Positions 1-64,000 of a stretch of 64,000 nt of DNA are shown here, in pieces. Numbering within the stretch: the first letter of the stretch is position 1; every line of letters begins with the position of its first letter. A program made the translations under genes and the position numbers. The DNA is from Phytopythium helicoides (lineage: Eukaryota; Oomycota; Peronosporomycetes; Pythiales; Pythiaceae). The stretch spans positions 1 to 64,000 of the forward strand of contig JANFNE010000077.1 of the NCBI GenBank assembly GCA_024867545.1, given 5' to 3'. Below the pieces are notes generated by a model. That model was not told the DNA's origin and made no database searches. It worked only from the letters and a program-made list of their open reading frames with translations.

Positions 1-106
1 TCGTCGGTACATCGCGTTACTCGGTACGCTGTCTGTGTGTGCAAGTATGATGGACGTTGCGGCGGCTGATTTTTTTTTTTTTTTTTTTTTTTTTTTGCTC
101 GCCTAG

Positions 107-565
107 GTCGGCTTCTACTCGGCTGGACGCATTTTGGTCGGCGGCACGAGGCGCAGTTTTGTCGCGGTGAATCGCGGTTTCGGGATACAATCCACCGTTG
201 GTGTCCTTGTCAAAGTGGTCGACCAGGAAGGCACTGGCCAGACCGAAGCACCCAACGCAAGAGGACGCTCGTCGTCGGGGCTGTCATTGGCCATCTCGCC
301 GTTGAAGCAAACTGTGACAGCCTCTCTCTGGTTTACAGTCGACGGCGTGGCGCTGCGAGATGCAAACAATCAGCCACTCGAGTTCACGCTGCCGTTCCCA
401 TCGCACAGCGACCTGTTCCCGACACTGACCCTGCACTCGCAGGGCGTGCAGGTTTTTGGTCGTTTCTCGGCGCCTGACATCGTGGCACTGGACCCGGATC
501 TGAAGGTCTCCGACAGCGAGGAGATTTGGTGTCTAGACGGGCAGCGGCTCGTGCGTCCGCCCTAG
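107..565 (+). CDS. SPRY-domain protein, 3' exon (partial gene)
   Basis: This is the last exon of a gene that starts left of the window. The 3' splice site follows a run of 27 T (70-96) and ends in CTAG at 103-106; from 107 the frame is open to the stop at 563-565. The peptide carries the end of a SPRY (B30.2-like) domain: a SLWFTVDG beta-strand segment (as in 'ISFTLNG' of SPRY proteins) followed by LFPTLTLHSQGVQVFGRF, which matches the 'YPTVGLHTPGEVVRVNFG' signature position. SPRY domains are protein-protein interaction modules found in RanBPM, E3 ligase adaptors and Ash2. The upstream bases 1-50 probably contain the end of the previous exon with a GTAC-type donor, but two donors are possible. 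The exact family cannot be decided from this exon. Confidence 0.6.
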   Translation, partial: VGFYSAGRILVGGTRRSFVAVNRGFGIQSTVGVLVKVVDQEGTGQTEAPNARGRSSSGLSLAISPLKQTVTASLWFTVDGVALRDANNQPLEFTLPFPSHSDLFPTLTLHSQGVQVFGRFSAPDIVALDPDLKVSDSEEIWCLDGQRLVRPP

Positions 566-711
566 CAGGCTCGTCCCTGCGATGCGTGTGTCGATAGCTG
601 AAGAAGTCCCTAGAGAAAATGAACCAAGAGTGGGGTGTGTGCGTCCATGTGGCCGTGTATTACAGAAGGTCTGCTGCCACCGGCGCCAAGAGCTGCGGCC
701 CGGATCCCCGC

Positions 712-984
712 CTACTTCTTGGAGCGCTTGCCTGCGCCCTTCTTGGGGATGGACTTGCCTCGCCGCTTCATCTGGTCCAGCTTGCCCAAGCGCTCCTGGT
801 TGAGGATCTCGAAGTTGGGGTCGTCGCCGCCCAGGCGCAGCGCGATGGGCTTCTTGAACCAGCTCGCCACCTTCTCGCCGCGCAGCTGCTTGCTGATCAC
901 CTTGTTGCCCGACGGCGTGTGGCGCTGCGGCAGCCGCTGGAAGATCTGCCGGCTCAGCTCCGCCAGCTTCTGCGTCGACGCCAT
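712..984 (-). CDS. MRPS33: Mitochondrial small-subunit ribosomal protein mS33
   Basis: A 90-residue basic protein of the mitochondrial ribosomal S27/S33 family, a small mitoribosome subunit protein of the head region. The C-terminal signature GKSIPKKGAGKR (human mS33: GKEKPKKGEGKR) is clear. The middle segment with SGNKVISKQLRG followed by a Trp-Phe pair and a conserved Leu/Arg-rich helix also fits. The chosen start is the ATG at 984-982, which gives MASTQKLAELSRQIFQ; the frame stays open 26 codons further upstream, but that extension lies in the promoter and is not family-like. The length agrees with family members of roughly 90-110 residues. It is single-exon and divergent from the epimerase gene at 1275. 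The call rests on the C-terminal motif and the size. Confidence 0.8.
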   Translation of the reverse strand: MASTQKLAELSRQIFQRLPQRHTPSGNKVISKQLRGEKVASWFKKPIALRLGGDDPNFEILNQERLGKLDQMKRRGKSIPKKGAGKRSKK

Positions 985-1274
985 GCTCGCCCGCTTCCCG
1001 CTTCTTGTCGACTGCCGATGGTGCGGCCACCCATGACCGCACCCGATTTCGGCCAATCCCACGCCTCCATTTCAAATATTTCAGTAAATACTATTTTCAA
1101 ATTCATCCATAATAGTTATAAATATATAAATAATCAGTATATACGTAATTTTCGCGCTTTGCGAGATGGCGCCGCATGCGCCACGATGACGCTCGCATTC
1201 GCGCTGTAGCTGCTCGCTGCTCGCCACTTCCCGACGCCCCGCCGCCCGCCAGAGCCCGCCGCCTCCTCACCGCC
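985..1274. promoter_or_regulatory. Divergent promoter mS33 / RPE with AT-rich core
   Basis: The 290 bp between two divergent start codons contain a sharp AT-rich island at about 1071-1152 (including tataaatatataaata) inside otherwise GC-rich DNA. That makes it a likely nucleosome-free shared promoter. No TATA box can be assigned to one gene rather than the other. Confidence 0.5.
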
Positions 1275-1973
1275 ATGTGCCACGGCTGTGTGTGCAAGAT
1301 CGGGCCGTCACTGCTGGCCTCCGACCTGTCCTGCCTCAAGGATGAGGCGCTCAAGGTGGTGGCGGCCGGCGCCGACTACCTGCACCTGGACGTCATGGAC
1401 GGCCACTTCGTGCCCAACATCTCGTGGGGCCCGCCCGTCATCAAGTCGCTGCGCCCGCACACCAAGGCCTTTTTCGACTGCCACATGATGGTCTCCAAGC
1501 CCGAGCAGTGGGTGCAGGACATCGCCGACGCAGGCGGTGACCAGTTCACCTTCCACCTCGAGGCCACGAGCGACCCCAAGGCGCTCATCCAGCAGATCCG
1601 CGACGCAGGCATGAAGGTCGGCGTGGCCGTCAAGCCCGGCACGCCTATCCAGGACGTCTTCCCGCTCGTCGACCTCGTTGACATGGTGCTCGTCATGACG
1701 GTCGAGCCCGGCTTCGGCGGACAGAAGTTCATGGCCGACATGATGCCCAAGGTCGAGACGCTGCGCGCCAAGTTCCCCACGCTCGACATTGAGGTTGATG
1801 GCGGCCTGGGACCCTCAACTATCGACGCCGCCGCCAAGGCTGGAGCCAACATGATCGTCGCTGGCAGCTCCGTGTTCCGCGCTGAAAACCCCGCGGCAGT
1901 TATCCTCGAGATGCGCCACAGCGTCGAGAAGCTCGGCAATGGCAAGTCGGACGCCGAGCTCACTAAAGCGTAG
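1275..1973 (+). CDS. RPE: Ribulose-phosphate 3-epimerase
   Basis: This enzyme interconverts D-ribulose 5-phosphate and D-xylulose 5-phosphate in the pentose phosphate pathway. From the ATG at 1275 (context ccgccATG) the protein is 232 residues, the usual length for the cytosolic enzyme. All (beta/alpha)8-barrel signatures are present: [11 protein letters not shown] near residue 9, the metal/catalytic segment [12 protein letters not shown] (H37, D39), DCHMMV, the EPGFGGQ phosphate-loop segment, [10 protein letters not shown] with the second catalytic Asp, and AGSSVF for phosphate binding. An in-frame ATG at 1176 would add 33 Arg/Ala/Pro-rich residues; this could be a targeting peptide but it overlaps the promoter, so I prefer 1275. 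Single exon. Confidence 0.97.
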
Positions 1974-2148
1974 AGTTGGCAACGCTGTAGAGAAGCATGT
2001 CGAACAGACCTCAAGACAACATGCATCACCGTGTTTCTAAACCCAATTGACCATAGCGAACAAATGCAGCTCGTGGAGCGCCATGCGACCACAGAGAGTG
2101 TGAGAGAATGGCGATCCGAACCGAGTGTTTTCCAGGTTTATCATGCAT

Positions 2149-2911
2149 TTACATATCCACGTCCTCGTCCTCTTCCTCCTCCTCGGGCTTGGCGGCCGCA
2201 AGGCGCTCGTACTTGCCCTCGGACCAGACGCTGAGCATCTCGAGGCGGAACTCGGCCATTTTCCGGTCAAAGTGCTGCAGCAGCTTGGCCTGCTCGGGCG
2301 TGAGCGTCTGGCCCTTCTTGCAGATGGTGTAGTCGCGAGTGAGCACGATGGAGCCCTTCTTGAGGTCCACAGGGAGACCCAGGTTGCGCAGCGACTCGAC
2401 CATGCTGCCGATGAACTGCGGCAGCGGTCCCTCCTTGACCGTCACCTCCTCGGTGGCGACGAAGCCCGAGCGCGGGTAGTCGCTGATGGAGAGCGCGTTG
2501 AAGTAGTCCAGCACCTCCTTTCGGTCCTTGTTGGTGAAGAAGAGGCCCGTGTTGCCCGAGACGTCTCGCGAGAGCCGCGCGAGGTCGTCGGCGTACTCCT
2601 CCTCCTTGGAGCGTCCGAGCGCCACCTGCATGACCTTGTTCTTGCCGAGGAAGAAGCTGCGTTTACACAGCCGTCAGTCGCATCCAGCAGTCGAGAGGAG
2701 CTGCTCGCGCGAGCACGTACCGGCTGTCGGGGAAGTCGAGGCGCACCTGCTTGAAGTGGTTGGTGCGCATGTTGGAGAAGGAGAAGGCGTAGACGGCGCT
2801 GTAGCTGTCCACGGCGCCGCGCACGGCCTCGACGACCGACTGCTTGAGCTCGTTGCCCTTCTTCTCGGCCTTGGTGAGCGGTTTGACGCGCTGGCGCTTG
2901 GACTTGGGCAT
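2149..2911 (-). CDS. MRT4: mRNA turnover protein 4 homologue, 60S assembly factor
   Basis: MRT4/MRTO4 is a nucleolar P0-like factor that occupies the P0 site on pre-60S particles until P0 replaces it. Two exons join as 2721-2911 and 2149-2656, with a 64-bp GT..AG intron at 2657-2720; the join restores SRFFLGKNKVMQVALG, a conserved L10-domain segment. The protein is 232 residues, matching the family (about 240). It begins MPKSKRQRVKPLTKAEKKG, very close to the family N-terminus, and contains NTGLFFTN, PQFIGSMVESLRNLGLP and the CKKGQTLTPEQAKLLQHF block. The C-terminus is acidic (EEEEEDEDVDM). MRT4 lacks the P1/P2-binding C-terminal tail of P0, as seen here. It is divergent from eIF3h. Confidence 0.95.
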
Positions 2912-3218
2912 ATTAGCGTTGGGTTGGGCGCAGCAGCCTCACGCACGCGCAGCCTCCGATGCAGCAATGCGCGCCGCTCCTCGCCGGCGGTCGGCGCAGC
3001 TTTTCGAGTCCTGGTCCAACCAAGTGCGGAGTCATCCTTTCTACCAATCAAACCCCGCAAATCCGCCAAAAAACGGCTAAAACGATCGCTGATTGGCGGA
3101 AATGCTTCTAGTAGCGCAGCCAACCAAGGCGACATGGGGCCACCTTTTTGCCGGGGGGAGAACCAAGACGCTAATCGCGAGCCTTTCGCCCGTCCGCCAG
3201 CCCTCCAGCCCGCTCCTC
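2912..3218. promoter_or_regulatory. Divergent promoter MRT4 / eIF3h with CCAAT boxes
   Basis: 307 bp between two divergent translation-related genes. CCAAT occurs at 3044-3048 and an inverted copy (attgg) at about 3092-3096; related ccaac/ccaag motifs lie between. Two CCAAT boxes of opposite orientation fit a bidirectional promoter. This is inference from motif and spacing only. Confidence 0.45.
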
Positions 3219-4337
3219 ATGTCGGCGTGGGGCGCGCAGAAGCCCTCGGCCGCCGCCATCGTCACGGGCGCGGCCTCGGCGGCCTCGGTGGTCGCCAGCA
3301 GCGCCAGCAATGAGCCCAGCGCGCCGCTCGTCATGACGCTGGCGCCGCCAGAGTCGCCCGACTCGATCGACCTGTTCGAGGGCGTCGAGCGCGTGCAGGC
3401 CGTCGAGATCGAGGGCGTCGCGCTGCTGCAGATCGTCAAGCACTGCCACGAGAGCCAGACGGGCAGCGTGGCCGGGTCGCTGCTCGGCCTCGACAACGGC
3501 GCCGTGCTCGAGGTCACCAACAGCTTCCCGTCGCCGCCAAGCTCGGAGCGCAAGAAGGAGTCGGACGAGTACCAGCTCGAGATGATGAAGAACCTGCGCG
3601 AGGTCGGCATGGACAACAACAAGGTCGGATGGTACCAGTCGGTCGCCATGGGCACCTTCTGCACCTCGGCCGTCATCGAGTACCAGTTCCAGTACCAGAA
3701 GTCGCTCGGCCCCAACGCCGTGTGCCTCGTGTACGACTCGGCAGAGACCACCAAGGGCACACTCAGCCTGCGCGCATTCCGCCTCAAGAAGCCCTTCTAC
3801 GACGCCTACAAGGCCGGCGTCTTCACCAAGGAGAGCTTCGCCAAGAGCGACATTCGCTCCACCACGCTGCTCGAGGAGCTGCCCATCAAGATCCACAACT
3901 CGGACATCATTACGGCCTGGCTCCACCAGTCGGTGCTCTCGCAGGACGCCGTCACCAGCACGAGCTTCGAGCGCCTCGACCTGGCCACCAACGCCTACCT
4001 CGAGAACAGCCTCAAGAACATCAGCCTCTGGGCCGACGAGCTCGCGCAGGAGCACTACAAGTTCCAGGGCTACGAGCGCGCGCTCTCCAAGCAGCGTACC
4101 GCCTACGCGCAGTGGCAGGCCCGGCAGCGCGAGGAGAACAAGGTGCTGCGCGAGAATGGTGAGGACCTGCTGCCCGAGGAGGACCCGGACTTCTTCAAGT
4201 CGGTGCACCAGCCCTCGCGCCTCGAGGCGCTGCTCATCACCAAGCAGATGAACACGTACTGCGAGCACATTAACCGGTACGCCGGCAAGTCTTTCCAGAA
4301 GCTCTTCCTCGCCGCCAAGTTCCACCAGGAGGAGTAG
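3219..4337 (+). CDS. EIF3H: Translation initiation factor eIF3 subunit h
   Basis: eIF3h is an MPN-domain subunit of the eIF3 complex, which scaffolds the 43S preinitiation complex. The protein from ATG 3219 is 372 residues (human 352). After a low-complexity Ala/Ser/Pro lead, the MPN domain starts at about residue 57 (VERVQAVEIEGVALLQIVKH), followed by GSVAGSLLGLDNGAVLEVTNSFP and MKNLREVGMDNNKVGWYQS. As expected for eIF3h, the JAMM metalloprotease motif (HxHPxxxxxxSxxD) is absent, so it is a structural, non-catalytic MPN protein. The C-terminal half is helical and charged. The frame is open upstream to 3093, but that part lies in the CCAAT-containing promoter. Single exon. Confidence 0.96.
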   Translation: MSAWGAQKPSAAAIVTGAASAASVVASSASNEPSAPLVMTLAPPESPDSIDLFEGVERVQAVEIEGVALLQIVKHCHESQTGSVAGSLLGLDNGAVLEVTNSFPSPPSSERKKESDEYQLEMMKNLREVGMDNNKVGWYQSVAMGTFCTSAVIEYQFQYQKSLGPNAVCLVYDSAETTKGTLSLRAFRLKKPFYDAYKAGVFTKESFAKSDIRSTTLLEELPIKIHNSDIITAWLHQSVLSQDAVTSTSFERLDLATNAYLENSLKNISLWADELAQEHYKFQGYERALSKQRTAYAQWQARQREENKVLRENGEDLLPEEDPDFFKSVHQPSRLEALLITKQMNTYCEHINRYAGKSFQKLFLAAKFHQEE

Positions 4338-4511
4338 ACAACTTCTTCTCGTAGCGATCTGCGGGCAGCGGGTGGAAGGCGCCACAGGAAATACGCGCCG
4401 TAGAACTCTCGCCCGCCTCGTAGGCCATGGAGGAAGCGGAACGAATAGGCAAAGCGCATTTTTAGCAATTCGTATCGTAATAGCCGCTTGTGTGTTGATG
4501 AGGTCGCCCCG

Positions 4512-4590
4512 TTCGAGTCCTGCGTAGCTTCTCGTTCCCTTCGAGTCCTGTGTGGCTCCTCGTTCCATCCACGTCCTATGTGATGGCAGA
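4512..4590 (+). repeat. 28-bp tandem repeat, about 2.7 copies
   Basis: Copies start at 4512, 4540 and 4568; the shared core is ttcgagtcctgYgtRgctYc followed by tcgttcc, and the third copy is diverged and partial. It lies in the 344-bp gap between eIF3h and the next start codon at 4682, about 90-170 bp upstream of that start. It could be a duplicated promoter element. Nothing else is seen in this gap. Confidence 0.7.
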
Positions 4591-4681
4591 TCACTGTTGC
4601 GCATCTCAAAACCCCACGCAGTATACAAACCATACGCAGTCTCCAATTTTCACGCGCGGTCTCACAAGGAAACGCACCGGA

Positions 4682-5938
4682 ATGGCTGCGAATGCGGCGC
4701 CTGCGATCAGCGAAGGCGAGCTAACGGACGCCCCGGCGAGCTCCAGTGCCTCACAAGAGCAGCAAACGCGCAAGCGGAAGCGCAAGTGCACCAACACCGT
4801 GCGGCGAGTGCGTTCTGGGATTGTCATTCGAGACTTTTTGTTGCCATTGCGAGAAGCTGATGGAGATCGGTGTGGGCAGGAGGAGAAGGAGGAGCTGCAG
4901 ATGCAGGTGCAGCAGCTACGCTCGGAGCTCGAGCAGCTCAAGTCGCGCGTATTCGGCGTCCCCACGGACGAGGAGCTGGCCAGCGACCAGCGGTGCAAGG
5001 CGCAGATGGTCGAGAACCGCCGCATCCGGCGCACTTTGCTCTCGCAGCAGTTCGCACTTGGTCCGCTGCAGGCGCTGCTGGACGAGCTCGCACTCACGGT
5101 AGGTGTAGTTGGACGTCATCGTAATCACAACGGAAGTTCCAATGATTGGCATGCTCAGGAGCTCGAGACTGGCAGCCCTCTCCACCAGTTCCTGCACCTG
5201 CAGAGCGACTGGCAGTCGCGGCACGAGACGCTCAAGGCTGCCAAAGTTGCAGCGCTTCACAGGGCCAAGTGGTTTCTACAGCAGAGACGGCCAGGATGGG
5301 ACCCTCTTCGGCAGACTCGGCAAGAGCGGACTTTTGAGACGTCCACCGGAGATGCCTGCGTTGTGCGATGGTCGACGATGCATTTTGAGCGAGCGAGAAC
5401 TGTTCGCCGAGGGTTCGAGACGCTGCAGCGTTTCTTCAGCGACCTAGAGATCCGAATTTCAGATCAGTTGTCTTTCATCACGGTGCGCGAGGACGATGAC
5501 GATGGCGGGACAGAGATCCCTCAAAATCGGTTCGTTTCCACCACGCAGAGCGGCTACAAGATCGAGTCCAACTCGGTCTTCTTCTCCGAGTACGAAGACA
5601 AATCAGCTGTAATGAGAGGAGAAAGAGGGTGCGGGATGATAGTCCACGACTTCGTGGATGTGGATGACAGACATCCTTACTATCCCACAGATCGCATTCG
5701 CCGCGATGTGAGCTCTGTTTTTGAAGTCACGTCCGTACAACGGCCACAGCCACAGCAATCATCCACCACGCCTGGTCCGATGCCTGAAGACATTGTCATA
5801 GTCCTCACACATTGTGTCTTTGTGAAGCTTCACAGGCCTGTGTTCGACGTTCAGCCGGCAGTATGGTCGCAGCTTCGACAGGACTCTGAGAATTGGATCA
5901 AAATTCTGCAGCCAGCAACGATAGAGATCGTAGAGTAA
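4682..5938 (+). CDS. Coiled-coil protein with basic region, function unknown
   Basis: I do not recognise this protein. From ATG 4682 it begins MAANAAPAISEGELTD. A strongly basic patch (RKRKRKC, residues about 31-37, then RRVRSG) is followed by a heptad-rich coiled coil (about residues 65-95, QMQVQQLRSELEQLKSRV). The arrangement resembles a bZIP, but the canonical N-x7-R basic motif is not evident. A 60-bp in-frame segment at 5099-5158 has GTAGGT and CTCAG ends and is probably an intron; spliced length is 398 residues, unspliced 418. The C-terminal 230 residues are a mixed alpha/beta globular region that could be START-like, a combination common in oomycete 'M96'/bZIP-like families; that is only a guess. 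The 28-bp repeats lie upstream. Confidence 0.6.
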   Translation: MAANAAPAISEGELTDAPASSSASQEQQTRKRKRKCTNTVRRVRSGIVIRDFLLPLREADGDRCGQEEKEELQMQVQQLRSELEQLKSRVFGVPTDEELASDQRCKAQMVENRRIRRTLLSQQFALGPLQALLDELALTVGVVGRHRNHNGSSNDWHAQELETGSPLHQFLHLQSDWQSRHETLKAAKVAALHRAKWFLQQRRPGWDPLRQTRQERTFETSTGDACVVRWSTMHFERARTVRRGFETLQRFFSDLEIRISDQLSFITVREDDDDGGTEIPQNRFVSTTQSGYKIESNSVFFSEYEDKSAVMRGERGCGMIVHDFVDVDDRHPYYPTDRIRRDVSSVFEVTSVQRPQPQQSSTTPGPMPEDIVIVLTHCVFVKLHRPVFDVQPAVWSQLRQDSENWIKILQPATIEIVE

Positions 5939-6087
5939 AATAGCAACGAAGTGCAAATGTTAGCCTTGCCACTGCATTGATGCTCTGACCCAATTGTTGG
6001 TGCATCGTCTACTTATTCATTTGGGCTGTGCTGACCCACTGCAAACACTAACAACGTTAGTTGAAGTTCTTTCTGTCCCTTTTGCAA

Positions 6088-8851
6088 TTACATGAGCACC
6101 CACCTGTAAAAGTTGTAGATATGAGGGTTGGCTTTGAGAGACTCCAGCTCGTCATCTAACTCCTTTGCGTGCTGGATGAGACGCTCTTTCACAGATCGCA
6201 TCTTGTCGGGCACAAACTCGATTGCAAGAGCACGCACAAATTCGACCCATGGCTCGGATTTGGTTGTCAGATCCTTTCTTCGAATCGTCAGTGATTTGTT
6301 GTCAAAACTACTTGAAGCAAGACAGATCCCCATCGGCCATCCAAACTTTGCACTTCGGTCGCGTTCTGGGTCGTTTTCCGGGGAGAGCGAGTGTGTGTCT
6401 CCATTCCGGATGAACTCGAAGAGCGCGCAGAGTTGGCCAACAGCCTCTTCATCACCAGAGAGACCAAGGTGGGTCTCGTTTGCTTTGTCGTTGCTAAGCG
6501 GACTCGTATTCCCTTCTGCCAAGTCTAGACGAGATAAAACCCACTTTACACGGTGTAGCAGCATTTGGTCATCTCCTCCCATTGTCACGCCACTACCAAT
6601 TGAACCAGAAGTTGAATCGCAGACTTGAATCGCTGTCGTGTCTCTTTCAAGGCGTTTCAGTAGTTGGCGTCGAGTTTCTGCGTGCCGCTCAAGCACTGCG
6701 CTCAGATCTGCCGATAAGAGTGGATTGTCCTGGAATGCACGCTCCAGCCGGGACACTGTACCCGGGTGGATGTGACGTACTGCCTCCACCAACCCTTGTA
6801 CTCTAGCAATTCCCTGCTCTGCTGAATGAAGCCCGAATCGCGTAGCTTGAGCATCTGCGTGCGCCTTGGCGAGCTCTTGTTGTTTCTCCATGAGCTTGTC
6901 TTCAAGCTGCTCGATTGATGTCTGCAGCGCTGCGATATTCTCCCGGTAGAGGGCTGCATTTGCTTCTAGTGACAAACAGAGCCGCTTCTGATCTTCGAGG
7001 CTGTGAAGCAAATGAAGTCGGGAATGCACACCTTCGATGTTCCCGAAAAGAGTTTGATGTTTCCACAGGCGAAAGAAGGTGTACTTGGTCTGTCGCCTTG
7101 CTCGTCTAGCGTAAGCAACACAGATCTGCTCTTGAGCGTTTCGACGAGCACGCTTCTTGGCTGCAAACACGTACCACGCACGAAATGGCGTCTGGAATAT
7201 TCTGCGACAGTATGCCTGCCATTGTTCAACAGCATTCGCTCGAAGTTCCCGCTGGTAATGAGCACGAACGTGCCATTTCTTCAGCCTGGTGCCTAATGAG
7301 GAGCGCGTAGTCGACTCGAACAGTGCTCGCACTCGGCGCAGTAAAGCACAATAATTATTCCATGCGCGAAGGTGTCGCTTCAGTCTTGCACGGCGGCAGT
7401 GCGCGTCAATTTTTCGCAGATTGACTGGTTTGTCGAATCTCCTGAGCGTAGCGACTCGGTTACTGGAACCATCGACATCGCCTCCTGAGGTGTCAACATT
7501 TGCGCTGGAATTTGCAATGGCTTTGTCAACCTGTTGAGCGCGAAAGATGGGTAGCCAAGCTCTCCAGATGCGTAACAGAAGCGATCGTCGCGCATGAATC
7601 ATAGCGAGAGAAAATTTCCGCTTCATTGGTTCGTATAACTCGGTAACCAAGAGTTGAAAGTACATTTTCAAAACATGACGCCCATGATTAGCGCGAATCG
7701 TGCGTACGTTCGCCTTGAGAAACTCTTCGTGCACCATTTCGGAAGTAATGACATCAAATCTCCCAGTTGCCTCAAGGCGCTGGCGAGCTGCTAGATGCCT
7801 TTCACGTGAGCTTGCTGCCGCTCGCTTTCTACTGCGAGGTCCCAGCGCTGTTTCCCTCCATGGCGTGAAAACATAGCGTAGCTGTGCTAGCTGTTTGCTT
7901 TGAAATCGCTTCTCGCTCTCATCTCTCTGGTGAATACGAAGCGGTAGGTGCATCAACACAACATCACGCAACTCTGCAAGGACGCGGCGAAGCCACGATG
8001 CTTGTCGCGCTTCATGCATTTGAACGATTTGCGCATTCAGAAATTCTTCTCGCGCTGAAAACTCCTCTATTTGACTCAAGAATCCTGCACAAACCCGGAC
8101 TCGCCAGTTCCCCAGTGCTAATCGAAGACGAATGTATCGCCGGCGGACAATGAACCCGCGGCATAGCATGGAGATTTTGGTAGCAGCTAAGTGGCGTTGT
8201 TTGTCACCAGTGGCAACTTCGTAAAAGACTCGATCGAGGCGCCGAACAGTCGATCGCAAAGCTCGAACACCGTGTGTCACTTGTGCTGCACCAGCGGGGT
8301 TATTGATAAACTCTGCTGACGGCTGTGCTTTGACCTTGGATTTTGAAGTAGGCTGAAGCTCGTAAATACTGTCCCGAACAAACTTTTCAATCGCGATCTG
8401 ATGTTCCGACCGTTGTGCGTCAAGCATCTGCTCCTCTGCAAGTGAAGGATTGGTGAGAGCAGAGTTATTTGCCATAATACTGCTTGCAAGCCCTCGAAGA
8501 CGCTCATCAAGCCCAGAAATCTCGTCAGACATGGCTCGAAGGGAATCCACTGCGGACAGTGACGCTGAAGTGTCAGTTGTAGGTTGTTGCTCTGAACCTG
8601 CATAAAAACCGGAGGGTTAACTCTGCATGTGATTTTGGACTCCGTATTCTCGCTCTCCTACGGGTTGGTGCTGCTGCCGTCTTTGACAAATGACGTCGGG
8701 TGATTGAACGAGCAGTCGCATGGGGGACACTGGATCTTGCAGTATTCCCAGCGCTTCCGCCGTTGCTTGCACTGCCTCTCGCCATTCGCTCGAGGAGTAT
8801 CTCCTCCACAGACCTAGTCGTCGGAGGCAATCGAGATGCTTTTCGCACCAT
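6088..8851 (-). CDS. IQ-motif / Sfi1-like tryptophan-repeat coiled-coil protein
   Basis: Two exons (8662-8851 and 6088-8597, intron 8598-8661 with GTAGGA..TATGCAG) give 899 residues from ATG 8851 (MVRKASRLPPTTRSVEEIL). An IQ motif (KISMLCRGFIVRRRYIRL, about residues 203-220) is followed by a roughly 350-residue basic region with regularly spaced W/F in the pattern x2-AWxxY/xxWxxx (RHLRAWNNYC, RLKKWHVRAHY, AVEQWQAYCRR, PFRAWYVFAAKK, TFFRLWKHQT). This resembles Sfi1 centrin-binding repeats. A coiled coil follows (IAALQTSIEQLEDKLMEKQ) and then a globular C-terminus. Such proteins bind centrin or calmodulin at centrosomes and basal bodies, a role inferred here from repeat style only. The last residues (NFYRWVLM) precede a TAA, but a GTGGGT donor-like site there leaves a further 3' exon possible. 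Confidence 0.7.
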
Positions 8852-9030
8852 TGTAGCCGCTCCTTCGCCGTAGTAATGCAAATCTGCAGATCGCGATTTC
8901 TGCAATCAGTCGCGGCTGTTGACAACGGCGACTCGTATAAAAAGCAGTTTTGGTTGGTATCAAGACTTTCTTCGGAGCCCCAAGAGGCAAACACATGCAA
9001 AGTGACCATGTAAGTTTGTTTTACCCTCTA

Positions 9031-12000
9031 TTACATGGCAACATATTGCCTGTCTACAGTTTTTGACCAGTCCATATCCCCTGAGTCGACGTCTTCAAAC
9101 TCGTAGCTACAGCTACTGCTGCTATCAGCGATGTCGGCCGTTTGACGCTCGACAATCACTGGAGCGAGGTTCGCCTTTGATGGATACGCAACCAGCTTCC
9201 GGAGAAACCGTAACAGCTCATCGCTTGTAGGTCTGTCATTTGGGTCAGGTGACAAGCATGCATCGACAATTTTTCGAATCGCTGTCGGGCAGAACTGAGA
9301 TACTTTAGGGCGTAGTTTCCCTGCTGCAACTCGCCTCTGGATTTCGAGGTCATTCATGAGCCGGCCGTATTTGTCGAGCAAACGACTGTACGGGAGCGTA
9401 TGAGTATCCATCTCAGTCAAAAGAACACCGAAGGAGTAAATGTCGACGGCAGCAGAATATTCAGCGTTACCCAGTACGACTTCAGGTGCAACCCATCGGA
9501 GTGAGCTTGCACCTTGAGCAATCACGTGGCGAATGCGATCCATGGTAGCATTTTCATGCCGATTAAACGTTGTATCTTCATCGGTAGATGATGAGCAGTA
9601 CTTGGAAACTCCAAAGTCGCAAAGTTTTGCTCGTCCACGCGAATCCAAAAGTACGTTTGAAGATTTCAACCCGCAATGCGCCAGCACAGGGCTCATGCTG
9701 TGAATGTATGCTAAAGCATCAGCAACGTCTACTGCAATCTGTAGTTTCTGGGACGACCACTCCGGAGATCGAAGCGTCAGGAGAAACACATGAAGGTCTA
9801 GTTGCGGCATAAACTCCATGATAGAAAGCACTTCCCACTCGCTTTGCCAAGCTACGCCATAAAAAGCCACAATGCGAGGATGGTCTAAACGAGAGAGCAT
9901 TTTTGCTTCCATCAAAAATTTGCCCAGGACGACTGGATCAATTGCTGTCAACTCTCCAGCATCGTTGCTGTTTGGCTTAAGCACCTTTGCAGCAACTGTG
10001 TCGAGGCGATAGGATGCAATCCATACCTCAACGAATGTATTTGACGACGCCAAGCGTTGCGTCAACTTGACACTGTCATAATCCACGCGCCATGCTAACA
10101 ACTCATCATCAACCCAAACTACTGATCGGTGTCGTCTCAGATTGTTAGTGAGTTCTAGATGACGGTCCTGATCTGTTGCTTGACGTAAGTTGCCTGTCTG
10201 CTGTTGGAATTGTAACGGTGAATCTCTGTCTTCGTCCATCATGGCTGTGAATTCCCGATTATAATCCACGCTGCTTGGTGATTTGGGTCGTGGAGACTGT
10301 CCAGTGGCTAGTGCTGGATCTTCTCGTCGCCTCCTTAGGACCCGAAACACGATAATCCCAGCCACTAGTACAACAAGACAGCTCGCAAGTATATAGACCA
10401 GCTTGGGTGACCCAATCTTCTGCCCTGATTCGTTCACTGTTTGCTCTGTTGGGGTTGGAGATGGTGTTGGGGATGGAGTATATGTTGGTCTAGATGTCGG
10501 AGTGGGTGTTGGTGTTGGTACTACCGTCATGTTTAGACATACTTGGTAGTCGTGAAGCTTGAACTGCTTGTCGTAGTCGCAAGATGCGAATGCGCTTTGC
10601 TGAATGCTAAAATTAGTAAGGTTCCCAAGGAACCAGTACTGTGCTTCAGTAGGCATCCAGGGATTTAAAGGATTTCCTGCAAGGTACCTATACAAAATAA
10701 AAAAAATAAGCACGATGGTCTGTGGTTGTGTGAAATGTTAGAACCTATCAGGATGATCCTTACAGGCTCTCAAGCTTGGTCAGGCGAAAAATAGCATTTG
10801 GAACATCCTCGAAGACGTTGCTACGCAAGTCACTGAAGACAATCACAGCGTTGTTAGCTCTCCACATATCATGTAGAAAAAAAAAATAAAGTTCATCTTA
10901 CAGTGAGACCAAGTGCGGAGGGTACTCTTCACACTCTTGTAACCTGTTAAACGAAAGATTGCTGCCCAAACAATATATAAGCTCGTAACAACAACCCAGA
11001 GATTAAGCAACTACGAGCACGTACAGCCTTTGAAGACTTGATACTGTGCTCATGTTTTTGCACGAAGAAATATTGTTTTGTGCAAGCCGAACATCCGAGA
11101 GTTCCAGTGATTTTGAAGCCAAACGGGAAATTGTCGAGGTGCTGTGGAGGCGATTTCCTGTTGCGTCTCTTTTCACGAGACAGAAAAAAGTATTCAGGAC
11201 TGCTTAGATTCACGCAAGCAAACCTACATAGCACTCACAGTAGCTGAAGTAATGATGAGAAACCGTCTCTGCTGCTGGCTTCAGCCAGCTGAGAGTCTTC
11301 AAGTGCATTCCATGAAATGTTGAGTGAAGTCAACTTGGGAAACACGGATCCAAAGTTTGATGGCAGCTGCGTGATCCCGCAACTGTCGATATCCCTGCAC
11401 ATCCATGGCAACAGCTTCAATACCAGCACTATGATAAGCCAAGCAGAATGGCAGAGGCATCGCCTACAATTGTCGAACACTTGGCAGGGATTTTTCGAAA
11501 CTTTGTAGCTGAAGCTGAGGGTTTGAGCCGAGTGAGAGCTGCTGAAGCGTAGTAAGTTCATAAATGGGTGACGGGAATTGTAATAGATTTGTTGATCTGA
11601 GCGAGCTACACTCATGCACGATGAGCTTTATGTCACATGAGCAGCAACATTTTTTAAAGTTCATATGCAATATCCATCACGTACAGTGTATGAAGATTCG
11701 GAAACGAGCAATTCCATGTCGTTAGCGGGTTTTCGTCCATGATCCTGTGATAATAGCGCAGAATTATTGGTGAGATGGATTTATTAGAATCTTTGGCTAC
11801 ACGACTTGTCGTACAAAGTTGTCAGCTCCGATGTGGCGAGGTGGCTAGTGTTCTTTGCGATGACATCAGGGTCTGTACACTCTTGAAGTCGGTTACTTGA
11901 GAGGTTGAGAACTCGCAGGCTCTCCATCGCCCACACTTGGGACGGCATTTGAGCAAACCAGTTACTCGTCAGGTCTCTGAGCCAGCAAGAAAGTGTTAAC

Positions 12001-12433
12001 TTCGCCATGATCCAAATGGAATGCTCTCCTCACATACAAGAACTCGATGTGCGAGGTCTCAAACTGAACAGGGAGTTCCTGGATATAGTTGTAAGGAACC
12101 GCACTGGCACACACATGCATCATGTCATCAATACTGCCAACTGTGACTGTCACCACAGTCGCGGTGAGCGATCAAGAATCGAGGTCATCTTCAAACCATG
12201 TGCGCAGCTTTGGCAGCTCAAAGATGGTGTGGGGTATCTCCGTTAATTGGCAGTTCGAGCACGAACTGCAAAAGAAGCAGTCCCCTAAATTAACACGCAC
12301 GAGGCATGAAGTAGTGTCATAATCACCGCTTACAAAGTCATAGCTGACTGGAACGACGGAACCGAGCCAGGAAAGACCCCGGTGAAGTTTATGTTGGCCA
12401 GCGATCTTGAATGGACACGTAAGAGTCCGACAA
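9031..12433 (-). CDS. LRR receptor-like kinase, probable pseudokinase
   Basis: The main 3' exon (9031-10687) encodes the last ectodomain part, a Thr/Pro stalk (VPTPTPTPTSRPTYTPSPT), a transmembrane helix (LVYILASCLVVLVAGIIVF, near 10350-10410) and a TKL-type kinase domain. Upstream, small exons separated by short introns each encode about one LRR, at approximately 10764-10832, 10902-10943, 11029-11110, 11275-11395, 11515-11600, 11702-11747, 11869-11978, 12035-12100, 12190-12265 and 12334-12433 (examples: SLRVLNLSSNRLQEC, FPKLTSLNISWNALEDSQ). Kinase features: VAAK lysine present, DFG present (LCDFGVSKY), APE present (WVAPEVV), but the HRD motif reads HCG (codons at 9670-9678) in HCGLKSSNVLL and the glycine loop is replaced by RLASSNTFVEVW. 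The catalytic Asp is therefore missing. The 5' end, including the expected signal peptide, is not resolved and may extend beyond 12433. Confidence 0.8.
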
Positions 12434-13412
12434 GCTGCGCAAATGGAGACAAAGCACTCACATCGACGTGCCATCCGCGTCGCTAACCTCTATCGTCGTC
12501 ACGAACGTGCCGCCCGCCGACTTGAGGGCGAGCAAGCGTGTGAACTAGTGTGCTTGTGCACTCTAGCTGCGAGTGGTCGATCGATTTGTCCAGGCTGAAC
12601 ACCACAATTAAAGATCAGGCGCGTCGTCGTGATAGCCCTGGAAACAGCGAAGGAATCCGCGACAGAACTCGTGAGCGACAGCTTAGAACCATCGACGGCG
12701 GAAGGAAATGGCTCGAAGCGTAGATGACGCACCTGGTCCGCCCTCGAAGGTTCAGAGCGTGGCGTCCAATGTTGGCAGCGGACCGTACAAACCGCTCGAA
12801 GCCTTCGCGTTCAGTGTGGCGGCAGTTCGAGAGCAATTATGGGACGATCGCAGCGCTTCGAAGCGAAAGACGCTTGACACCAACTTGCCACTCCTGCCAA
12901 GAGTCACACATGAAGTCGTCGCTTGAGACTGAACTGTTGAAGCCGCCAACGGCTGCGACGTGTTGCAATCGCTTCGTCTTTAGGAGCTCTCAGCACGCTT
13001 GTTGAGCTACCCGCACGATTGTTGAGCTATCAGAGCGCACACAAATCATGTGGGGTCAATGCTAGGAGTACTTCAACATCAGATTTGCAACGTAGCTGCC
13101 CGTCGATGCCCACATGACCTGGCAGCGTAAGTAACTCGTAGTCAGACGAAGTAGTCAGTAATCAGATATCAAATGATAGAGAAGTAAAAGCAAACATTTA
13201 ACCTACACAGCAAGAAACTATAATCATGAAATAAAACATTTAATAAAATAACAAAGGCTTTTGACCCGGCTCTATAACTGCTTGACGTGACACGATAGCT
13301 CATCAGATCGGCGACCAAGATCTGCGAGTACTGCGGAGCTCTTCACTTTTGGATTCCTGTGCTCGAGCGCAGGACGGTCTCTCTGCTCCGCAGCCTCGCA
13401 ATCTCAGCTGCA
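12434..13412. other. Gap without a confident gene
   Basis: The 5' exon(s) and promoter of the receptor kinase probably lie in the left part, but no signal-peptide exon could be tied to it by splice sites. A plus-strand open frame from ATG 12708 to 12926 (72 codons) has no recognisable domain. The right part (13140-13280) is AT-rich and is probably the upstream region of the protease gene. Confidence 0.5.
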
Positions 13413-14762
13413 ATGGCAAACCTGCTGCGTGCCTTGGCACTGGCGGTGCTCGTCGGCGCGTCGTCGGTCGACGCCCAGGCACCGGCGGTAATCGCAAGGG
13501 AAGTGAGCTACTCGTTCGAGGTCAACACGAGCGCGTCGCCTGTGGCGCTGCAGAAGTCGATTGGAGCCACGGGCGCGACCTTCCTGACGGTGCACTTCTC
13601 CCGATTCAACCTCGCGCCAGGTGACGTGCTCACGGTCCGCTCGCCCGACAACTCGTCGCTGTACGAGTACACGGAGCTCGGCCGCGGAGACCTCGGCGAG
13701 TCGGGTGGATTCTACTCGTCCGTTATCATCGGCAGCCAGGTTTTGCTCGACTACCAGCCAGCCAGCTCCGACGATGCGGAGATCGCTGTTGGCGACTTTG
13801 GGTTCGCCATCGACAAGATCACACAGAGTTCCAACTCGGCATCGACAGCTACGACGTGCGGAACCGACGACACCACACCGATCAAGTGCGTCCAGAATGA
13901 CAGCGCTCTTCCCCTGGCGTACGAAAAGTCCCAGGCGGTGGCGCGGCTGTTTGTGAACGGCTCGATCTCGTGCACCGGCTGGCTCATCGGCAGCGAGGGA
14001 CACCTGATCACCAACAACCACTGTATCGACGGCCCGACCGCGGCGGCGATGACGGACTTTGAGTTTGGTGCCGAGAGCGCTAGCTGCTCTGACCAGTGCC
14101 AGACCAAGAACGGGTGCCGAGGTACGATCGTTGCCACGACTTCGACGCTCGTGACGACGGATGAGAGCCTCGACTACACGCTGGTCAAGCTCTCCCCTGT
14201 TGACAGCTCCAACCTCACCAACTACGGCTTTCTAAAACTCCGAGTTGAGGGTGCGGTGCAGGGTGAGCAGATCTACCTGCCGCAGCACCCCAAGGGCTGG
14301 GCCAAGCGCATCGCCACGGTCGAGGACGACGGGAACGTCACGACGATCGCCGATGTCGACTTCACCAGCACGTGCGGTAGCCACCGTGTCGGCTACCTTG
14401 CTGACACGCAAACGGGCTCGTCTGGCTCGCCAGTCATTGGCGCGTCGGACAACGCAGTCATCGCTCTCCACAACTGCGGCGTGCTTGGTGACGTGTGCGA
14501 GAACTCTGGCATCGACGTCCGGTCGCTGATCTACGACATGCGCAAGAAGGCGGTGGTGCCGACCGACGCGCTTGATGACCCTAACGAGACCATCCCGGAC
14601 GGTCCGTGGCTCCCGACCACGACGGCCACGCCCACCCCCACCCCGACGCCCGCGCCGACCATTAACATCTGCTCCATCTTCCGCCAGAAGCTCACATGCG
14701 AGACCGTCATCCCCGGGAACGCCTGCGTCTGGAAGAACAACGCCTGTGTGTCCAGCTCATAA
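13413..14762 (+). CDS. Secreted trypsin-fold serine endopeptidase
   Basis: The protein has 449 residues from ATG 13413 (ctgcaATGG). An N-terminal signal peptide (MANLLRALALAVLVGASSVDA, cleavage near residue 21-22) marks it as secreted. An N-terminal beta-rich region of about 150 residues, possibly CUB-like (GATFLTVHFSRFNL..DVLTV), precedes the chymotrypsin-fold domain. The catalytic triad is visible: H203 in ITNNHCIDG, D254 in LDYTLVKL, S337 in TGSSGSPVIG. The Ser motif GSSGSP, rather than GDSGGP, places it with V8/lysyl-endopeptidase-like members of clan PA. A Thr/Pro linker (TATPTPTPTPAPT) leads to a small Cys-containing tail (CSIFRQKLTCETVI.. then two more Cys), perhaps a binding module. 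Single exon. The upstream codons from 13359 are rejected because the signal peptide then becomes internal. Confidence 0.9.
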   Translation: MANLLRALALAVLVGASSVDAQAPAVIAREVSYSFEVNTSASPVALQKSIGATGATFLTVHFSRFNLAPGDVLTVRSPDNSSLYEYTELGRGDLGESGGFYSSVIIGSQVLLDYQPASSDDAEIAVGDFGFAIDKITQSSNSASTATTCGTDDTTPIKCVQNDSALPLAYEKSQAVARLFVNGSISCTGWLIGSEGHLITNNHCIDGPTAAAMTDFEFGAESASCSDQCQTKNGCRGTIVATTSTLVTTDESLDYTLVKLSPVDSSNLTNYGFLKLRVEGAVQGEQIYLPQHPKGWAKRIATVEDDGNVTTIADVDFTSTCGSHRVGYLADTQTGSSGSPVIGASDNAVIALHNCGVLGDVCENSGIDVRSLIYDMRKKAVVPTDALDDPNETIPDGPWLPTTTATPTPTPTPAPTINICSIFRQKLTCETVIPGNACVWKNNACVSSS

Positions 14763-14948
14763 GTCTGTCAAATAAACGCTTGTGGTGTGCTTGCTGTCCC
14801 TGCAACCTGTTACTGCTGTGTCGATCGACTTCAACTTGGAGGAGAAAAAATGTATCCATTTCAAAAAATCACTCAATCATGGTCTTTAGTCACTAAACGG
14901 AGGGTTTCCTCCTCGATCCCCAGGTCAAAGCAGCACTAAGCGTCGAGC

Positions 14949-17900
14949 ATGTTCTGGCGACGCTCCAAGCGTCCGGCGGGGGCCGACGAGGCCGCGGAGG
15001 GCGCCGCGGAGGGCGAGGACGACGTGGCGAAGCTCCAGCGACAGTTTGGTATCAAGACGGTGAGCGACGCGGACGTGCAGGCCGAGTTCCAGCGGCTTTT
15101 CGGGGCGGCAGGCGGCGGAAATGGCGCCGACAGCCCGACGGCCGAGCTGCTGCGGCTCGTGGGCGGCGCGGACGCGGACAGCGACGACGAGGAGGCCAAG
15201 ATCCTCAGGGAGCTCAAGATCAGCGCGAGTGTGGACCTGGACGAGGTCGACGTGAGCGAGGAGGAGGAGGAGGAGGAAGAGCAGCGAGGAATTCGCGAGG
15301 CGGTGGAGATGGCGCAGCGAAACCACGAGCGAGAGGCGGCGGCCATTGAAAAGGGGGACGCGAGCGGAATTGGAGGGCAGCAGACTAGCGGGACCGCGGA
15401 GGGAGCGAGTGCAGAGAGGGTGCGGGAGCTCAAGATGCGCGCGCTGGCGCTAAAGAGGGAGGGCAACGTGTCCAAGGCGCTCGAGGTGCTGCGGGAGGCC
15501 AAGCAGATGGAGGCCGCGCTGCTGGAGCAGAGCCCAGCCACAGCTTCTACTCAGGTTACAGTGGCGAGGAATGTCGTCCAGATGACGTCTGGACAGACGG
15601 CGTCGGTTGTTGTCACCCAGTCATCAGAGCAGGTAGTGAAGCTCTCTTCGCACACTGGATTGGGCGGAGACGACGAGCCAGATGTGGATGTGACAGACGA
15701 GGATATGCAAGACCCTGAGTTCCTGGCTCAACTAGTGAGCTTTGGTCATGGCGAGGATACGAAAGCAGACAAAGAAGATGAAAATGCATCGGCACGTTTG
15801 GCGTCACTGGAAGCAGAAGTTCGTCGCCATAAACTGCAGGCTCTCGAGCTCAAGCGTAAAGGTGACATCCAGGGGGCTTTAGCCAGCCTGCGATCGATGA
15901 AGACTCTGGAAGCTGAGTGCAGCTCGCTGCGCGCAATTATTGCCAATGAAACTGCTGCGCCAGTGCCCTACGTGAGTGAGACTACAGTCGCAGGCCCGGC
16001 AATAGTGGAGCCAGCTATCGTACGAAGTACTGTTACGGTTGCACATGCGTATGCAGCACCAGTATCAGAAGACCAAAATGGAGGAGATAATGACTCGGAC
16101 ATTGAAGTCACGGAAGAAGATATGAACGACCCGTCATTTCAAGATGAACTTGCAAAACTTGGATTTGCGGATGACTCAGAAGACACCGAACACGGAAGCA
16201 GAGCGGAGTTGAGGAATGCGATTACAATGGAGCAAAGAGTGCCTGTTTCTGATTCACCGCAGCCGCTGTCTACAAGACGGCCGCACAAGCTTTACAATGT
16301 TGAGTCGTTCGACGAGCACGAACTGATTGACGAATTTGAAAGTGACTACGAAGATGAAAATTCCTCTCCTCGTGCAGAATCTAAGCCCCCAACGCCTGCG
16401 GTCGATACAGCTTCACCACATTCCGTATCAGATACTCCTCAAGCCACATCCATTGATGAATTGAGGCAGCAGCTTGATCGAGTCCGGCGTGCCGCATTAC
16501 AATTCAAGCGAGATGGGAAGATAAATGAGGCCTTGGAATCTATGCGCCGAGCTAAACAGATCGAACACCTTATTCAATTGAAGGAGACGGCGCCGCCCTC
16601 TGCTCTAACACCTACAAAGGCGGATCCTCAAAAGCCGAATCCTGTTTTTATCCAAAAGTTTGAGGAGCTTGAGCGATTGTTAGTAGAATTTGGGAACAGA
16701 GCGACAGTGTTGGCGAAGGAATCCCTTGCGAACGACAGAGAGGCAGCCTCTGCGTGGCTGAAAAAGGTACGCCGATATGATTTGTCTCGTAGATATCCAT
16801 ACGAGTCTAATTTCGCCATTTTCATCACTAGCGAAAGGAGTACGCTTCGCAGCTCGATGTATTGAGAGAGAAACGTCGAAATCCGTTGCAACCGCCTCCA
16901 ACTTTCTCTGTTTCTCGTTCCGTAACTCAAGTTGAATACGAGGTGCGAGACATCCCAGATGATGCGTTTGTTGTGACGATCAACTCCGTGAATAGTTTCT
17001 CGCAAGGCGTCGGAAAGGACGTGTTCGTTCGGTTTTCCCTCAATTTTCCTTCAAGCGCTCCTCATGAAGGGCAAACCGACACATTTTCAATCAAACCAGA
17101 TGGTTCTGGTTTGGTGAGTCCGGCCAAACGATTTCAGTTCAAACTCCAACGTTCGCGAGGAACGCTGCGACTATTTGAGATCAAGAAAGCTGTGTTTGAG
17201 GTGTGGCGTCCTGCAACGCTGTTTCGCAATCCAGAGCTTATTGCCCGAGGGTATCAAGAGCTGGTGCGTGTTATATCACGAAAAACGCTGTACATTTGTC
17301 GGTACCTAATGCATTCTGCGTTGAGCAGTCTCCACTGATCTCTCGATGCGAAATTAATGCCCATATTCCATTCGTCGGTTCGAATCGAAAGCCCACCGGA
17401 GGGGATGTCGAGGTACTTTGATGGGAATATATGATGTATCCCTAATGGTTTAGGCTCTAATTTATTGCACTATACTTGTTTGTCTAGGTGTCGATGCAGA
17501 TGCGAAGACCCTTGCGTGATAAAGAGTTCCGTGAAGTTCATTCGGAAGAGCTGGTCATTGGAGTCTACCCTACGCCTTTGCAGTCTGCAAGTAATGCAGA
17601 TTTGCTGATATTACCAAGCATTTCCCACCAATCCTCTATCGTTCAGCAGCGAGTGTCAGCCTCTGAAGAAGTAACTCAAATTGCAGCAAGTATGTCCCCC
17701 AACGAAGTGCCAGATAACGACCAGTCGGAAAACCTGGACCCACACGACCTGGATCTGATTGTGAGCTACGATGTGATAAACGAGGAGGTAGGTAAAAAAA
17801 AAAAATTGTACCATCTGCACTATATCGGGGAGCTAACAGGATTTGCTGTACATAGCTGGAGAAAATTGAAGCCAAGCTTCCTACATTGAAGGGTTCATCT

Positions 17901-18146
17901 GCAGCTGAGTTGCGTGACCGCCAAGATTCGCTCGCGCTCAAAAAACAACTGCTTGAAATCGAGATGCAGACGGGAAAGCTGACACTAGAGATGTACACAT
18001 CAAAACTTCATTCTCGTATCGCAGCAGATCGCCAGTTGATAGCCAAGCTGATACAGCAACAGCGCCGAACCGATGCAGCACGAGTGCTTCACCGAGTTAA
18101 AATTATGGAGAAGGAGCTTGAAGGTGCAGAGGAGGAGGAGGAATAA
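14949..18146 (+). CDS. CC2D1: CC2D1 (Lgd) homologue: DM14 repeats plus C2 domain
   Basis: CC2D1/Lethal giant discs proteins bind ESCRT-III Snf7/CHMP4 and act in endosomal sorting. Five exons chain in frame: 14949-16766, 16832-17263, 17329-17412, 17488-17787, 17856-18146 (974 residues; human CC2D1A 951). At least three DM14 repeats are visible: ELKMRALALKREGNVSKAL, HKLQALELKRKGDIQGAL and VRRAALQFKRDGKINEAL, each followed by an RxAKQxE-type end. Two acidic motifs with the form D-V/I-x-V-T-x-E-D-M-x-D-P precede repeats. The C2 domain occupies about residues 630-800 (YEVRDIPDDAFVVTINSVN .. FEVWRPATLFRN). A C-terminal helical segment ends in EEEEE. Starts MFWRRSKR. It is convergent with the RPGRIP1L-like gene, with only 15 bp between stop codons. 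Confidence 0.9.
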
Positions 18147-18161
18147 TATAATGTTTGCCAT

Positions 18162-21100
18162 CTACTTTCGATTAGTTTGACTCGTGCATTTTTGCTTGTG
18201 AACATCTATCAGTGATTCAAGCAGCTCGCTGTACGCAATTTCATCATCGTCAGGTCTATTGCTTGTGCTATGGTCTTTGCGTCCAAAATACACCGCAACG
18301 CTTTGATGTCCATCTCTTGAAAGCGACAAGCCAACTTGCTCGAAGACACGAACAAACTGTGCCGCGTTTATGAAACCACGCCGGTCGGGATCCCTTTCAA
18401 GCATATATTCGTTCAAAATCTCGATCTGAGCATTGAAGTCTATCGAGGAAAGCTGGTTATGCAGCGACGAAAGAATGGCTTCGAGCGGGAGAGGAGTGAT
18501 CCCTTTGTTGTCGTGCAGCTGTTTGATCTGCTCCAATGGAGTGCTCATTTCTTTTGAGATCGGTGCATTGTCCTCACGCCATTGTGAGATCACCTTGAGA
18601 AACAACTTGTATGCAATTCGGGCATTTCGGTTAACGTCGAAAAGGTGCTGTAGAGAGTGTCGCTCTGACTCTAGCACAGGTCGTCCAAGAGCGTTTCCAA
18701 GAAGAGAGTAGAAGACGTCTCTCATAACGGATCCTCCAAATCCTGGAGCATCATTCTGTGTCAGCGAGCGAGCCAAAAGTGCGATCCTGGTTTCTTGAGA
18801 CTGATTAGTCGACTTGACTCGTTCAAATAATCTCTTTGCGAGACGATGTAAGAGGCGGAACCCATATGGATCCACAATAAATGAGTCAAATTCCATTCTT
18901 GACAGAGTCTGTATCGTCCTGGTGTCCGAGTTCCGGAAAATGCACATGACTGATACTAGTTCATTTAGCTGTCCGGTCGAAAGGTCGAAATGCAGAGCAC
19001 TTAAACCCGTGCGCAGGTTTTCTTGTGTCAAAAAACCCTTCTTCTCGCGGTCGAAATGGCTGAAGCATGGACTAAGATTTTCATAAATGCTTGCGTCCCC
19101 TTGGTCAATTTTTCCAGCAAACTTTGCTCGCAGTCGTGTCCGTCGTCGCAGCTCTTCACTAGCCGGATAGCATCTCGCTAGTAGATTATGGTGATTTGCC
19201 GGTACTACGACACGGTTTAGCATCGCAGTGTACGATACTGCGTCGCTGTTAACAGGTGATCGATATTGTCTGACTAGCTGTCCAATTATTCCTTCGGCTG
19301 TCATGGTCTTTGAAAACTGCTTCAGACCAAGTCGTAGTAGTACCTGTTTGAACTGCATTGCTCCTACTAAACCTGTATACTCTCGATCGTACTGTTCAAA
19401 TTCGCCGCGATAATCGATCCCCTGAGACTCGGACCAGCTCACTAACTTCTCGATGGTGTCTATTGCAATGGATTCTTGGGAAAGATCATCGATCGTTCGA
19501 AGAGGATGAACTGTGCTTGGACGATTTTGTGCTCGCTTTGGGGACGCATACTCGTTGTTGTCTGCTTGAGCCTGCCAGTCAGAAGATCTCAAGAACCCTT
19601 TTAGGAATGTATGAACCCCCTTGAGTACAACAAACTCTGAAGAATTACTATCTCCTTCTGAAGAAGACGCTTCTGCAATAAAAGCCTCAGTCAATAGAGC
19701 GACACCTTTCGTAGACAATAGATCTGTGAATCCGTTGGAGCGCATTTCTTGCCATAGGCTTGGAGGAGGAACGCGACCAAACCTGTGAACTACGCAGAAC
19801 TCCTGAAACCGAGTAAAGGCTGCTTGAAATGCAGGCTTCGAATATTTGGCAGCTGCTTCGACTGCTGTTACAAGACGCTTTCTGCTATCGCTATCGAGCT
19901 GTTTTCGTTGTGGATAAGATTGAGGTTGGGACCGATCACTTGTCAGATCTAGGGCTAAACATATGTCTGATTGACTCAACGAATCTCGTCCATTTGCCAT
20001 CGTTCGGAAGATTGACTTCACTTTATCGGGTGCCAAACCTGCTCCAAGTTGCCGCAACGCGAGTAGAAACTGGCCCTCTCCTACCGAACTATTCTCGCCA
20101 TTGTTGCTGTTTGAAAAGTGTGCTAGAGCAGCATTGAAGTCTTGGTGACTGATTTTCTCCGAGCGCAGCTTCATCTTCAGCTCTTCCACCAACTCTTTAC
20201 CACTGGACTCTAATTCGTGGTGTTGGTTCTGACTTGAACGCGTGACGTCAATATTGTTACTCTGATGCTTCAGTGACTTCCAGTTTAGCTGGACAAAACT
20301 AATAGCATCTACCTCATCCCAAAGGTTGCGGTCGTATGCATACAGCAACGACCGCATCTCTTCGTTTGATAGTGACAGCCGCAGATCTTCACGGCAAATC
20401 TTTCGAAACAAACTACGAGAGATAGCTTTTTTCGGAGCTGAGCCACCATAATGAACGAATACCTCACGCCACTTGTCTAAAACTTCAGTCAATTGCCTGC
20501 TCGGTAGCTGTCGTGCTCTTTCTTGTGCAACGACTCGTAACTTGTCCTCGACTTCATCGGCACTTGGCATAGGTTTTGGTGTCGTCCATTCCAGAAATTG
20601 GCGATAGTTGATCCCAAATTTACTGTGAAGCTTTGTCCCGAATACTTTTGCCATTGCTTTCAGCTGACTATCCGAGAAGACAGCAAAACCGCTTAGTCGA
20701 GCAACAGTGATAAACTCTTGGAGCGAGACAATTCCTGTTTGTTTCCAGTCAAACCTCTCAAATTCGCCAATCAGATTGCTATACGGAGCTGTCAAGAACG
20801 CTCGACAGTTGCGTGCAAGACTTTGCAATGCTTCGATCGAGTACTTGTTGAGCTCTTCCAACGGTACTCCATGATTCTCTCGGTTCGAGAAATTGGACAA
20901 GTGTTGACAAAGCTTGTCGATGGAAATCCGATCGTTCACGGAAGGTGTAGAGTTACTTGACTCTAGTTTCATCAATACGTGTGCATCACGTGATGTGAAT
21001 TGGATGAACTCGTTCTGAGATTGAATGAGTGCATCGTGAAGCTCAGATTGGGATACTGTACCGTTGTCAGAGCTACTAGCTGCAGTGAAAAGCTTTTCTC

Positions 21101-24100
21101 GAAGCGTAGCAATCCCAATCTTACAACAGCGAACCATTGTCTGTACCAGCTCTTGGATCAGAGGTTGCTGTTGAAGTGCGAGTAACAACGAATGATATAG
21201 AATCTCAGTTCCAGTGACATCGAACATAACCATAAGCATCCGTAGATCTTTTGGAGCAAGTTGAATGCCGAGACGCTCAATAGTATCACGAAATTTACGG
21301 AAGGAGATAAAGCCTGAGCTCTGAACATCACCGACAAGCTCAAATGTGCGAAGAGCGTGAGCTATATCGATTCCGATGGATTGAAGCGATCTCCAAAGTG
21401 GCTGTTGTCGTCGCCTTTCGGCTTCGACATCCTCTGTTGTCGTTCTTTTGATGAATTTAAGTAAGGACCGATAGTCTATTAGATCATGTCCATCTGAATC
21501 CTTCTTTACAGAGAAATGGTTCATGAGCTGCTGGAGTAGTGACGCCGGAACCGCTAGACGCGGTACCTTGGAAAGGAAGAATCCGAATTGCTTTTTTGGA
21601 ATAGCTTTGGATTTTCGAGCGCTTTGGATGTCGGTTTCAATCAGGCGTGCAACTTCCGTCGTCATCTCATCAAGTTCGTCAAACGACCATGCCTTGAAAA
21701 GCTTTCGCAGTTGCATATCGCACTCAAGAATGCCATTCGTTTCAATTGATGTGCCTCCACTTTTGTATTGACGGAAGTGCTTTTGAAGAGTTCGAGCAGC
21801 TGCTTGCTGACGGTGGAAGCGTGTTAAGCGTTCATCAATTGCACTTGTTCCTATTGACTTTTGAACCAAATGCTGTGATTCAGCTTGTACCTCCTTCAGC
21901 CTCTTCTTTTCTATTTGCTCGTAGACGACACTTTTATTACTGGCTGAGGCGATGATCTTCATGCGATCCATAAAAGCATTCTTTCTTCGCTGAAATTCTT
22001 CGGCAGCTGATAGACCTGGCGGTTGTGAGACAAATGAAATTTCGCGAGAAGTTGATGTGTGGGCAACAGCAGCTGGTTGCTTCGCGCACAGAATATCATT
22101 GTCGTCTTCTAGTTGCACTTTGACGTTTTTGAGATGAAGCTTTACTTCTTGCTCCTGACTTGCTTCAAGTAAGTTAACGTCTTTCTGCACTTGTTTTGGT
22201 AAATTTGTCTCCACAACGCTATGGTACTCTACATCTGTGTTTTGAAGCTCAAACCCGAGAACTGCTAATGCCCTGCGAAACTGGGCACGAGAAACATATC
22301 CAGAGCGTTGCTCGTCAAAGCGCTCAAATACTTGGATAGGGGTCAAGAAAGTTTTTTGCTTGTCGCATGTACGTCGTTGCTTCGAAAATGCTTGAACAGT
22401 GTGTCGAAGTTTATGGCGAAGTAGGCGATCTCTGCAACTAATTTGCGGGTTAGCATGCATGATAAAATAACCCACGGAGATGAAGTTCTGGATTGGTTTC
22501 GAAGACCCAATTTCAGCTTGTGAAACACCAAAGCAGCTGTGAAGAGTGCTAGCCTCACTTTCAGTTAGGGTCACCCCGAGCTTTTCCATTGTAGATACCA
22601 ACTGCTGAAGCGAGATCACGGCTTCTTGAGGCTGTTCGTCTTTCTGAGATCGTGGGACAAGAAGATCTTCAATAGACTTTGATTTTCCATCTCTTTGAGT
22701 GGACTGTTCAAGAACTGCTTCAATTCGCTCCTTGATTTTTGCTTCCACGAGCTCAAGATCTTCAGAGGGAGCAGTGTAGTGTAAGAACTGACGATAGTTT
22801 ACTCTTCCATTGCGACACGAAGAGAACGCCTGCAGGATAGTATATTGTTGGTCAAGATCGAGTACGTGCAAATCAGCTGTTCGGTCATTCATTCCTCGGC
22901 TCTGAAGCTTCGATCGTGCAGAAAGCACTTGGAACGGATTCTTCCACTCTATGAGTACTGAAATTTCGCCAGCTGGGCAATTGTTGGTATCAAGTAGCTG
23001 CCACCACCCTTTCACTTTCTCGCCTTCCACTAGATCACGTAGAGGGACACCACACTTACCGATCATTCCGCTGTCTTGAGAGCTCTTTGTTATTGTACCC
23101 CGATCATCAAACACGGTGAACCACAATTGGACCTGGTAAAAGAACCGTAGCAAACAGGCATCGACGTCAAGGATAAATGTTTGCCGGGCGCACTCAAGAT
23201 CAAACTCAGGGTCTTTGCATTCTGGAACAATGTTGGTGAAGATATCAGGGAATCCTAAGAGTTGGTAGTGTGCGTATGCCGATGGCTTCGATGCTTTACC
23301 TGCAGCAACAAGATTTCGGCATGCAAAAATAGTGACTTGAAGCTCGTTCATACTGCGTTCGTCAACTTCTGCAATCGATTCGTTGCAACAAGTTTCCTTT
23401 TCTGGGTCAAGAATCTCTACTGGTTTTGAATCGCTTGCTAGTAGCCGGACATCACTGGGAAATGATTGGAGGTGAAGTCGCCAAATATCGCAAATAGGCA
23501 TGGACAAGCGCATGGCGACATCCAGGGTTCCCATACGACTGAGCTTTGCTCTGTTACTACTAGGTTGGATTTTGTGAACAGGGAGCTCGGTGTTCCGAAT
23601 AGCACCTTTGGATTGGAGAAGTTTTGCTAGACGAATTTTAGCGACACCAACGACTCGAAAGTCTCCTCGCACAGACTGGTGCACTTCAAGGTCCAAAGTC
23701 TCCGATGCAAGGTATCGAAGGAAAAAACCGTCAACCGTTACTTTGAATGTCACTACTAAGTCGTATTCTGGTCGATTGCCAATCATAAGTGGCGTCGACT
23801 GCGACTCAAAGTCAAAGAAGTCGCAAAGCACGAATGTACTTGCACTGTCGCTAACGAAATTGCGGTCAAATTGTGCACGACGAATCCACAGCTCGATTAA
23901 TTGATCACCAGGCTGTAATTCGCTGGCAGCAAGAGCAAGAGACTCAGGAATTGAAATTGCGTCACTTTCGGCATCGTCTTCACTTGAAAGCGCTTCTGTT
24001 TCTATGTCGACTGGCTTTAGTGGATTCATCTTCCCGCGCAAATACTTGAGCTGCCTGATTTCTGCCTCGAGTCTTTCAATCCGCTGCTGTCGCTCTTCAC

Positions 24101-26052
24101 AAAGAAGCTCAATATCACGAAGACGCTTCTGAAGTGCATTCGACGCCGCCACTTTTTGCGTAGTGAGCTGCTCGATCTCGAGGGATAACTCACGATTGAT
24201 ATCCGTTTGTGCCTGCAGCATCTTTTCGCAGCGCTCCAGCTCTTGGATCGATTTAAGATGCGCAATCTGCAGCATGTGAACTCGATTTCGAAGGTGCTTC
24301 ACATCCTTCACCCCTTCACAAGTCGGGTCTAGTAAGCTTGTGAGGGGTGTCAAAAGGTCTTCGTACTTTCGGGCAACAACAACTGAAGCTCTGGGTCAAG
24401 CATAGTGTTAATGAAATTGCATACAGGTACGAGCTCACCACACGTCGTGCACTTACCCGTGTGTGACTGGAAGCGAATCTGTCTTCTTATCTGGCTGCGC
24501 ACTGTGTAGTGGTGACGACGACGCATCGCGACGATCAGGCTGTCGTGATGGTATTGTCACGACAATTGGCTCGGCAGGCTTTGCTGGTGCAACTGCAACA
24601 GGCTGACGCGGAGTGATTACTTGCACCGGTGCGTTACTCTTGGTGTTTCGCTCCTCGGTCAATAGGTGCTTCACTCGCTGTAACTCGGCTTCTACTCCAT
24701 CTTTGGATTGCTTCATCTGCTTCACATTGCCTTGGAGCTCTTTCACGAGCTGCTGTAGCTTGTGATTCTCGTCAGTCATTCGTGTAATGGTCTCTTTTTG
24801 CTGTTGAGTGAGCTTTTCGAGGTCAAAGAGCCTGTCAATCCGCTCTTTGCGCTGAAATGCGTCGTTTATGAAAGGGCTCTCGCACAGAGCAGTCATACGC
24901 GTCTCGAGTCGATGGTTCTGGTCACGCAGCAGCTCTACCTCTTTCAGGAGCTCACCATTCTTGCTTGCTCTAGTCTCGAGTTCCTCGTTTTCGATTTGAA
25001 CGTCTTGGAGCTGGGTTCGCAGCTTGTGGATTTGGCGGTTCATCTGTTCCATTTGCTCCAGCGTCTTCTCTTGGATTTCTCTCTCTGCAAGCGCATTCGC
25101 CTCCAAGTTTTCGTAGCGCGCATTTAGAATGGCAAGCTGTGCCTGTCGTTCGCGAACCTCGCGTTTCATATGGTCGACCTCAACTATCGGGAGCTTGATA
25201 AAACCAGGCTTTTCTACTCCGTTTTCGATTTCATCACTAGACTCTTCACTGTCGTTGTTGTTTCTCCCATTTTTTTCGCCATGAAATTGGGCACGAAGTT
25301 GTTCGTTCTCTTTCTGAAGTTTAACTAATTGTTTTTCTGCCAGCACGAGGCGCGACTTGAGTGCCGTTTCTAGCTTCCCTGAAAACACCTCGCGATGTAG
25401 CTTTCGTGCGTCCTGGACCTGCTCTTCAATAGTTGCTCCTTGGAACGATTCAGCCAATTTTGCTCGGCTTGTCGTGTTCGATTCCGCAGCTTTTTGCTTT
25501 GGTTTAAGTGTTTTGGTTCCCTTAGTTGGTCCTGTGGAGGCTGTCAATGGTTTTCCTGGACGCCCCTGCGTCAGTTTCTCCTGCAGCCATCGATTCTTCT
25601 CTACAAGCGCTTGGTTTTTCTTCCGCAGCGCAGCGTTCTCGCTGCGAAGCACCTGTATAAACTTCTCTGTGTCAATGTCTCGTCGAACTGGAATCACCGC
25701 ATCCCTGCTCCCGTCCGCCTCTGTGGAAGCGATTGCATCCAAAGTCAACCCTTTGGATATGGATGAGTGAAGGCTAGGATCGCGTTACCCGCGTCGTTCT
25801 GGTTGCTCGAAGCTGCGTTGGCATCCGTCTTCTTGTCGTCGGCCTGCCGCTTCTTCTTGAGCGCCTCCTCGATCATGGCCAGCTTGGTGTACATGCTGTT
25901 TGTGCGTCCACCCAATCAGCTCTCTCGGCCGTCAGATGCGAAGGATGCGTGCGTTACCGCTTGATGGTGGCCTCCTGCTCATTCTTCTTCTTCTTGAGCG
26001 CCGTGTTCTCCTCCCTCAGCGCCAAGTACTTGTCCTCGAATCGCTCCCCCAT
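18162..26052 (-). CDS. RPGRIP1L: RPGRIP1L-like protein with long EF-hand tail
   Basis: Four exons chain in frame: 25958-26052, 25789-25895, 24457-25720, 18162-24390 (introns 62, 68 and 66 bp), giving 2,564 residues. The N-terminus (EDKYLALREENTALKKKKN .. ATIKRMYTKLAMI) matches the first coiled coil of human RPGRIP1L (EDRFLRLHDENILLK .. DKIKRMATKLIRL). After a long coiled coil (to about 620) the C2-C2_1 domain, about 655-790, has FVLCDFFDFESQSTPLM, PEYDLVVTFKVTVD, FFLRYL and LDLEVHQSV, aligning with human YAFYDFELQTTPVV..TLEVHQAY. A second C2 domain lies at about 835-975. RPGRIP1L anchors the ciliary transition zone. The remaining 1,550 residues are an array of mostly degenerate EF-hands, with clearer loops such as DEQRSGYVSRAQF, DREKKGFLTQENL and DPDRRGFINAAQF; this tail is absent from animal RPGRIP1L. 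Confidence 0.92.
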
Positions 26053-26270
26053 GACAGCCTGCAAGTCCGCTCGTGACGTCCCGTCCCCCGTCCACCCCAT
26101 CCACCCGACCGACCGCGAAGCGTCGCGTCCACCCATACAAATTCTAACTCCATCGCATCCTTTCCCCGACCGACCGACCGACCCACCCCTGTGGTTGCGC
26201 GTTGGGGGTGGTCTCCGTTGCCACTTGGGGAGCGAGGACGCCGCGCCACTCATAACGCAAGCGACCAGCG
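26053..26270. promoter_or_regulatory. Divergent promoter RPGRIP1L-like / eIF4E
   Basis: 218 bp between divergent start codons, with a short (CGAC)n run at about 26166-26182. A ciliary gene and a housekeeping translation factor share this space. No TATA box or CCAAT box is seen. Confidence 0.4.
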
Positions 26271-27063
26271 ATGGAGCAGCAGACGCCGACGCCGACGCCC
26301 GAGCAGCAGCCGCAGGACGCGCTGGCGCTGCCGCCGGCCGTGCAGGAGGTGCAGACCAAGGTGCGTGGGCCGCGGACAGGGGGGTGGCGGCTATCAGATG
26401 GGCTGACGGGAAGGATGGCGCGCGCAGCACCCGCTGCAGCACCGCTGGGTGCTGTGGTACGACAACCCGAAGAAGCGCCAGTCGAGCGAGTCGTGGGAGG
26501 ACAACCTCAAGAGCGTGTACGCGTTCAGCACGGTCGAGGACTTCTGGTGCCTCTACAACAACATCCTGACGCCCACCAAGCTATCGGTCGGCAGCAACTA
26601 CCACCTCTTCAAGGAGGGCGTGCGCCCCATGTGGGAGGACCCCGTAAACGCCAAGGGCGGCAAGTGGATCTTCACCAACGCGCGAAGCAGAAAGGCGCGC
26701 CTGGATGAGTGCTGGCTGTACGTCATGCTGTCGCTCATCGGAGAGACGCTAGAGGACGACAACGACGTTTGCGGAGCCGTCGTGTCGGTGCGGAAAGCGC
26801 AGGACCGCATCGCCATCTGGAGCGCGTCGGCCGACAGACCCGACCTGCAGAAGGCCATCGGCCGCGGATTCCGCCAGGCGCTCGTCGACCTCGGCAAGAA
26901 TGAGACCCTCAAGTACCAGTCCCATGCGGACGCGGCCGCCAGCGGATCCAGTTTCCAGAACGAAGTGTACGTGTTGGAACTTGCTCGCCACGGTACCTAG
27001 CTGCTCAGCGACTGACCACCCCTCGTTCTATCGTGTCTGATCCGCAGATTGTATGAAGCATAG
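26271..27063 (+). CDS. EIF4E: Cap-binding translation initiation factor eIF4E
   Basis: eIF4E binds the mRNA 5' cap and recruits eIF4G. Three exons chain in frame: 26271-26360, 26428-26966 and 27048-27063, giving 214 residues. Family hallmarks: HPLQHRWVLWYD after the N-terminal tail, YAFSTVEDFWCLYNNI (eIF4G-binding Trp), VRPMWEDPVNAKGGKWIF (cap-stacking Trp and the Glu), and WSASADRPD followed by the RGFRQAL helix. The last exon is only five codons long (LYEA and stop). If its intron (26967-27047, GTACGT..CCGCAG) were retained the protein would end in VLELARHGT at 27000; the spliced end NEVLYEA fits the family better. Exon 1 encodes a Gln/Thr/Pro tail. Confidence 0.95.
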
Positions 27064-27258
27064 GCCGCCTGCGAGCACGAGCGAGCTGATTGTACCACAA
27101 TGCATGGTAGAGACTTTCCACGTAGCCCACTTTCAGAATTCATGTCGAGTCCCAACCAACCGCGTGCATGTTGTCGTTTGCTTCGAATTGGAAATGCATT
27201 GCTGGCGATTTTCGCCGATCAACGTTGTATTCGCAAAACAAACTTGCTTCCCTACAGT

Positions 27259-28904
27259 CTACGCGTTCTGCACTGCGAAAAGCCGAACGGACTCGTCGTC
27301 GCACGCCGTCAGCAGGCCCATCGGGTTAGCAGCGTCAGTGCCAGGCACGAAAGTCATATCGAGCACCATATCCGTGTGGCCAGCCAGCGTCTTCAGGAGA
27401 GCCCCGTTCCGCGCATCCCAAACGTAAACTAGACCCTCAACTGTGCACGAGTAGATGATCGGCTGGCTCGGGTGCCAGAGAAGCTTGATCACACCGGCCG
27501 GGTGACGGCAGACGTGGCGGCACTGCAAATGCAGGTTAGAATCACATCTCGATGTTTGATGTGCAGCACTCATTCAAGATCAACAAACCTGGTAAGTAGA
27601 GAGGTCCCAGATGCGTAAGGTGCCACCGAGGCAGCCCGTGGCAGCCCAGTTCATCGTGTTGCAGAAGCCACCGCTGTTTGGTGCACGAAAACGAGATTAG
27701 CAAGTCTAACCGAGCCAAATCAACTTCTAATGCAGACCAACCATTCAACAGAGTTCTCGGTCGCCTGGGTGTTCTCGTTCACAGTTCCTGCGGTTGACTC
27801 AGTGCCATCATGCGACAGCGTGGCGAGTACTCGCTTGTTCTGAATTTGCAGAAGGCGGGCAGTGCCATCCTGCGAGCCGCTGATCAGGAGAGGTTGCTGT
27901 GCGGGCACAGGAATCATCAGTATTGTTGGAATCTAAGAAGTGTTTGATGCAGCGAGGTATCTTACACTGGGATGACACGCGAGGAACGTGATGGGTCCCT
28001 CGTGGAAGTCATGTCTGACAAGAAGAGAGGCACATCAGGGATTGCAATCGGTATCGGCAGCAACTAGACAAACGCACCCGCGGAAGACGTGCGTGCACTC
28101 TCCAGACTTTGGGTTCCAGACACGGACAGTGCCGTCCGTGCTTCCCGTGACGATCATCTGAGAGGCGAAGAGCAGCAGGGATTAGCGCCAACTCCAACGG
28201 AGTTGCAGTGGGCGAACGCACCTTGCCGGAGCCGGTGAAGGACCCGCACGTGACGCCGTCCTCGTGGCCCGCAAAGACGTGCATGCACTCTCCTGTGGTA
28301 GCGAGCCACATCCAGACAGTGCCGTCGCCCGAGCCTGCGAGCACGACGTTGCCCTTCTTGTGCCAGCAGACCCACTCGACCTCCTGCGAGGGTCCCTCGA
28401 GGCTCTGCACGAGCGCTCCGGAGGCCACATCCCAGATCTTGACGACGCCGTCGTAGCCGCCCGTGGCCGCGTACTTGCCGTCGAAGCTGAAGTCGACCGA
28501 GACGACCGAGTCCGTGTGTCCGCGCAGCGTGTGCAGCACGGCGCCGTCCTCTCTGTTCCAGATGACGGCGACGTCGTCTCCGCCGCCCGTGACGACCACG
28601 CGCGGGTCCAGCGGGTTGACGCGGATCGAGTACACGGGGCCCGCGTGCTTGACGAACACGAGCTCTGCGTCGTCGCGCACGCCCGAGTCCTCGGCCGAGA
28701 TCTTGCCCTCGTCGTCGTCCTCCATGGCCTCGTCCTCCTCATCTGCGGCCAGTTGGGCTCGTTAGCCGCGCGCCTTTCGCCTCTCGCCTCCCTCGCAAAC
28801 GCACCCTGGGGCGCCTCGCCCAGCTCGAACTCCTGCGCCACCTCGTCGGGCGCGATGAGCTCGATCTCGGCCTCCTCGTCCCGCATGCGCTCGTCGTCCG
28901 CCAT
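27259..28904 (-). CDS. AAMP: WD40-repeat protein, AAMP homologue
   Basis: A multi-exon WD40 beta-propeller. Exons, in transcription order: 28805-28904, 28222-28742, 28078-28157, 27966-28014, then about 27741-27898, 27591-27674 and 27259-27522; every join keeps the WD frame. The acidic N-terminus (MADDERMRDEEAEIELI) precedes repeats such as DDVAVIWNREDGAVLHTLRG, YDGVVKIWDVASGALVQSL, DGTVWMWLATTGECMHVFAG, DGTVRVWNPKSGECTHVFRG and LVYVWDARNGALLKTLAG. The repeat order and segments WHKKGNVVLAGSGDGTVWMW and KLLWHPSQPIIYSCTVEG match AAMP (angio-associated migratory cell protein; yeast Sqt1, an Rpl10 chaperone). A role as a ribosomal-protein chaperone is known for Sqt1 and inferred here. Divergent from RCE1. 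Confidence 0.9.
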
Positions 28905-29153
28905 GTTGCCTGTCAACTAACTGCCTGCCTCGGCGATCGGGTGGAACGCGCGCCGGCCGCCTTTTGGCCAATGGGCGCGTGCCACTTCGCGCCACGCTAG
29001 CAGCCGTCCCCTTGCGATAGCGACCTCGTCATGGTTTTTTTTCTCATCTATCTCCTGAAATACCCCTTTTTTTAACGACATACAGTCTCCTAATGGAAGG
29101 GGAAACCCCCTCCCATTTCCAGCCAATCCGAGCGAGCCAACCCGCGCGCCGCG
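28905..29153. promoter_or_regulatory. Divergent promoter AAMP / RCE1 with CCAAT boxes
   Basis: 249 bp containing CCAAT at 28968-28972 and 29123-29127, about 65 and 30 bp from the respective start codons. This fits a bidirectional CCAAT promoter; there is no TATA box. Confidence 0.45.
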
Positions 29154-30613
29154 ATGAAGCTCGCATTCCGCCCCGCGTCACCTCGGGGGAAGATGCGCTT
29201 CGCCGTGACGGCCGCCACGGCCGCCGTGGCCTGCTCCGCCATGGCCGCGGCCTACGTGGGCGTGCTCTACACGCTGCCGCACTCCATCCGCCGCCTGCCG
29301 CGCGACCACCCGACCCACGTGCGTCCCGCCCGCGACGGGCCAAGCTGACCGCTCTCTCGTGGCGCTGACCGGCGCTCTGCTCGCTCCCAGATCCTCGCGC
29401 GCTTCCTGCTCATCTGCATCTTCTGCGCCATGTGCCCGTTCCTGCTCGCCATCTTCTACGAACACGTGCGCGCTGGCTCGGGGTGTGGGCTGCCGCTTGA
29501 CGGGATGCTGACCTCGTGTTTGCTTGCCGACCGAGCAGGACGACGCCAGCATGTCGTTCGCAGAGTGGCTCGGCATCCGGTGGGAGGGACTCGTGCCAGC
29601 GCTCGTGGTGCCGCTGCTGCTCACGGCCATCCTGTTCACGGGCTCGCTGCTGGGCAACGGTCTGCGCCTGCTCAACGTGTCCAAGCAGTTCCACTCGAAC
29701 GGACTGTGGTTCGCCATCAAAAACTCGGCCCTCTACTACTCCATCTCGCACGACCAGCTCCCATCGCTGCGCACCTACATTTTGGTGAGCTGCTTTGCGA
29801 GTGTGTTGTGTGTGCTGTGACTGGCAACACTGACGCGCCGGTCGTGAACAGGGTCCGCTGACTGAGGAGTTCGTGTTCCGGAGCTGCATGCTCCCGCTTC
29901 TCATCTGCGCTAGGTTCTCGGTCAAGCAGATCGTGCTGGGCAGCCCGCTCATGTTTGGCGTGGGTGAGTGGTCTGTCATATTTGTCGGGATGGAGGTCGT
30001 TCACTGACAGGCATTGCGTCACCAGCTCACCTCCATCACTTCATGGAGTACGTGCGTCATGGACGATCGCGCAGGGACGCCGCCCTGACAGTCGGTACGC
30101 AGGGGCTTGTGTGTGCAGCGTTTTTATTCAGTGTGTTTAACAGCGTGGTGTGCCATTCTCAGCCTTCCAGCTCCTGTATACCTCGATTTTCGGCGCATAT
30201 GCAAGCTTCCTCTTTCTTCGAAGCGGTATGCACATGCTCACTACATCCGTAGCGCTCCTGACGTGACTAAACAACCTGTTATCGTGCTTAGGTCATTTCG
30301 TGTCCATCTTTATCGTGCACGTCTTTTGCAACATTATGGGGTTCCCGGACCTGACTTTTTTCAGCCCTGAAAATTCGCTGCATCCGTTTCGGAAAGGTGA
30401 GGCATTTGGGCTCGCGCTTTTACATTGTGGTAGTCAGCTAACTGTTCGTTTCGCCCAGTCATCCTCGGCGCGTACTTGATTGGTATTTACCTATTCTCGC
30501 GCCTGCTTTATCCGCTGACAGAACCAAGCATCTACTCGAGTGACATGTGGAACGTGACCATCTCGTCAGCTCAGGACCACGACATCGTTTTCCGATTCGA
30601 GGATACACTCTAG
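29154..30613 (+). CDS. RCE1: CAAX prenyl protease 2 (RCE1, CPBP family)
   Basis: RCE1 is an ER membrane endopeptidase that removes the AAX tripeptide from prenylated Ras- and Rho-type proteins. Eight exons chain in frame: 29154-29318, 29391-29465, 29539-29784, 29852-29963, 30026-30094, 30163-30225, 30292-30396, 30459-30613; 329 residues, matching animal and fungal RCE1. Catalytic motifs: GPLTEEFVFRSCMLP (Glu-Glu and Arg of motif 1), GAHLHHFMEY (His of motif 2) and IVHVFCNIMGFP (His/Asn of motif 3). Several hydrophobic spans fit a multi-pass protein (AVTAATAAVACSAMAAAYVG, ILARFLLICIFCAMCPFLL, ALVVPLLLTAILFTGSLL). The many tiny exons are unusual for this gene-dense region. It is convergent with the chromatin-reader gene, 164 bp from its stop. 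Confidence 0.95.
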
Positions 30614-30777
30614 TGTTCGGCAAACTGCGTCCACGCCACCATACCGCCAAAAACCTTCAATAACAGTAGAATCCCTCTCTTCACGAAAATGCGTCATGTG
30701 TACTTTCAAGCGTGCATGGTATGAAATGGATCCACGTGTTTCTTTCCCAACAATCGATCGCCAAGTCCTCAAGCGTC

Positions 30778-33700
30778 TTACTGCGAGGTAACCGAGCGCT
30801 CAGACTCGGCCGTGTTGGCGTTGTCTGCCTCCGGTATGGAGTCACGGCTACCATTCTCTGCGAGCGAACCACTGGTCGTCTTCGAGGTGTCGACCAGCTT
30901 CCCTTCTAGCTCCTGGACTCGCGACTGGTACAGAAAATGCATTTGAGTTCTCAATGACCAGTAAAACTGTCAGGATTTGCCGTTAACTTACTTGAGCGTC
31001 TGCGAGTTTCCGTTGGAGCGCTTCCATCTCCGTGCGGAGGCTCATGTGATCGGATGTCAGTTGATCCACAAGTCGGTCTTTGATGCGTAGACGCTGGCGC
31101 AGATTCTACGTTTTGCGTCAACAGTTAGAAGTAGATAGAGTCAACAATCATCCCATGCCACCTACATTGTTCGCCATGCGAAGCTCTGCAGCAAGCCGCC
31201 CTTCGCCAACAGAAAACCCGCTGCTGCTTCCGTCTCCGAGACCAAGGAGCTGCTGCTGGCTGATGAGCCATGAACGCTGGAGAACAGCATGCGCCTCAAG
31301 CGCATTTCGCAACAAACTCGACTGCTGGTCGAACATTTGCTGCATTTCGCTCGACGAGGGGGACAAAAAGAGATCGCGACCATCGGTCCCTTCGAGACCG
31401 TTTACTGCCTGCTCCGTCCCGAGCCTACGCGCATGAAGACCGCCGCTTCCTCTTGATAACTCCCCAAGAGCTATAACAACATCCGTCCCCTCGGACAATG
31501 ATAATCCAGGGAACGAGAGACTTCTTGAGTCACTCGATGCCGATCGAGAAGATGCATCGGCATCGTTCCCAACACGCCCGCGGTGTACACTATCACTGTC
31601 GTCTTCCATGGTGTCCTCGCTTTCGCTGTCAGCATCTGGATCATCCATTCCAACACTGGTGATGTAGATTGGAGCCGCCGTCACATGCGCATTCCATTCC
31701 TCCAAAGAGCGCGAATCTAACCGCGGGTAGTACTTGTCCTCAAATGGTCCACATTCTTGACGCCACCGAAGCTCCCACTTCGACTCATCCTTGGAGCTAG
31801 ATGACGCGTCGTTTTTGGGAGTCCCTGCCTTTTCATTATTTTTCTGGCGCCACAGCCTGCTGTCGAGGGACTTAATCTTCTCACGATGGATCTCCAATTG
31901 CTCGTCGCAGATAATTTTCATCGTCCGTGCCGCTTCGACGAGCGGCTCGGAACGACCCGCAACCAGTTCGATAGCATCGTCGACAATCTGTTGAATATCT
32001 GCCACAAACTCACTCGACTCACTGTACTCGAGCCGACGGATTTTTGCAAGCACCTTGAACAGGTCGATCTCGTCCTTTTTCGACTTCTTCGGGTGATCAT
32101 CCGCGCGCTCCAATCCGCATAATAATGGACCAGAAAATGGGACTCCTTGGCGATTAGTTGCCATCGTAGACCAGATCTTCTCCAGCAACTTGCCCAAGTG
32201 AACTTTCAACGGCGCACTTGAGATGCAATGCGGGCAAATAAATCGGCGCTGTTTCTTGGTGAGAAGTTGGAATTGGGGAAACTACAAGCACAAGGGTTAG
32301 TTTGTTTTCCAAGTTGAGTGAGTGGTCAGAACGTCGAATGCGTCTTACATTGGGCATAACCTCATCGGAAACCGCAAGCGGGCAATGATTGCACTTCCAA
32401 AGAAGATTCTTGGACGCCGGTCGTTTGGGCGATGTAAACTCCAGTGCTTCGCCGACGCGCTCTTTATTACCTGTGAACGAGCACGTATGCCGAGGGCAAT
32501 ACCACACGGTCTCTTCGTCTTTTGGATAAGGGAACGACCCAAGACAAAACTGGTGGTACACCTTGGTGCACCCCTGAAACTCGCACACCACAAGCTCTCC
32601 CCCATAACCACAGATCAGGCATCGCTCCTCGGACTGCGCTCCTTCGTCTGCTGATCCGTTGTCACCCTCAGGGGTGGTTTGGGCTCGCGATTTCGGGATC
32701 TCAATTTGTGGTGGCCGCTTTCCACTTCCGCTGCCAGCGCTCTCACTGCCGTTAGTCGGTGTGTTCAGCGATTTACTTGACAGCTTTTTGGGAGGCGTGC
32801 GGTCGGCTGTTCTGGATACCGGCGAAGACTCTCTTGATGACGATCGGTATCCTCGCGACTTCTTGGGCGGGGCTAAAGTTGACTCACGAGTTTCAGGGTC
32901 CGGAGAAGTCGATGATAGACGCCGCTTGTGTAGTTTGCGTTTGTGCTTCTCCTTTTTCTGCTTCCTTGGGTGAGTACCCCTAAGTGCCGGGAGCGCTGAC
33001 TTGGATGCTTGCGCTTCAATTAAAGCTTCACGGTTTTCGCTGGGTAGTGTCTCTACCTCGTCCGAGTCTTTCCTGGACAGGCATTCTGGACAAAACCAGT
33101 CTCCGGGCGGAACTGCGAGCAAAGGTGGGCTCAAGCAATTCATGTGATACTCTCGCTTGCAGTCCTTGCCATCGCATAGGATTAGCATCGAGTAGTGGTC
33201 GTCGACTCGATTGCAAATCTCGCACGGTAGGTCCATTTCTCCGTTGCGTTTTTCCATACTGGGAAACACACACGTGTTGGTTAGTCTGTTGGATGTTTGT
33301 CTTTGCTAGCGGTGGTCCCCGTACATGCGGTCGTAGAAACGCTTGGTTGAGTCATTCATCGCGTATAGGATCGCCGTGGCTTCGTTCATGGCTGCCTGGA
33401 TCATGGGTAGACTATGACGCTTGGATATTTTGAACGTGCTGATGGTCTCGGAGAAGGGCAGGATAGCCGACTTTGGCACCCACCCGCTGCAGCACGAGAT
33501 GTCAGTAAAGTTGACTTTACCAAAATGCTGCCTGCTGGGTCGCCACGTACAAGTTCCTGGAGCCAAAGAAGTAGACGCAGACCTGTCCTCTCTTGGTGCG
33601 GTACCGCGACATCTTGGCGAACTCTCCGGGCTCGCTGAACTGCATAGGGGGGAAGAGCGCGACGGCGCGGGGTTGTTAGTACGGGGGAAGGTCCCGACCA

Positions 33701-33992
33701 GTCATCCTGCAGGAATCTCGAGATTTCCCATTTTGTCGTACCCTCGCTGGCCACGGCGGGTGGCTGCCGACGCGCGCGAGCACGAGTCCCCCATGCTCGT
33801 TCAGTATGTCGTGCAGCGCCTCGCTTTCCTCGAGCAGCTCTGCGTTCGCGAGATCCACATTGTGAGCTCCATTTTATTTTGTTTTTTTCTCTTTTTTTTC
33901 GTGTTTTTTTGCTGTTTTTCCCCACCGTAGTACTCGGCCTTCCTGCGCGCGCGCTCCTTGGCGTCCATCTGCAGCGAGGGCGGGCCCGACAT
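30778..33992 (-). CDS. PWWP-PHD-PHD-bromodomain chromatin reader
   Basis: Eight exons chain in frame: 33926-33992, 33742-33866, 33551-33639, 33325-33486, 32349-33258, 31166-32281, 30992-31105, 30778-30924; 909 residues. The PWWP domain ([18 protein letters not shown] .. [11 protein letters not shown] then [11 protein letters not shown]) is restored only when three introns are removed. PHD1 follows ([18 protein letters not shown] .. WFCPECL), then a Lys/Ser/Arg-rich linker, PHD2 ([15 protein letters not shown] .. WYCPRHTC) with a further CxxC pair (WKCNHC .. FICPHC), and a bromodomain-like helical bundle ([19 protein letters not shown] then [15 protein letters not shown]). The C-terminal exons encode coiled coil. 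These modules read methylated and acetylated histones in the nucleus. PWWP at the N-terminus differs from ZMYND8/ZMYND11, where it follows the bromodomain. The 66-bp intron joining PWWP to PHD carries a CTAAC branch-like motif. Confidence 0.85.
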
Positions 33993-34326
33993 GTCGATCG
34001 CCGGCCGGCTGTCCGTGCGCGCGCGTCCGCCGGCCGTCGCGGCGCCGAATTCTCGCGGCTCGCGCTTGGCTGTGGGAGCCGCCGGCCGCGTTTTGTGTTT
34101 TGGTTTTTCGGCTCGGCTCGCCGCAGAGCAGGGCGTCCGCGTGTCGCGCGAAGGTTGCGCGTCGCCTTCGTTGGGGACGGTCCCGAACGCGTCCCTCGCC
34201 GTCCCTCGCGGAACAACTGGTGTCGGAAGAAAACGCGGCCCACACCTGGAAAGTCAGCGGAGGCGGCCCCCTCGCTGGCTTCCCGCGCTTCGCCGTCCCC
34301 CTCCCTTCCTTCCTCCCCACGACGCC
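33993..34326. promoter_or_regulatory. Divergent promoter chromatin reader / PP1
   Basis: 334 GC-rich bp between divergent start codons. No recognisable TATA or CCAAT box was found; the left part encodes nothing that can be spliced onto either gene. Confidence 0.35.
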
Positions 34327-35458
<1,132 letters not shown>

Positions 35459-36208
35459 TGGATGGCGCTCTCGAGTGCTGTTGAAGAGAATAGGACCACC
35501 AGGTCGGTCGGTGTGGCCGGCCGCGCGTTGTTCTGCCGGTATACATATTTCGCTGTCCTCTTTCCTCTGTTTGGTCGTGCCAGTGACTGGCTCTCGCCTT
35601 TCATGTAGGTCGTCGTCGATTCAATCCATTCCATTGCTTTTGCCATCCACATCTTCCATCTCGTCACGTGCAAGTGTCAAGGAGGTCGTGGCCCTCCTGC
35701 AAGGCGCCCGATGAGTGGAGACCTTCAAATCGGAGCTGCGGAGCACTCGCTGGTCTCCTCCACGCGGTCGTTTGGCTCTATGGATGGGTTCTCATCCCAC
35801 TACGAGCCCTGGCTCCGTAACTCGGTGCGGTGCAGGATCTGGCCAAAAAACAGGACTGCAGCAGTGCCGCTGGATTGTTGAATGCGTGCACAGGCTTTCA
35901 TTGCGCAATTAACAGTTACATGTGGTGCTCCTACTAGCTCGCTAGGAAATTGGCTATGTTTGCGTGTGAAGGCTACCCGTTTGTTTCCTCCCACGACATT
36001 CCTAAGCCAGTACACATCACCGGAATGCACCCATCCTTCGCGGTCCATGCTTGCCATCCAATCCTGTTCGCAGCTACTCCAGCATATTTCTGGCTGCAAT
36101 TACATCCCGGTTCCAAATGTTGGCCTTGCATCGACTGTTTGTACAGCGCAGAACGTTCCTGTTGAGCTTGAGGCGATTTTCATGTCGGCCAGTTTCAGGT
36201 TTTGGAGT
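35459..36208. other. Intergenic region without recognised gene
   Basis: 750 bp between the PP1 stop and the left inverted repeat of the transposon. Only short overlapping open frames are present; none has a recognisable domain. The proximal part is the PP1 3' UTR. Confidence 0.6.
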
Positions 36209-38432
36209 AAGCTATCCGTGCCAGTACGGTTCCGGGACACTTTTTGGTTGTCAACCGATGACCGACTTCCCGTGGTCAAATGCAAGCGAATGCGGTATCA
36301 ACGGAAAGAAGAGAGAAAATGTAGTTCGTACACATTTTTAGATTGCGCTGAGATGTTGTGTTGACATCATGCCTCTGCCTTGAAAATGGTCAACAAAACC
36401 CATGTAGAGTTTCGGGGCAGTCTCAGAGTATCACGCTATGTAGCGTTTCACTATGGGGATCACCAGATGTGTACTTCAACTCACCTGTGTCGGAAAAGTC
36501 ATGGGCATGTCTGAGCTCTGTTGGCGAATAGGGAGGTCCGCCGGCAGCGCAAAGGCTGCCAGGCCCATTGTGGAGGAGTCTGCCAAGTCGTTTACAATCG
36601 ATGGGGCACTGGGCGGCAATAGCATGGCGTCCTTGGCAGAATGGTGTCTGGATTGCTCCGCATTGGCCGAAACGGCTCGCTTTCTGCCGGCTGAGCGAGC
36701 CAAAGTCTTTCCCAGTCCCTTCATACCGTTACCTATACGTTCTTTGTCCAAATTCAGCAATGCTTTATCCTCGGCAGCTTTCAACTTTTGCAGCTTCGCG
36801 GGCGACCCGCTTAGATTCCTTCAACGCTTCGTCCTTCGCTTTTTGTCATTGCACGGGCTGCTTGAAGCTCTTTCTTCTATTCGGCCCTAGCTGACTTGGC
36901 CGCAAGCCTTTCTACTTTTCCTACTCCTTTTTCTCGACAATTGCTATGATCGTGTCCTCAGTCATCACAGTTCCACCATGTACAAAGTGATGCTCTGGGC
37001 TTCTATCAGATTTCCCTAGAGCTCCTCTAGATCCAATGAAGTGGTCCGCACACGATCAACATCATCCCCCATACGACGAATCTTGCGCTGATCTCACTCA
37101 CTTTTTTCCACAGTAGGGCTTAATATGATCGTTTCTCGCGTTTGAGCTGGTTTGTTACCGATTATGCCAGCCAACATTTTATCGACGTCTAGTTTGCATA
37201 TCTCGGTAGTTTCAAAACCATGCACAATGTGTGCACGTGTGAATGCTGTCTCCATTGCTTTCGATGCAACGCGAATAATGTTGGTTTTGTCAACCTGCAC
37301 TTTTCCGACCTGGTGAACGATTCAATTTCGTTATCTAGCTCTCTTTTGAAATTATTGAACACTGACACGTCTAGAGGTTGGAGAAAATGTGAGGCATGAG
37401 TGTGTATAGCATACAGAATAATGCCGTTCACGCGAGCATATTTCAGTGCAGCACAAGAAAAGTGGGCCTTGTAGCCATCCATGACAACTAACACTGGTCT
37501 TTCTGGTGGAGTCACTTTGACAAACCTTTTGAAATCCTGTATGAATAATTTGGTGACAAGAAATGAACTAGGACTTGCTGCAAACAGAGAACCCTTAATG
37601 TGGTCTTTGCTCACGTTCTTTCCTGGTAGAATGAAGAAGGGAGGAAGATAGTCATCAGCAGCATTACAGCAAACCAAAGCACTGACATTCTCTCTACTCG
37701 TTGACTGCTGCATATTAGCTCATTTTCCTTTGGTTGAAAGTACTACCTTTTTATTTCGAGAGCCTTGGCCACACATACCCCTCTCATCAAGGTTCCAGAT
37801 ACGTGAGGGCGGTAGATCGCCACAATTCGATATTGCTTGTTGTATATTGGTGAAACGAGACCGCACATTCTCCTCAGTTGCAGCAGCGGCACGGCATGTC
37901 TCTAAGCTCTGTGCTTTGCGTCGGCCGAACACTTTACGATGTTTTTGGATAAACTTGGCAACCCAACTCGCCGACGGAAAGTTGACTGGAACTTCACAAT
38001 TGTATGGACTTTGCTCAACCACAAGGCGCACAAACATCCCTAGTTCCTCTGTTGTAAAGCACTGACCGCGTGCAGTACGATCTTCTACTGCATCGAGAAT
38101 TTTTTGGACTTTGCCTTCTGTGAGGATCGGTACAGGGCCACGCTTAGCTCCAATATCTACGTGCCCACTCGTTCGACGATGCAATGAGCTACGCTTGACA
38201 TCGTATGCTGATGCCGCTTTCCGAATCGACATTACCTTCGACTGAACTCCCGATACTGCTAGCTCCATCCGTGCATGCTTGTTCAACTCCTCGGCCATGA
38301 TGTCTCGCGAACCTCGACGATTCAACTCAACCAACCACTCCCAAAAAAACGATCTCATGCTAGACAAGGTTGAAAGGAAAACCGACTATCCCGGAAGAGG
38401 GTGTCCCGATATAGGACTGGCACGGATCTCTT
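36209..38432 (-). mobile_element. Decayed pogo/Tigger-type DNA transposon with inverted ends
   Basis: A 2.2-kb element bounded by inverted repeats: 36209-36240 is the reverse complement of 38401-38432 at about 25 of 32 positions, including perfect blocks of 12 (actggcacggat at 38415-38426) and 8 (gtgtcccg at 38401-38408). The transposase remnant lies inside, reading from the right end. The size and DDD transposase fit Tc1/mariner superfamily pogo-like elements. The TA target-site duplication cannot be confirmed: TA is next to the left end but not the right. The 36.3-37.0 kb part is probably transposase 3' region or non-coding tail and has no long frame. Confidence 0.7.
37094..38367 (-). pseudogene. 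Pogo-like DDE transposase, broken
   Basis: Three consecutive minus-strand pieces make one transposase. The first (37720-38367) has an N-terminal HTH/CENP-B-like DNA-binding region (MSIRKAASAYDVKRSSLHRR, then a second helical domain ending KHRKVFGRRKAQSLE) and the first catalytic Asp in WNLDERGMCG. It ends at an in-frame TGA (37720-37722). The frame continues without shift in the second piece (to about 37310), with the second Asp in LVVMDGYKAHFS and the third in FLQPLDVSVFNNFK. Near 37300-37315 the frame shifts into the third piece (37094-37300), a helical C-terminal region. One stop plus one frameshift make it non-functional as written. Which start codon was ancestral is unclear. Confidence 0.85.
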
Positions 38433-38643
38433 TGGTCTCCTTTCTCTCCTTTGCGCTCGGATTCTCTTCCAGTCGAATGTCCATCTCATTGTCATCAAGC
38501 TTCAACTTGGTCATCAAGCGAGCTTGTTCGAAGCGATGATAGCATCAAGAACACGTAACGCTCGTGCGAAACTAGTTAATCGGGATGCCGGTTGCGCGCT
38601 TCTTCAGCGCAGCAGCAAATCCCTTGGCAGGACCTGTGGGGTG
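38433..38643. other. Junction between transposon and tRNA array
   Basis: 211 bp. On the minus strand, about 38410-38545 is open with a highly charged, coding-like peptide (LKLDDNEMDIRLEENPSAK), and 38565-38635 holds a second short coding-like stretch ending in a stop. They look like remnants of an unknown gene into which the transposon inserted. No match to either neighbour. Confidence 0.4.
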
Positions 38644-38951
38644 GAACGACGCTCGTCATGTCGGATCCGAGACCGATATCCGAGCAAAGAAAGTGCAATA
38701 CCGATGCAAGAGGCGAGCGATCAATGCGATGGTCAATTACGGATAGGAGAAGAAGGATAGGATGAGTAGGATGAAGAAGGGACGAGGGTGAAGCAATGAT
38801 GATGATATTGAGAGCGATAGAGAATAGAGAATAGAGAATGGATTGTGTAGATTGTCGAGTATGTAAGGAGCAGCAAAAGGAAAGAATAAAAGTGGCAAGT
38901 GGATCGGTGGAAAGAAAGAGGAAGAGAGGAAAGGAAGGAAAGAAGAAGGAA

Positions 38952-39024
38952 CTCTCCCAGCTGGGTTTGAACCAGCGACCTTGTGGTTAACAGCCACACG
39001 CTCTACCAACTGAGCTATAGGAGA
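38952..39024 (-). tRNA. tRNA-Asn(GUU), unit 1
   Basis: The 73-nt cloverleaf is complete without an intron: 7-bp acceptor (TCTCCTA/TGGGAGA, with one T-G pair at 6-67), 4-bp D stem (GCTC/GAGC), 5-bp anticodon stem (TGTGG/CCACA) around loop CTGTTAA with anticodon GTT, 5-nt variable loop, 5-bp T stem (GCTGG/CCAGC) with loop TTCAAAC, discriminator G73. The CCA is not encoded. The Pol III A box (TAGCTCAGTTGG) and B box (GGTTCAAACCC) are canonical. The 5' flank of this copy has catcacc where all other units have catcgcc. Confidence 0.97.
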
Positions 39025-39654
39025 CCACATCACCAACCACAAACACACAAACAACACATACTTGCCAACAAACACACGCCAACAAAAAACAAACACACAC
39101 TACACATACCATACAAACACACACACATTCACACACTACAAACAACACACTTACACAATTATACCATTCTTACCATCACACCAATCATGCACACACAACA
39201 AACAACACACAACAAACAACTCACACAAATCACACAACTACACTCCCCACCAGACCTCCGTGTCCAAACGAACAAAAACGAGACGCATGGACGGCAAGAT
39301 ACTATGCATTATGGACGAGGACATCTGGAACCCTAGATGAAATCTAGAACGACGCTCGTCATGTCGGATCCGAGACCGATATCCGAGCAAAGAAAGTGCA
39401 ATACCGATGCAAGAGGCGAGCGATCAATGCGATGGTCAATTACGGATAGGAGAAGAAGGATAGGATGAGTAGGATGAAGAAGGGACGAGGGTGAAGCAAT
39501 GATGATGATATTGAGAGCGATAGAGAATAGAGAATAGAGAATGGATTGTGTAGATTGTCGAGTATGTAAGGAGCAGCAAAAGGAAAGAATAAAAGTGGCA
39601 AGTGGATCGGTGGAAAGAAAGAGGAAGAGAGGAAAGGAAGGAAAGAAGAAGGAA

Positions 39655-39727
39655 CTCTCCCAGCTGGGTTTGAACCAGCGACCTTGTGGTTAACAGCCAC
39701 ACGCTCTACCAACTGAGCTATAGGAGA
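39655..39727 (-). tRNA. tRNA-Asn(GUU), unit 2
   Basis: Same 73 nt as unit 1. First unit of the standard 722-bp length; used as the reference for positions in the findings. Confidence 0.97.
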
Positions 39728-40376
39728 CCACATCGCCAACCACAAACACACAAACAACACATACTTGCCAACAAACACACGCCAACAAAAAACAAACACA
39801 CACTACACATACCATACAAACACACACACATTCACACACTACAAACAACACACAAACACACAAACAACACACTTACACAATTATACCATTCTTACCATCA
39901 CACCAATCATGCACACACAACAAACAACACACAACAAACAACTCACACAAATCACACAACTACACTCCCCACCAGACCTCCGTGTCCAAACGAACAAAAA
40001 CGAGACGCATGGACGGCAAGATACTATGCATTATGGACGAGGACATCTGGAACCCTAGATGAAATCTAGAACGACGCTCGTCATGTCGGATCCGAGACCG
40101 ATATCCGAGCAAAGAAAGTGCAATACCGATGCAAGAGGCGAGCGATCAATGCGATGGTCAATTACGGATAGGAGAAGAAGGATAGGATGAGTAGGATGAA
40201 GAAGGGACGAGGGTGAAGCAATGATGATGATATTGAGAGCGATAGAGAATAGAGAATAGAGAATGGATTGTGTAGATTGTCGAGTATGTAAGGAGCAGCA
40301 AAAGGAAAGAATAAAAGTGGCAAGTGGATCGGTGGAAAGAAAGAGGAAGAGAGGAAAGGAAGGAAAGAAGAAGGAA

Positions 40377-40449
40377 CTCTCCCAGCTGGGTTTGAACCAG
40401 CGACCTTGTGGTTAACAGCCACACGCTCTACCAACTGAGCTATAGGAGA
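40377..40449 (-). tRNA. tRNA-Asn(GUU), unit 3
   Basis: Same 73 nt as unit 1; unit 40069-40790. Confidence 0.97.
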
Positions 40450-41098
40450 CCACATCGCCAACCACAAACACACAAACAACACATACTTGCCAACAAACAC
40501 ACGCCAACAAAAAACAAACACACACTACACATACCATACAAACACACACACATTCACACACTACAAACAACACACAAACACACAAACAACACACTTACAC
40601 AATTATACCATTCTTACCATCACACCAATCATGCACACACAACAAACAACACACAACAAACAACTCACACAAATCACACAACTACACTCCCCACCAGACC
40701 TCCGTGTCCAAACGAACAAAAACGAGACGCATGGACGGCAAGATACTATGCATTATGGACGAGGACATCTGGAACCCTAGATGAAATCTAGAACGACGCT
40801 CGTCATGTCGGATCCGAGACCGATATCCGAGCAAAGAAAGTGCAATACCGATGCAAGAGGCGAGCGATCAATGCGATGGTCGATTACGGATAGGAGAAGA
40901 AGGATAGGATGAGTAGGATGAAGAAGGGACGAGGGTGAAGCAATGATGATGATATTGAGAGCGATAGAGAATAGAGAATAGAGAATGGATTGTGTAGATT
41001 GTCGAGTATGTAAGGAGCAGCAAAAGGAAAGAATAAAAGTGGCAAGTGGATCGGTGGAAAGAAAGAGGAAGAGAGGAAAGGAAGGAAAGAAGAAGGAA

Positions 41099-41171
41099 CT
41101 CTCCCAGCTGGGTTTGAACCAGCGACCTTGTGGTTAACAGCCACACGTTCTACCAACTGAGCTATAGGAGA
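41099..41171 (-). tRNA. tRNA-Asn(GUU), unit 4, D-stem variant
   Basis: One substitution at 41148 (plus strand c to t) changes tRNA position 24 from G to A, so the C11-G24 pair of the D stem becomes a C-A mismatch. The anticodon, A box and B box are unchanged. This is the only copy in the window with a changed tRNA sequence; it may be impaired in folding. Confidence 0.9.
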
Positions 41172-41820
41172 CCACATCGCCAACCACAAACACACAAACA
41201 ACACATACTTGCCAACAAACACACGCCAACAAAAAACAAACACACACTACACATACCATACAAACACACACACATTCACACACTACAAACAACACACAAA
41301 CACACAAACAACACACTTACACAATTATACCATTCTTACCATCACACCAATCATGCACACACAACAAACAACACACAACAAACAACTCACACAAATCACA
41401 CAACTACACTCCCCACCAGACCTCCGTGTCCAAACGAACAAAAACGAGACGCATGGACGGCAAGATACTATGCATTATGGACGAGGACATCTGGAACCCT
41501 AGATGAAATCTAGAACGACGCTCGTCATGTCGGATCCGAGACCGATATCCGAGCAAAGAAAGTGCAATACCGATGCAAGAGGCGAGCGATCAATGCGATG
41601 GTCAATTACGGATAGGAGAAGAAGGATAGGATGAGTAGGATGAAGAAGGGACGAGGGTGAAGCAATGATGATGATATTGAGAGCGATAGAGAATAGAGAA
41701 TAGAGAATGGATTGTGTAGATTGTCGAGTATGTAAGGAGCAGCAAAAGGAAAGAATAAAAGTGGCAAGTGGATCGGTGGAAAGAAAGAGGAAGAGAGGAA
41801 AGGAAGGAAAGAAGAAGGAA

Positions 41821-41893
41821 CTCTCCCAGCTGGGTTTGAACCAGCGACCTTGTGGTTAACAGCCACACGCTCTACCAACTGAGCTATAGGAGA
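41821..41893 (-). tRNA. tRNA-Asn(GUU), unit 5
   Basis: Same 73 nt as unit 1; unit 41513-42234. Confidence 0.97.
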
Positions 41894-42542
41894 CCACATC
41901 GCCAACCACAAACACACAAACAACACATACTTGCCAACAAACACACGCCAACAAAAAACAAACACACACTACACATACCATACAAACACACACACATTCA
42001 CACACTACAAACAACACACAAACACACAAACAACACACTTACACAATTATACCATTCTTACCATCACACCAATCATGCACACACAACAAACAACACACAA
42101 CAAACAACTCACACAAATCACACAACTACACTCCCCACCAGACCTCCGTGTCCAAACGAACAAAAACGAGACGCATGGACGGCAAGATACTATGCATTAT
42201 GGACGAGGACATCTGGAACCCTAGATGAAATCTAGAACGACGCTCGTCATGTCGGATCCGAGACCGATATCCGAGCAAAGAAAGTGCAATACCGATGCAA
42301 GAGGCGAGCGATCAATGCGATGGTCAATTACGGATAGGAGAAGAAGGATAGGATGAGTAGGATGAAGAAGGGACGAGGGTGAAGCAATGATGATGATATT
42401 GAGAGCGATAGAGAATAGAGAATAGAGAATGGATTGTGTAGATTGTCGAGTATGTAAGGAGCAGCAAAAGGAAAGAATAAAAGTGGCAAGTGGATCGGTG
42501 GAAAGAAAGAGGAAGAGAGGAAAGGAAGGAAAGAAGAAGGAA

Positions 42543-42615
42543 CTCTCCCAGCTGGGTTTGAACCAGCGACCTTGTGGTTAACAGCCACACGCTCTACCAA
42601 CTGAGCTATAGGAGA
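42543..42615 (-). tRNA. tRNA-Asn(GUU), unit 6
   Basis: Same 73 nt as unit 1; unit 42235-42956. Confidence 0.97.
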
Positions 42616-43264
42616 CCACATCGCCAACCACAAACACACAAACAACACATACTTGCCAACAAACACACGCCAACAAAAAACAAACACACACTACACATAC
42701 CATACAAACACACACACATTCACACACTACAAACAACACACAAACACACAAACAACACACTTACACAATTATACCATTCTTACCATCACACCAATCATGC
42801 ACACACAACAAACAACACACAACAAACAACTCACACAAATCACACAACTACACTCCCCACCAGACCTCCGTGTCCAAACGAACAAAAACGAGACGCATGG
42901 ACGGCAAGATACTATGCATTATGGACGAGGACATCTGGAACCCTAGATGAAATCTAGAACGACGCTCGTCATGTCGGATCCGAGACCGATATCCGAGCAA
43001 AGAAAGTGCAATACCGATGCAAGAGGCGAGCGATCAATGCGATGGTCGATTACGGATAGGAGAAGAAGGATAGGATGAGTAGGATGAAGAAGGGACGAGG
43101 GTGAAGCAATGATGATGATATTGAGAGCGATAGAGAATAGAGAATAGAGAATGGATTGTGTAGATTGTCGAGTATGTAAGGAGCAGCAAAAGGAAAGAAT
43201 AAAAGTGGCAAGTGGATCGGTGGAAAGAAAGAGGAAGAGAGGAAAGGAAGGAAAGAAGAAGGAA

Positions 43265-43337
43265 CTCTCCCAGCTGGGTTTGAACCAGCGACCTTGTGGT
43301 TAACAGCCACACGCTCTACCAACTGAGCTATAGGAGA
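43265..43337 (-). tRNA. tRNA-Asn(GUU), unit 7
   Basis: Same 73 nt as unit 1; the unit carries the a-to-g variant at offset 91 (43048). Confidence 0.97.
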
Positions 43338-43984
43338 CCACATCGCCAACCACAAACACACAAACAACACATACTTGCCAACAAACACACGCCAACAAAA
43401 AACAAACACACACTACACATACCATACAAACACACACACATTCACACACTACAAACAACACACAAACACACAAACAACACACTTACACAATTATACCATT
43501 CTTACCATCACACCAATCATGCACACACAACAAACAACACACAACAAACAACTCACACAAATCACACAACTACACTCCCCACCAGACCTCCGTGTCCAAA
43601 CGAACAAAAACGAGACGCATGGACGGCAAGATACTATGCATTATGGACGAGGACATCTGGAACCCTAGATGAAATCTAGAACGACGCTCGTCATGTCGGA
43701 TCCGAGACCGATATCCGAGCAAAGAAAGTGCAATACCGATGCAAGAGGCGAGCGATCAATGCGATGGTCGATTACGGATAAGAGAAGAAGGATAGGATGA
43801 GTAGGATGAAGAAGGGACGAGGGTGAAGCAATGATGGATATTGAGAGCGATAGAGAATAGAGAATAGAGAATGGATTGTGTAGATTGTCGAGTATGTAAG
43901 GAGCAGCAAAAGGAAAGAATAAAAGTGGCAAGTGGATCGGTGGAAAGAAAGAGGAAGAGAGGAAAGGAAGGAAAGAAGAAGGAA

Positions 43985-44057
43985 CTCTCCCAGCTGGGTT
44001 TGAACCAGCGACCTTGTGGTTAACAGCCACACGCTCTACCAACTGAGCTATAGGAGA
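43985..44057 (-). tRNA. tRNA-Asn(GUU), unit 8
   Basis: Same 73 nt as unit 1, inside the most diverged unit (43679-44406, 728 bp: 2-bp deletion left of the gene, 8-bp insertion in the ACA-rich part and several substitutions). Confidence 0.97.
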
Positions 44058-44714
44058 CCACATCGCCAACCACAAACACACAAACAACACATACTTGCCA
44101 ACAAACACACGCCAACAAAAAACAAACACACACTACACATACCATACAAACACACACACATTCATACACTACAAACAACACACAAACACACAAACACACA
44201 AACAACACACTTACACAATTATACCATTCTTACCATCACATCAATCATGCACACACAACAAACAACACACAACAAACAACTCACACAAATCACACAACTA
44301 CACTCCCCACCAGACCTCCGTGTCCAAACGAACAAAAACGAGACGCATGGACGGCAAGATACTATGCATTATGGACGAGGACATCTGGAACCCTAGATGA
44401 AATCTAGAACGACGCTCGTCATGTCGGATCCGAGACCGATATCCGAGCAAAGAAAGTGCAATACCGATGCAAGAGGCGAGCGATCAATGCGATGGTCAAT
44501 TACGGATAGGAGAAGAAGGATAGGATGAGTAGGATGAAGAAGGGACGAGGGTGAAGCAATGATGATGATATTGAGAGCGATAGAGAATAGAGAATAGAGA
44601 ATGGATTGTGTAGATTGTCGAGTATGTAAGGAGCAGCAAAAGGAAAGAATAAAAGTGGCAAGTGGATCGGTGGAAAGAAAGAGGAAGAGAGGAAAGGAAG
44701 GAAAGAAGAAGGAA

Positions 44715-44787
44715 CTCTCCCAGCTGGGTTTGAACCAGCGACCTTGTGGTTAACAGCCACACGCTCTACCAACTGAGCTATAGGAGA
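44715..44787 (-). tRNA. tRNA-Asn(GUU), unit 9
   Basis: Same 73 nt as unit 1; unit 44407-45128. Confidence 0.97.
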
Positions 44788-45436
44788 CCACATCGCCAAC
44801 CACAAACACACAAACAACACATACTTGCCAACAAACACACGCCAACAAAAAACAAACACACACTACACATACCATACAAACACACACACATTCACACACT
44901 ACAAACAACACACAAACACACAAACAACACACTTACACAATTATACCATTCTTACCATCACACCAATCATGCACACACAACAAACAACACACAACAAACA
45001 ACTCACACAAATCACACAACTACACTCCCCACCAGACCTCCGTGTCCAAACGAACAAAAACGAGACGCATGGACGGCAAGATACTATGCATTATGGACGA
45101 GGACATCTGGAACCCTAGATGAAATCTAGAACGACGCTCGTCATGTCGGATCCGAGACCGATATCCGAGCAAAGAAAGTGCAATACCGATGCAAGAGGCG
45201 AGCGATCAATGCGATGGTCAATTACGGATAGGAGAAGAAGGATAGGATGAGTAGGATGAAGAAGGGACGAGGGTGAAGCAATGATGATGATATTGAGAGC
45301 GATAGAGAATAGAGAATAGAGAATGGATTGTGTAGATTGTCGAGTATGTAAGGAGCAGCAAAAGGAAAGAATAAAAGTGGCAAGTGGATCGGTGGAAAGA
45401 AAGAGGAAGAGAGGAAAGGAAGGAAAGAAGAAGGAA

Positions 45437-45509
45437 CTCTCCCAGCTGGGTTTGAACCAGCGACCTTGTGGTTAACAGCCACACGCTCTACCAACTGAGC
45501 TATAGGAGA
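45437..45509 (-). tRNA. tRNA-Asn(GUU), unit 10
   Basis: Same 73 nt as unit 1; unit 45129-45850. Confidence 0.97.
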
Positions 45510-46158
45510 CCACATCGCCAACCACAAACACACAAACAACACATACTTGCCAACAAACACACGCCAACAAAAAACAAACACACACTACACATACCATACA
45601 AACACACACACATTCACACACTACAAACAACACACAAACACACAAACAACACACTTACACAATTATACCATTCTTACCATCACACCAATCATGCACACAC
45701 AACAAACAACACACAACAAACAACTCACACAAATCACACAACTACACTCCCCACCAGACCTCCGTGTCCAAACGAACAAAAACGAGACGCATGGACGGCA
45801 AGATACTATGCATTATGGACGAGGACATCTGGAACCCTAGATGAAATCTAGAACGACGCTCGTCATGTCGGATCCGAGACCGATATCCGAGCAAAGAAAG
45901 TGCAATACCGATGCAAGAGGCGAGCGATCAATGCGATGGTCAATTACGGATAGGAGAAGAAGGATAGGATGAGTAGGATGAAGAAGGGACGAGGGTGAAG
46001 CAATGATGATGATATTGAGAGCGATAGAGAATAGAGAATAGAGAATGGATTGTGTAGATTGTCGAGTATGTAAGGAGCAGCAAAAGGAAAGAATAAAAGT
46101 GGCAAGTGGATCGGTGGAAAGAAAGAGGAAGAGAGGAAAGGAAGGAAAGAAGAAGGAA

Positions 46159-46231
46159 CTCTCCCAGCTGGGTTTGAACCAGCGACCTTGTGGTTAACAG
46201 CCACACGCTCTACCAACTGAGCTATAGGAGA
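46159..46231 (-). tRNA. tRNA-Asn(GUU), unit 11
   Basis: Same 73 nt as unit 1; unit 45851-46572. Confidence 0.97.
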
Positions 46232-46880
46232 CCACATCGCCAACCACAAACACACAAACAACACATACTTGCCAACAAACACACGCCAACAAAAAACAAA
46301 CACACACTACACATACCATACAAACACACACACATTCACACACTACAAACAACACACAAACACACAAACAACACACTTACACAATTATACCATTCTTACC
46401 ATCACACCAATCATGCACACACAACAAACAACACACAACAAACAACTCACACAAATCACACAACTACACTCCCCACCAGACCTCCGTGTCCAAACGAACA
46501 AAAACGAGACGCATGGACGGCAAGATACTATGCATTATGGACGAGGACATCTGGAACCCTAGATGAAATCTAGAACGACGCTCGTCATGTCGGATCCGAG
46601 ACCGATATCCGAGCAAAGAAAGTGCAATACCGATGCAAGAGGCGAGCGATCAATGCGATGGTCAATTACGGATAGGAGAAGAAGGATAGGATGAGTAGGA
46701 TGAAGAAGGGACGAGGGTGAAGCAATGATGATGATATTGAGAGCGATAGAGAATAGAGAATAGAGAATGGATTGTGTAGATTGTCGAGTATGTAAGGAGC
46801 AGCAAAAGGAAAGAATAAAAGTGGCAAGTGGATCGGTGGAAAGAAAGAGGAAGAGAGGAAAGGAAGGAAAGAAGAAGGAA

Positions 46881-46953
46881 CTCTCCCAGCTGGGTTTGAA
46901 CCAGCGACCTTGTGGTTAACAGCCACACGCTCTACCAACTGAGCTATAGGAGA
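46881..46953 (-). tRNA. tRNA-Asn(GUU), unit 12
   Basis: Same 73 nt as unit 1; unit 46573-47294. Confidence 0.97.
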
Positions 46954-47602
46954 CCACATCGCCAACCACAAACACACAAACAACACATACTTGCCAACAA
47001 ACACACGCCAACAAAAAACAAACACACACTACACATACCATACAAACACACACACATTCACACACTACAAACAACACACAAACACACAAACAACACACTT
47101 ACACAATTATACCATTCTTACCATCACACCAATCATGCACACACAACAAACAACACACAACAAACAACTCACACAAATCACACAACTACACTCCCCACCA
47201 GACCTCCGTGTCCAAACGAACAAAAACGAGACGCATGGACGGCAAGATACTATGCATTATGGACGAGGACATCTGGAACCCTAGATGAAATCTAGAACGA
47301 CGCTCGTCATGTCGGATCCGAGACCGATATCCGAGCAAAGAAAGTGCAATACCGATGCAAGAGGCGAGCGATCAATGCGATGGTCAATTACGGATAGGAG
47401 AAGAAGGATAGGATGAGTAGGATGAAGAAGGGACGAGGGTGAAGCAATGATGATGATATTGAGAGCGATAGAGAATAGAGAATAGAGAATGGATTGTGTA
47501 GATTGTCGAGTATGTAAGGAGCAGCAAAAGGAAAGAATAAAAGTGGCAAGTGGATCGGTGGAAAGAAAGAGGAAGAGAGGAAAGGAAGGAAAGAAGAAGG
47601 AA

Positions 47603-47675
47603 CTCTCCCAGCTGGGTTTGAACCAGCGACCTTGTGGTTAACAGCCACACGCTCTACCAACTGAGCTATAGGAGA
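47603..47675 (-). tRNA. tRNA-Asn(GUU), unit 13
   Basis: Same 73 nt as unit 1; unit 47295-48016. Confidence 0.97.
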
Positions 47676-48324
47676 CCACATCGCCAACCACAAACACACA
47701 AACAACACATACTTGCCAACAAACACACGCCAACAAAAAACAAACACACACTACACATACCATACAAACACACACACATTCACACACTACAAACAACACA
47801 CAAACACACAAACAACACACTTACACAATTATACCATTCTTACCATCACACCAATCATGCACACACAACAAACAACACACAACAAACAACTCACACAAAT
47901 CACACAACTACACTCCCCACCAGACCTCCGTGTCCAAACGAACAAAAACGAGACGCATGGACGGCAAGATACTATGCATTATGGACGAGGACATCTGGAA
48001 CCCTAGATGAAATCTAGAACGACGCTCGTCATGTCGGATCCGAGACCGATATCCGAGCAAAGAAAGTGCAATACCGATGCAAGAGGCGAGCGATCAATGC
48101 GATGGTCAATTACGGATAGGAGAAGAAGGATAGGATGAGTAGGATGAAGAAGGGACGAGGGTGAAGCAATGATGATGATATTGAGAGCGATAGAGAATAG
48201 AGAATAGAGAATGGATTGTGTAGATTGTCGAGTATGTAAGGAGCAGCAAAAGGAAAGAATAAAAGTGGCAAGTGGATCGGTGGAAAGAAAGAGGAAGAGA
48301 GGAAAGGAAGGAAAGAAGAAGGAA

Positions 48325-48397
48325 CTCTCCCAGCTGGGTTTGAACCAGCGACCTTGTGGTTAACAGCCACACGCTCTACCAACTGAGCTATAGGAGA
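48325..48397 (-). tRNA. tRNA-Asn(GUU), unit 14
   Basis: Same 73 nt as unit 1; unit 48017-48738. Confidence 0.97.
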
Positions 48398-49046
48398 CCA
48401 CATCGCCAACCACAAACACACAAACAACACATACTTGCCAACAAACACACGCCAACAAAAAACAAACACACACTACACATACCATACAAACACACACACA
48501 TTCACACACTACAAACAACACACAAACACACAAACAACACACTTACACAATTATACCATTCTTACCATCACACCAATCATGCACACACAACAAACAACAC
48601 ACAACAAACAACTCACACAAATCACACAACTACACTCCCCACCAGACCTCCGTGTCCAAACGAACAAAAACGAGACGCATGGACGGCAAGATACTATGCA
48701 TTATGGACGAGGACATCTGGAACCCTAGATGAAATCTAGAACGACGCTCGTCATGTCGGATCCGAGACCGATATCCGAGCAAAGAAAGTGCAATACCGAT
48801 GCAAGAGGCGAGCGATCAATGCGATGGTCAATTACGGATAGGAGAAGAAGGATAGGATGAGTAGGATGAAGAAGGGACGAGGGTGAAGCAATGATGATGA
48901 TATTGAGAGCGATAGAGAATAGAGAATAGAGAATGGATTGTGTAGATTGTCGAGTATGTAAGGAGCAGCAAAAGGAAAGAATAAAAGTGGCAAGTGGATC
49001 GGTGGAAAGAAAGAGGAAGAGAGGAAAGGAAGGAAAGAAGAAGGAA

Positions 49047-49119
49047 CTCTCCCAGCTGGGTTTGAACCAGCGACCTTGTGGTTAACAGCCACACGCTCTA
49101 CCAACTGAGCTATAGGAGA
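49047..49119 (-). tRNA. tRNA-Asn(GUU), unit 15
   Basis: Same 73 nt as unit 1; unit 48739-49460. Confidence 0.97.
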
Positions 49120-49768
49120 CCACATCGCCAACCACAAACACACAAACAACACATACTTGCCAACAAACACACGCCAACAAAAAACAAACACACACTACAC
49201 ATACCATACAAACACACACACATTCACACACTACAAACAACACACAAACACACAAACAACACACTTACACAATTATACCATTCTTACCATCACACCAATC
49301 ATGCACACACAACAAACAACACACAACAAACAACTCACACAAATCACACAACTACACTCCCCACCAGACCTCCGTGTCCAAACGAACAAAAACGAGACGC
49401 ATGGACGGCAAGATACTATGCATTATGGACGAGGACATCTGGAACCCTAGATGAAATCTAGAACGACGCTCGTCATGTCGGATCCGAGACCGATATCCGA
49501 GCAAAGAAAGTGCAATACCGATGCAAGAGGCGAGCGATCAATGCGATGGTCAATTACGGATAGGAGAAGAAGGATAGGATGAGTAGGATGAAGAAGGGAC
49601 GAGGGTGAAGCAATGATGATGATATTGAGAGCGATAGAGAATAGAGAATAGAGAATGGATTGTGTAGATTGTCGAGTATGTAAGGAGCAGCAAAAGGAAA
49701 GAATAAAAGTGGCAAGTGGATCGGTGGAAAGAAAGAGGAAGAGAGGAAAGGAAGGAAAGAAGAAGGAA

Positions 49769-49841
49769 CTCTCCCAGCTGGGTTTGAACCAGCGACCTTG
49801 TGGTTAACAGCCACACGCTCTACCAACTGAGCTATAGGAGA
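49769..49841 (-). tRNA. tRNA-Asn(GUU), unit 16
   Basis: Same 73 nt as unit 1; unit 49461-50182. Confidence 0.97.
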
Positions 49842-50490
49842 CCACATCGCCAACCACAAACACACAAACAACACATACTTGCCAACAAACACACGCCAAC
49901 AAAAAACAAACACACACTACACATACCATACAAACACACACACATTCACACACTACAAACAACACACAAACACACAAACAACACACTTACACAATTATAC
50001 CATTCTTACCATCACACCAATCATGCACACACAACAAACAACACACAACAAACAACTCACACAAATCACACAACTACACTCCCCACCAGACCTCCGTGTC
50101 CAAACGAACAAAAACGAGACGCATGGACGGCAAGATACTATGCATTATGGACGAGGACATCTGGAACCCTAGATGAAATCTAGAACGACGCTCGTCATGT
50201 CGGATCCGAGACCGATATCCGAGCAAAGAAAGTGCAATACCGATGCAAGAGGCGAGCGATCAATGCGATGGTCAATTACGGATAGGAGAAGAAGGATAGG
50301 ATGAGTAGGATGAAGAAGGGACGAGGGTGAAGCAATGATGATGATATTGAGAGCGATAGAGAATAGAGAATAGAGAATGGATTGTGTAGATTGTCGAGTA
50401 TGTAAGGAGCAGCAAAAGGAAAGAATAAAAGTGGCAAGTGGATCGGTGGAAAGAAAGAGGAAGAGAGGAAAGGAAGGAAAGAAGAAGGAA

Positions 50491-50563
50491 CTCTCCCAGC
50501 TGGGTTTGAACCAGCGACCTTGTGGTTAACAGCCACACGCTCTACCAACTGAGCTATAGGAGA
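50491..50563 (-). tRNA. tRNA-Asn(GUU), unit 17
   Basis: Same 73 nt as unit 1; unit 50183-50904. Confidence 0.97.
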
Positions 50564-51212
50564 CCACATCGCCAACCACAAACACACAAACAACACATAC
50601 TTGCCAACAAACACACGCCAACAAAAAACAAACACACACTACACATACCATACAAACACACACACATTCACACACTACAAACAACACACAAACACACAAA
50701 CAACACACTTACACAATTATACCATTCTTACCATCACACCAATCATGCACACACAACAAACAACACACAACAAACAACTCACACAAATCACACAACTACA
50801 CTCCCCACCAGACCTCCGTGTCCAAACGAACAAAAACGAGACGCATGGACGGCAAGATACTATGCATTATGGACGAGGACATCTGGAACCCTAGATGAAA
50901 TCTAGAACGACGCTCGTCATGTCGGATCCGAGACCGATATCCGAGCAAAGAAAGTGCAATACCGATGCAAGAGGCGAGCGATCAATGCGATGGTCAATTA
51001 CGGATAGGAGAAGAAGGATAGGATGAGTAGGATGAAGAAGGGACGAGGGTGAAGCAATGATGATGATATTGAGAGCGATAGAGAATAGAGAATAGAGAAT
51101 GGATTGTGTAGATTGTCGAGTATGTAAGGAGCAGCAAAAGGAAAGAATAAAAGTGGCAAGTGGATCGGTGGAAAGAAAGAGGAAGAGAGGAAAGGAAGGA
51201 AAGAAGAAGGAA

Positions 51213-51285
51213 CTCTCCCAGCTGGGTTTGAACCAGCGACCTTGTGGTTAACAGCCACACGCTCTACCAACTGAGCTATAGGAGA
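51213..51285 (-). tRNA. tRNA-Asn(GUU), unit 18
   Basis: Same 73 nt as unit 1; unit 50905-51626. Confidence 0.97.
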
Positions 51286-51934
51286 CCACATCGCCAACCA
51301 CAAACACACAAACAACACATACTTGCCAACAAACACACGCCAACAAAAAACAAACACACACTACACATACCATACAAACACACACACATTCACACACTAC
51401 AAACAACACACAAACACACAAACAACACACTTACACAATTATACCATTCTTACCATCACACCAATCATGCACACACAACAAACAACACACAACAAACAAC
51501 TCACACAAATCACACAACTACACTCCCCACCAGACCTCCGTGTCCAAACGAACAAAAACGAGACGCATGGACGGCAAGATACTATGCATTATGGACGAGG
51601 ACATCTGGAACCCTAGATGAAATCTAGAACGACGCTCGTCATGTCGGATCCGAGACCGATATCCGAGCAAAGAAAGTGCAATACCGATGCAAGAGGCGAG
51701 CGATCAATGCGATGGTCAATTACGGATAGGAGAAGAAGGATAGGATGAGTAGGATGAAGAAGGGACGAGGGTGAAGCAATGATGATGATATTGAGAGCGA
51801 TAGAGAATAGAGAATAGAGAATGGATTGTGTAGATTGTCGAGTATGTAAGGAGCAGCAAAAGGAAAGAATAAAAGTGGCAAGTGGATCGGTGGAAAGAAA
51901 GAGGAAGAGAGGAAAGGAAGGAAAGAAGAAGGAA

Positions 51935-52007
51935 CTCTCCCAGCTGGGTTTGAACCAGCGACCTTGTGGTTAACAGCCACACGCTCTACCAACTGAGCTA
52001 TAGGAGA
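51935..52007 (-). tRNA. tRNA-Asn(GUU), unit 19
   Basis: Same 73 nt as unit 1; the unit has a private c-to-t at 52253. Confidence 0.97.
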
Positions 52008-52656
52008 CCACATCGCCAACCACAAACACACAAACAACACATACTTGCCAACAAACACACGCCAACAAAAAACAAACACACACTACACATACCATACAAA
52101 CACACACACATTCACACACTACAAACAACACACAAACACACAAACAACACACTTACACAATTATACCATTCTTACCATCACACCAATCATGCACACACAA
52201 CAAACAACACACAACAAACAACTCACACAAATCACACAACTACACTCCCCACTAGACCTCCGTGTCCAAACGAACAAAAACGAGACGCATGGACGGCAAG
52301 ATACTATGCATTATGGACGAGGACATCTGGAACCCTAGATGAAATCTAGAACGACGCTCGTCATGTCGGATCCGAGACCGATATCCGAGCAAAGAAAGTG
52401 CAATACCGATGCAAGAGGCGAGCGATCAATGCGATGGTCAATTACGGATAGGAGAAGAAGGATAGGATGAGTAGGATGAAGAAGGGACGAGGGTGAAGCA
52501 ATGATGATGATATTGAGAGCGATAGAGAATAGAGAATAGAGAATGGATTGTGTAGATTGTCGAGTATGTAAGGAGCAGCAAAAGGAAAGAATAAAAGTGG
52601 CAAGTGGATCGGTGGAAAGAAAGAGGAAGAGAGGAAAGGAAGGAAAGAAGAAGGAA

Positions 52657-52729
52657 CTCTCCCAGCTGGGTTTGAACCAGCGACCTTGTGGTTAACAGCC
52701 ACACGCTCTACCAACTGAGCTATAGGAGA
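52657..52729 (-). tRNA. tRNA-Asn(GUU), unit 20
   Basis: Same 73 nt as unit 1; unit 52349-53070. Confidence 0.97.
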
Positions 52730-53378
52730 CCACATCGCCAACCACAAACACACAAACAACACATACTTGCCAACAAACACACGCCAACAAAAAACAAACA
52801 CACACTACACATACCATACAAACACACACACATTCACACACTACAAACAACACACAAACACACAAACAACACACTTACACAATTATACCATTCTTACCAT
52901 CACACCAATCATGCACACACAACAAACAACACACAACAAACAACTCACACAAATCACACAACTACACTCCCCACCAGACCTCCGTGTCCAAACGAACAAA
53001 AACGAGACGCATGGACGGCAAGATACTATGCATTATGGACGAGGACATCTGGAACCCTAGATGAAATCTAGAACGACGCTCGTCATGTCGGATCCGAGAC
53101 CGATATCCGAGCAAAGAAAGTGCAATACCGATGCAAGAGGCGAGCGATCAATGCGATGGTCAATTACGGATAGGAGAAGAAGGATAGGATGAGTAGGATG
53201 AAGAAGGGACGAGGGTGAAGCAATGATGATGATATTGAGAGCGATAGAGAATAGAGAATAGAGAATGGATTGTGTAGATTGTCGAGTATGTAAGGAGCAG
53301 CAAAAGGAAATAATAAAAGTGGCAAGTGGATCGGTGGAAAGAAAGAGGAAGAGAGGAAAGGAAGGAAAGAAGAAGGAA

Positions 53379-53451
53379 CTCTCCCAGCTGGGTTTGAACC
53401 AGCGACCTTGTGGTTAACAGCCACACGCTCTACCAACTGAGCTATAGGAGA
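53379..53451 (-). tRNA. tRNA-Asn(GUU), unit 21
   Basis: Same 73 nt as unit 1; the unit has a private g-to-t at 53311, 3' of the gene. Confidence 0.97.
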
Positions 53452-54100
53452 CCACATCGCCAACCACAAACACACAAACAACACATACTTGCCAACAAAC
53501 ACACGCCAACAAAAAACAAACACACACTACACATACCATACAAACACACACACATTCACACACTACAAACAACACACAAACACACAAACAACACACTTAC
53601 ACAATTATACCATTCTTACCATCACACCAATCATGCACACACAACAAACAACACACAACAAACAACTCACACAAATCACACAACTACACTCCCCACCAGA
53701 CCTCCGTGTCCAAACGAACAAAAACGAGACGCATGGACGGCAAGATACTATGCATTATGGACGAGGACATCTGGAACCCTAGATGAAATCTAGAACGACG
53801 CTCGTCATGTCGGATCCGAGACCGATATCCGAGCAAAGAAAGTGCAATACCGATGCAAGAGGCGAGCGATCAATGCGATGGTCAATTACGGATAGGAGAA
53901 GAAGGATAGGATGAGTAGGATGAAGAAGGGACGAGGGTGAAGCAATGATGATGATATTGAGAGCGATAGAGAATAGAGAATAGAGAATGGATTGTGTAGA
54001 TTGTCGAGTATGTAAGGAGCAGCAAAAGGAAAGAATAAAAGTGGCAAGTGGATCGGTGGAAAGAAAGAGGAAGAGAGGAAAGGAAGGAAAGAAGAAGGAA

Positions 54101-54173
54101 CTCTCCCAGCTGGGTTTGAACCAGCGACCTTGTGGTTAACAGCCACACGCTCTACCAACTGAGCTATAGGAGA
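54101..54173 (-). tRNA. tRNA-Asn(GUU), unit 22
   Basis: Same 73 nt as unit 1; unit 53793-54514. Confidence 0.97.
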
Positions 54174-54822
54174 CCACATCGCCAACCACAAACACACAAA
54201 CAACACATACTTGCCAACAAACACACGCCAACAAAAAACAAACACACACTACACATACCATACAAACACACACACATTCACACACTACAAACAACACACA
54301 AACACACAAACAACACACTTACACAATTATACCATTCTTACCATCACACCAATCATGCACACACAACAAACAACACACAACAAACAACTCACACAAATCA
54401 CACAACTACACTCCCCACCAGACCTCCGTGTCCAAACGAACAAAAACGAGACGCATGGACGGCAAGATACTATGCATTATGGACGAGGACATCTGGAACC
54501 CTAGATGAAATCTAGAACGACGCTCGTCATGTCGGATCCGAGACCGATATCCGAGCAAAGAAAGTGCAATACCGATGCAAGAGGCGAGCGATCAATGCGA
54601 TGGTCAATTACGGATAGGAGAAGAAGGATAGGATGAGTAGGATGAAGAAGGGACGAGGGTGAAGCAATGATGATGATATTGAGAGCGATAGAGAATAGAG
54701 AATAGAGAATGGATTGTGTAGATTGTCGAGTATGTAAGGAGCAGCAAAAGGAAAGAATAAAAGTGGCAGGTGGATCGGTGGAAAGAAAGAGGAAGAGAGG
54801 AAAGGAAGGAAAGAAGAAGGAA

Positions 54823-54895
54823 CTCTCCCAGCTGGGTTTGAACCAGCGACCTTGTGGTTAACAGCCACACGCTCTACCAACTGAGCTATAGGAGA
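54823..54895 (-). tRNA. tRNA-Asn(GUU), unit 23
   Basis: Same 73 nt as unit 1; the unit carries the a-to-g variant at offset 254 (54769). Confidence 0.97.
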
Positions 54896-55544
54896 CCACA
54901 TCGCCAACCACAAACACACAAACAACACATACTTGCCAACAAACACACGCCAACAAAAAACAAACACACACTACACATACCATACAAACACACACACATT
55001 CACACACTACAAACAACACACAAACACACAAACAACACACTTACACAATTATACCATTCTTACCATCACACCAATCATGCACACACAACAAACAACACAC
55101 AACAAACAACTCACACAAATCACACAACTACACTCCCCACCAGACCTCCGTGTCCAAACGAACAAAAACGAGACGCATGGACGGCAAGATACTATGCATT
55201 ATGGACGAGGACATCTGGAACCCTAGATGAAATCTAGAACGACGCTCGTCATGTCGGATCCGAGACCGATATCCGAGCAAAGAAAGTGCAATACCGATGC
55301 AAGAGGCGAGCGATCAATGCGATGGTCAATTACGGATAGGAGAAGAAGGATAGGATGAGTAGGATGAAGAAGGGACGAGGGTGAAGCAATGATGATGATA
55401 TTGAGAGCGATAGAGAATAGAGAATAGAGAATGGATTGTGTAGATTGTCGAGTATGTAAGGAGCAGCAAAAGGAAAGAATAAAAGTGGCAGGTGGATCGG
55501 TGGAAAGAAAGAGGAAGAGAGGAAAGGAAGGAAAGAAGAAGGAA

Positions 55545-55617
55545 CTCTCCCAGCTGGGTTTGAACCAGCGACCTTGTGGTTAACAGCCACACGCTCTACC
55601 AACTGAGCTATAGGAGA
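55545..55617 (-). tRNA. tRNA-Asn(GUU), unit 24
   Basis: Same 73 nt as unit 1; offset-254 variant present (55491). Confidence 0.97.
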
Positions 55618-56266
55618 CCACATCGCCAACCACAAACACACAAACAACACATACTTGCCAACAAACACACGCCAACAAAAAACAAACACACACTACACAT
55701 ACCATACAAACACACACACATTCACACACTACAAACAACACACAAACACACAAACAACACACTTACACAATTATACCATTCTTACCATCACACCAATCAT
55801 GCACACACAACAAACAACACACAACAAACAACTCACACAAATCACACAACTACACTCCCCACCAGACCTCCGTGTCCAAACGAACAAAAACGAGACGCAT
55901 GGACGGCAAGATACTATGCATTATGGACGAGGACATCTGGAACCCTAGATGAAATCTAGAACGACGCTCGTCATGTCGGATCCGAGACCGATATCCGAGC
56001 AAAGAAAGTGCAATACCGATGCAAGAGGCGAGCGATCAATGCGATGGTCAATTACGGATAGGAGAAGAAGGATAGGATGAGTAGGATGAAGAAGGGACGA
56101 GGGTGAAGCAATGATGATGATATTGAGAGCGATAGAGAATAGAGAATAGAGAATGGATTGTGTAGATTGTCGAGTATGTAAGGAGCAGCAAAAGGAAAGA
56201 ATAAAAGTGGCAAGTGGATCGGTGGAAAGAAAGAGGAAGAGAGGAAAGGAAGGAAAGAAGAAGGAA

Positions 56267-56339
56267 CTCTCCCAGCTGGGTTTGAACCAGCGACCTTGTG
56301 GTTAACAGCCACACGCTCTACCAACTGAGCTATAGGAGA
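56267..56339 (-). tRNA. tRNA-Asn(GUU), unit 25
   Basis: Same 73 nt as unit 1; unit with the consensus base at offset 254. Confidence 0.97.
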
Positions 56340-56988
56340 CCACATCGCCAACCACAAACACACAAACAACACATACTTGCCAACAAACACACGCCAACAA
56401 AAAACAAACACACACTACACATACCATACAAACACACACACATTCACACACTACAAACAACACACAAACACACAAACAACACACTTACACAATTATACCA
56501 TTCTTACCATCACACCAATCATGCACACACAACAAACAACACACAACAAACAACTCACACAAATCACACAACTACACTCCCCACCAGACCTCCGTGTCCA
56601 AACGAACAAAAACGAGACGCATGGACGGCAAGATACTATGCATTATGGACGAGGACATCTGGAACCCTAGATGAAATCTAGAACGACGCTCGTCATGTCG
56701 GATCCGAGACCGATATCCGAGCAAAGAAAGTGCAATACCGATGCAAGAGGCGAGCGATCAATGCGATGGTCAATTACGGATAGGAGAAGAAGGATAGGAT
56801 GAGTAGGATGAAGAAGGGACGAGGGTGAAGCAATGATGATGATATTGAGAGCGATAGAGAATAGAGAATAGAGAATGGATTGTGTAGATTGTCGAGTATG
56901 TAAGGAGCAGCAAAAGGAAAGAATAAAAGTGGCAGGTGGATCGGTGGAAAGAAAGAGGAAGAGAGGAAAGGAAGGAAAGAAGAAGGAA

Positions 56989-57061
56989 CTCTCCCAGCTG
57001 GGTTTGAACCAGCGACCTTGTGGTTAACAGCCACACGCTCTACCAACTGAGCTATAGGAGA
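56989..57061 (-). tRNA. tRNA-Asn(GUU), unit 26
   Basis: Same 73 nt as unit 1; offset-254 variant present (56935). Confidence 0.97.
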
Positions 57062-57710
57062 CCACATCGCCAACCACAAACACACAAACAACACATACTT
57101 GCCAACAAACACACGCCAACAAAAAACAAACACACACTACACATACCATACAAACACACACACATTCACACACTACAAACAACACACAAACACACAAACA
57201 ACACACTTACACAATTATACCATTCTTACCATCACACCAATCATGCACACACAACAAACAACACACAACAAACAACTCACACAAATCACACAACTACACT
57301 CCCCACCAGACCTCCGTGTCCAAACGAACAAAAACGAGACGCATGGACGGCAAGATACTATGCATTATGGACGAGGACATCTGGAACCCTAGATGAAATC
57401 TAGAACGACGCTCGTCATGTCGGATCCGAGACCGATATCCGAGCAAAGAAAGTGCAATACCGATGCAAGAGGCGAGCGATCAATGCGATGGTCAATTACG
57501 GATAGGAGAAGAAGGATAGGATGAGTAGGATGAAGAAGGGACGAGGGTGAAGCAATGATGATGATATTGAGAGCGATAGAGAATAGAGAATAGAGAATGG
57601 ATTGTGTAGATTGTCGAGTATGTAAGGAGCAGCAAAAGGAAAGAATAAAAGTGGCAGGTGGATCGGTGGAAAGAAAGAGGAAGAGAGGAAAGGAAGGAAA
57701 GAAGAAGGAA

Positions 57711-57783
57711 CTCTCCCAGCTGGGTTTGAACCAGCGACCTTGTGGTTAACAGCCACACGCTCTACCAACTGAGCTATAGGAGA
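57711..57783 (-). tRNA. tRNA-Asn(GUU), unit 27
   Basis: Same 73 nt as unit 1; offset-254 variant present (57657). Confidence 0.97.
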
Positions 57784-58432
57784 CCACATCGCCAACCACA
57801 AACACACAAACAACACATACTTGCCAACAAACACACGCCAACAAAAAACAAACACACACTACACATACCATACAAACACACACACATTCACACACTACAA
57901 ACAACACACAAACACACAAACAACACACTTACACAATTATACCATTCTTACCATCACACCAATCATGCACACACAACAAACAACACACAACAAACAACTC
58001 ACACAAATCACACAACTACACTCCCCACCAGACCTCCGTGTCCAAACGAACAAAAACGAGACGCATGGACGGCAAGATACTATGCATTATGGACGAGGAC
58101 ATCTGGAACCCTAGATGAAATCTAGAACGACGCTCGTCATGTCGGATCCGAGACCGATATCCGAGCAAAGAAAGTGCAATACCGATGCAAGAGGCGAGCG
58201 ATCAATGCGATGGTCAATTACGGATAGGAGAAGAAGGATAGGATGAGTAGGATGAAGAAGGGACGAGGGTGAAGCAATGATGATGATATTGAGAGCGATA
58301 GAGAATAGAGAATAGAGAATGGATTGTGTAGATTGTCGAGTATGTAAGGAGCAGCAAAAGGAAAGAATAAAAGTGGCAGGTGGATCGGTGGAAAGAAAGA
58401 GGAAGAGAGGAAAGGAAGGAAAGAAGAAGGAA

Positions 58433-58505
58433 CTCTCCCAGCTGGGTTTGAACCAGCGACCTTGTGGTTAACAGCCACACGCTCTACCAACTGAGCTATA
58501 GGAGA
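58433..58505 (-). tRNA. tRNA-Asn(GUU), unit 28
   Basis: Same 73 nt as unit 1; offset-254 variant present (58379). Confidence 0.97.
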
Positions 58506-59154
58506 CCACATCGCCAACCACAAACACACAAACAACACATACTTGCCAACAAACACACGCCAACAAAAAACAAACACACACTACACATACCATACAAACA
58601 CACACACATTCACACACTACAAACAACACACAAACACACAAACAACACACTTACACAATTATACCATTCTTACCATCACACCAATCATGCACACACAACA
58701 AACAACACACAACAAACAACTCACACAAATCACACAACTACACTCCCCACCAGACCTCCGTGTCCAAACGAACAAAAACGAGACGCATGGACGGCAAGAT
58801 ACTATGCATTATGGACGAGGACATCTGGAACCCTAGATGAAATCTAGAACGACGCTCGTCATGTCGGATCCGAGACCGATATCCGAGCAAAGAAAGTGCA
58901 ATACCGATGCAAGAGGCGAGCGATCAATGCGATGGTCAATTACGGATAGGAGAAGAAGGATAGGATGAGTAGGATGAAGAAGGGACGAGGGTGAAGCAAT
59001 GATGATGATATTGAGAGCGATAGAGAATAGAGAATAGAGAATGGATTGTGTAGATTGTCGAGTATGTAAGGAGCAGCAAAAGGAAAGAATAAAAGTGGCA
59101 AGTGGATCGGTGGAAAGAAAGAGGAAGAGAGGAAAGGAAGGAAAGAAGAAGGAA

Positions 59155-59227
59155 CTCTCCCAGCTGGGTTTGAACCAGCGACCTTGTGGTTAACAGCCAC
59201 ACGCTCTACCAACTGAGCTATAGGAGA
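59155..59227 (-). tRNA. tRNA-Asn(GUU), unit 29
   Basis: Same 73 nt as unit 1; unit with the consensus base at offset 254. Confidence 0.97.
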
Positions 59228-59876
59228 CCACATCGCCAACCACAAACACACAAACAACACATACTTGCCAACAAACACACGCCAACAAAAAACAAACACA
59301 CACTACACATACCATACAAACACACACACATTCACACACTACAAACAACACACAAACACACAAACAACACACTTACACAATTATACCATTCTTACCATCA
59401 CACCAATCATGCACACACAACAAACAACACACAACAAACAACTCACACAAATCACACAACTACACTCCCCACCAGACCTCCGTGTCCAAACGAACAAAAA
59501 CGAGACGCATGGACGGCAAGATACTATGCATTATGGACGAGGACATCTGGAACCCTAGATGAAATCTAGAACGACGCTCGTCATGTCGGATCCGAGACCG
59601 ATATCCGAGCAAAGAAAGTGCAATACCGATGCAAGAGGCGAGCGATCAATGCGATGGTCAATTACGGATAGGAGAAGAAGGATAGGATGAGTAGGATGAA
59701 GAAGGGACGAGGGTGAAGCAATGATGATGATATTGAGAGCGATAGAGAATAGAGAATAGAGAATGGATTGTGTAGATTGTCGAGTATGTAAGGAGCAGCA
59801 AAAGGAAAGAATAAAAGTGGCAGGTGGATCGGTGGAAAGAAAGAGGAAGAGAGGAAAGGAAGGAAAGAAGAAGGAA

Positions 59877-59949
59877 CTCTCCCAGCTGGGTTTGAACCAG
59901 CGACCTTGTGGTTAACAGCCACACGCTCTACCAACTGAGCTATAGGAGA
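59877..59949 (-). tRNA. tRNA-Asn(GUU), unit 30
   Basis: Same 73 nt as unit 1; offset-254 variant present (59823). Confidence 0.97.
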
Positions 59950-60598
59950 CCACATCGCCAACCACAAACACACAAACAACACATACTTGCCAACAAACAC
60001 ACGCCAACAAAAAACAAACACACACTACACATACCATACAAACACACACACATTCACACACTACAAACAACACACAAACACACAAACAACACACTTACAC
60101 AATTATACCATTCTTACCATCACACCAATCATGCACACACAACAAACAACACACAACAAACAACTCACACAAATCACACAACTACACTCCCCACCAGACC
60201 TCCGTGTCCAAACGAACAAAAACGAGACGCATGGACGGCAAGATACTATGCATTATGGACGAGGACATCTGGAACCCTAGATGAAATCTAGAACGACGCT
60301 CGTCATGTCGGATCCGAGACCGATATCCGAGCAAAGAAAGTGCAATACCGATGCAAGAGGCGAGCGATCAATGCGATGGTCAATTACGGATAGGAGAAGA
60401 AGGATAGGATGAGTAGGATGAAGAAGGGACGAGGGTGAAGCAATGATGATGATATTGAGAGCGATAGAGAATAGAGAATAGAGAATGGATTGTGTAGATT
60501 GTCGAGTATGTAAGGAGCAGCAAAAGGAAAGAATAAAAGTGGCAAGTGGATCGGTGGAAAGAAAGAGGAAGAGAGGAAAGGAAGGAAAGAAGAAGGAA

Positions 60599-60671
60599 CT
60601 CTCCCAGCTGGGTTTGAACCAGCGACCTTGTGGTTAACAGCCACACGCTCTACCAACTGAGCTATAGGAGA
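60599..60671 (-). tRNA. tRNA-Asn(GUU), unit 31
   Basis: Same 73 nt as unit 1; the 708-bp unit lacks 14 bp of the ACA-rich part near 60866. Confidence 0.97.
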
Positions 60672-61306
60672 CCACATCGCCAACCACAAACACACAAACA
60701 ACACATACTTGCCAACAAACACACGCCAACAAAAAACAAACACACACTACACATACCATACAAACACACACACATTCACACACTACAAACAACACACAAA
60801 CACACAAACAACACACTTACACAATTATACCATTCTTACCATCACACCAATCATGCACACACAACAAACAACTCACACAAATCACACAACTACACTCCCC
60901 ACCAGACCTCCGTGTCCAAACGAACAAAAACGAGACGCATGGACGGCAAGATACTATGCATTATGGACGAGGACATCTGGAACCCTAGATGAAATCTAGA
61001 ACGACGCTCGTCATGTCGGATCCGAGACCGATATCCGAGCAAAGAAAGTGCAATACCGATGCAAGAGGCGAGCGATCAATGCGATGGTCAATTACGGATA
61101 GGAGAAGAAGGATAGGATGAGTAGGATGAAGAAGGGACGAGGGTGAAGCAATGATGATGATATTGAGAGCGATAGAGAATAGAGAATAGAGAATGGATTG
61201 TGTAGATTGTCGAGTATGTAAGGAGCAGCAAAAGGAAAGAATAAAAGTGGCAAGTGGATCGGTGGAAAGAAAGAGGAAGAGAGGAAAGGAAGGAAAGAAG
61301 AAGGAA

Positions 61307-61379
61307 CTCTCCCAGCTGGGTTTGAACCAGCGACCTTGTGGTTAACAGCCACACGCTCTACCAACTGAGCTATAGGAGA
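61307..61379 (-). tRNA. tRNA-Asn(GUU), unit 32
   Basis: Same 73 nt as unit 1; unit 60999-61720. Confidence 0.97.
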
Positions 61380-62028
61380 CCACATCGCCAACCACAAACA
61401 CACAAACAACACATACTTGCCAACAAACACACGCCAACAAAAAACAAACACACACTACACATACCATACAAACACACACACATTCACACACTACAAACAA
61501 CACACAAACACACAAACAACACACTTACACAATTATACCATTCTTACCATCACACCAATCATGCACACACAACAAACAACACACAACAAACAACTCACAC
61601 AAATCACACAACTACACTCCCCACCAGACCTCCGTGTCCAAACGAACAAAAACGAGACGCATGGACGGCAAGATACTATGCATTATGGACGAGGACATCT
61701 GGAACCCTAGATGAAATCTAGAACGACGCTCGTCATGTCGGATCCGAGACCGATATCCGAGCAAAGAAAGTGCAATACCGATGCAAGAGGCGAGCGATCA
61801 ATGCGATGGTCAATTACGGATAGGAGAAGAAGGATAGGATGAGTAGGATGAAGAAGGGACGAGGGTGAAGCAATGATGATGATATTGAGAGCGATAGAGA
61901 ATAGAGAATAGAGAATGGATTGTGTAGATTGTCGAGTATGTAAGGAGCAGCAAAAGGAAAGAATAAAAGTGGCAAGTGGATCGGTGGAAAGAAAGAGGAA
62001 GAGAGGAAAGGAAGGAAAGAAGAAGGAA

Positions 62029-62101
62029 CTCTCCCAGCTGGGTTTGAACCAGCGACCTTGTGGTTAACAGCCACACGCTCTACCAACTGAGCTATAGGAG
62101 A
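62029..62101 (-). tRNA. tRNA-Asn(GUU), unit 33
   Basis: Same 73 nt as unit 1; unit 61721-62442. Confidence 0.97.
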
Positions 62102-62750
62102 CCACATCGCCAACCACAAACACACAAACAACACATACTTGCCAACAAACACACGCCAACAAAAAACAAACACACACTACACATACCATACAAACACACA
62201 CACATTCACACACTACAAACAACACACAAACACACAAACAACACACTTACACAATTATACCATTCTTACCATCACACCAATCATGCACACACAACAAACA
62301 ACACACAACAAACAACTCACACAAATCACACAACTACACTCCCCACCAGACCTCCGTGTCCAAACGAACAAAAACGAGACGCATGGACGGCAAGATACTA
62401 TGCATTATGGACGAGGACATCTGGAACCCTAGATGAAATCTAGAACGACGCTCGTCATGTCGGATCCGAGACCGATATCCGAGCAAAGAAAGTGCAATAC
62501 CGATGCAAGAGGCGAGCGATCAATGCGATGGTCAATTACGGATAGGAGAAGAAGGATAGGATGAGTAGGATGAAGAAGGGACGAGGGTGAAGCAATGATG
62601 ATGATATTGAGAGCGATAGAGAATAGAGAATAGAGAATGGATTGTGTAGATTGTCGAGTATGTAAGGAGCAGCAAAAGGAAAGAATAAAAGTGGCAAGTG
62701 GATCGGTGGAAAGAAAGAGGAAGAGAGGAAAGGAAGGAAAGAAGAAGGAA

Positions 62751-62823
62751 CTCTCCCAGCTGGGTTTGAACCAGCGACCTTGTGGTTAACAGCCACACGC
62801 TCTACCAACTGAGCTATAGGAGA
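62751..62823 (-). tRNA. tRNA-Asn(GUU), unit 34
   Basis: Same 73 nt as unit 1; unit 62443-63164. Confidence 0.97.
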
Positions 62824-63472
62824 CCACATCGCCAACCACAAACACACAAACAACACATACTTGCCAACAAACACACGCCAACAAAAAACAAACACACACT
62901 ACACATACCATACAAACACACACACATTCACACACTACAAACAACACACAAACACACAAACAACACACTTACACAATTATACCATTCTTACCATCACACC
63001 AATCATGCACACACAACAAACAACACACAACAAACAACTCACACAAATCACACAACTACACTCCCCACCAGACCTCCGTGTCCAAACGAACAAAAACGAG
63101 ACGCATGGACGGCAAGATACTATGCATTATGGACGAGGACATCTGGAACCCTAGATGAAATCTAGAACGACGCTCGTCATGTCGGATCCGAGACCGATAT
63201 CCGAGCAAAGAAAGTGCAATACCGATGCAAGAGGCGAGCGATCAATGCGATGGTCGATTACGGATAGGAGAAGAAGGATAGGATGAGTAGGATGAAGAAG
63301 GGACGAGGGTGAAGCAATGATGATGATATTGAGAGCGATAGAGAATAGAGAATAGAGAATGGATTGTGTAGATTGTCGAGTATGTAAGGAGCAGCAAAAG
63401 GAAAGAATAAAAGTGGCAAGTGGATCGGTGGAAAGAAAGAGGAAGAGAGGAAAGGAAGGAAAGAAGAAGGAA

Positions 63473-63545
63473 CTCTCCCAGCTGGGTTTGAACCAGCGAC
63501 CTTGTGGTTAACAGCCACACGCTCTACCAACTGAGCTATAGGAGA
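63473..63545 (-). tRNA. tRNA-Asn(GUU), unit 35
   Basis: Same 73 nt as unit 1; last complete unit, with the offset-91 variant (63256). Unit 36 begins at 63887 and also has this variant (63978), but its tRNA lies beyond the window. Confidence 0.97.
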
Positions 63546-64000
63546 CCACATCGCCAACCACAAACACACAAACAACACATACTTGCCAACAAACACACGC
63601 CAACAAAAAACAAACACACACTACACATACCATACAAACACACACACATTCACACACTACAAACAACACACAAACACACAAACAACACACTTACACAATT
63701 ATACCATTCTTACCATCACACCAATCATGCACACACAACAAACAACACACAACAAACAACTCACACAAATCACACAACTACACTCCCCACCAGACCTCCG
63801 TGTCCAAACGAACAAAAACGAGACGCATGGACGGCAAGATACTATGCATTATGGACGAGGACATCTGGAACCCTAGATGAAATCTAGAACGACGCTCGTC
63901 ATGTCGGATCCGAGACCGATATCCGAGCAAAGAAAGTGCAATACCGATGCAAGAGGCGAGCGATCAATGCGATGGTCGATTACGGATAGGAGAAGAAGGA

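Follow-up and report, generated by a model that had tools for sequence, protein, structure and literature searches.

The window, a 64,000-nucleotide stretch of a Phytopythium helicoides contig, ends within a long block of tandemly repeated tRNA genes (Table 1). ARAGORN identifies 35 tRNA-Asn(GTT) genes in the window, every one on the minus strand, the first at 38952–39024 and the last at 63473–63545. All 35, as well as 10 copies beyond the window, pass the Rfam tRNA threshold (RF00005, gathering score 29), 34 of the window genes having the same score and one a lower score. In the fold predicted for the representative gene of Table 1 (−25.9 kcal/mol, z −1.77), all four arms form and the shape is cloverleaf-like. 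Unit starts are spaced 722 bp apart with the exception of three units (703, 728 and 708 bp). Of the 35 units that lie entirely in the window, 21 do not differ from one another by a single letter; such regularity is far beyond chance. ARAGORN and Rfam hence agree with an earlier note on this DNA, which had claimed at least 35 tRNA-Asn(GUU) genes, all on the minus strand and repeated head to tail every 722 bp. The same note described the genes as bearing Pol III promoters. This holds, by sequence, for the gene-internal boxes; in the one gene examined the first TTTT lies only after 60 nt, which leaves termination unexplained.

Table 1. Features of the tRNA-Asn locus (positions in the window unless stated otherwise; base composition refers to the coding strand)
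Feature	Position	Strand	Details
tRNA-Asn(GTT) tandem array	38645..64000, on to ~71.4 kb of the contig	(-)	45 units of 722 bp overall; 35 lie wholly in the window, and a 36th begins there
Representative tRNA-Asn(GTT) gene	40377..40449	(-)	ARAGORN; RF00005 71.3 bits; same sequence in 34 of 35 window copies
Single substituted tRNA-Asn copy in the window (one base, D arm)	41099..41171	(-)	RF00005 62.5 bits
GT-rich 120 bp upstream of the tRNA-Asn gene	40450..40569	(-)	In every unit; mean G+T 0.89, 45 copies; control 0.50, SD 0.055
CT-rich 120 bp downstream of the tRNA-Asn gene	40257..40376	(-)	In every unit; mean C+T 0.82, 45 copies; first 60 nt without TTTT
Transposase remains: two adjoining open frames with DDE_1 and HTH_psq domains	37189..38385	(-)	End ~260 bp before the array

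The contention that the array continues past the window was likewise borne out, the 10 additional genes bringing the whole array to 45. Since the contig runs to 86,355 bp, with other sequence beyond both array edges (38.6 kb on the left and ~15 kb on the right), the assembly includes the array in full. This block of 33 kb (~32.7 kb) comprises 45 complete units, a count as given by one assembly, and a terminal piece that has no tRNA gene. The modal unit accounts for 22 of the 45, and there are 12 distinct unit sequences. Variants occur in blocks: one base change is carried by nine of the 45 units, all of them among units 36–45, and 0 of 100,000 shuffles were equally clustered. Variant A90G also turns up near the opposite end, in units 4, 7 and 8, and its spread is therefore not that of one simple block. 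In the left flank, the segment 31000–36500 has one full-length match and 47 short partial matches in the assembly, on which basis we rejected a haplotig or duplicated locus. Two open reading frames in the right flank match no Pfam family above cut-off.

We consider it most improbable that the length of the array is due to the assembler having multiplied one unit or a shorter array. The identity of 22 of the 45 units would be compatible with such an artefact, as would contig C3, whose sequence resembles a fold-back palindrome damaged at the centre and which makes at least one contig of the assembly suspicious. The Asn array, however, combines private with block-wise shared variants, contains three units of aberrant length and is bounded by other sequence on both sides, with a left flank that finds a single full-length counterpart. 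Moreover, in the available text on Phytophthora infestans, array copy numbers for representative families matched read depth (PMC9584435).

The array appears to be the only source of this tRNA. All 45 matches to the tRNA-Asn core across the 49-Mb assembly fall within it, and a reversed-pattern control gave 0 matches; the search used 37 nt with up to three mismatches, and is blind to copies with more than three changes or in unassembled DNA. Within that scope no copy was found outside the array. We therefore favour, with a probability of roughly 0.8, the reading that the array is the organism's working set of cytosolic tRNA-Asn(GUU) genes, a single tandem multigene locus comparable to rDNA and 5S rDNA. 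Every 722-bp unit would contain all of a Pol III gene, whose A and B boxes are internal. Gene conversion and unequal exchange among units would keep the copies alike and let their number drift, and cytosolic asparagine insertion would depend on this locus. Many of the copies may be redundant or silent. A tandem repetition of tRNA genes is also found in the Ser-Tyr-Tyr cluster of Arabidopsis; that cluster is described in the available text as mostly silenced and redundant (PMC12308677), whereas no other tRNA-Asn was found here.

Many other tRNA genes are organized in a similar way. The 49-Mb oomycete assembly contains at least 17 tRNA arrays, representing at least 20 anticodons and at least 15 amino acids, in addition to tandem 5S rRNA genes; the count derives from the matches listed, and beyond the arrays located there may be others for Asp, Glu, Ile, Phe, Val and additional anticodons. 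The located arrays cover at least 1.1% of the genome. As in the Asn array, their head-to-tail, near-identical units each carry either one intact tRNA gene or a constant combination of two or three, and they include a Thr(CGT)-Trp(CCA)-Ser(GCT) trimer, a Gln(CTG)-Gln(TTG) dimer, and Cys(GCA) and Leu(AAG) monomers. Tyr and Leu(AAG) each have two arrays on separate contigs, unlike tRNA-Asn with its single place, and in the Tyr arrays the anticodon arm retains an intron of 33 nt, a further point in favour of working genes. The earlier note had interpreted the locus as a matter of one tRNA, an interpretation that it said similar arrays for every isoacceptor would change; with at least 16 further tRNA arrays, the assembly comes close to that outcome.

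Intact dispersed tRNA genes do exist for Leu(TAG), in pairs, which speaks against the favoured reading. In its favour, Rfam recognizes only two of 19 examined singleton B-box sites as tRNAs, one being a tRNA-Sec. No excess was seen for the B-box variant GGTTCGACYCC (26 matches versus 39 in the control). Pattern MGGTTCGATCCC gave 4 matches versus 3 in the control, and pattern GGTTCGAACCC gave 47 versus 23, mostly on contig C74. No tRNA genes were seen in the 5S rRNA stretch that was read. Contigs C10 and C57 contain stretches of N.

A large single-isoacceptor array, Entamoeba-like in style, is real in an oomycete genome, as the earlier note had claimed. Its view that this is unexpected in an oomycete does not stand, since large mono-, di- and trimeric arrays have already been published for P. 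infestans (PMC9584435) and Peronospora effusa (PMC11540230). In P. infestans, large tandem arrays hold one, two or three tRNAs (Matson et al. 2022, PMC9584435). The available parts of that paper describe long arrays of near-identical units with one to three tRNAs each, and the trimer, dimer and two monomers named above recur there with the same anticodons. Unit lengths and copy numbers differ, the Cys unit being 513 nt there and ~711 bp here, and P. infestans has far more genes; the available text names no Asn array among its examples (PMC9584435). Given these matching sets and the at least 17 arrays of the assembly, the Asn array adds to a known oomycete organization that resembles that of Entamoeba.

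In P. effusa, 33–39 tRNA clusters per isolate contain ~99.6% of the tRNA genes (PMC11540230). According to the available text, each family lies at one place, as tRNA-Asn does here, unit sizes are similar and exchange between copies is proposed, but the clusters are interpreted as SINE-like and tied to spacer open reading frames (PMC11540230). Applied to the Asn array, this reading would make its units self-expanding, tRNA-derived repeats and not the cell's tRNA genes, much as the earlier note suggested a selfish satellite. The near-identity of the copies and a unit of 717 bp in P. effusa against 722 bp here (PMC11540230) would suit it, as would the transposase remains 260 bp from the array. 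A selfish satellite nevertheless seems unlikely to us, given that the 37-nt core search detected tRNA-Asn nowhere beyond the array, whether as an external copy of the repeat or as an alternative gene. Dispersed copies, a mark of SINEs, were thus not seen; a 3′ tail and target-site duplications were inspected by eye at the array edges. The units moreover have full-length tRNA scores by Rfam, and the gene combinations in arrays of other isotypes are shared with P. infestans, as far as its text describes them (PMC9584435). The longest ATG-initiated frame in the spacer is 97 aa, inside the Markov range (mean 93, 5–95% 58–157). Hence there is no sign of open reading frames of the P. effusa type, and a coding spacer was rejected.

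Two published readings are therefore in conflict, expanded tRNA gene families in P. infestans and SINE-like repeats in P. effusa. The apparent sole-source status of the Asn array, a difference from the P. effusa clusters as described in the available text, favours real tRNA genes rather than SINE-like units (PMC11540230). With all findable tRNA-Asn in one array and sets that match those of P. infestans, the question becomes directly testable and real, essential genes are favoured. Our comparison suggests that such tRNA blocks are working genes and not mobile-element-like repeats. In that case, an annotation in which these clusters are masked as transposons loses most of its tRNA genes.

The likeness to Entamoeba is one of organization only; the host is an oomycete. 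Indeed, the named relatives of a 2077-aa protein encoded in the window are all from oomycetes except for one Tribonema match. In Entamoeba nearly all tRNA genes lie in tandem units of one to five genes, with low-copy exceptions, and 5S RNA is arrayed too (Tawari et al. 2007, PMC2652664). The lineages are unrelated, however, and the available text gives arrays more than 10% of the genome there, as against at least 1.1% here, places 5S genes inside some tRNA units, whereas the 5S stretch read here is without tRNA, and treats telomere repeats as not known (PMC2652664). Canonical TTTAGGG telomeres are present here, at 10 of the 40 contig ends read. No telomere repeat was found on the contig of the Asn array, and the internal position of the array, together with canonical telomeres elsewhere, leaves the suggestion that it is telomere-proximal unsupported. 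Telomere replacement, as proposed for Entamoeba, was rejected on the same grounds.

It is also improbable, judged from position and sequence, that the array would serve chiefly in chromosome organization, as an insulator, pericentromere or nuclear anchor, with tRNA supply secondary. Yeast tRNA genes are said to influence chromosome structure (cited in PMC9584435), and one other array, that of tRNA-Ser(CGA) on contig C3, adjoins telomere repeats. The Asn array is internal, however, and tRNA genes were found at none of the nine other telomeric ends, read 2.4–2.7 kb inward.

The arrayed genes share a flank design: all 22 array gene entries have a GT-rich upstream flank, and 19 of the 22 a CT-rich downstream flank. 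The bias turns with gene orientation, and 5S rRNA units also have a GT-rich flank upstream; it is absent at the single tRNA-Sec and at four dispersed Leu(TAG) genes. Such a common design is a concrete feature from which to ask how tRNA arrays arise and persist. Tentatively, and with the odds against it, strand-asymmetric, structure-prone flanks might make or keep Pol III genes arrayed through unit exchange or transcription insulation, with the result that essential tRNAs would be drawn into arrays and evolve in concert. BLAST among 17 array stretches, tRNA genes included, aligned Tyr with Tyr (75% over 981 bp) and Leu with Leu (82% over 676 bp); between others, C4 and Ser(CGA) matched at 73% over 237 bp and Asn and Tyr at 70% over 183 bp, the rest being shorter. 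A common origin of the spacers was rejected, long matches being chiefly between same-isotype pairs, and the paucity of long matches across arrays means that spacers are mostly, not wholly, unalike. The flank bias was unexpected in that it is common to arrays with largely unalignable spacers.

On its minus strand the window carries 35 complete tRNA-Asn(GTT) genes (38952–63545), all of which score above the Rfam tRNA threshold. This bears out the earlier note's claim of at least 35 such genes in head-to-tail units of 722 bp, a length from which three units in the window depart (703, 728 and 708 bp). Identical copies account for 21 of the 35 complete units and for 34 of the 35 genes. The predicted continuation is also seen: ten further genes lie beyond the window, which covers positions 1–64000 of contig C76 (86,355 bp), and the array stops near 71.4 kb, where a different sequence follows. 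The whole array thus comprises 45 complete units and a final piece without a tRNA gene. A search of the assembly (49,062,832 bases, 100 contigs) with a tRNA-Asn core pattern addressed how many copies lie elsewhere, a count the note had proposed; all 45 matches fall inside the array, none was found outside it, and the reversed control pattern gave none. Since the GUU anticodon normally reads both Asn codons in eukaryotes and this search found no other copy, the array, presumed active from its sequence, would be the sole source of cytosolic tRNA-Asn.

Its units are highly uniform. The modal unit is matched exactly by 22 of 45, there are 12 distinct units, and the mean pairwise substitution difference is 0.18%. 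One substitution site lies in the tRNA gene and ten in the spacer, roughly in proportion to length; hence purifying selection on the gene is not visible from the distribution of substitutions among the 45 units. G167C occurs in nine units, all within units 36–45 (on both measures, none of 100,000 shuffles was as clustered), A253G in six units within 23–30 (span P 6e-5, adjacency P 0.013) and A90G in 11 units (4, 7, 8 and part of 35–45; adjacency P 0.008, span P 0.75). These blocks of variants fit unequal exchange and conversion inside the array, as well as the description of P. infestans arrays in the available text of PMC9584435.

The array is not the lone single-isoacceptor array that it had been taken for. 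With it, we located 17 tRNA arrays covering 20 anticodons and 15 amino acids. Together they span ~555 kb, or 1.1% of the assembly, a sum in which several array ends are unread, end coordinates were typed in from listings, and C3 is taken whole although half of it may be fold-back.

Other tRNA arrays and telomere-repeat ends in the assembly (C numbers denote contigs)
Feature	Contig	Detail
Thr(TGT) array	C57	
Lys(TTT) array	C14	
Leu(CAA) array	C14	separate from Lys(TTT)
Thr(CGT)-Ser(GCT)-Trp(CCA) array	C4	~113 kb; Trp gene on opposite strand
Arg(TCT) array	C10	
Gln(CTG)-Gln(TTG) array	C11	
Ala(AGC)-His(GTG) array	C25	two predicted genes abutting
Tyr(GTA) arrays	C28, C59	33-nt intron
Leu(AAG) arrays	C33, C61	
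Gly(TCC)-Gly(CCC) array	C34	
Pro(CGG) array	C42	
Cys(GCA) array	C74	
Met(CAT) array	C6	
Ser(CGA) array	C3	
Telomere-repeat ends	C10, C11, C14, C25	contig end
Telomere-repeat ends	C3, C19, C26, C27, C30, C35	contig start

The Ala and His genes are joined without a gap in every unit (4232–4379 of L013, a stretch read from C25, and following units), which suggests a dimeric precursor. The two Tyr arrays are related to each other, and that on C28 is broken by ~8 kb without Tyr genes. 5S rRNA matches, from the best 47 of 2394 candidates scored, lie on C56, C98 and C99, with one on C79, mostly in runs (525-bp spacing on C56).

Nor is such an array unexpected in an oomycete, as the note had held. According to the available text of each source, P. 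infestans chromosomes carry 7,519 tRNA genes (~64% single-gene arrays, 36% di- or trimeric arrays; PMC9584435), P. effusa has 33–39 clusters per isolate with ~99.6% of its tRNA genes (PMC11540230), and tRNA arrays are described in Entamoeba, where a telomere role is only an idea (PMC2652664). With these in print, the Asn array belongs to an already known kind. Thr-Trp-Ser, Gln-Gln, Cys and Leu(AAG) arrays are common to P. infestans and this assembly, whereas a Val(AAC)-Ser(AGA) array, named in the same available text (PMC9584435), was not located here among the matches listed. The P. effusa clusters were called SINE-like in the text available (PMC11540230), a reading that would make elements rather than genes of such arrays; the core search, however, found no tRNA-Asn outside its array, the genes of that array are intact, the Tyr arrays carry an intron, and array combinations are those of P. 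infestans. The Asn array is best read, on this sequence evidence, as real, sole-source tRNA-Asn genes that would be evolving in concert. Its value lies in bearing on this choice and on a flank design shared among the arrays.

On the coding strand, the 120 bp upstream are GT-rich in all 22 array gene entries, which include two Tyr and two Leu(AAG) arrays related within each pair, several entries resting on 1–4 genes and one flank of His and of Ala being the partner gene (mean G+T 0.82, lowest 0.68; random non-array control drawn from nine stretches, 0.50, SD 0.055, 99th percentile 0.63). Downstream C+T lies above the control 95th percentile in 19 of 22, the exceptions being Thr(TGT), Arg(TCT) and Gln(TTG). 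The 5S units have upstream G+T of 0.78–0.79 and downstream C+T of 0.59, slightly below the cut. Upstream G+T is 0.58 for tRNA-Sec and 0.52–0.58 for four Leu(TAG) genes (C22, C39), which thus lack the GT-rich stretch. By eye, a GT-rich stretch also stands upstream of a singleton on C36 that resembles a tRNA but scores below the Rfam threshold, which weakens a strict link between flank and array. A literature search by titles and abstract openings found no mention of such a bias. With one gene taken per array, the first TTTT lies 0–14 nt behind the gene in many tRNA types; in Leu(CAA), Lys and Asn it comes at 35–60 nt, and the 80 nt behind Arg(TCT), Gln(TTG), His and Ala contain none.

Two B-box patterns without overlap gave 1291 and 491 matches (79 and 101 in the control), about 1,600 sites above control, which is an estimate and not a gene count. 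Two of 19 sampled singleton sites are tRNAs over the Rfam threshold, a tRNA-Sec on C15 (71 bits), the only one among stretches read, and a weak second (41.8 bits). Leu(TAG) genes form inverted pairs on C22 and C39 with equal spacing on both. Hence, dispersed tRNA genes are present but look few among the sites sampled. Two more of the 19, L096 and L098, were called as tRNAs by ARAGORN with introns allowed, calls that Rfam does not support. Four GGTTCAAGTCC sites ~4.5 kb apart on C1 (about 1182–1196 kb) are perhaps another tandem repeat, since 8 kb read there contained no tRNA gene.

To the left of the Asn array, remnants of a transposase with DDE_1 and HTH_psq domains stop ~260 bp short of it; frames farther left in the window encode bromodomain, PHD, WD40, trypsin-like, kinase and C2/EF-hand domains. 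In the assembly, one match covers the left flank (31000–36500) in full. For the 2077-aa C2/EF-hand frame, every named relative but one (Tribonema) is an oomycete, the best being Nothophytophthora and Phytophthora at 42–43% identity; two metagenomic matches reach 70% and 55%. Judged by these relatives, the host is an oomycete with no close named relative in the database searched.

TTTAGGG/CCCTAAA runs stand at 10 of 40 contig ends read. Nine of these, read 2.4–2.7 kb inward, have repeats in common and contained no tRNA gene. On C3 (81,602 bp), telomere repeats pass without a break into the Ser(CGA) array; the units there are ~615 bp long, and each carries a short telomere-like piece. This contig forms a palindrome whose centre is damaged, so the second half may have arisen by fold-back during assembly. 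Arrays at contig ends of C28, C33, C42 and C6 showed no telomere repeat in the parts read, and these ends may be assembly breaks. C89 (97,349 bp, GC 22%) is mitochondrial DNA, and its tRNA positions suggest a large inverted repeat with a unit of ~64.8 kb.
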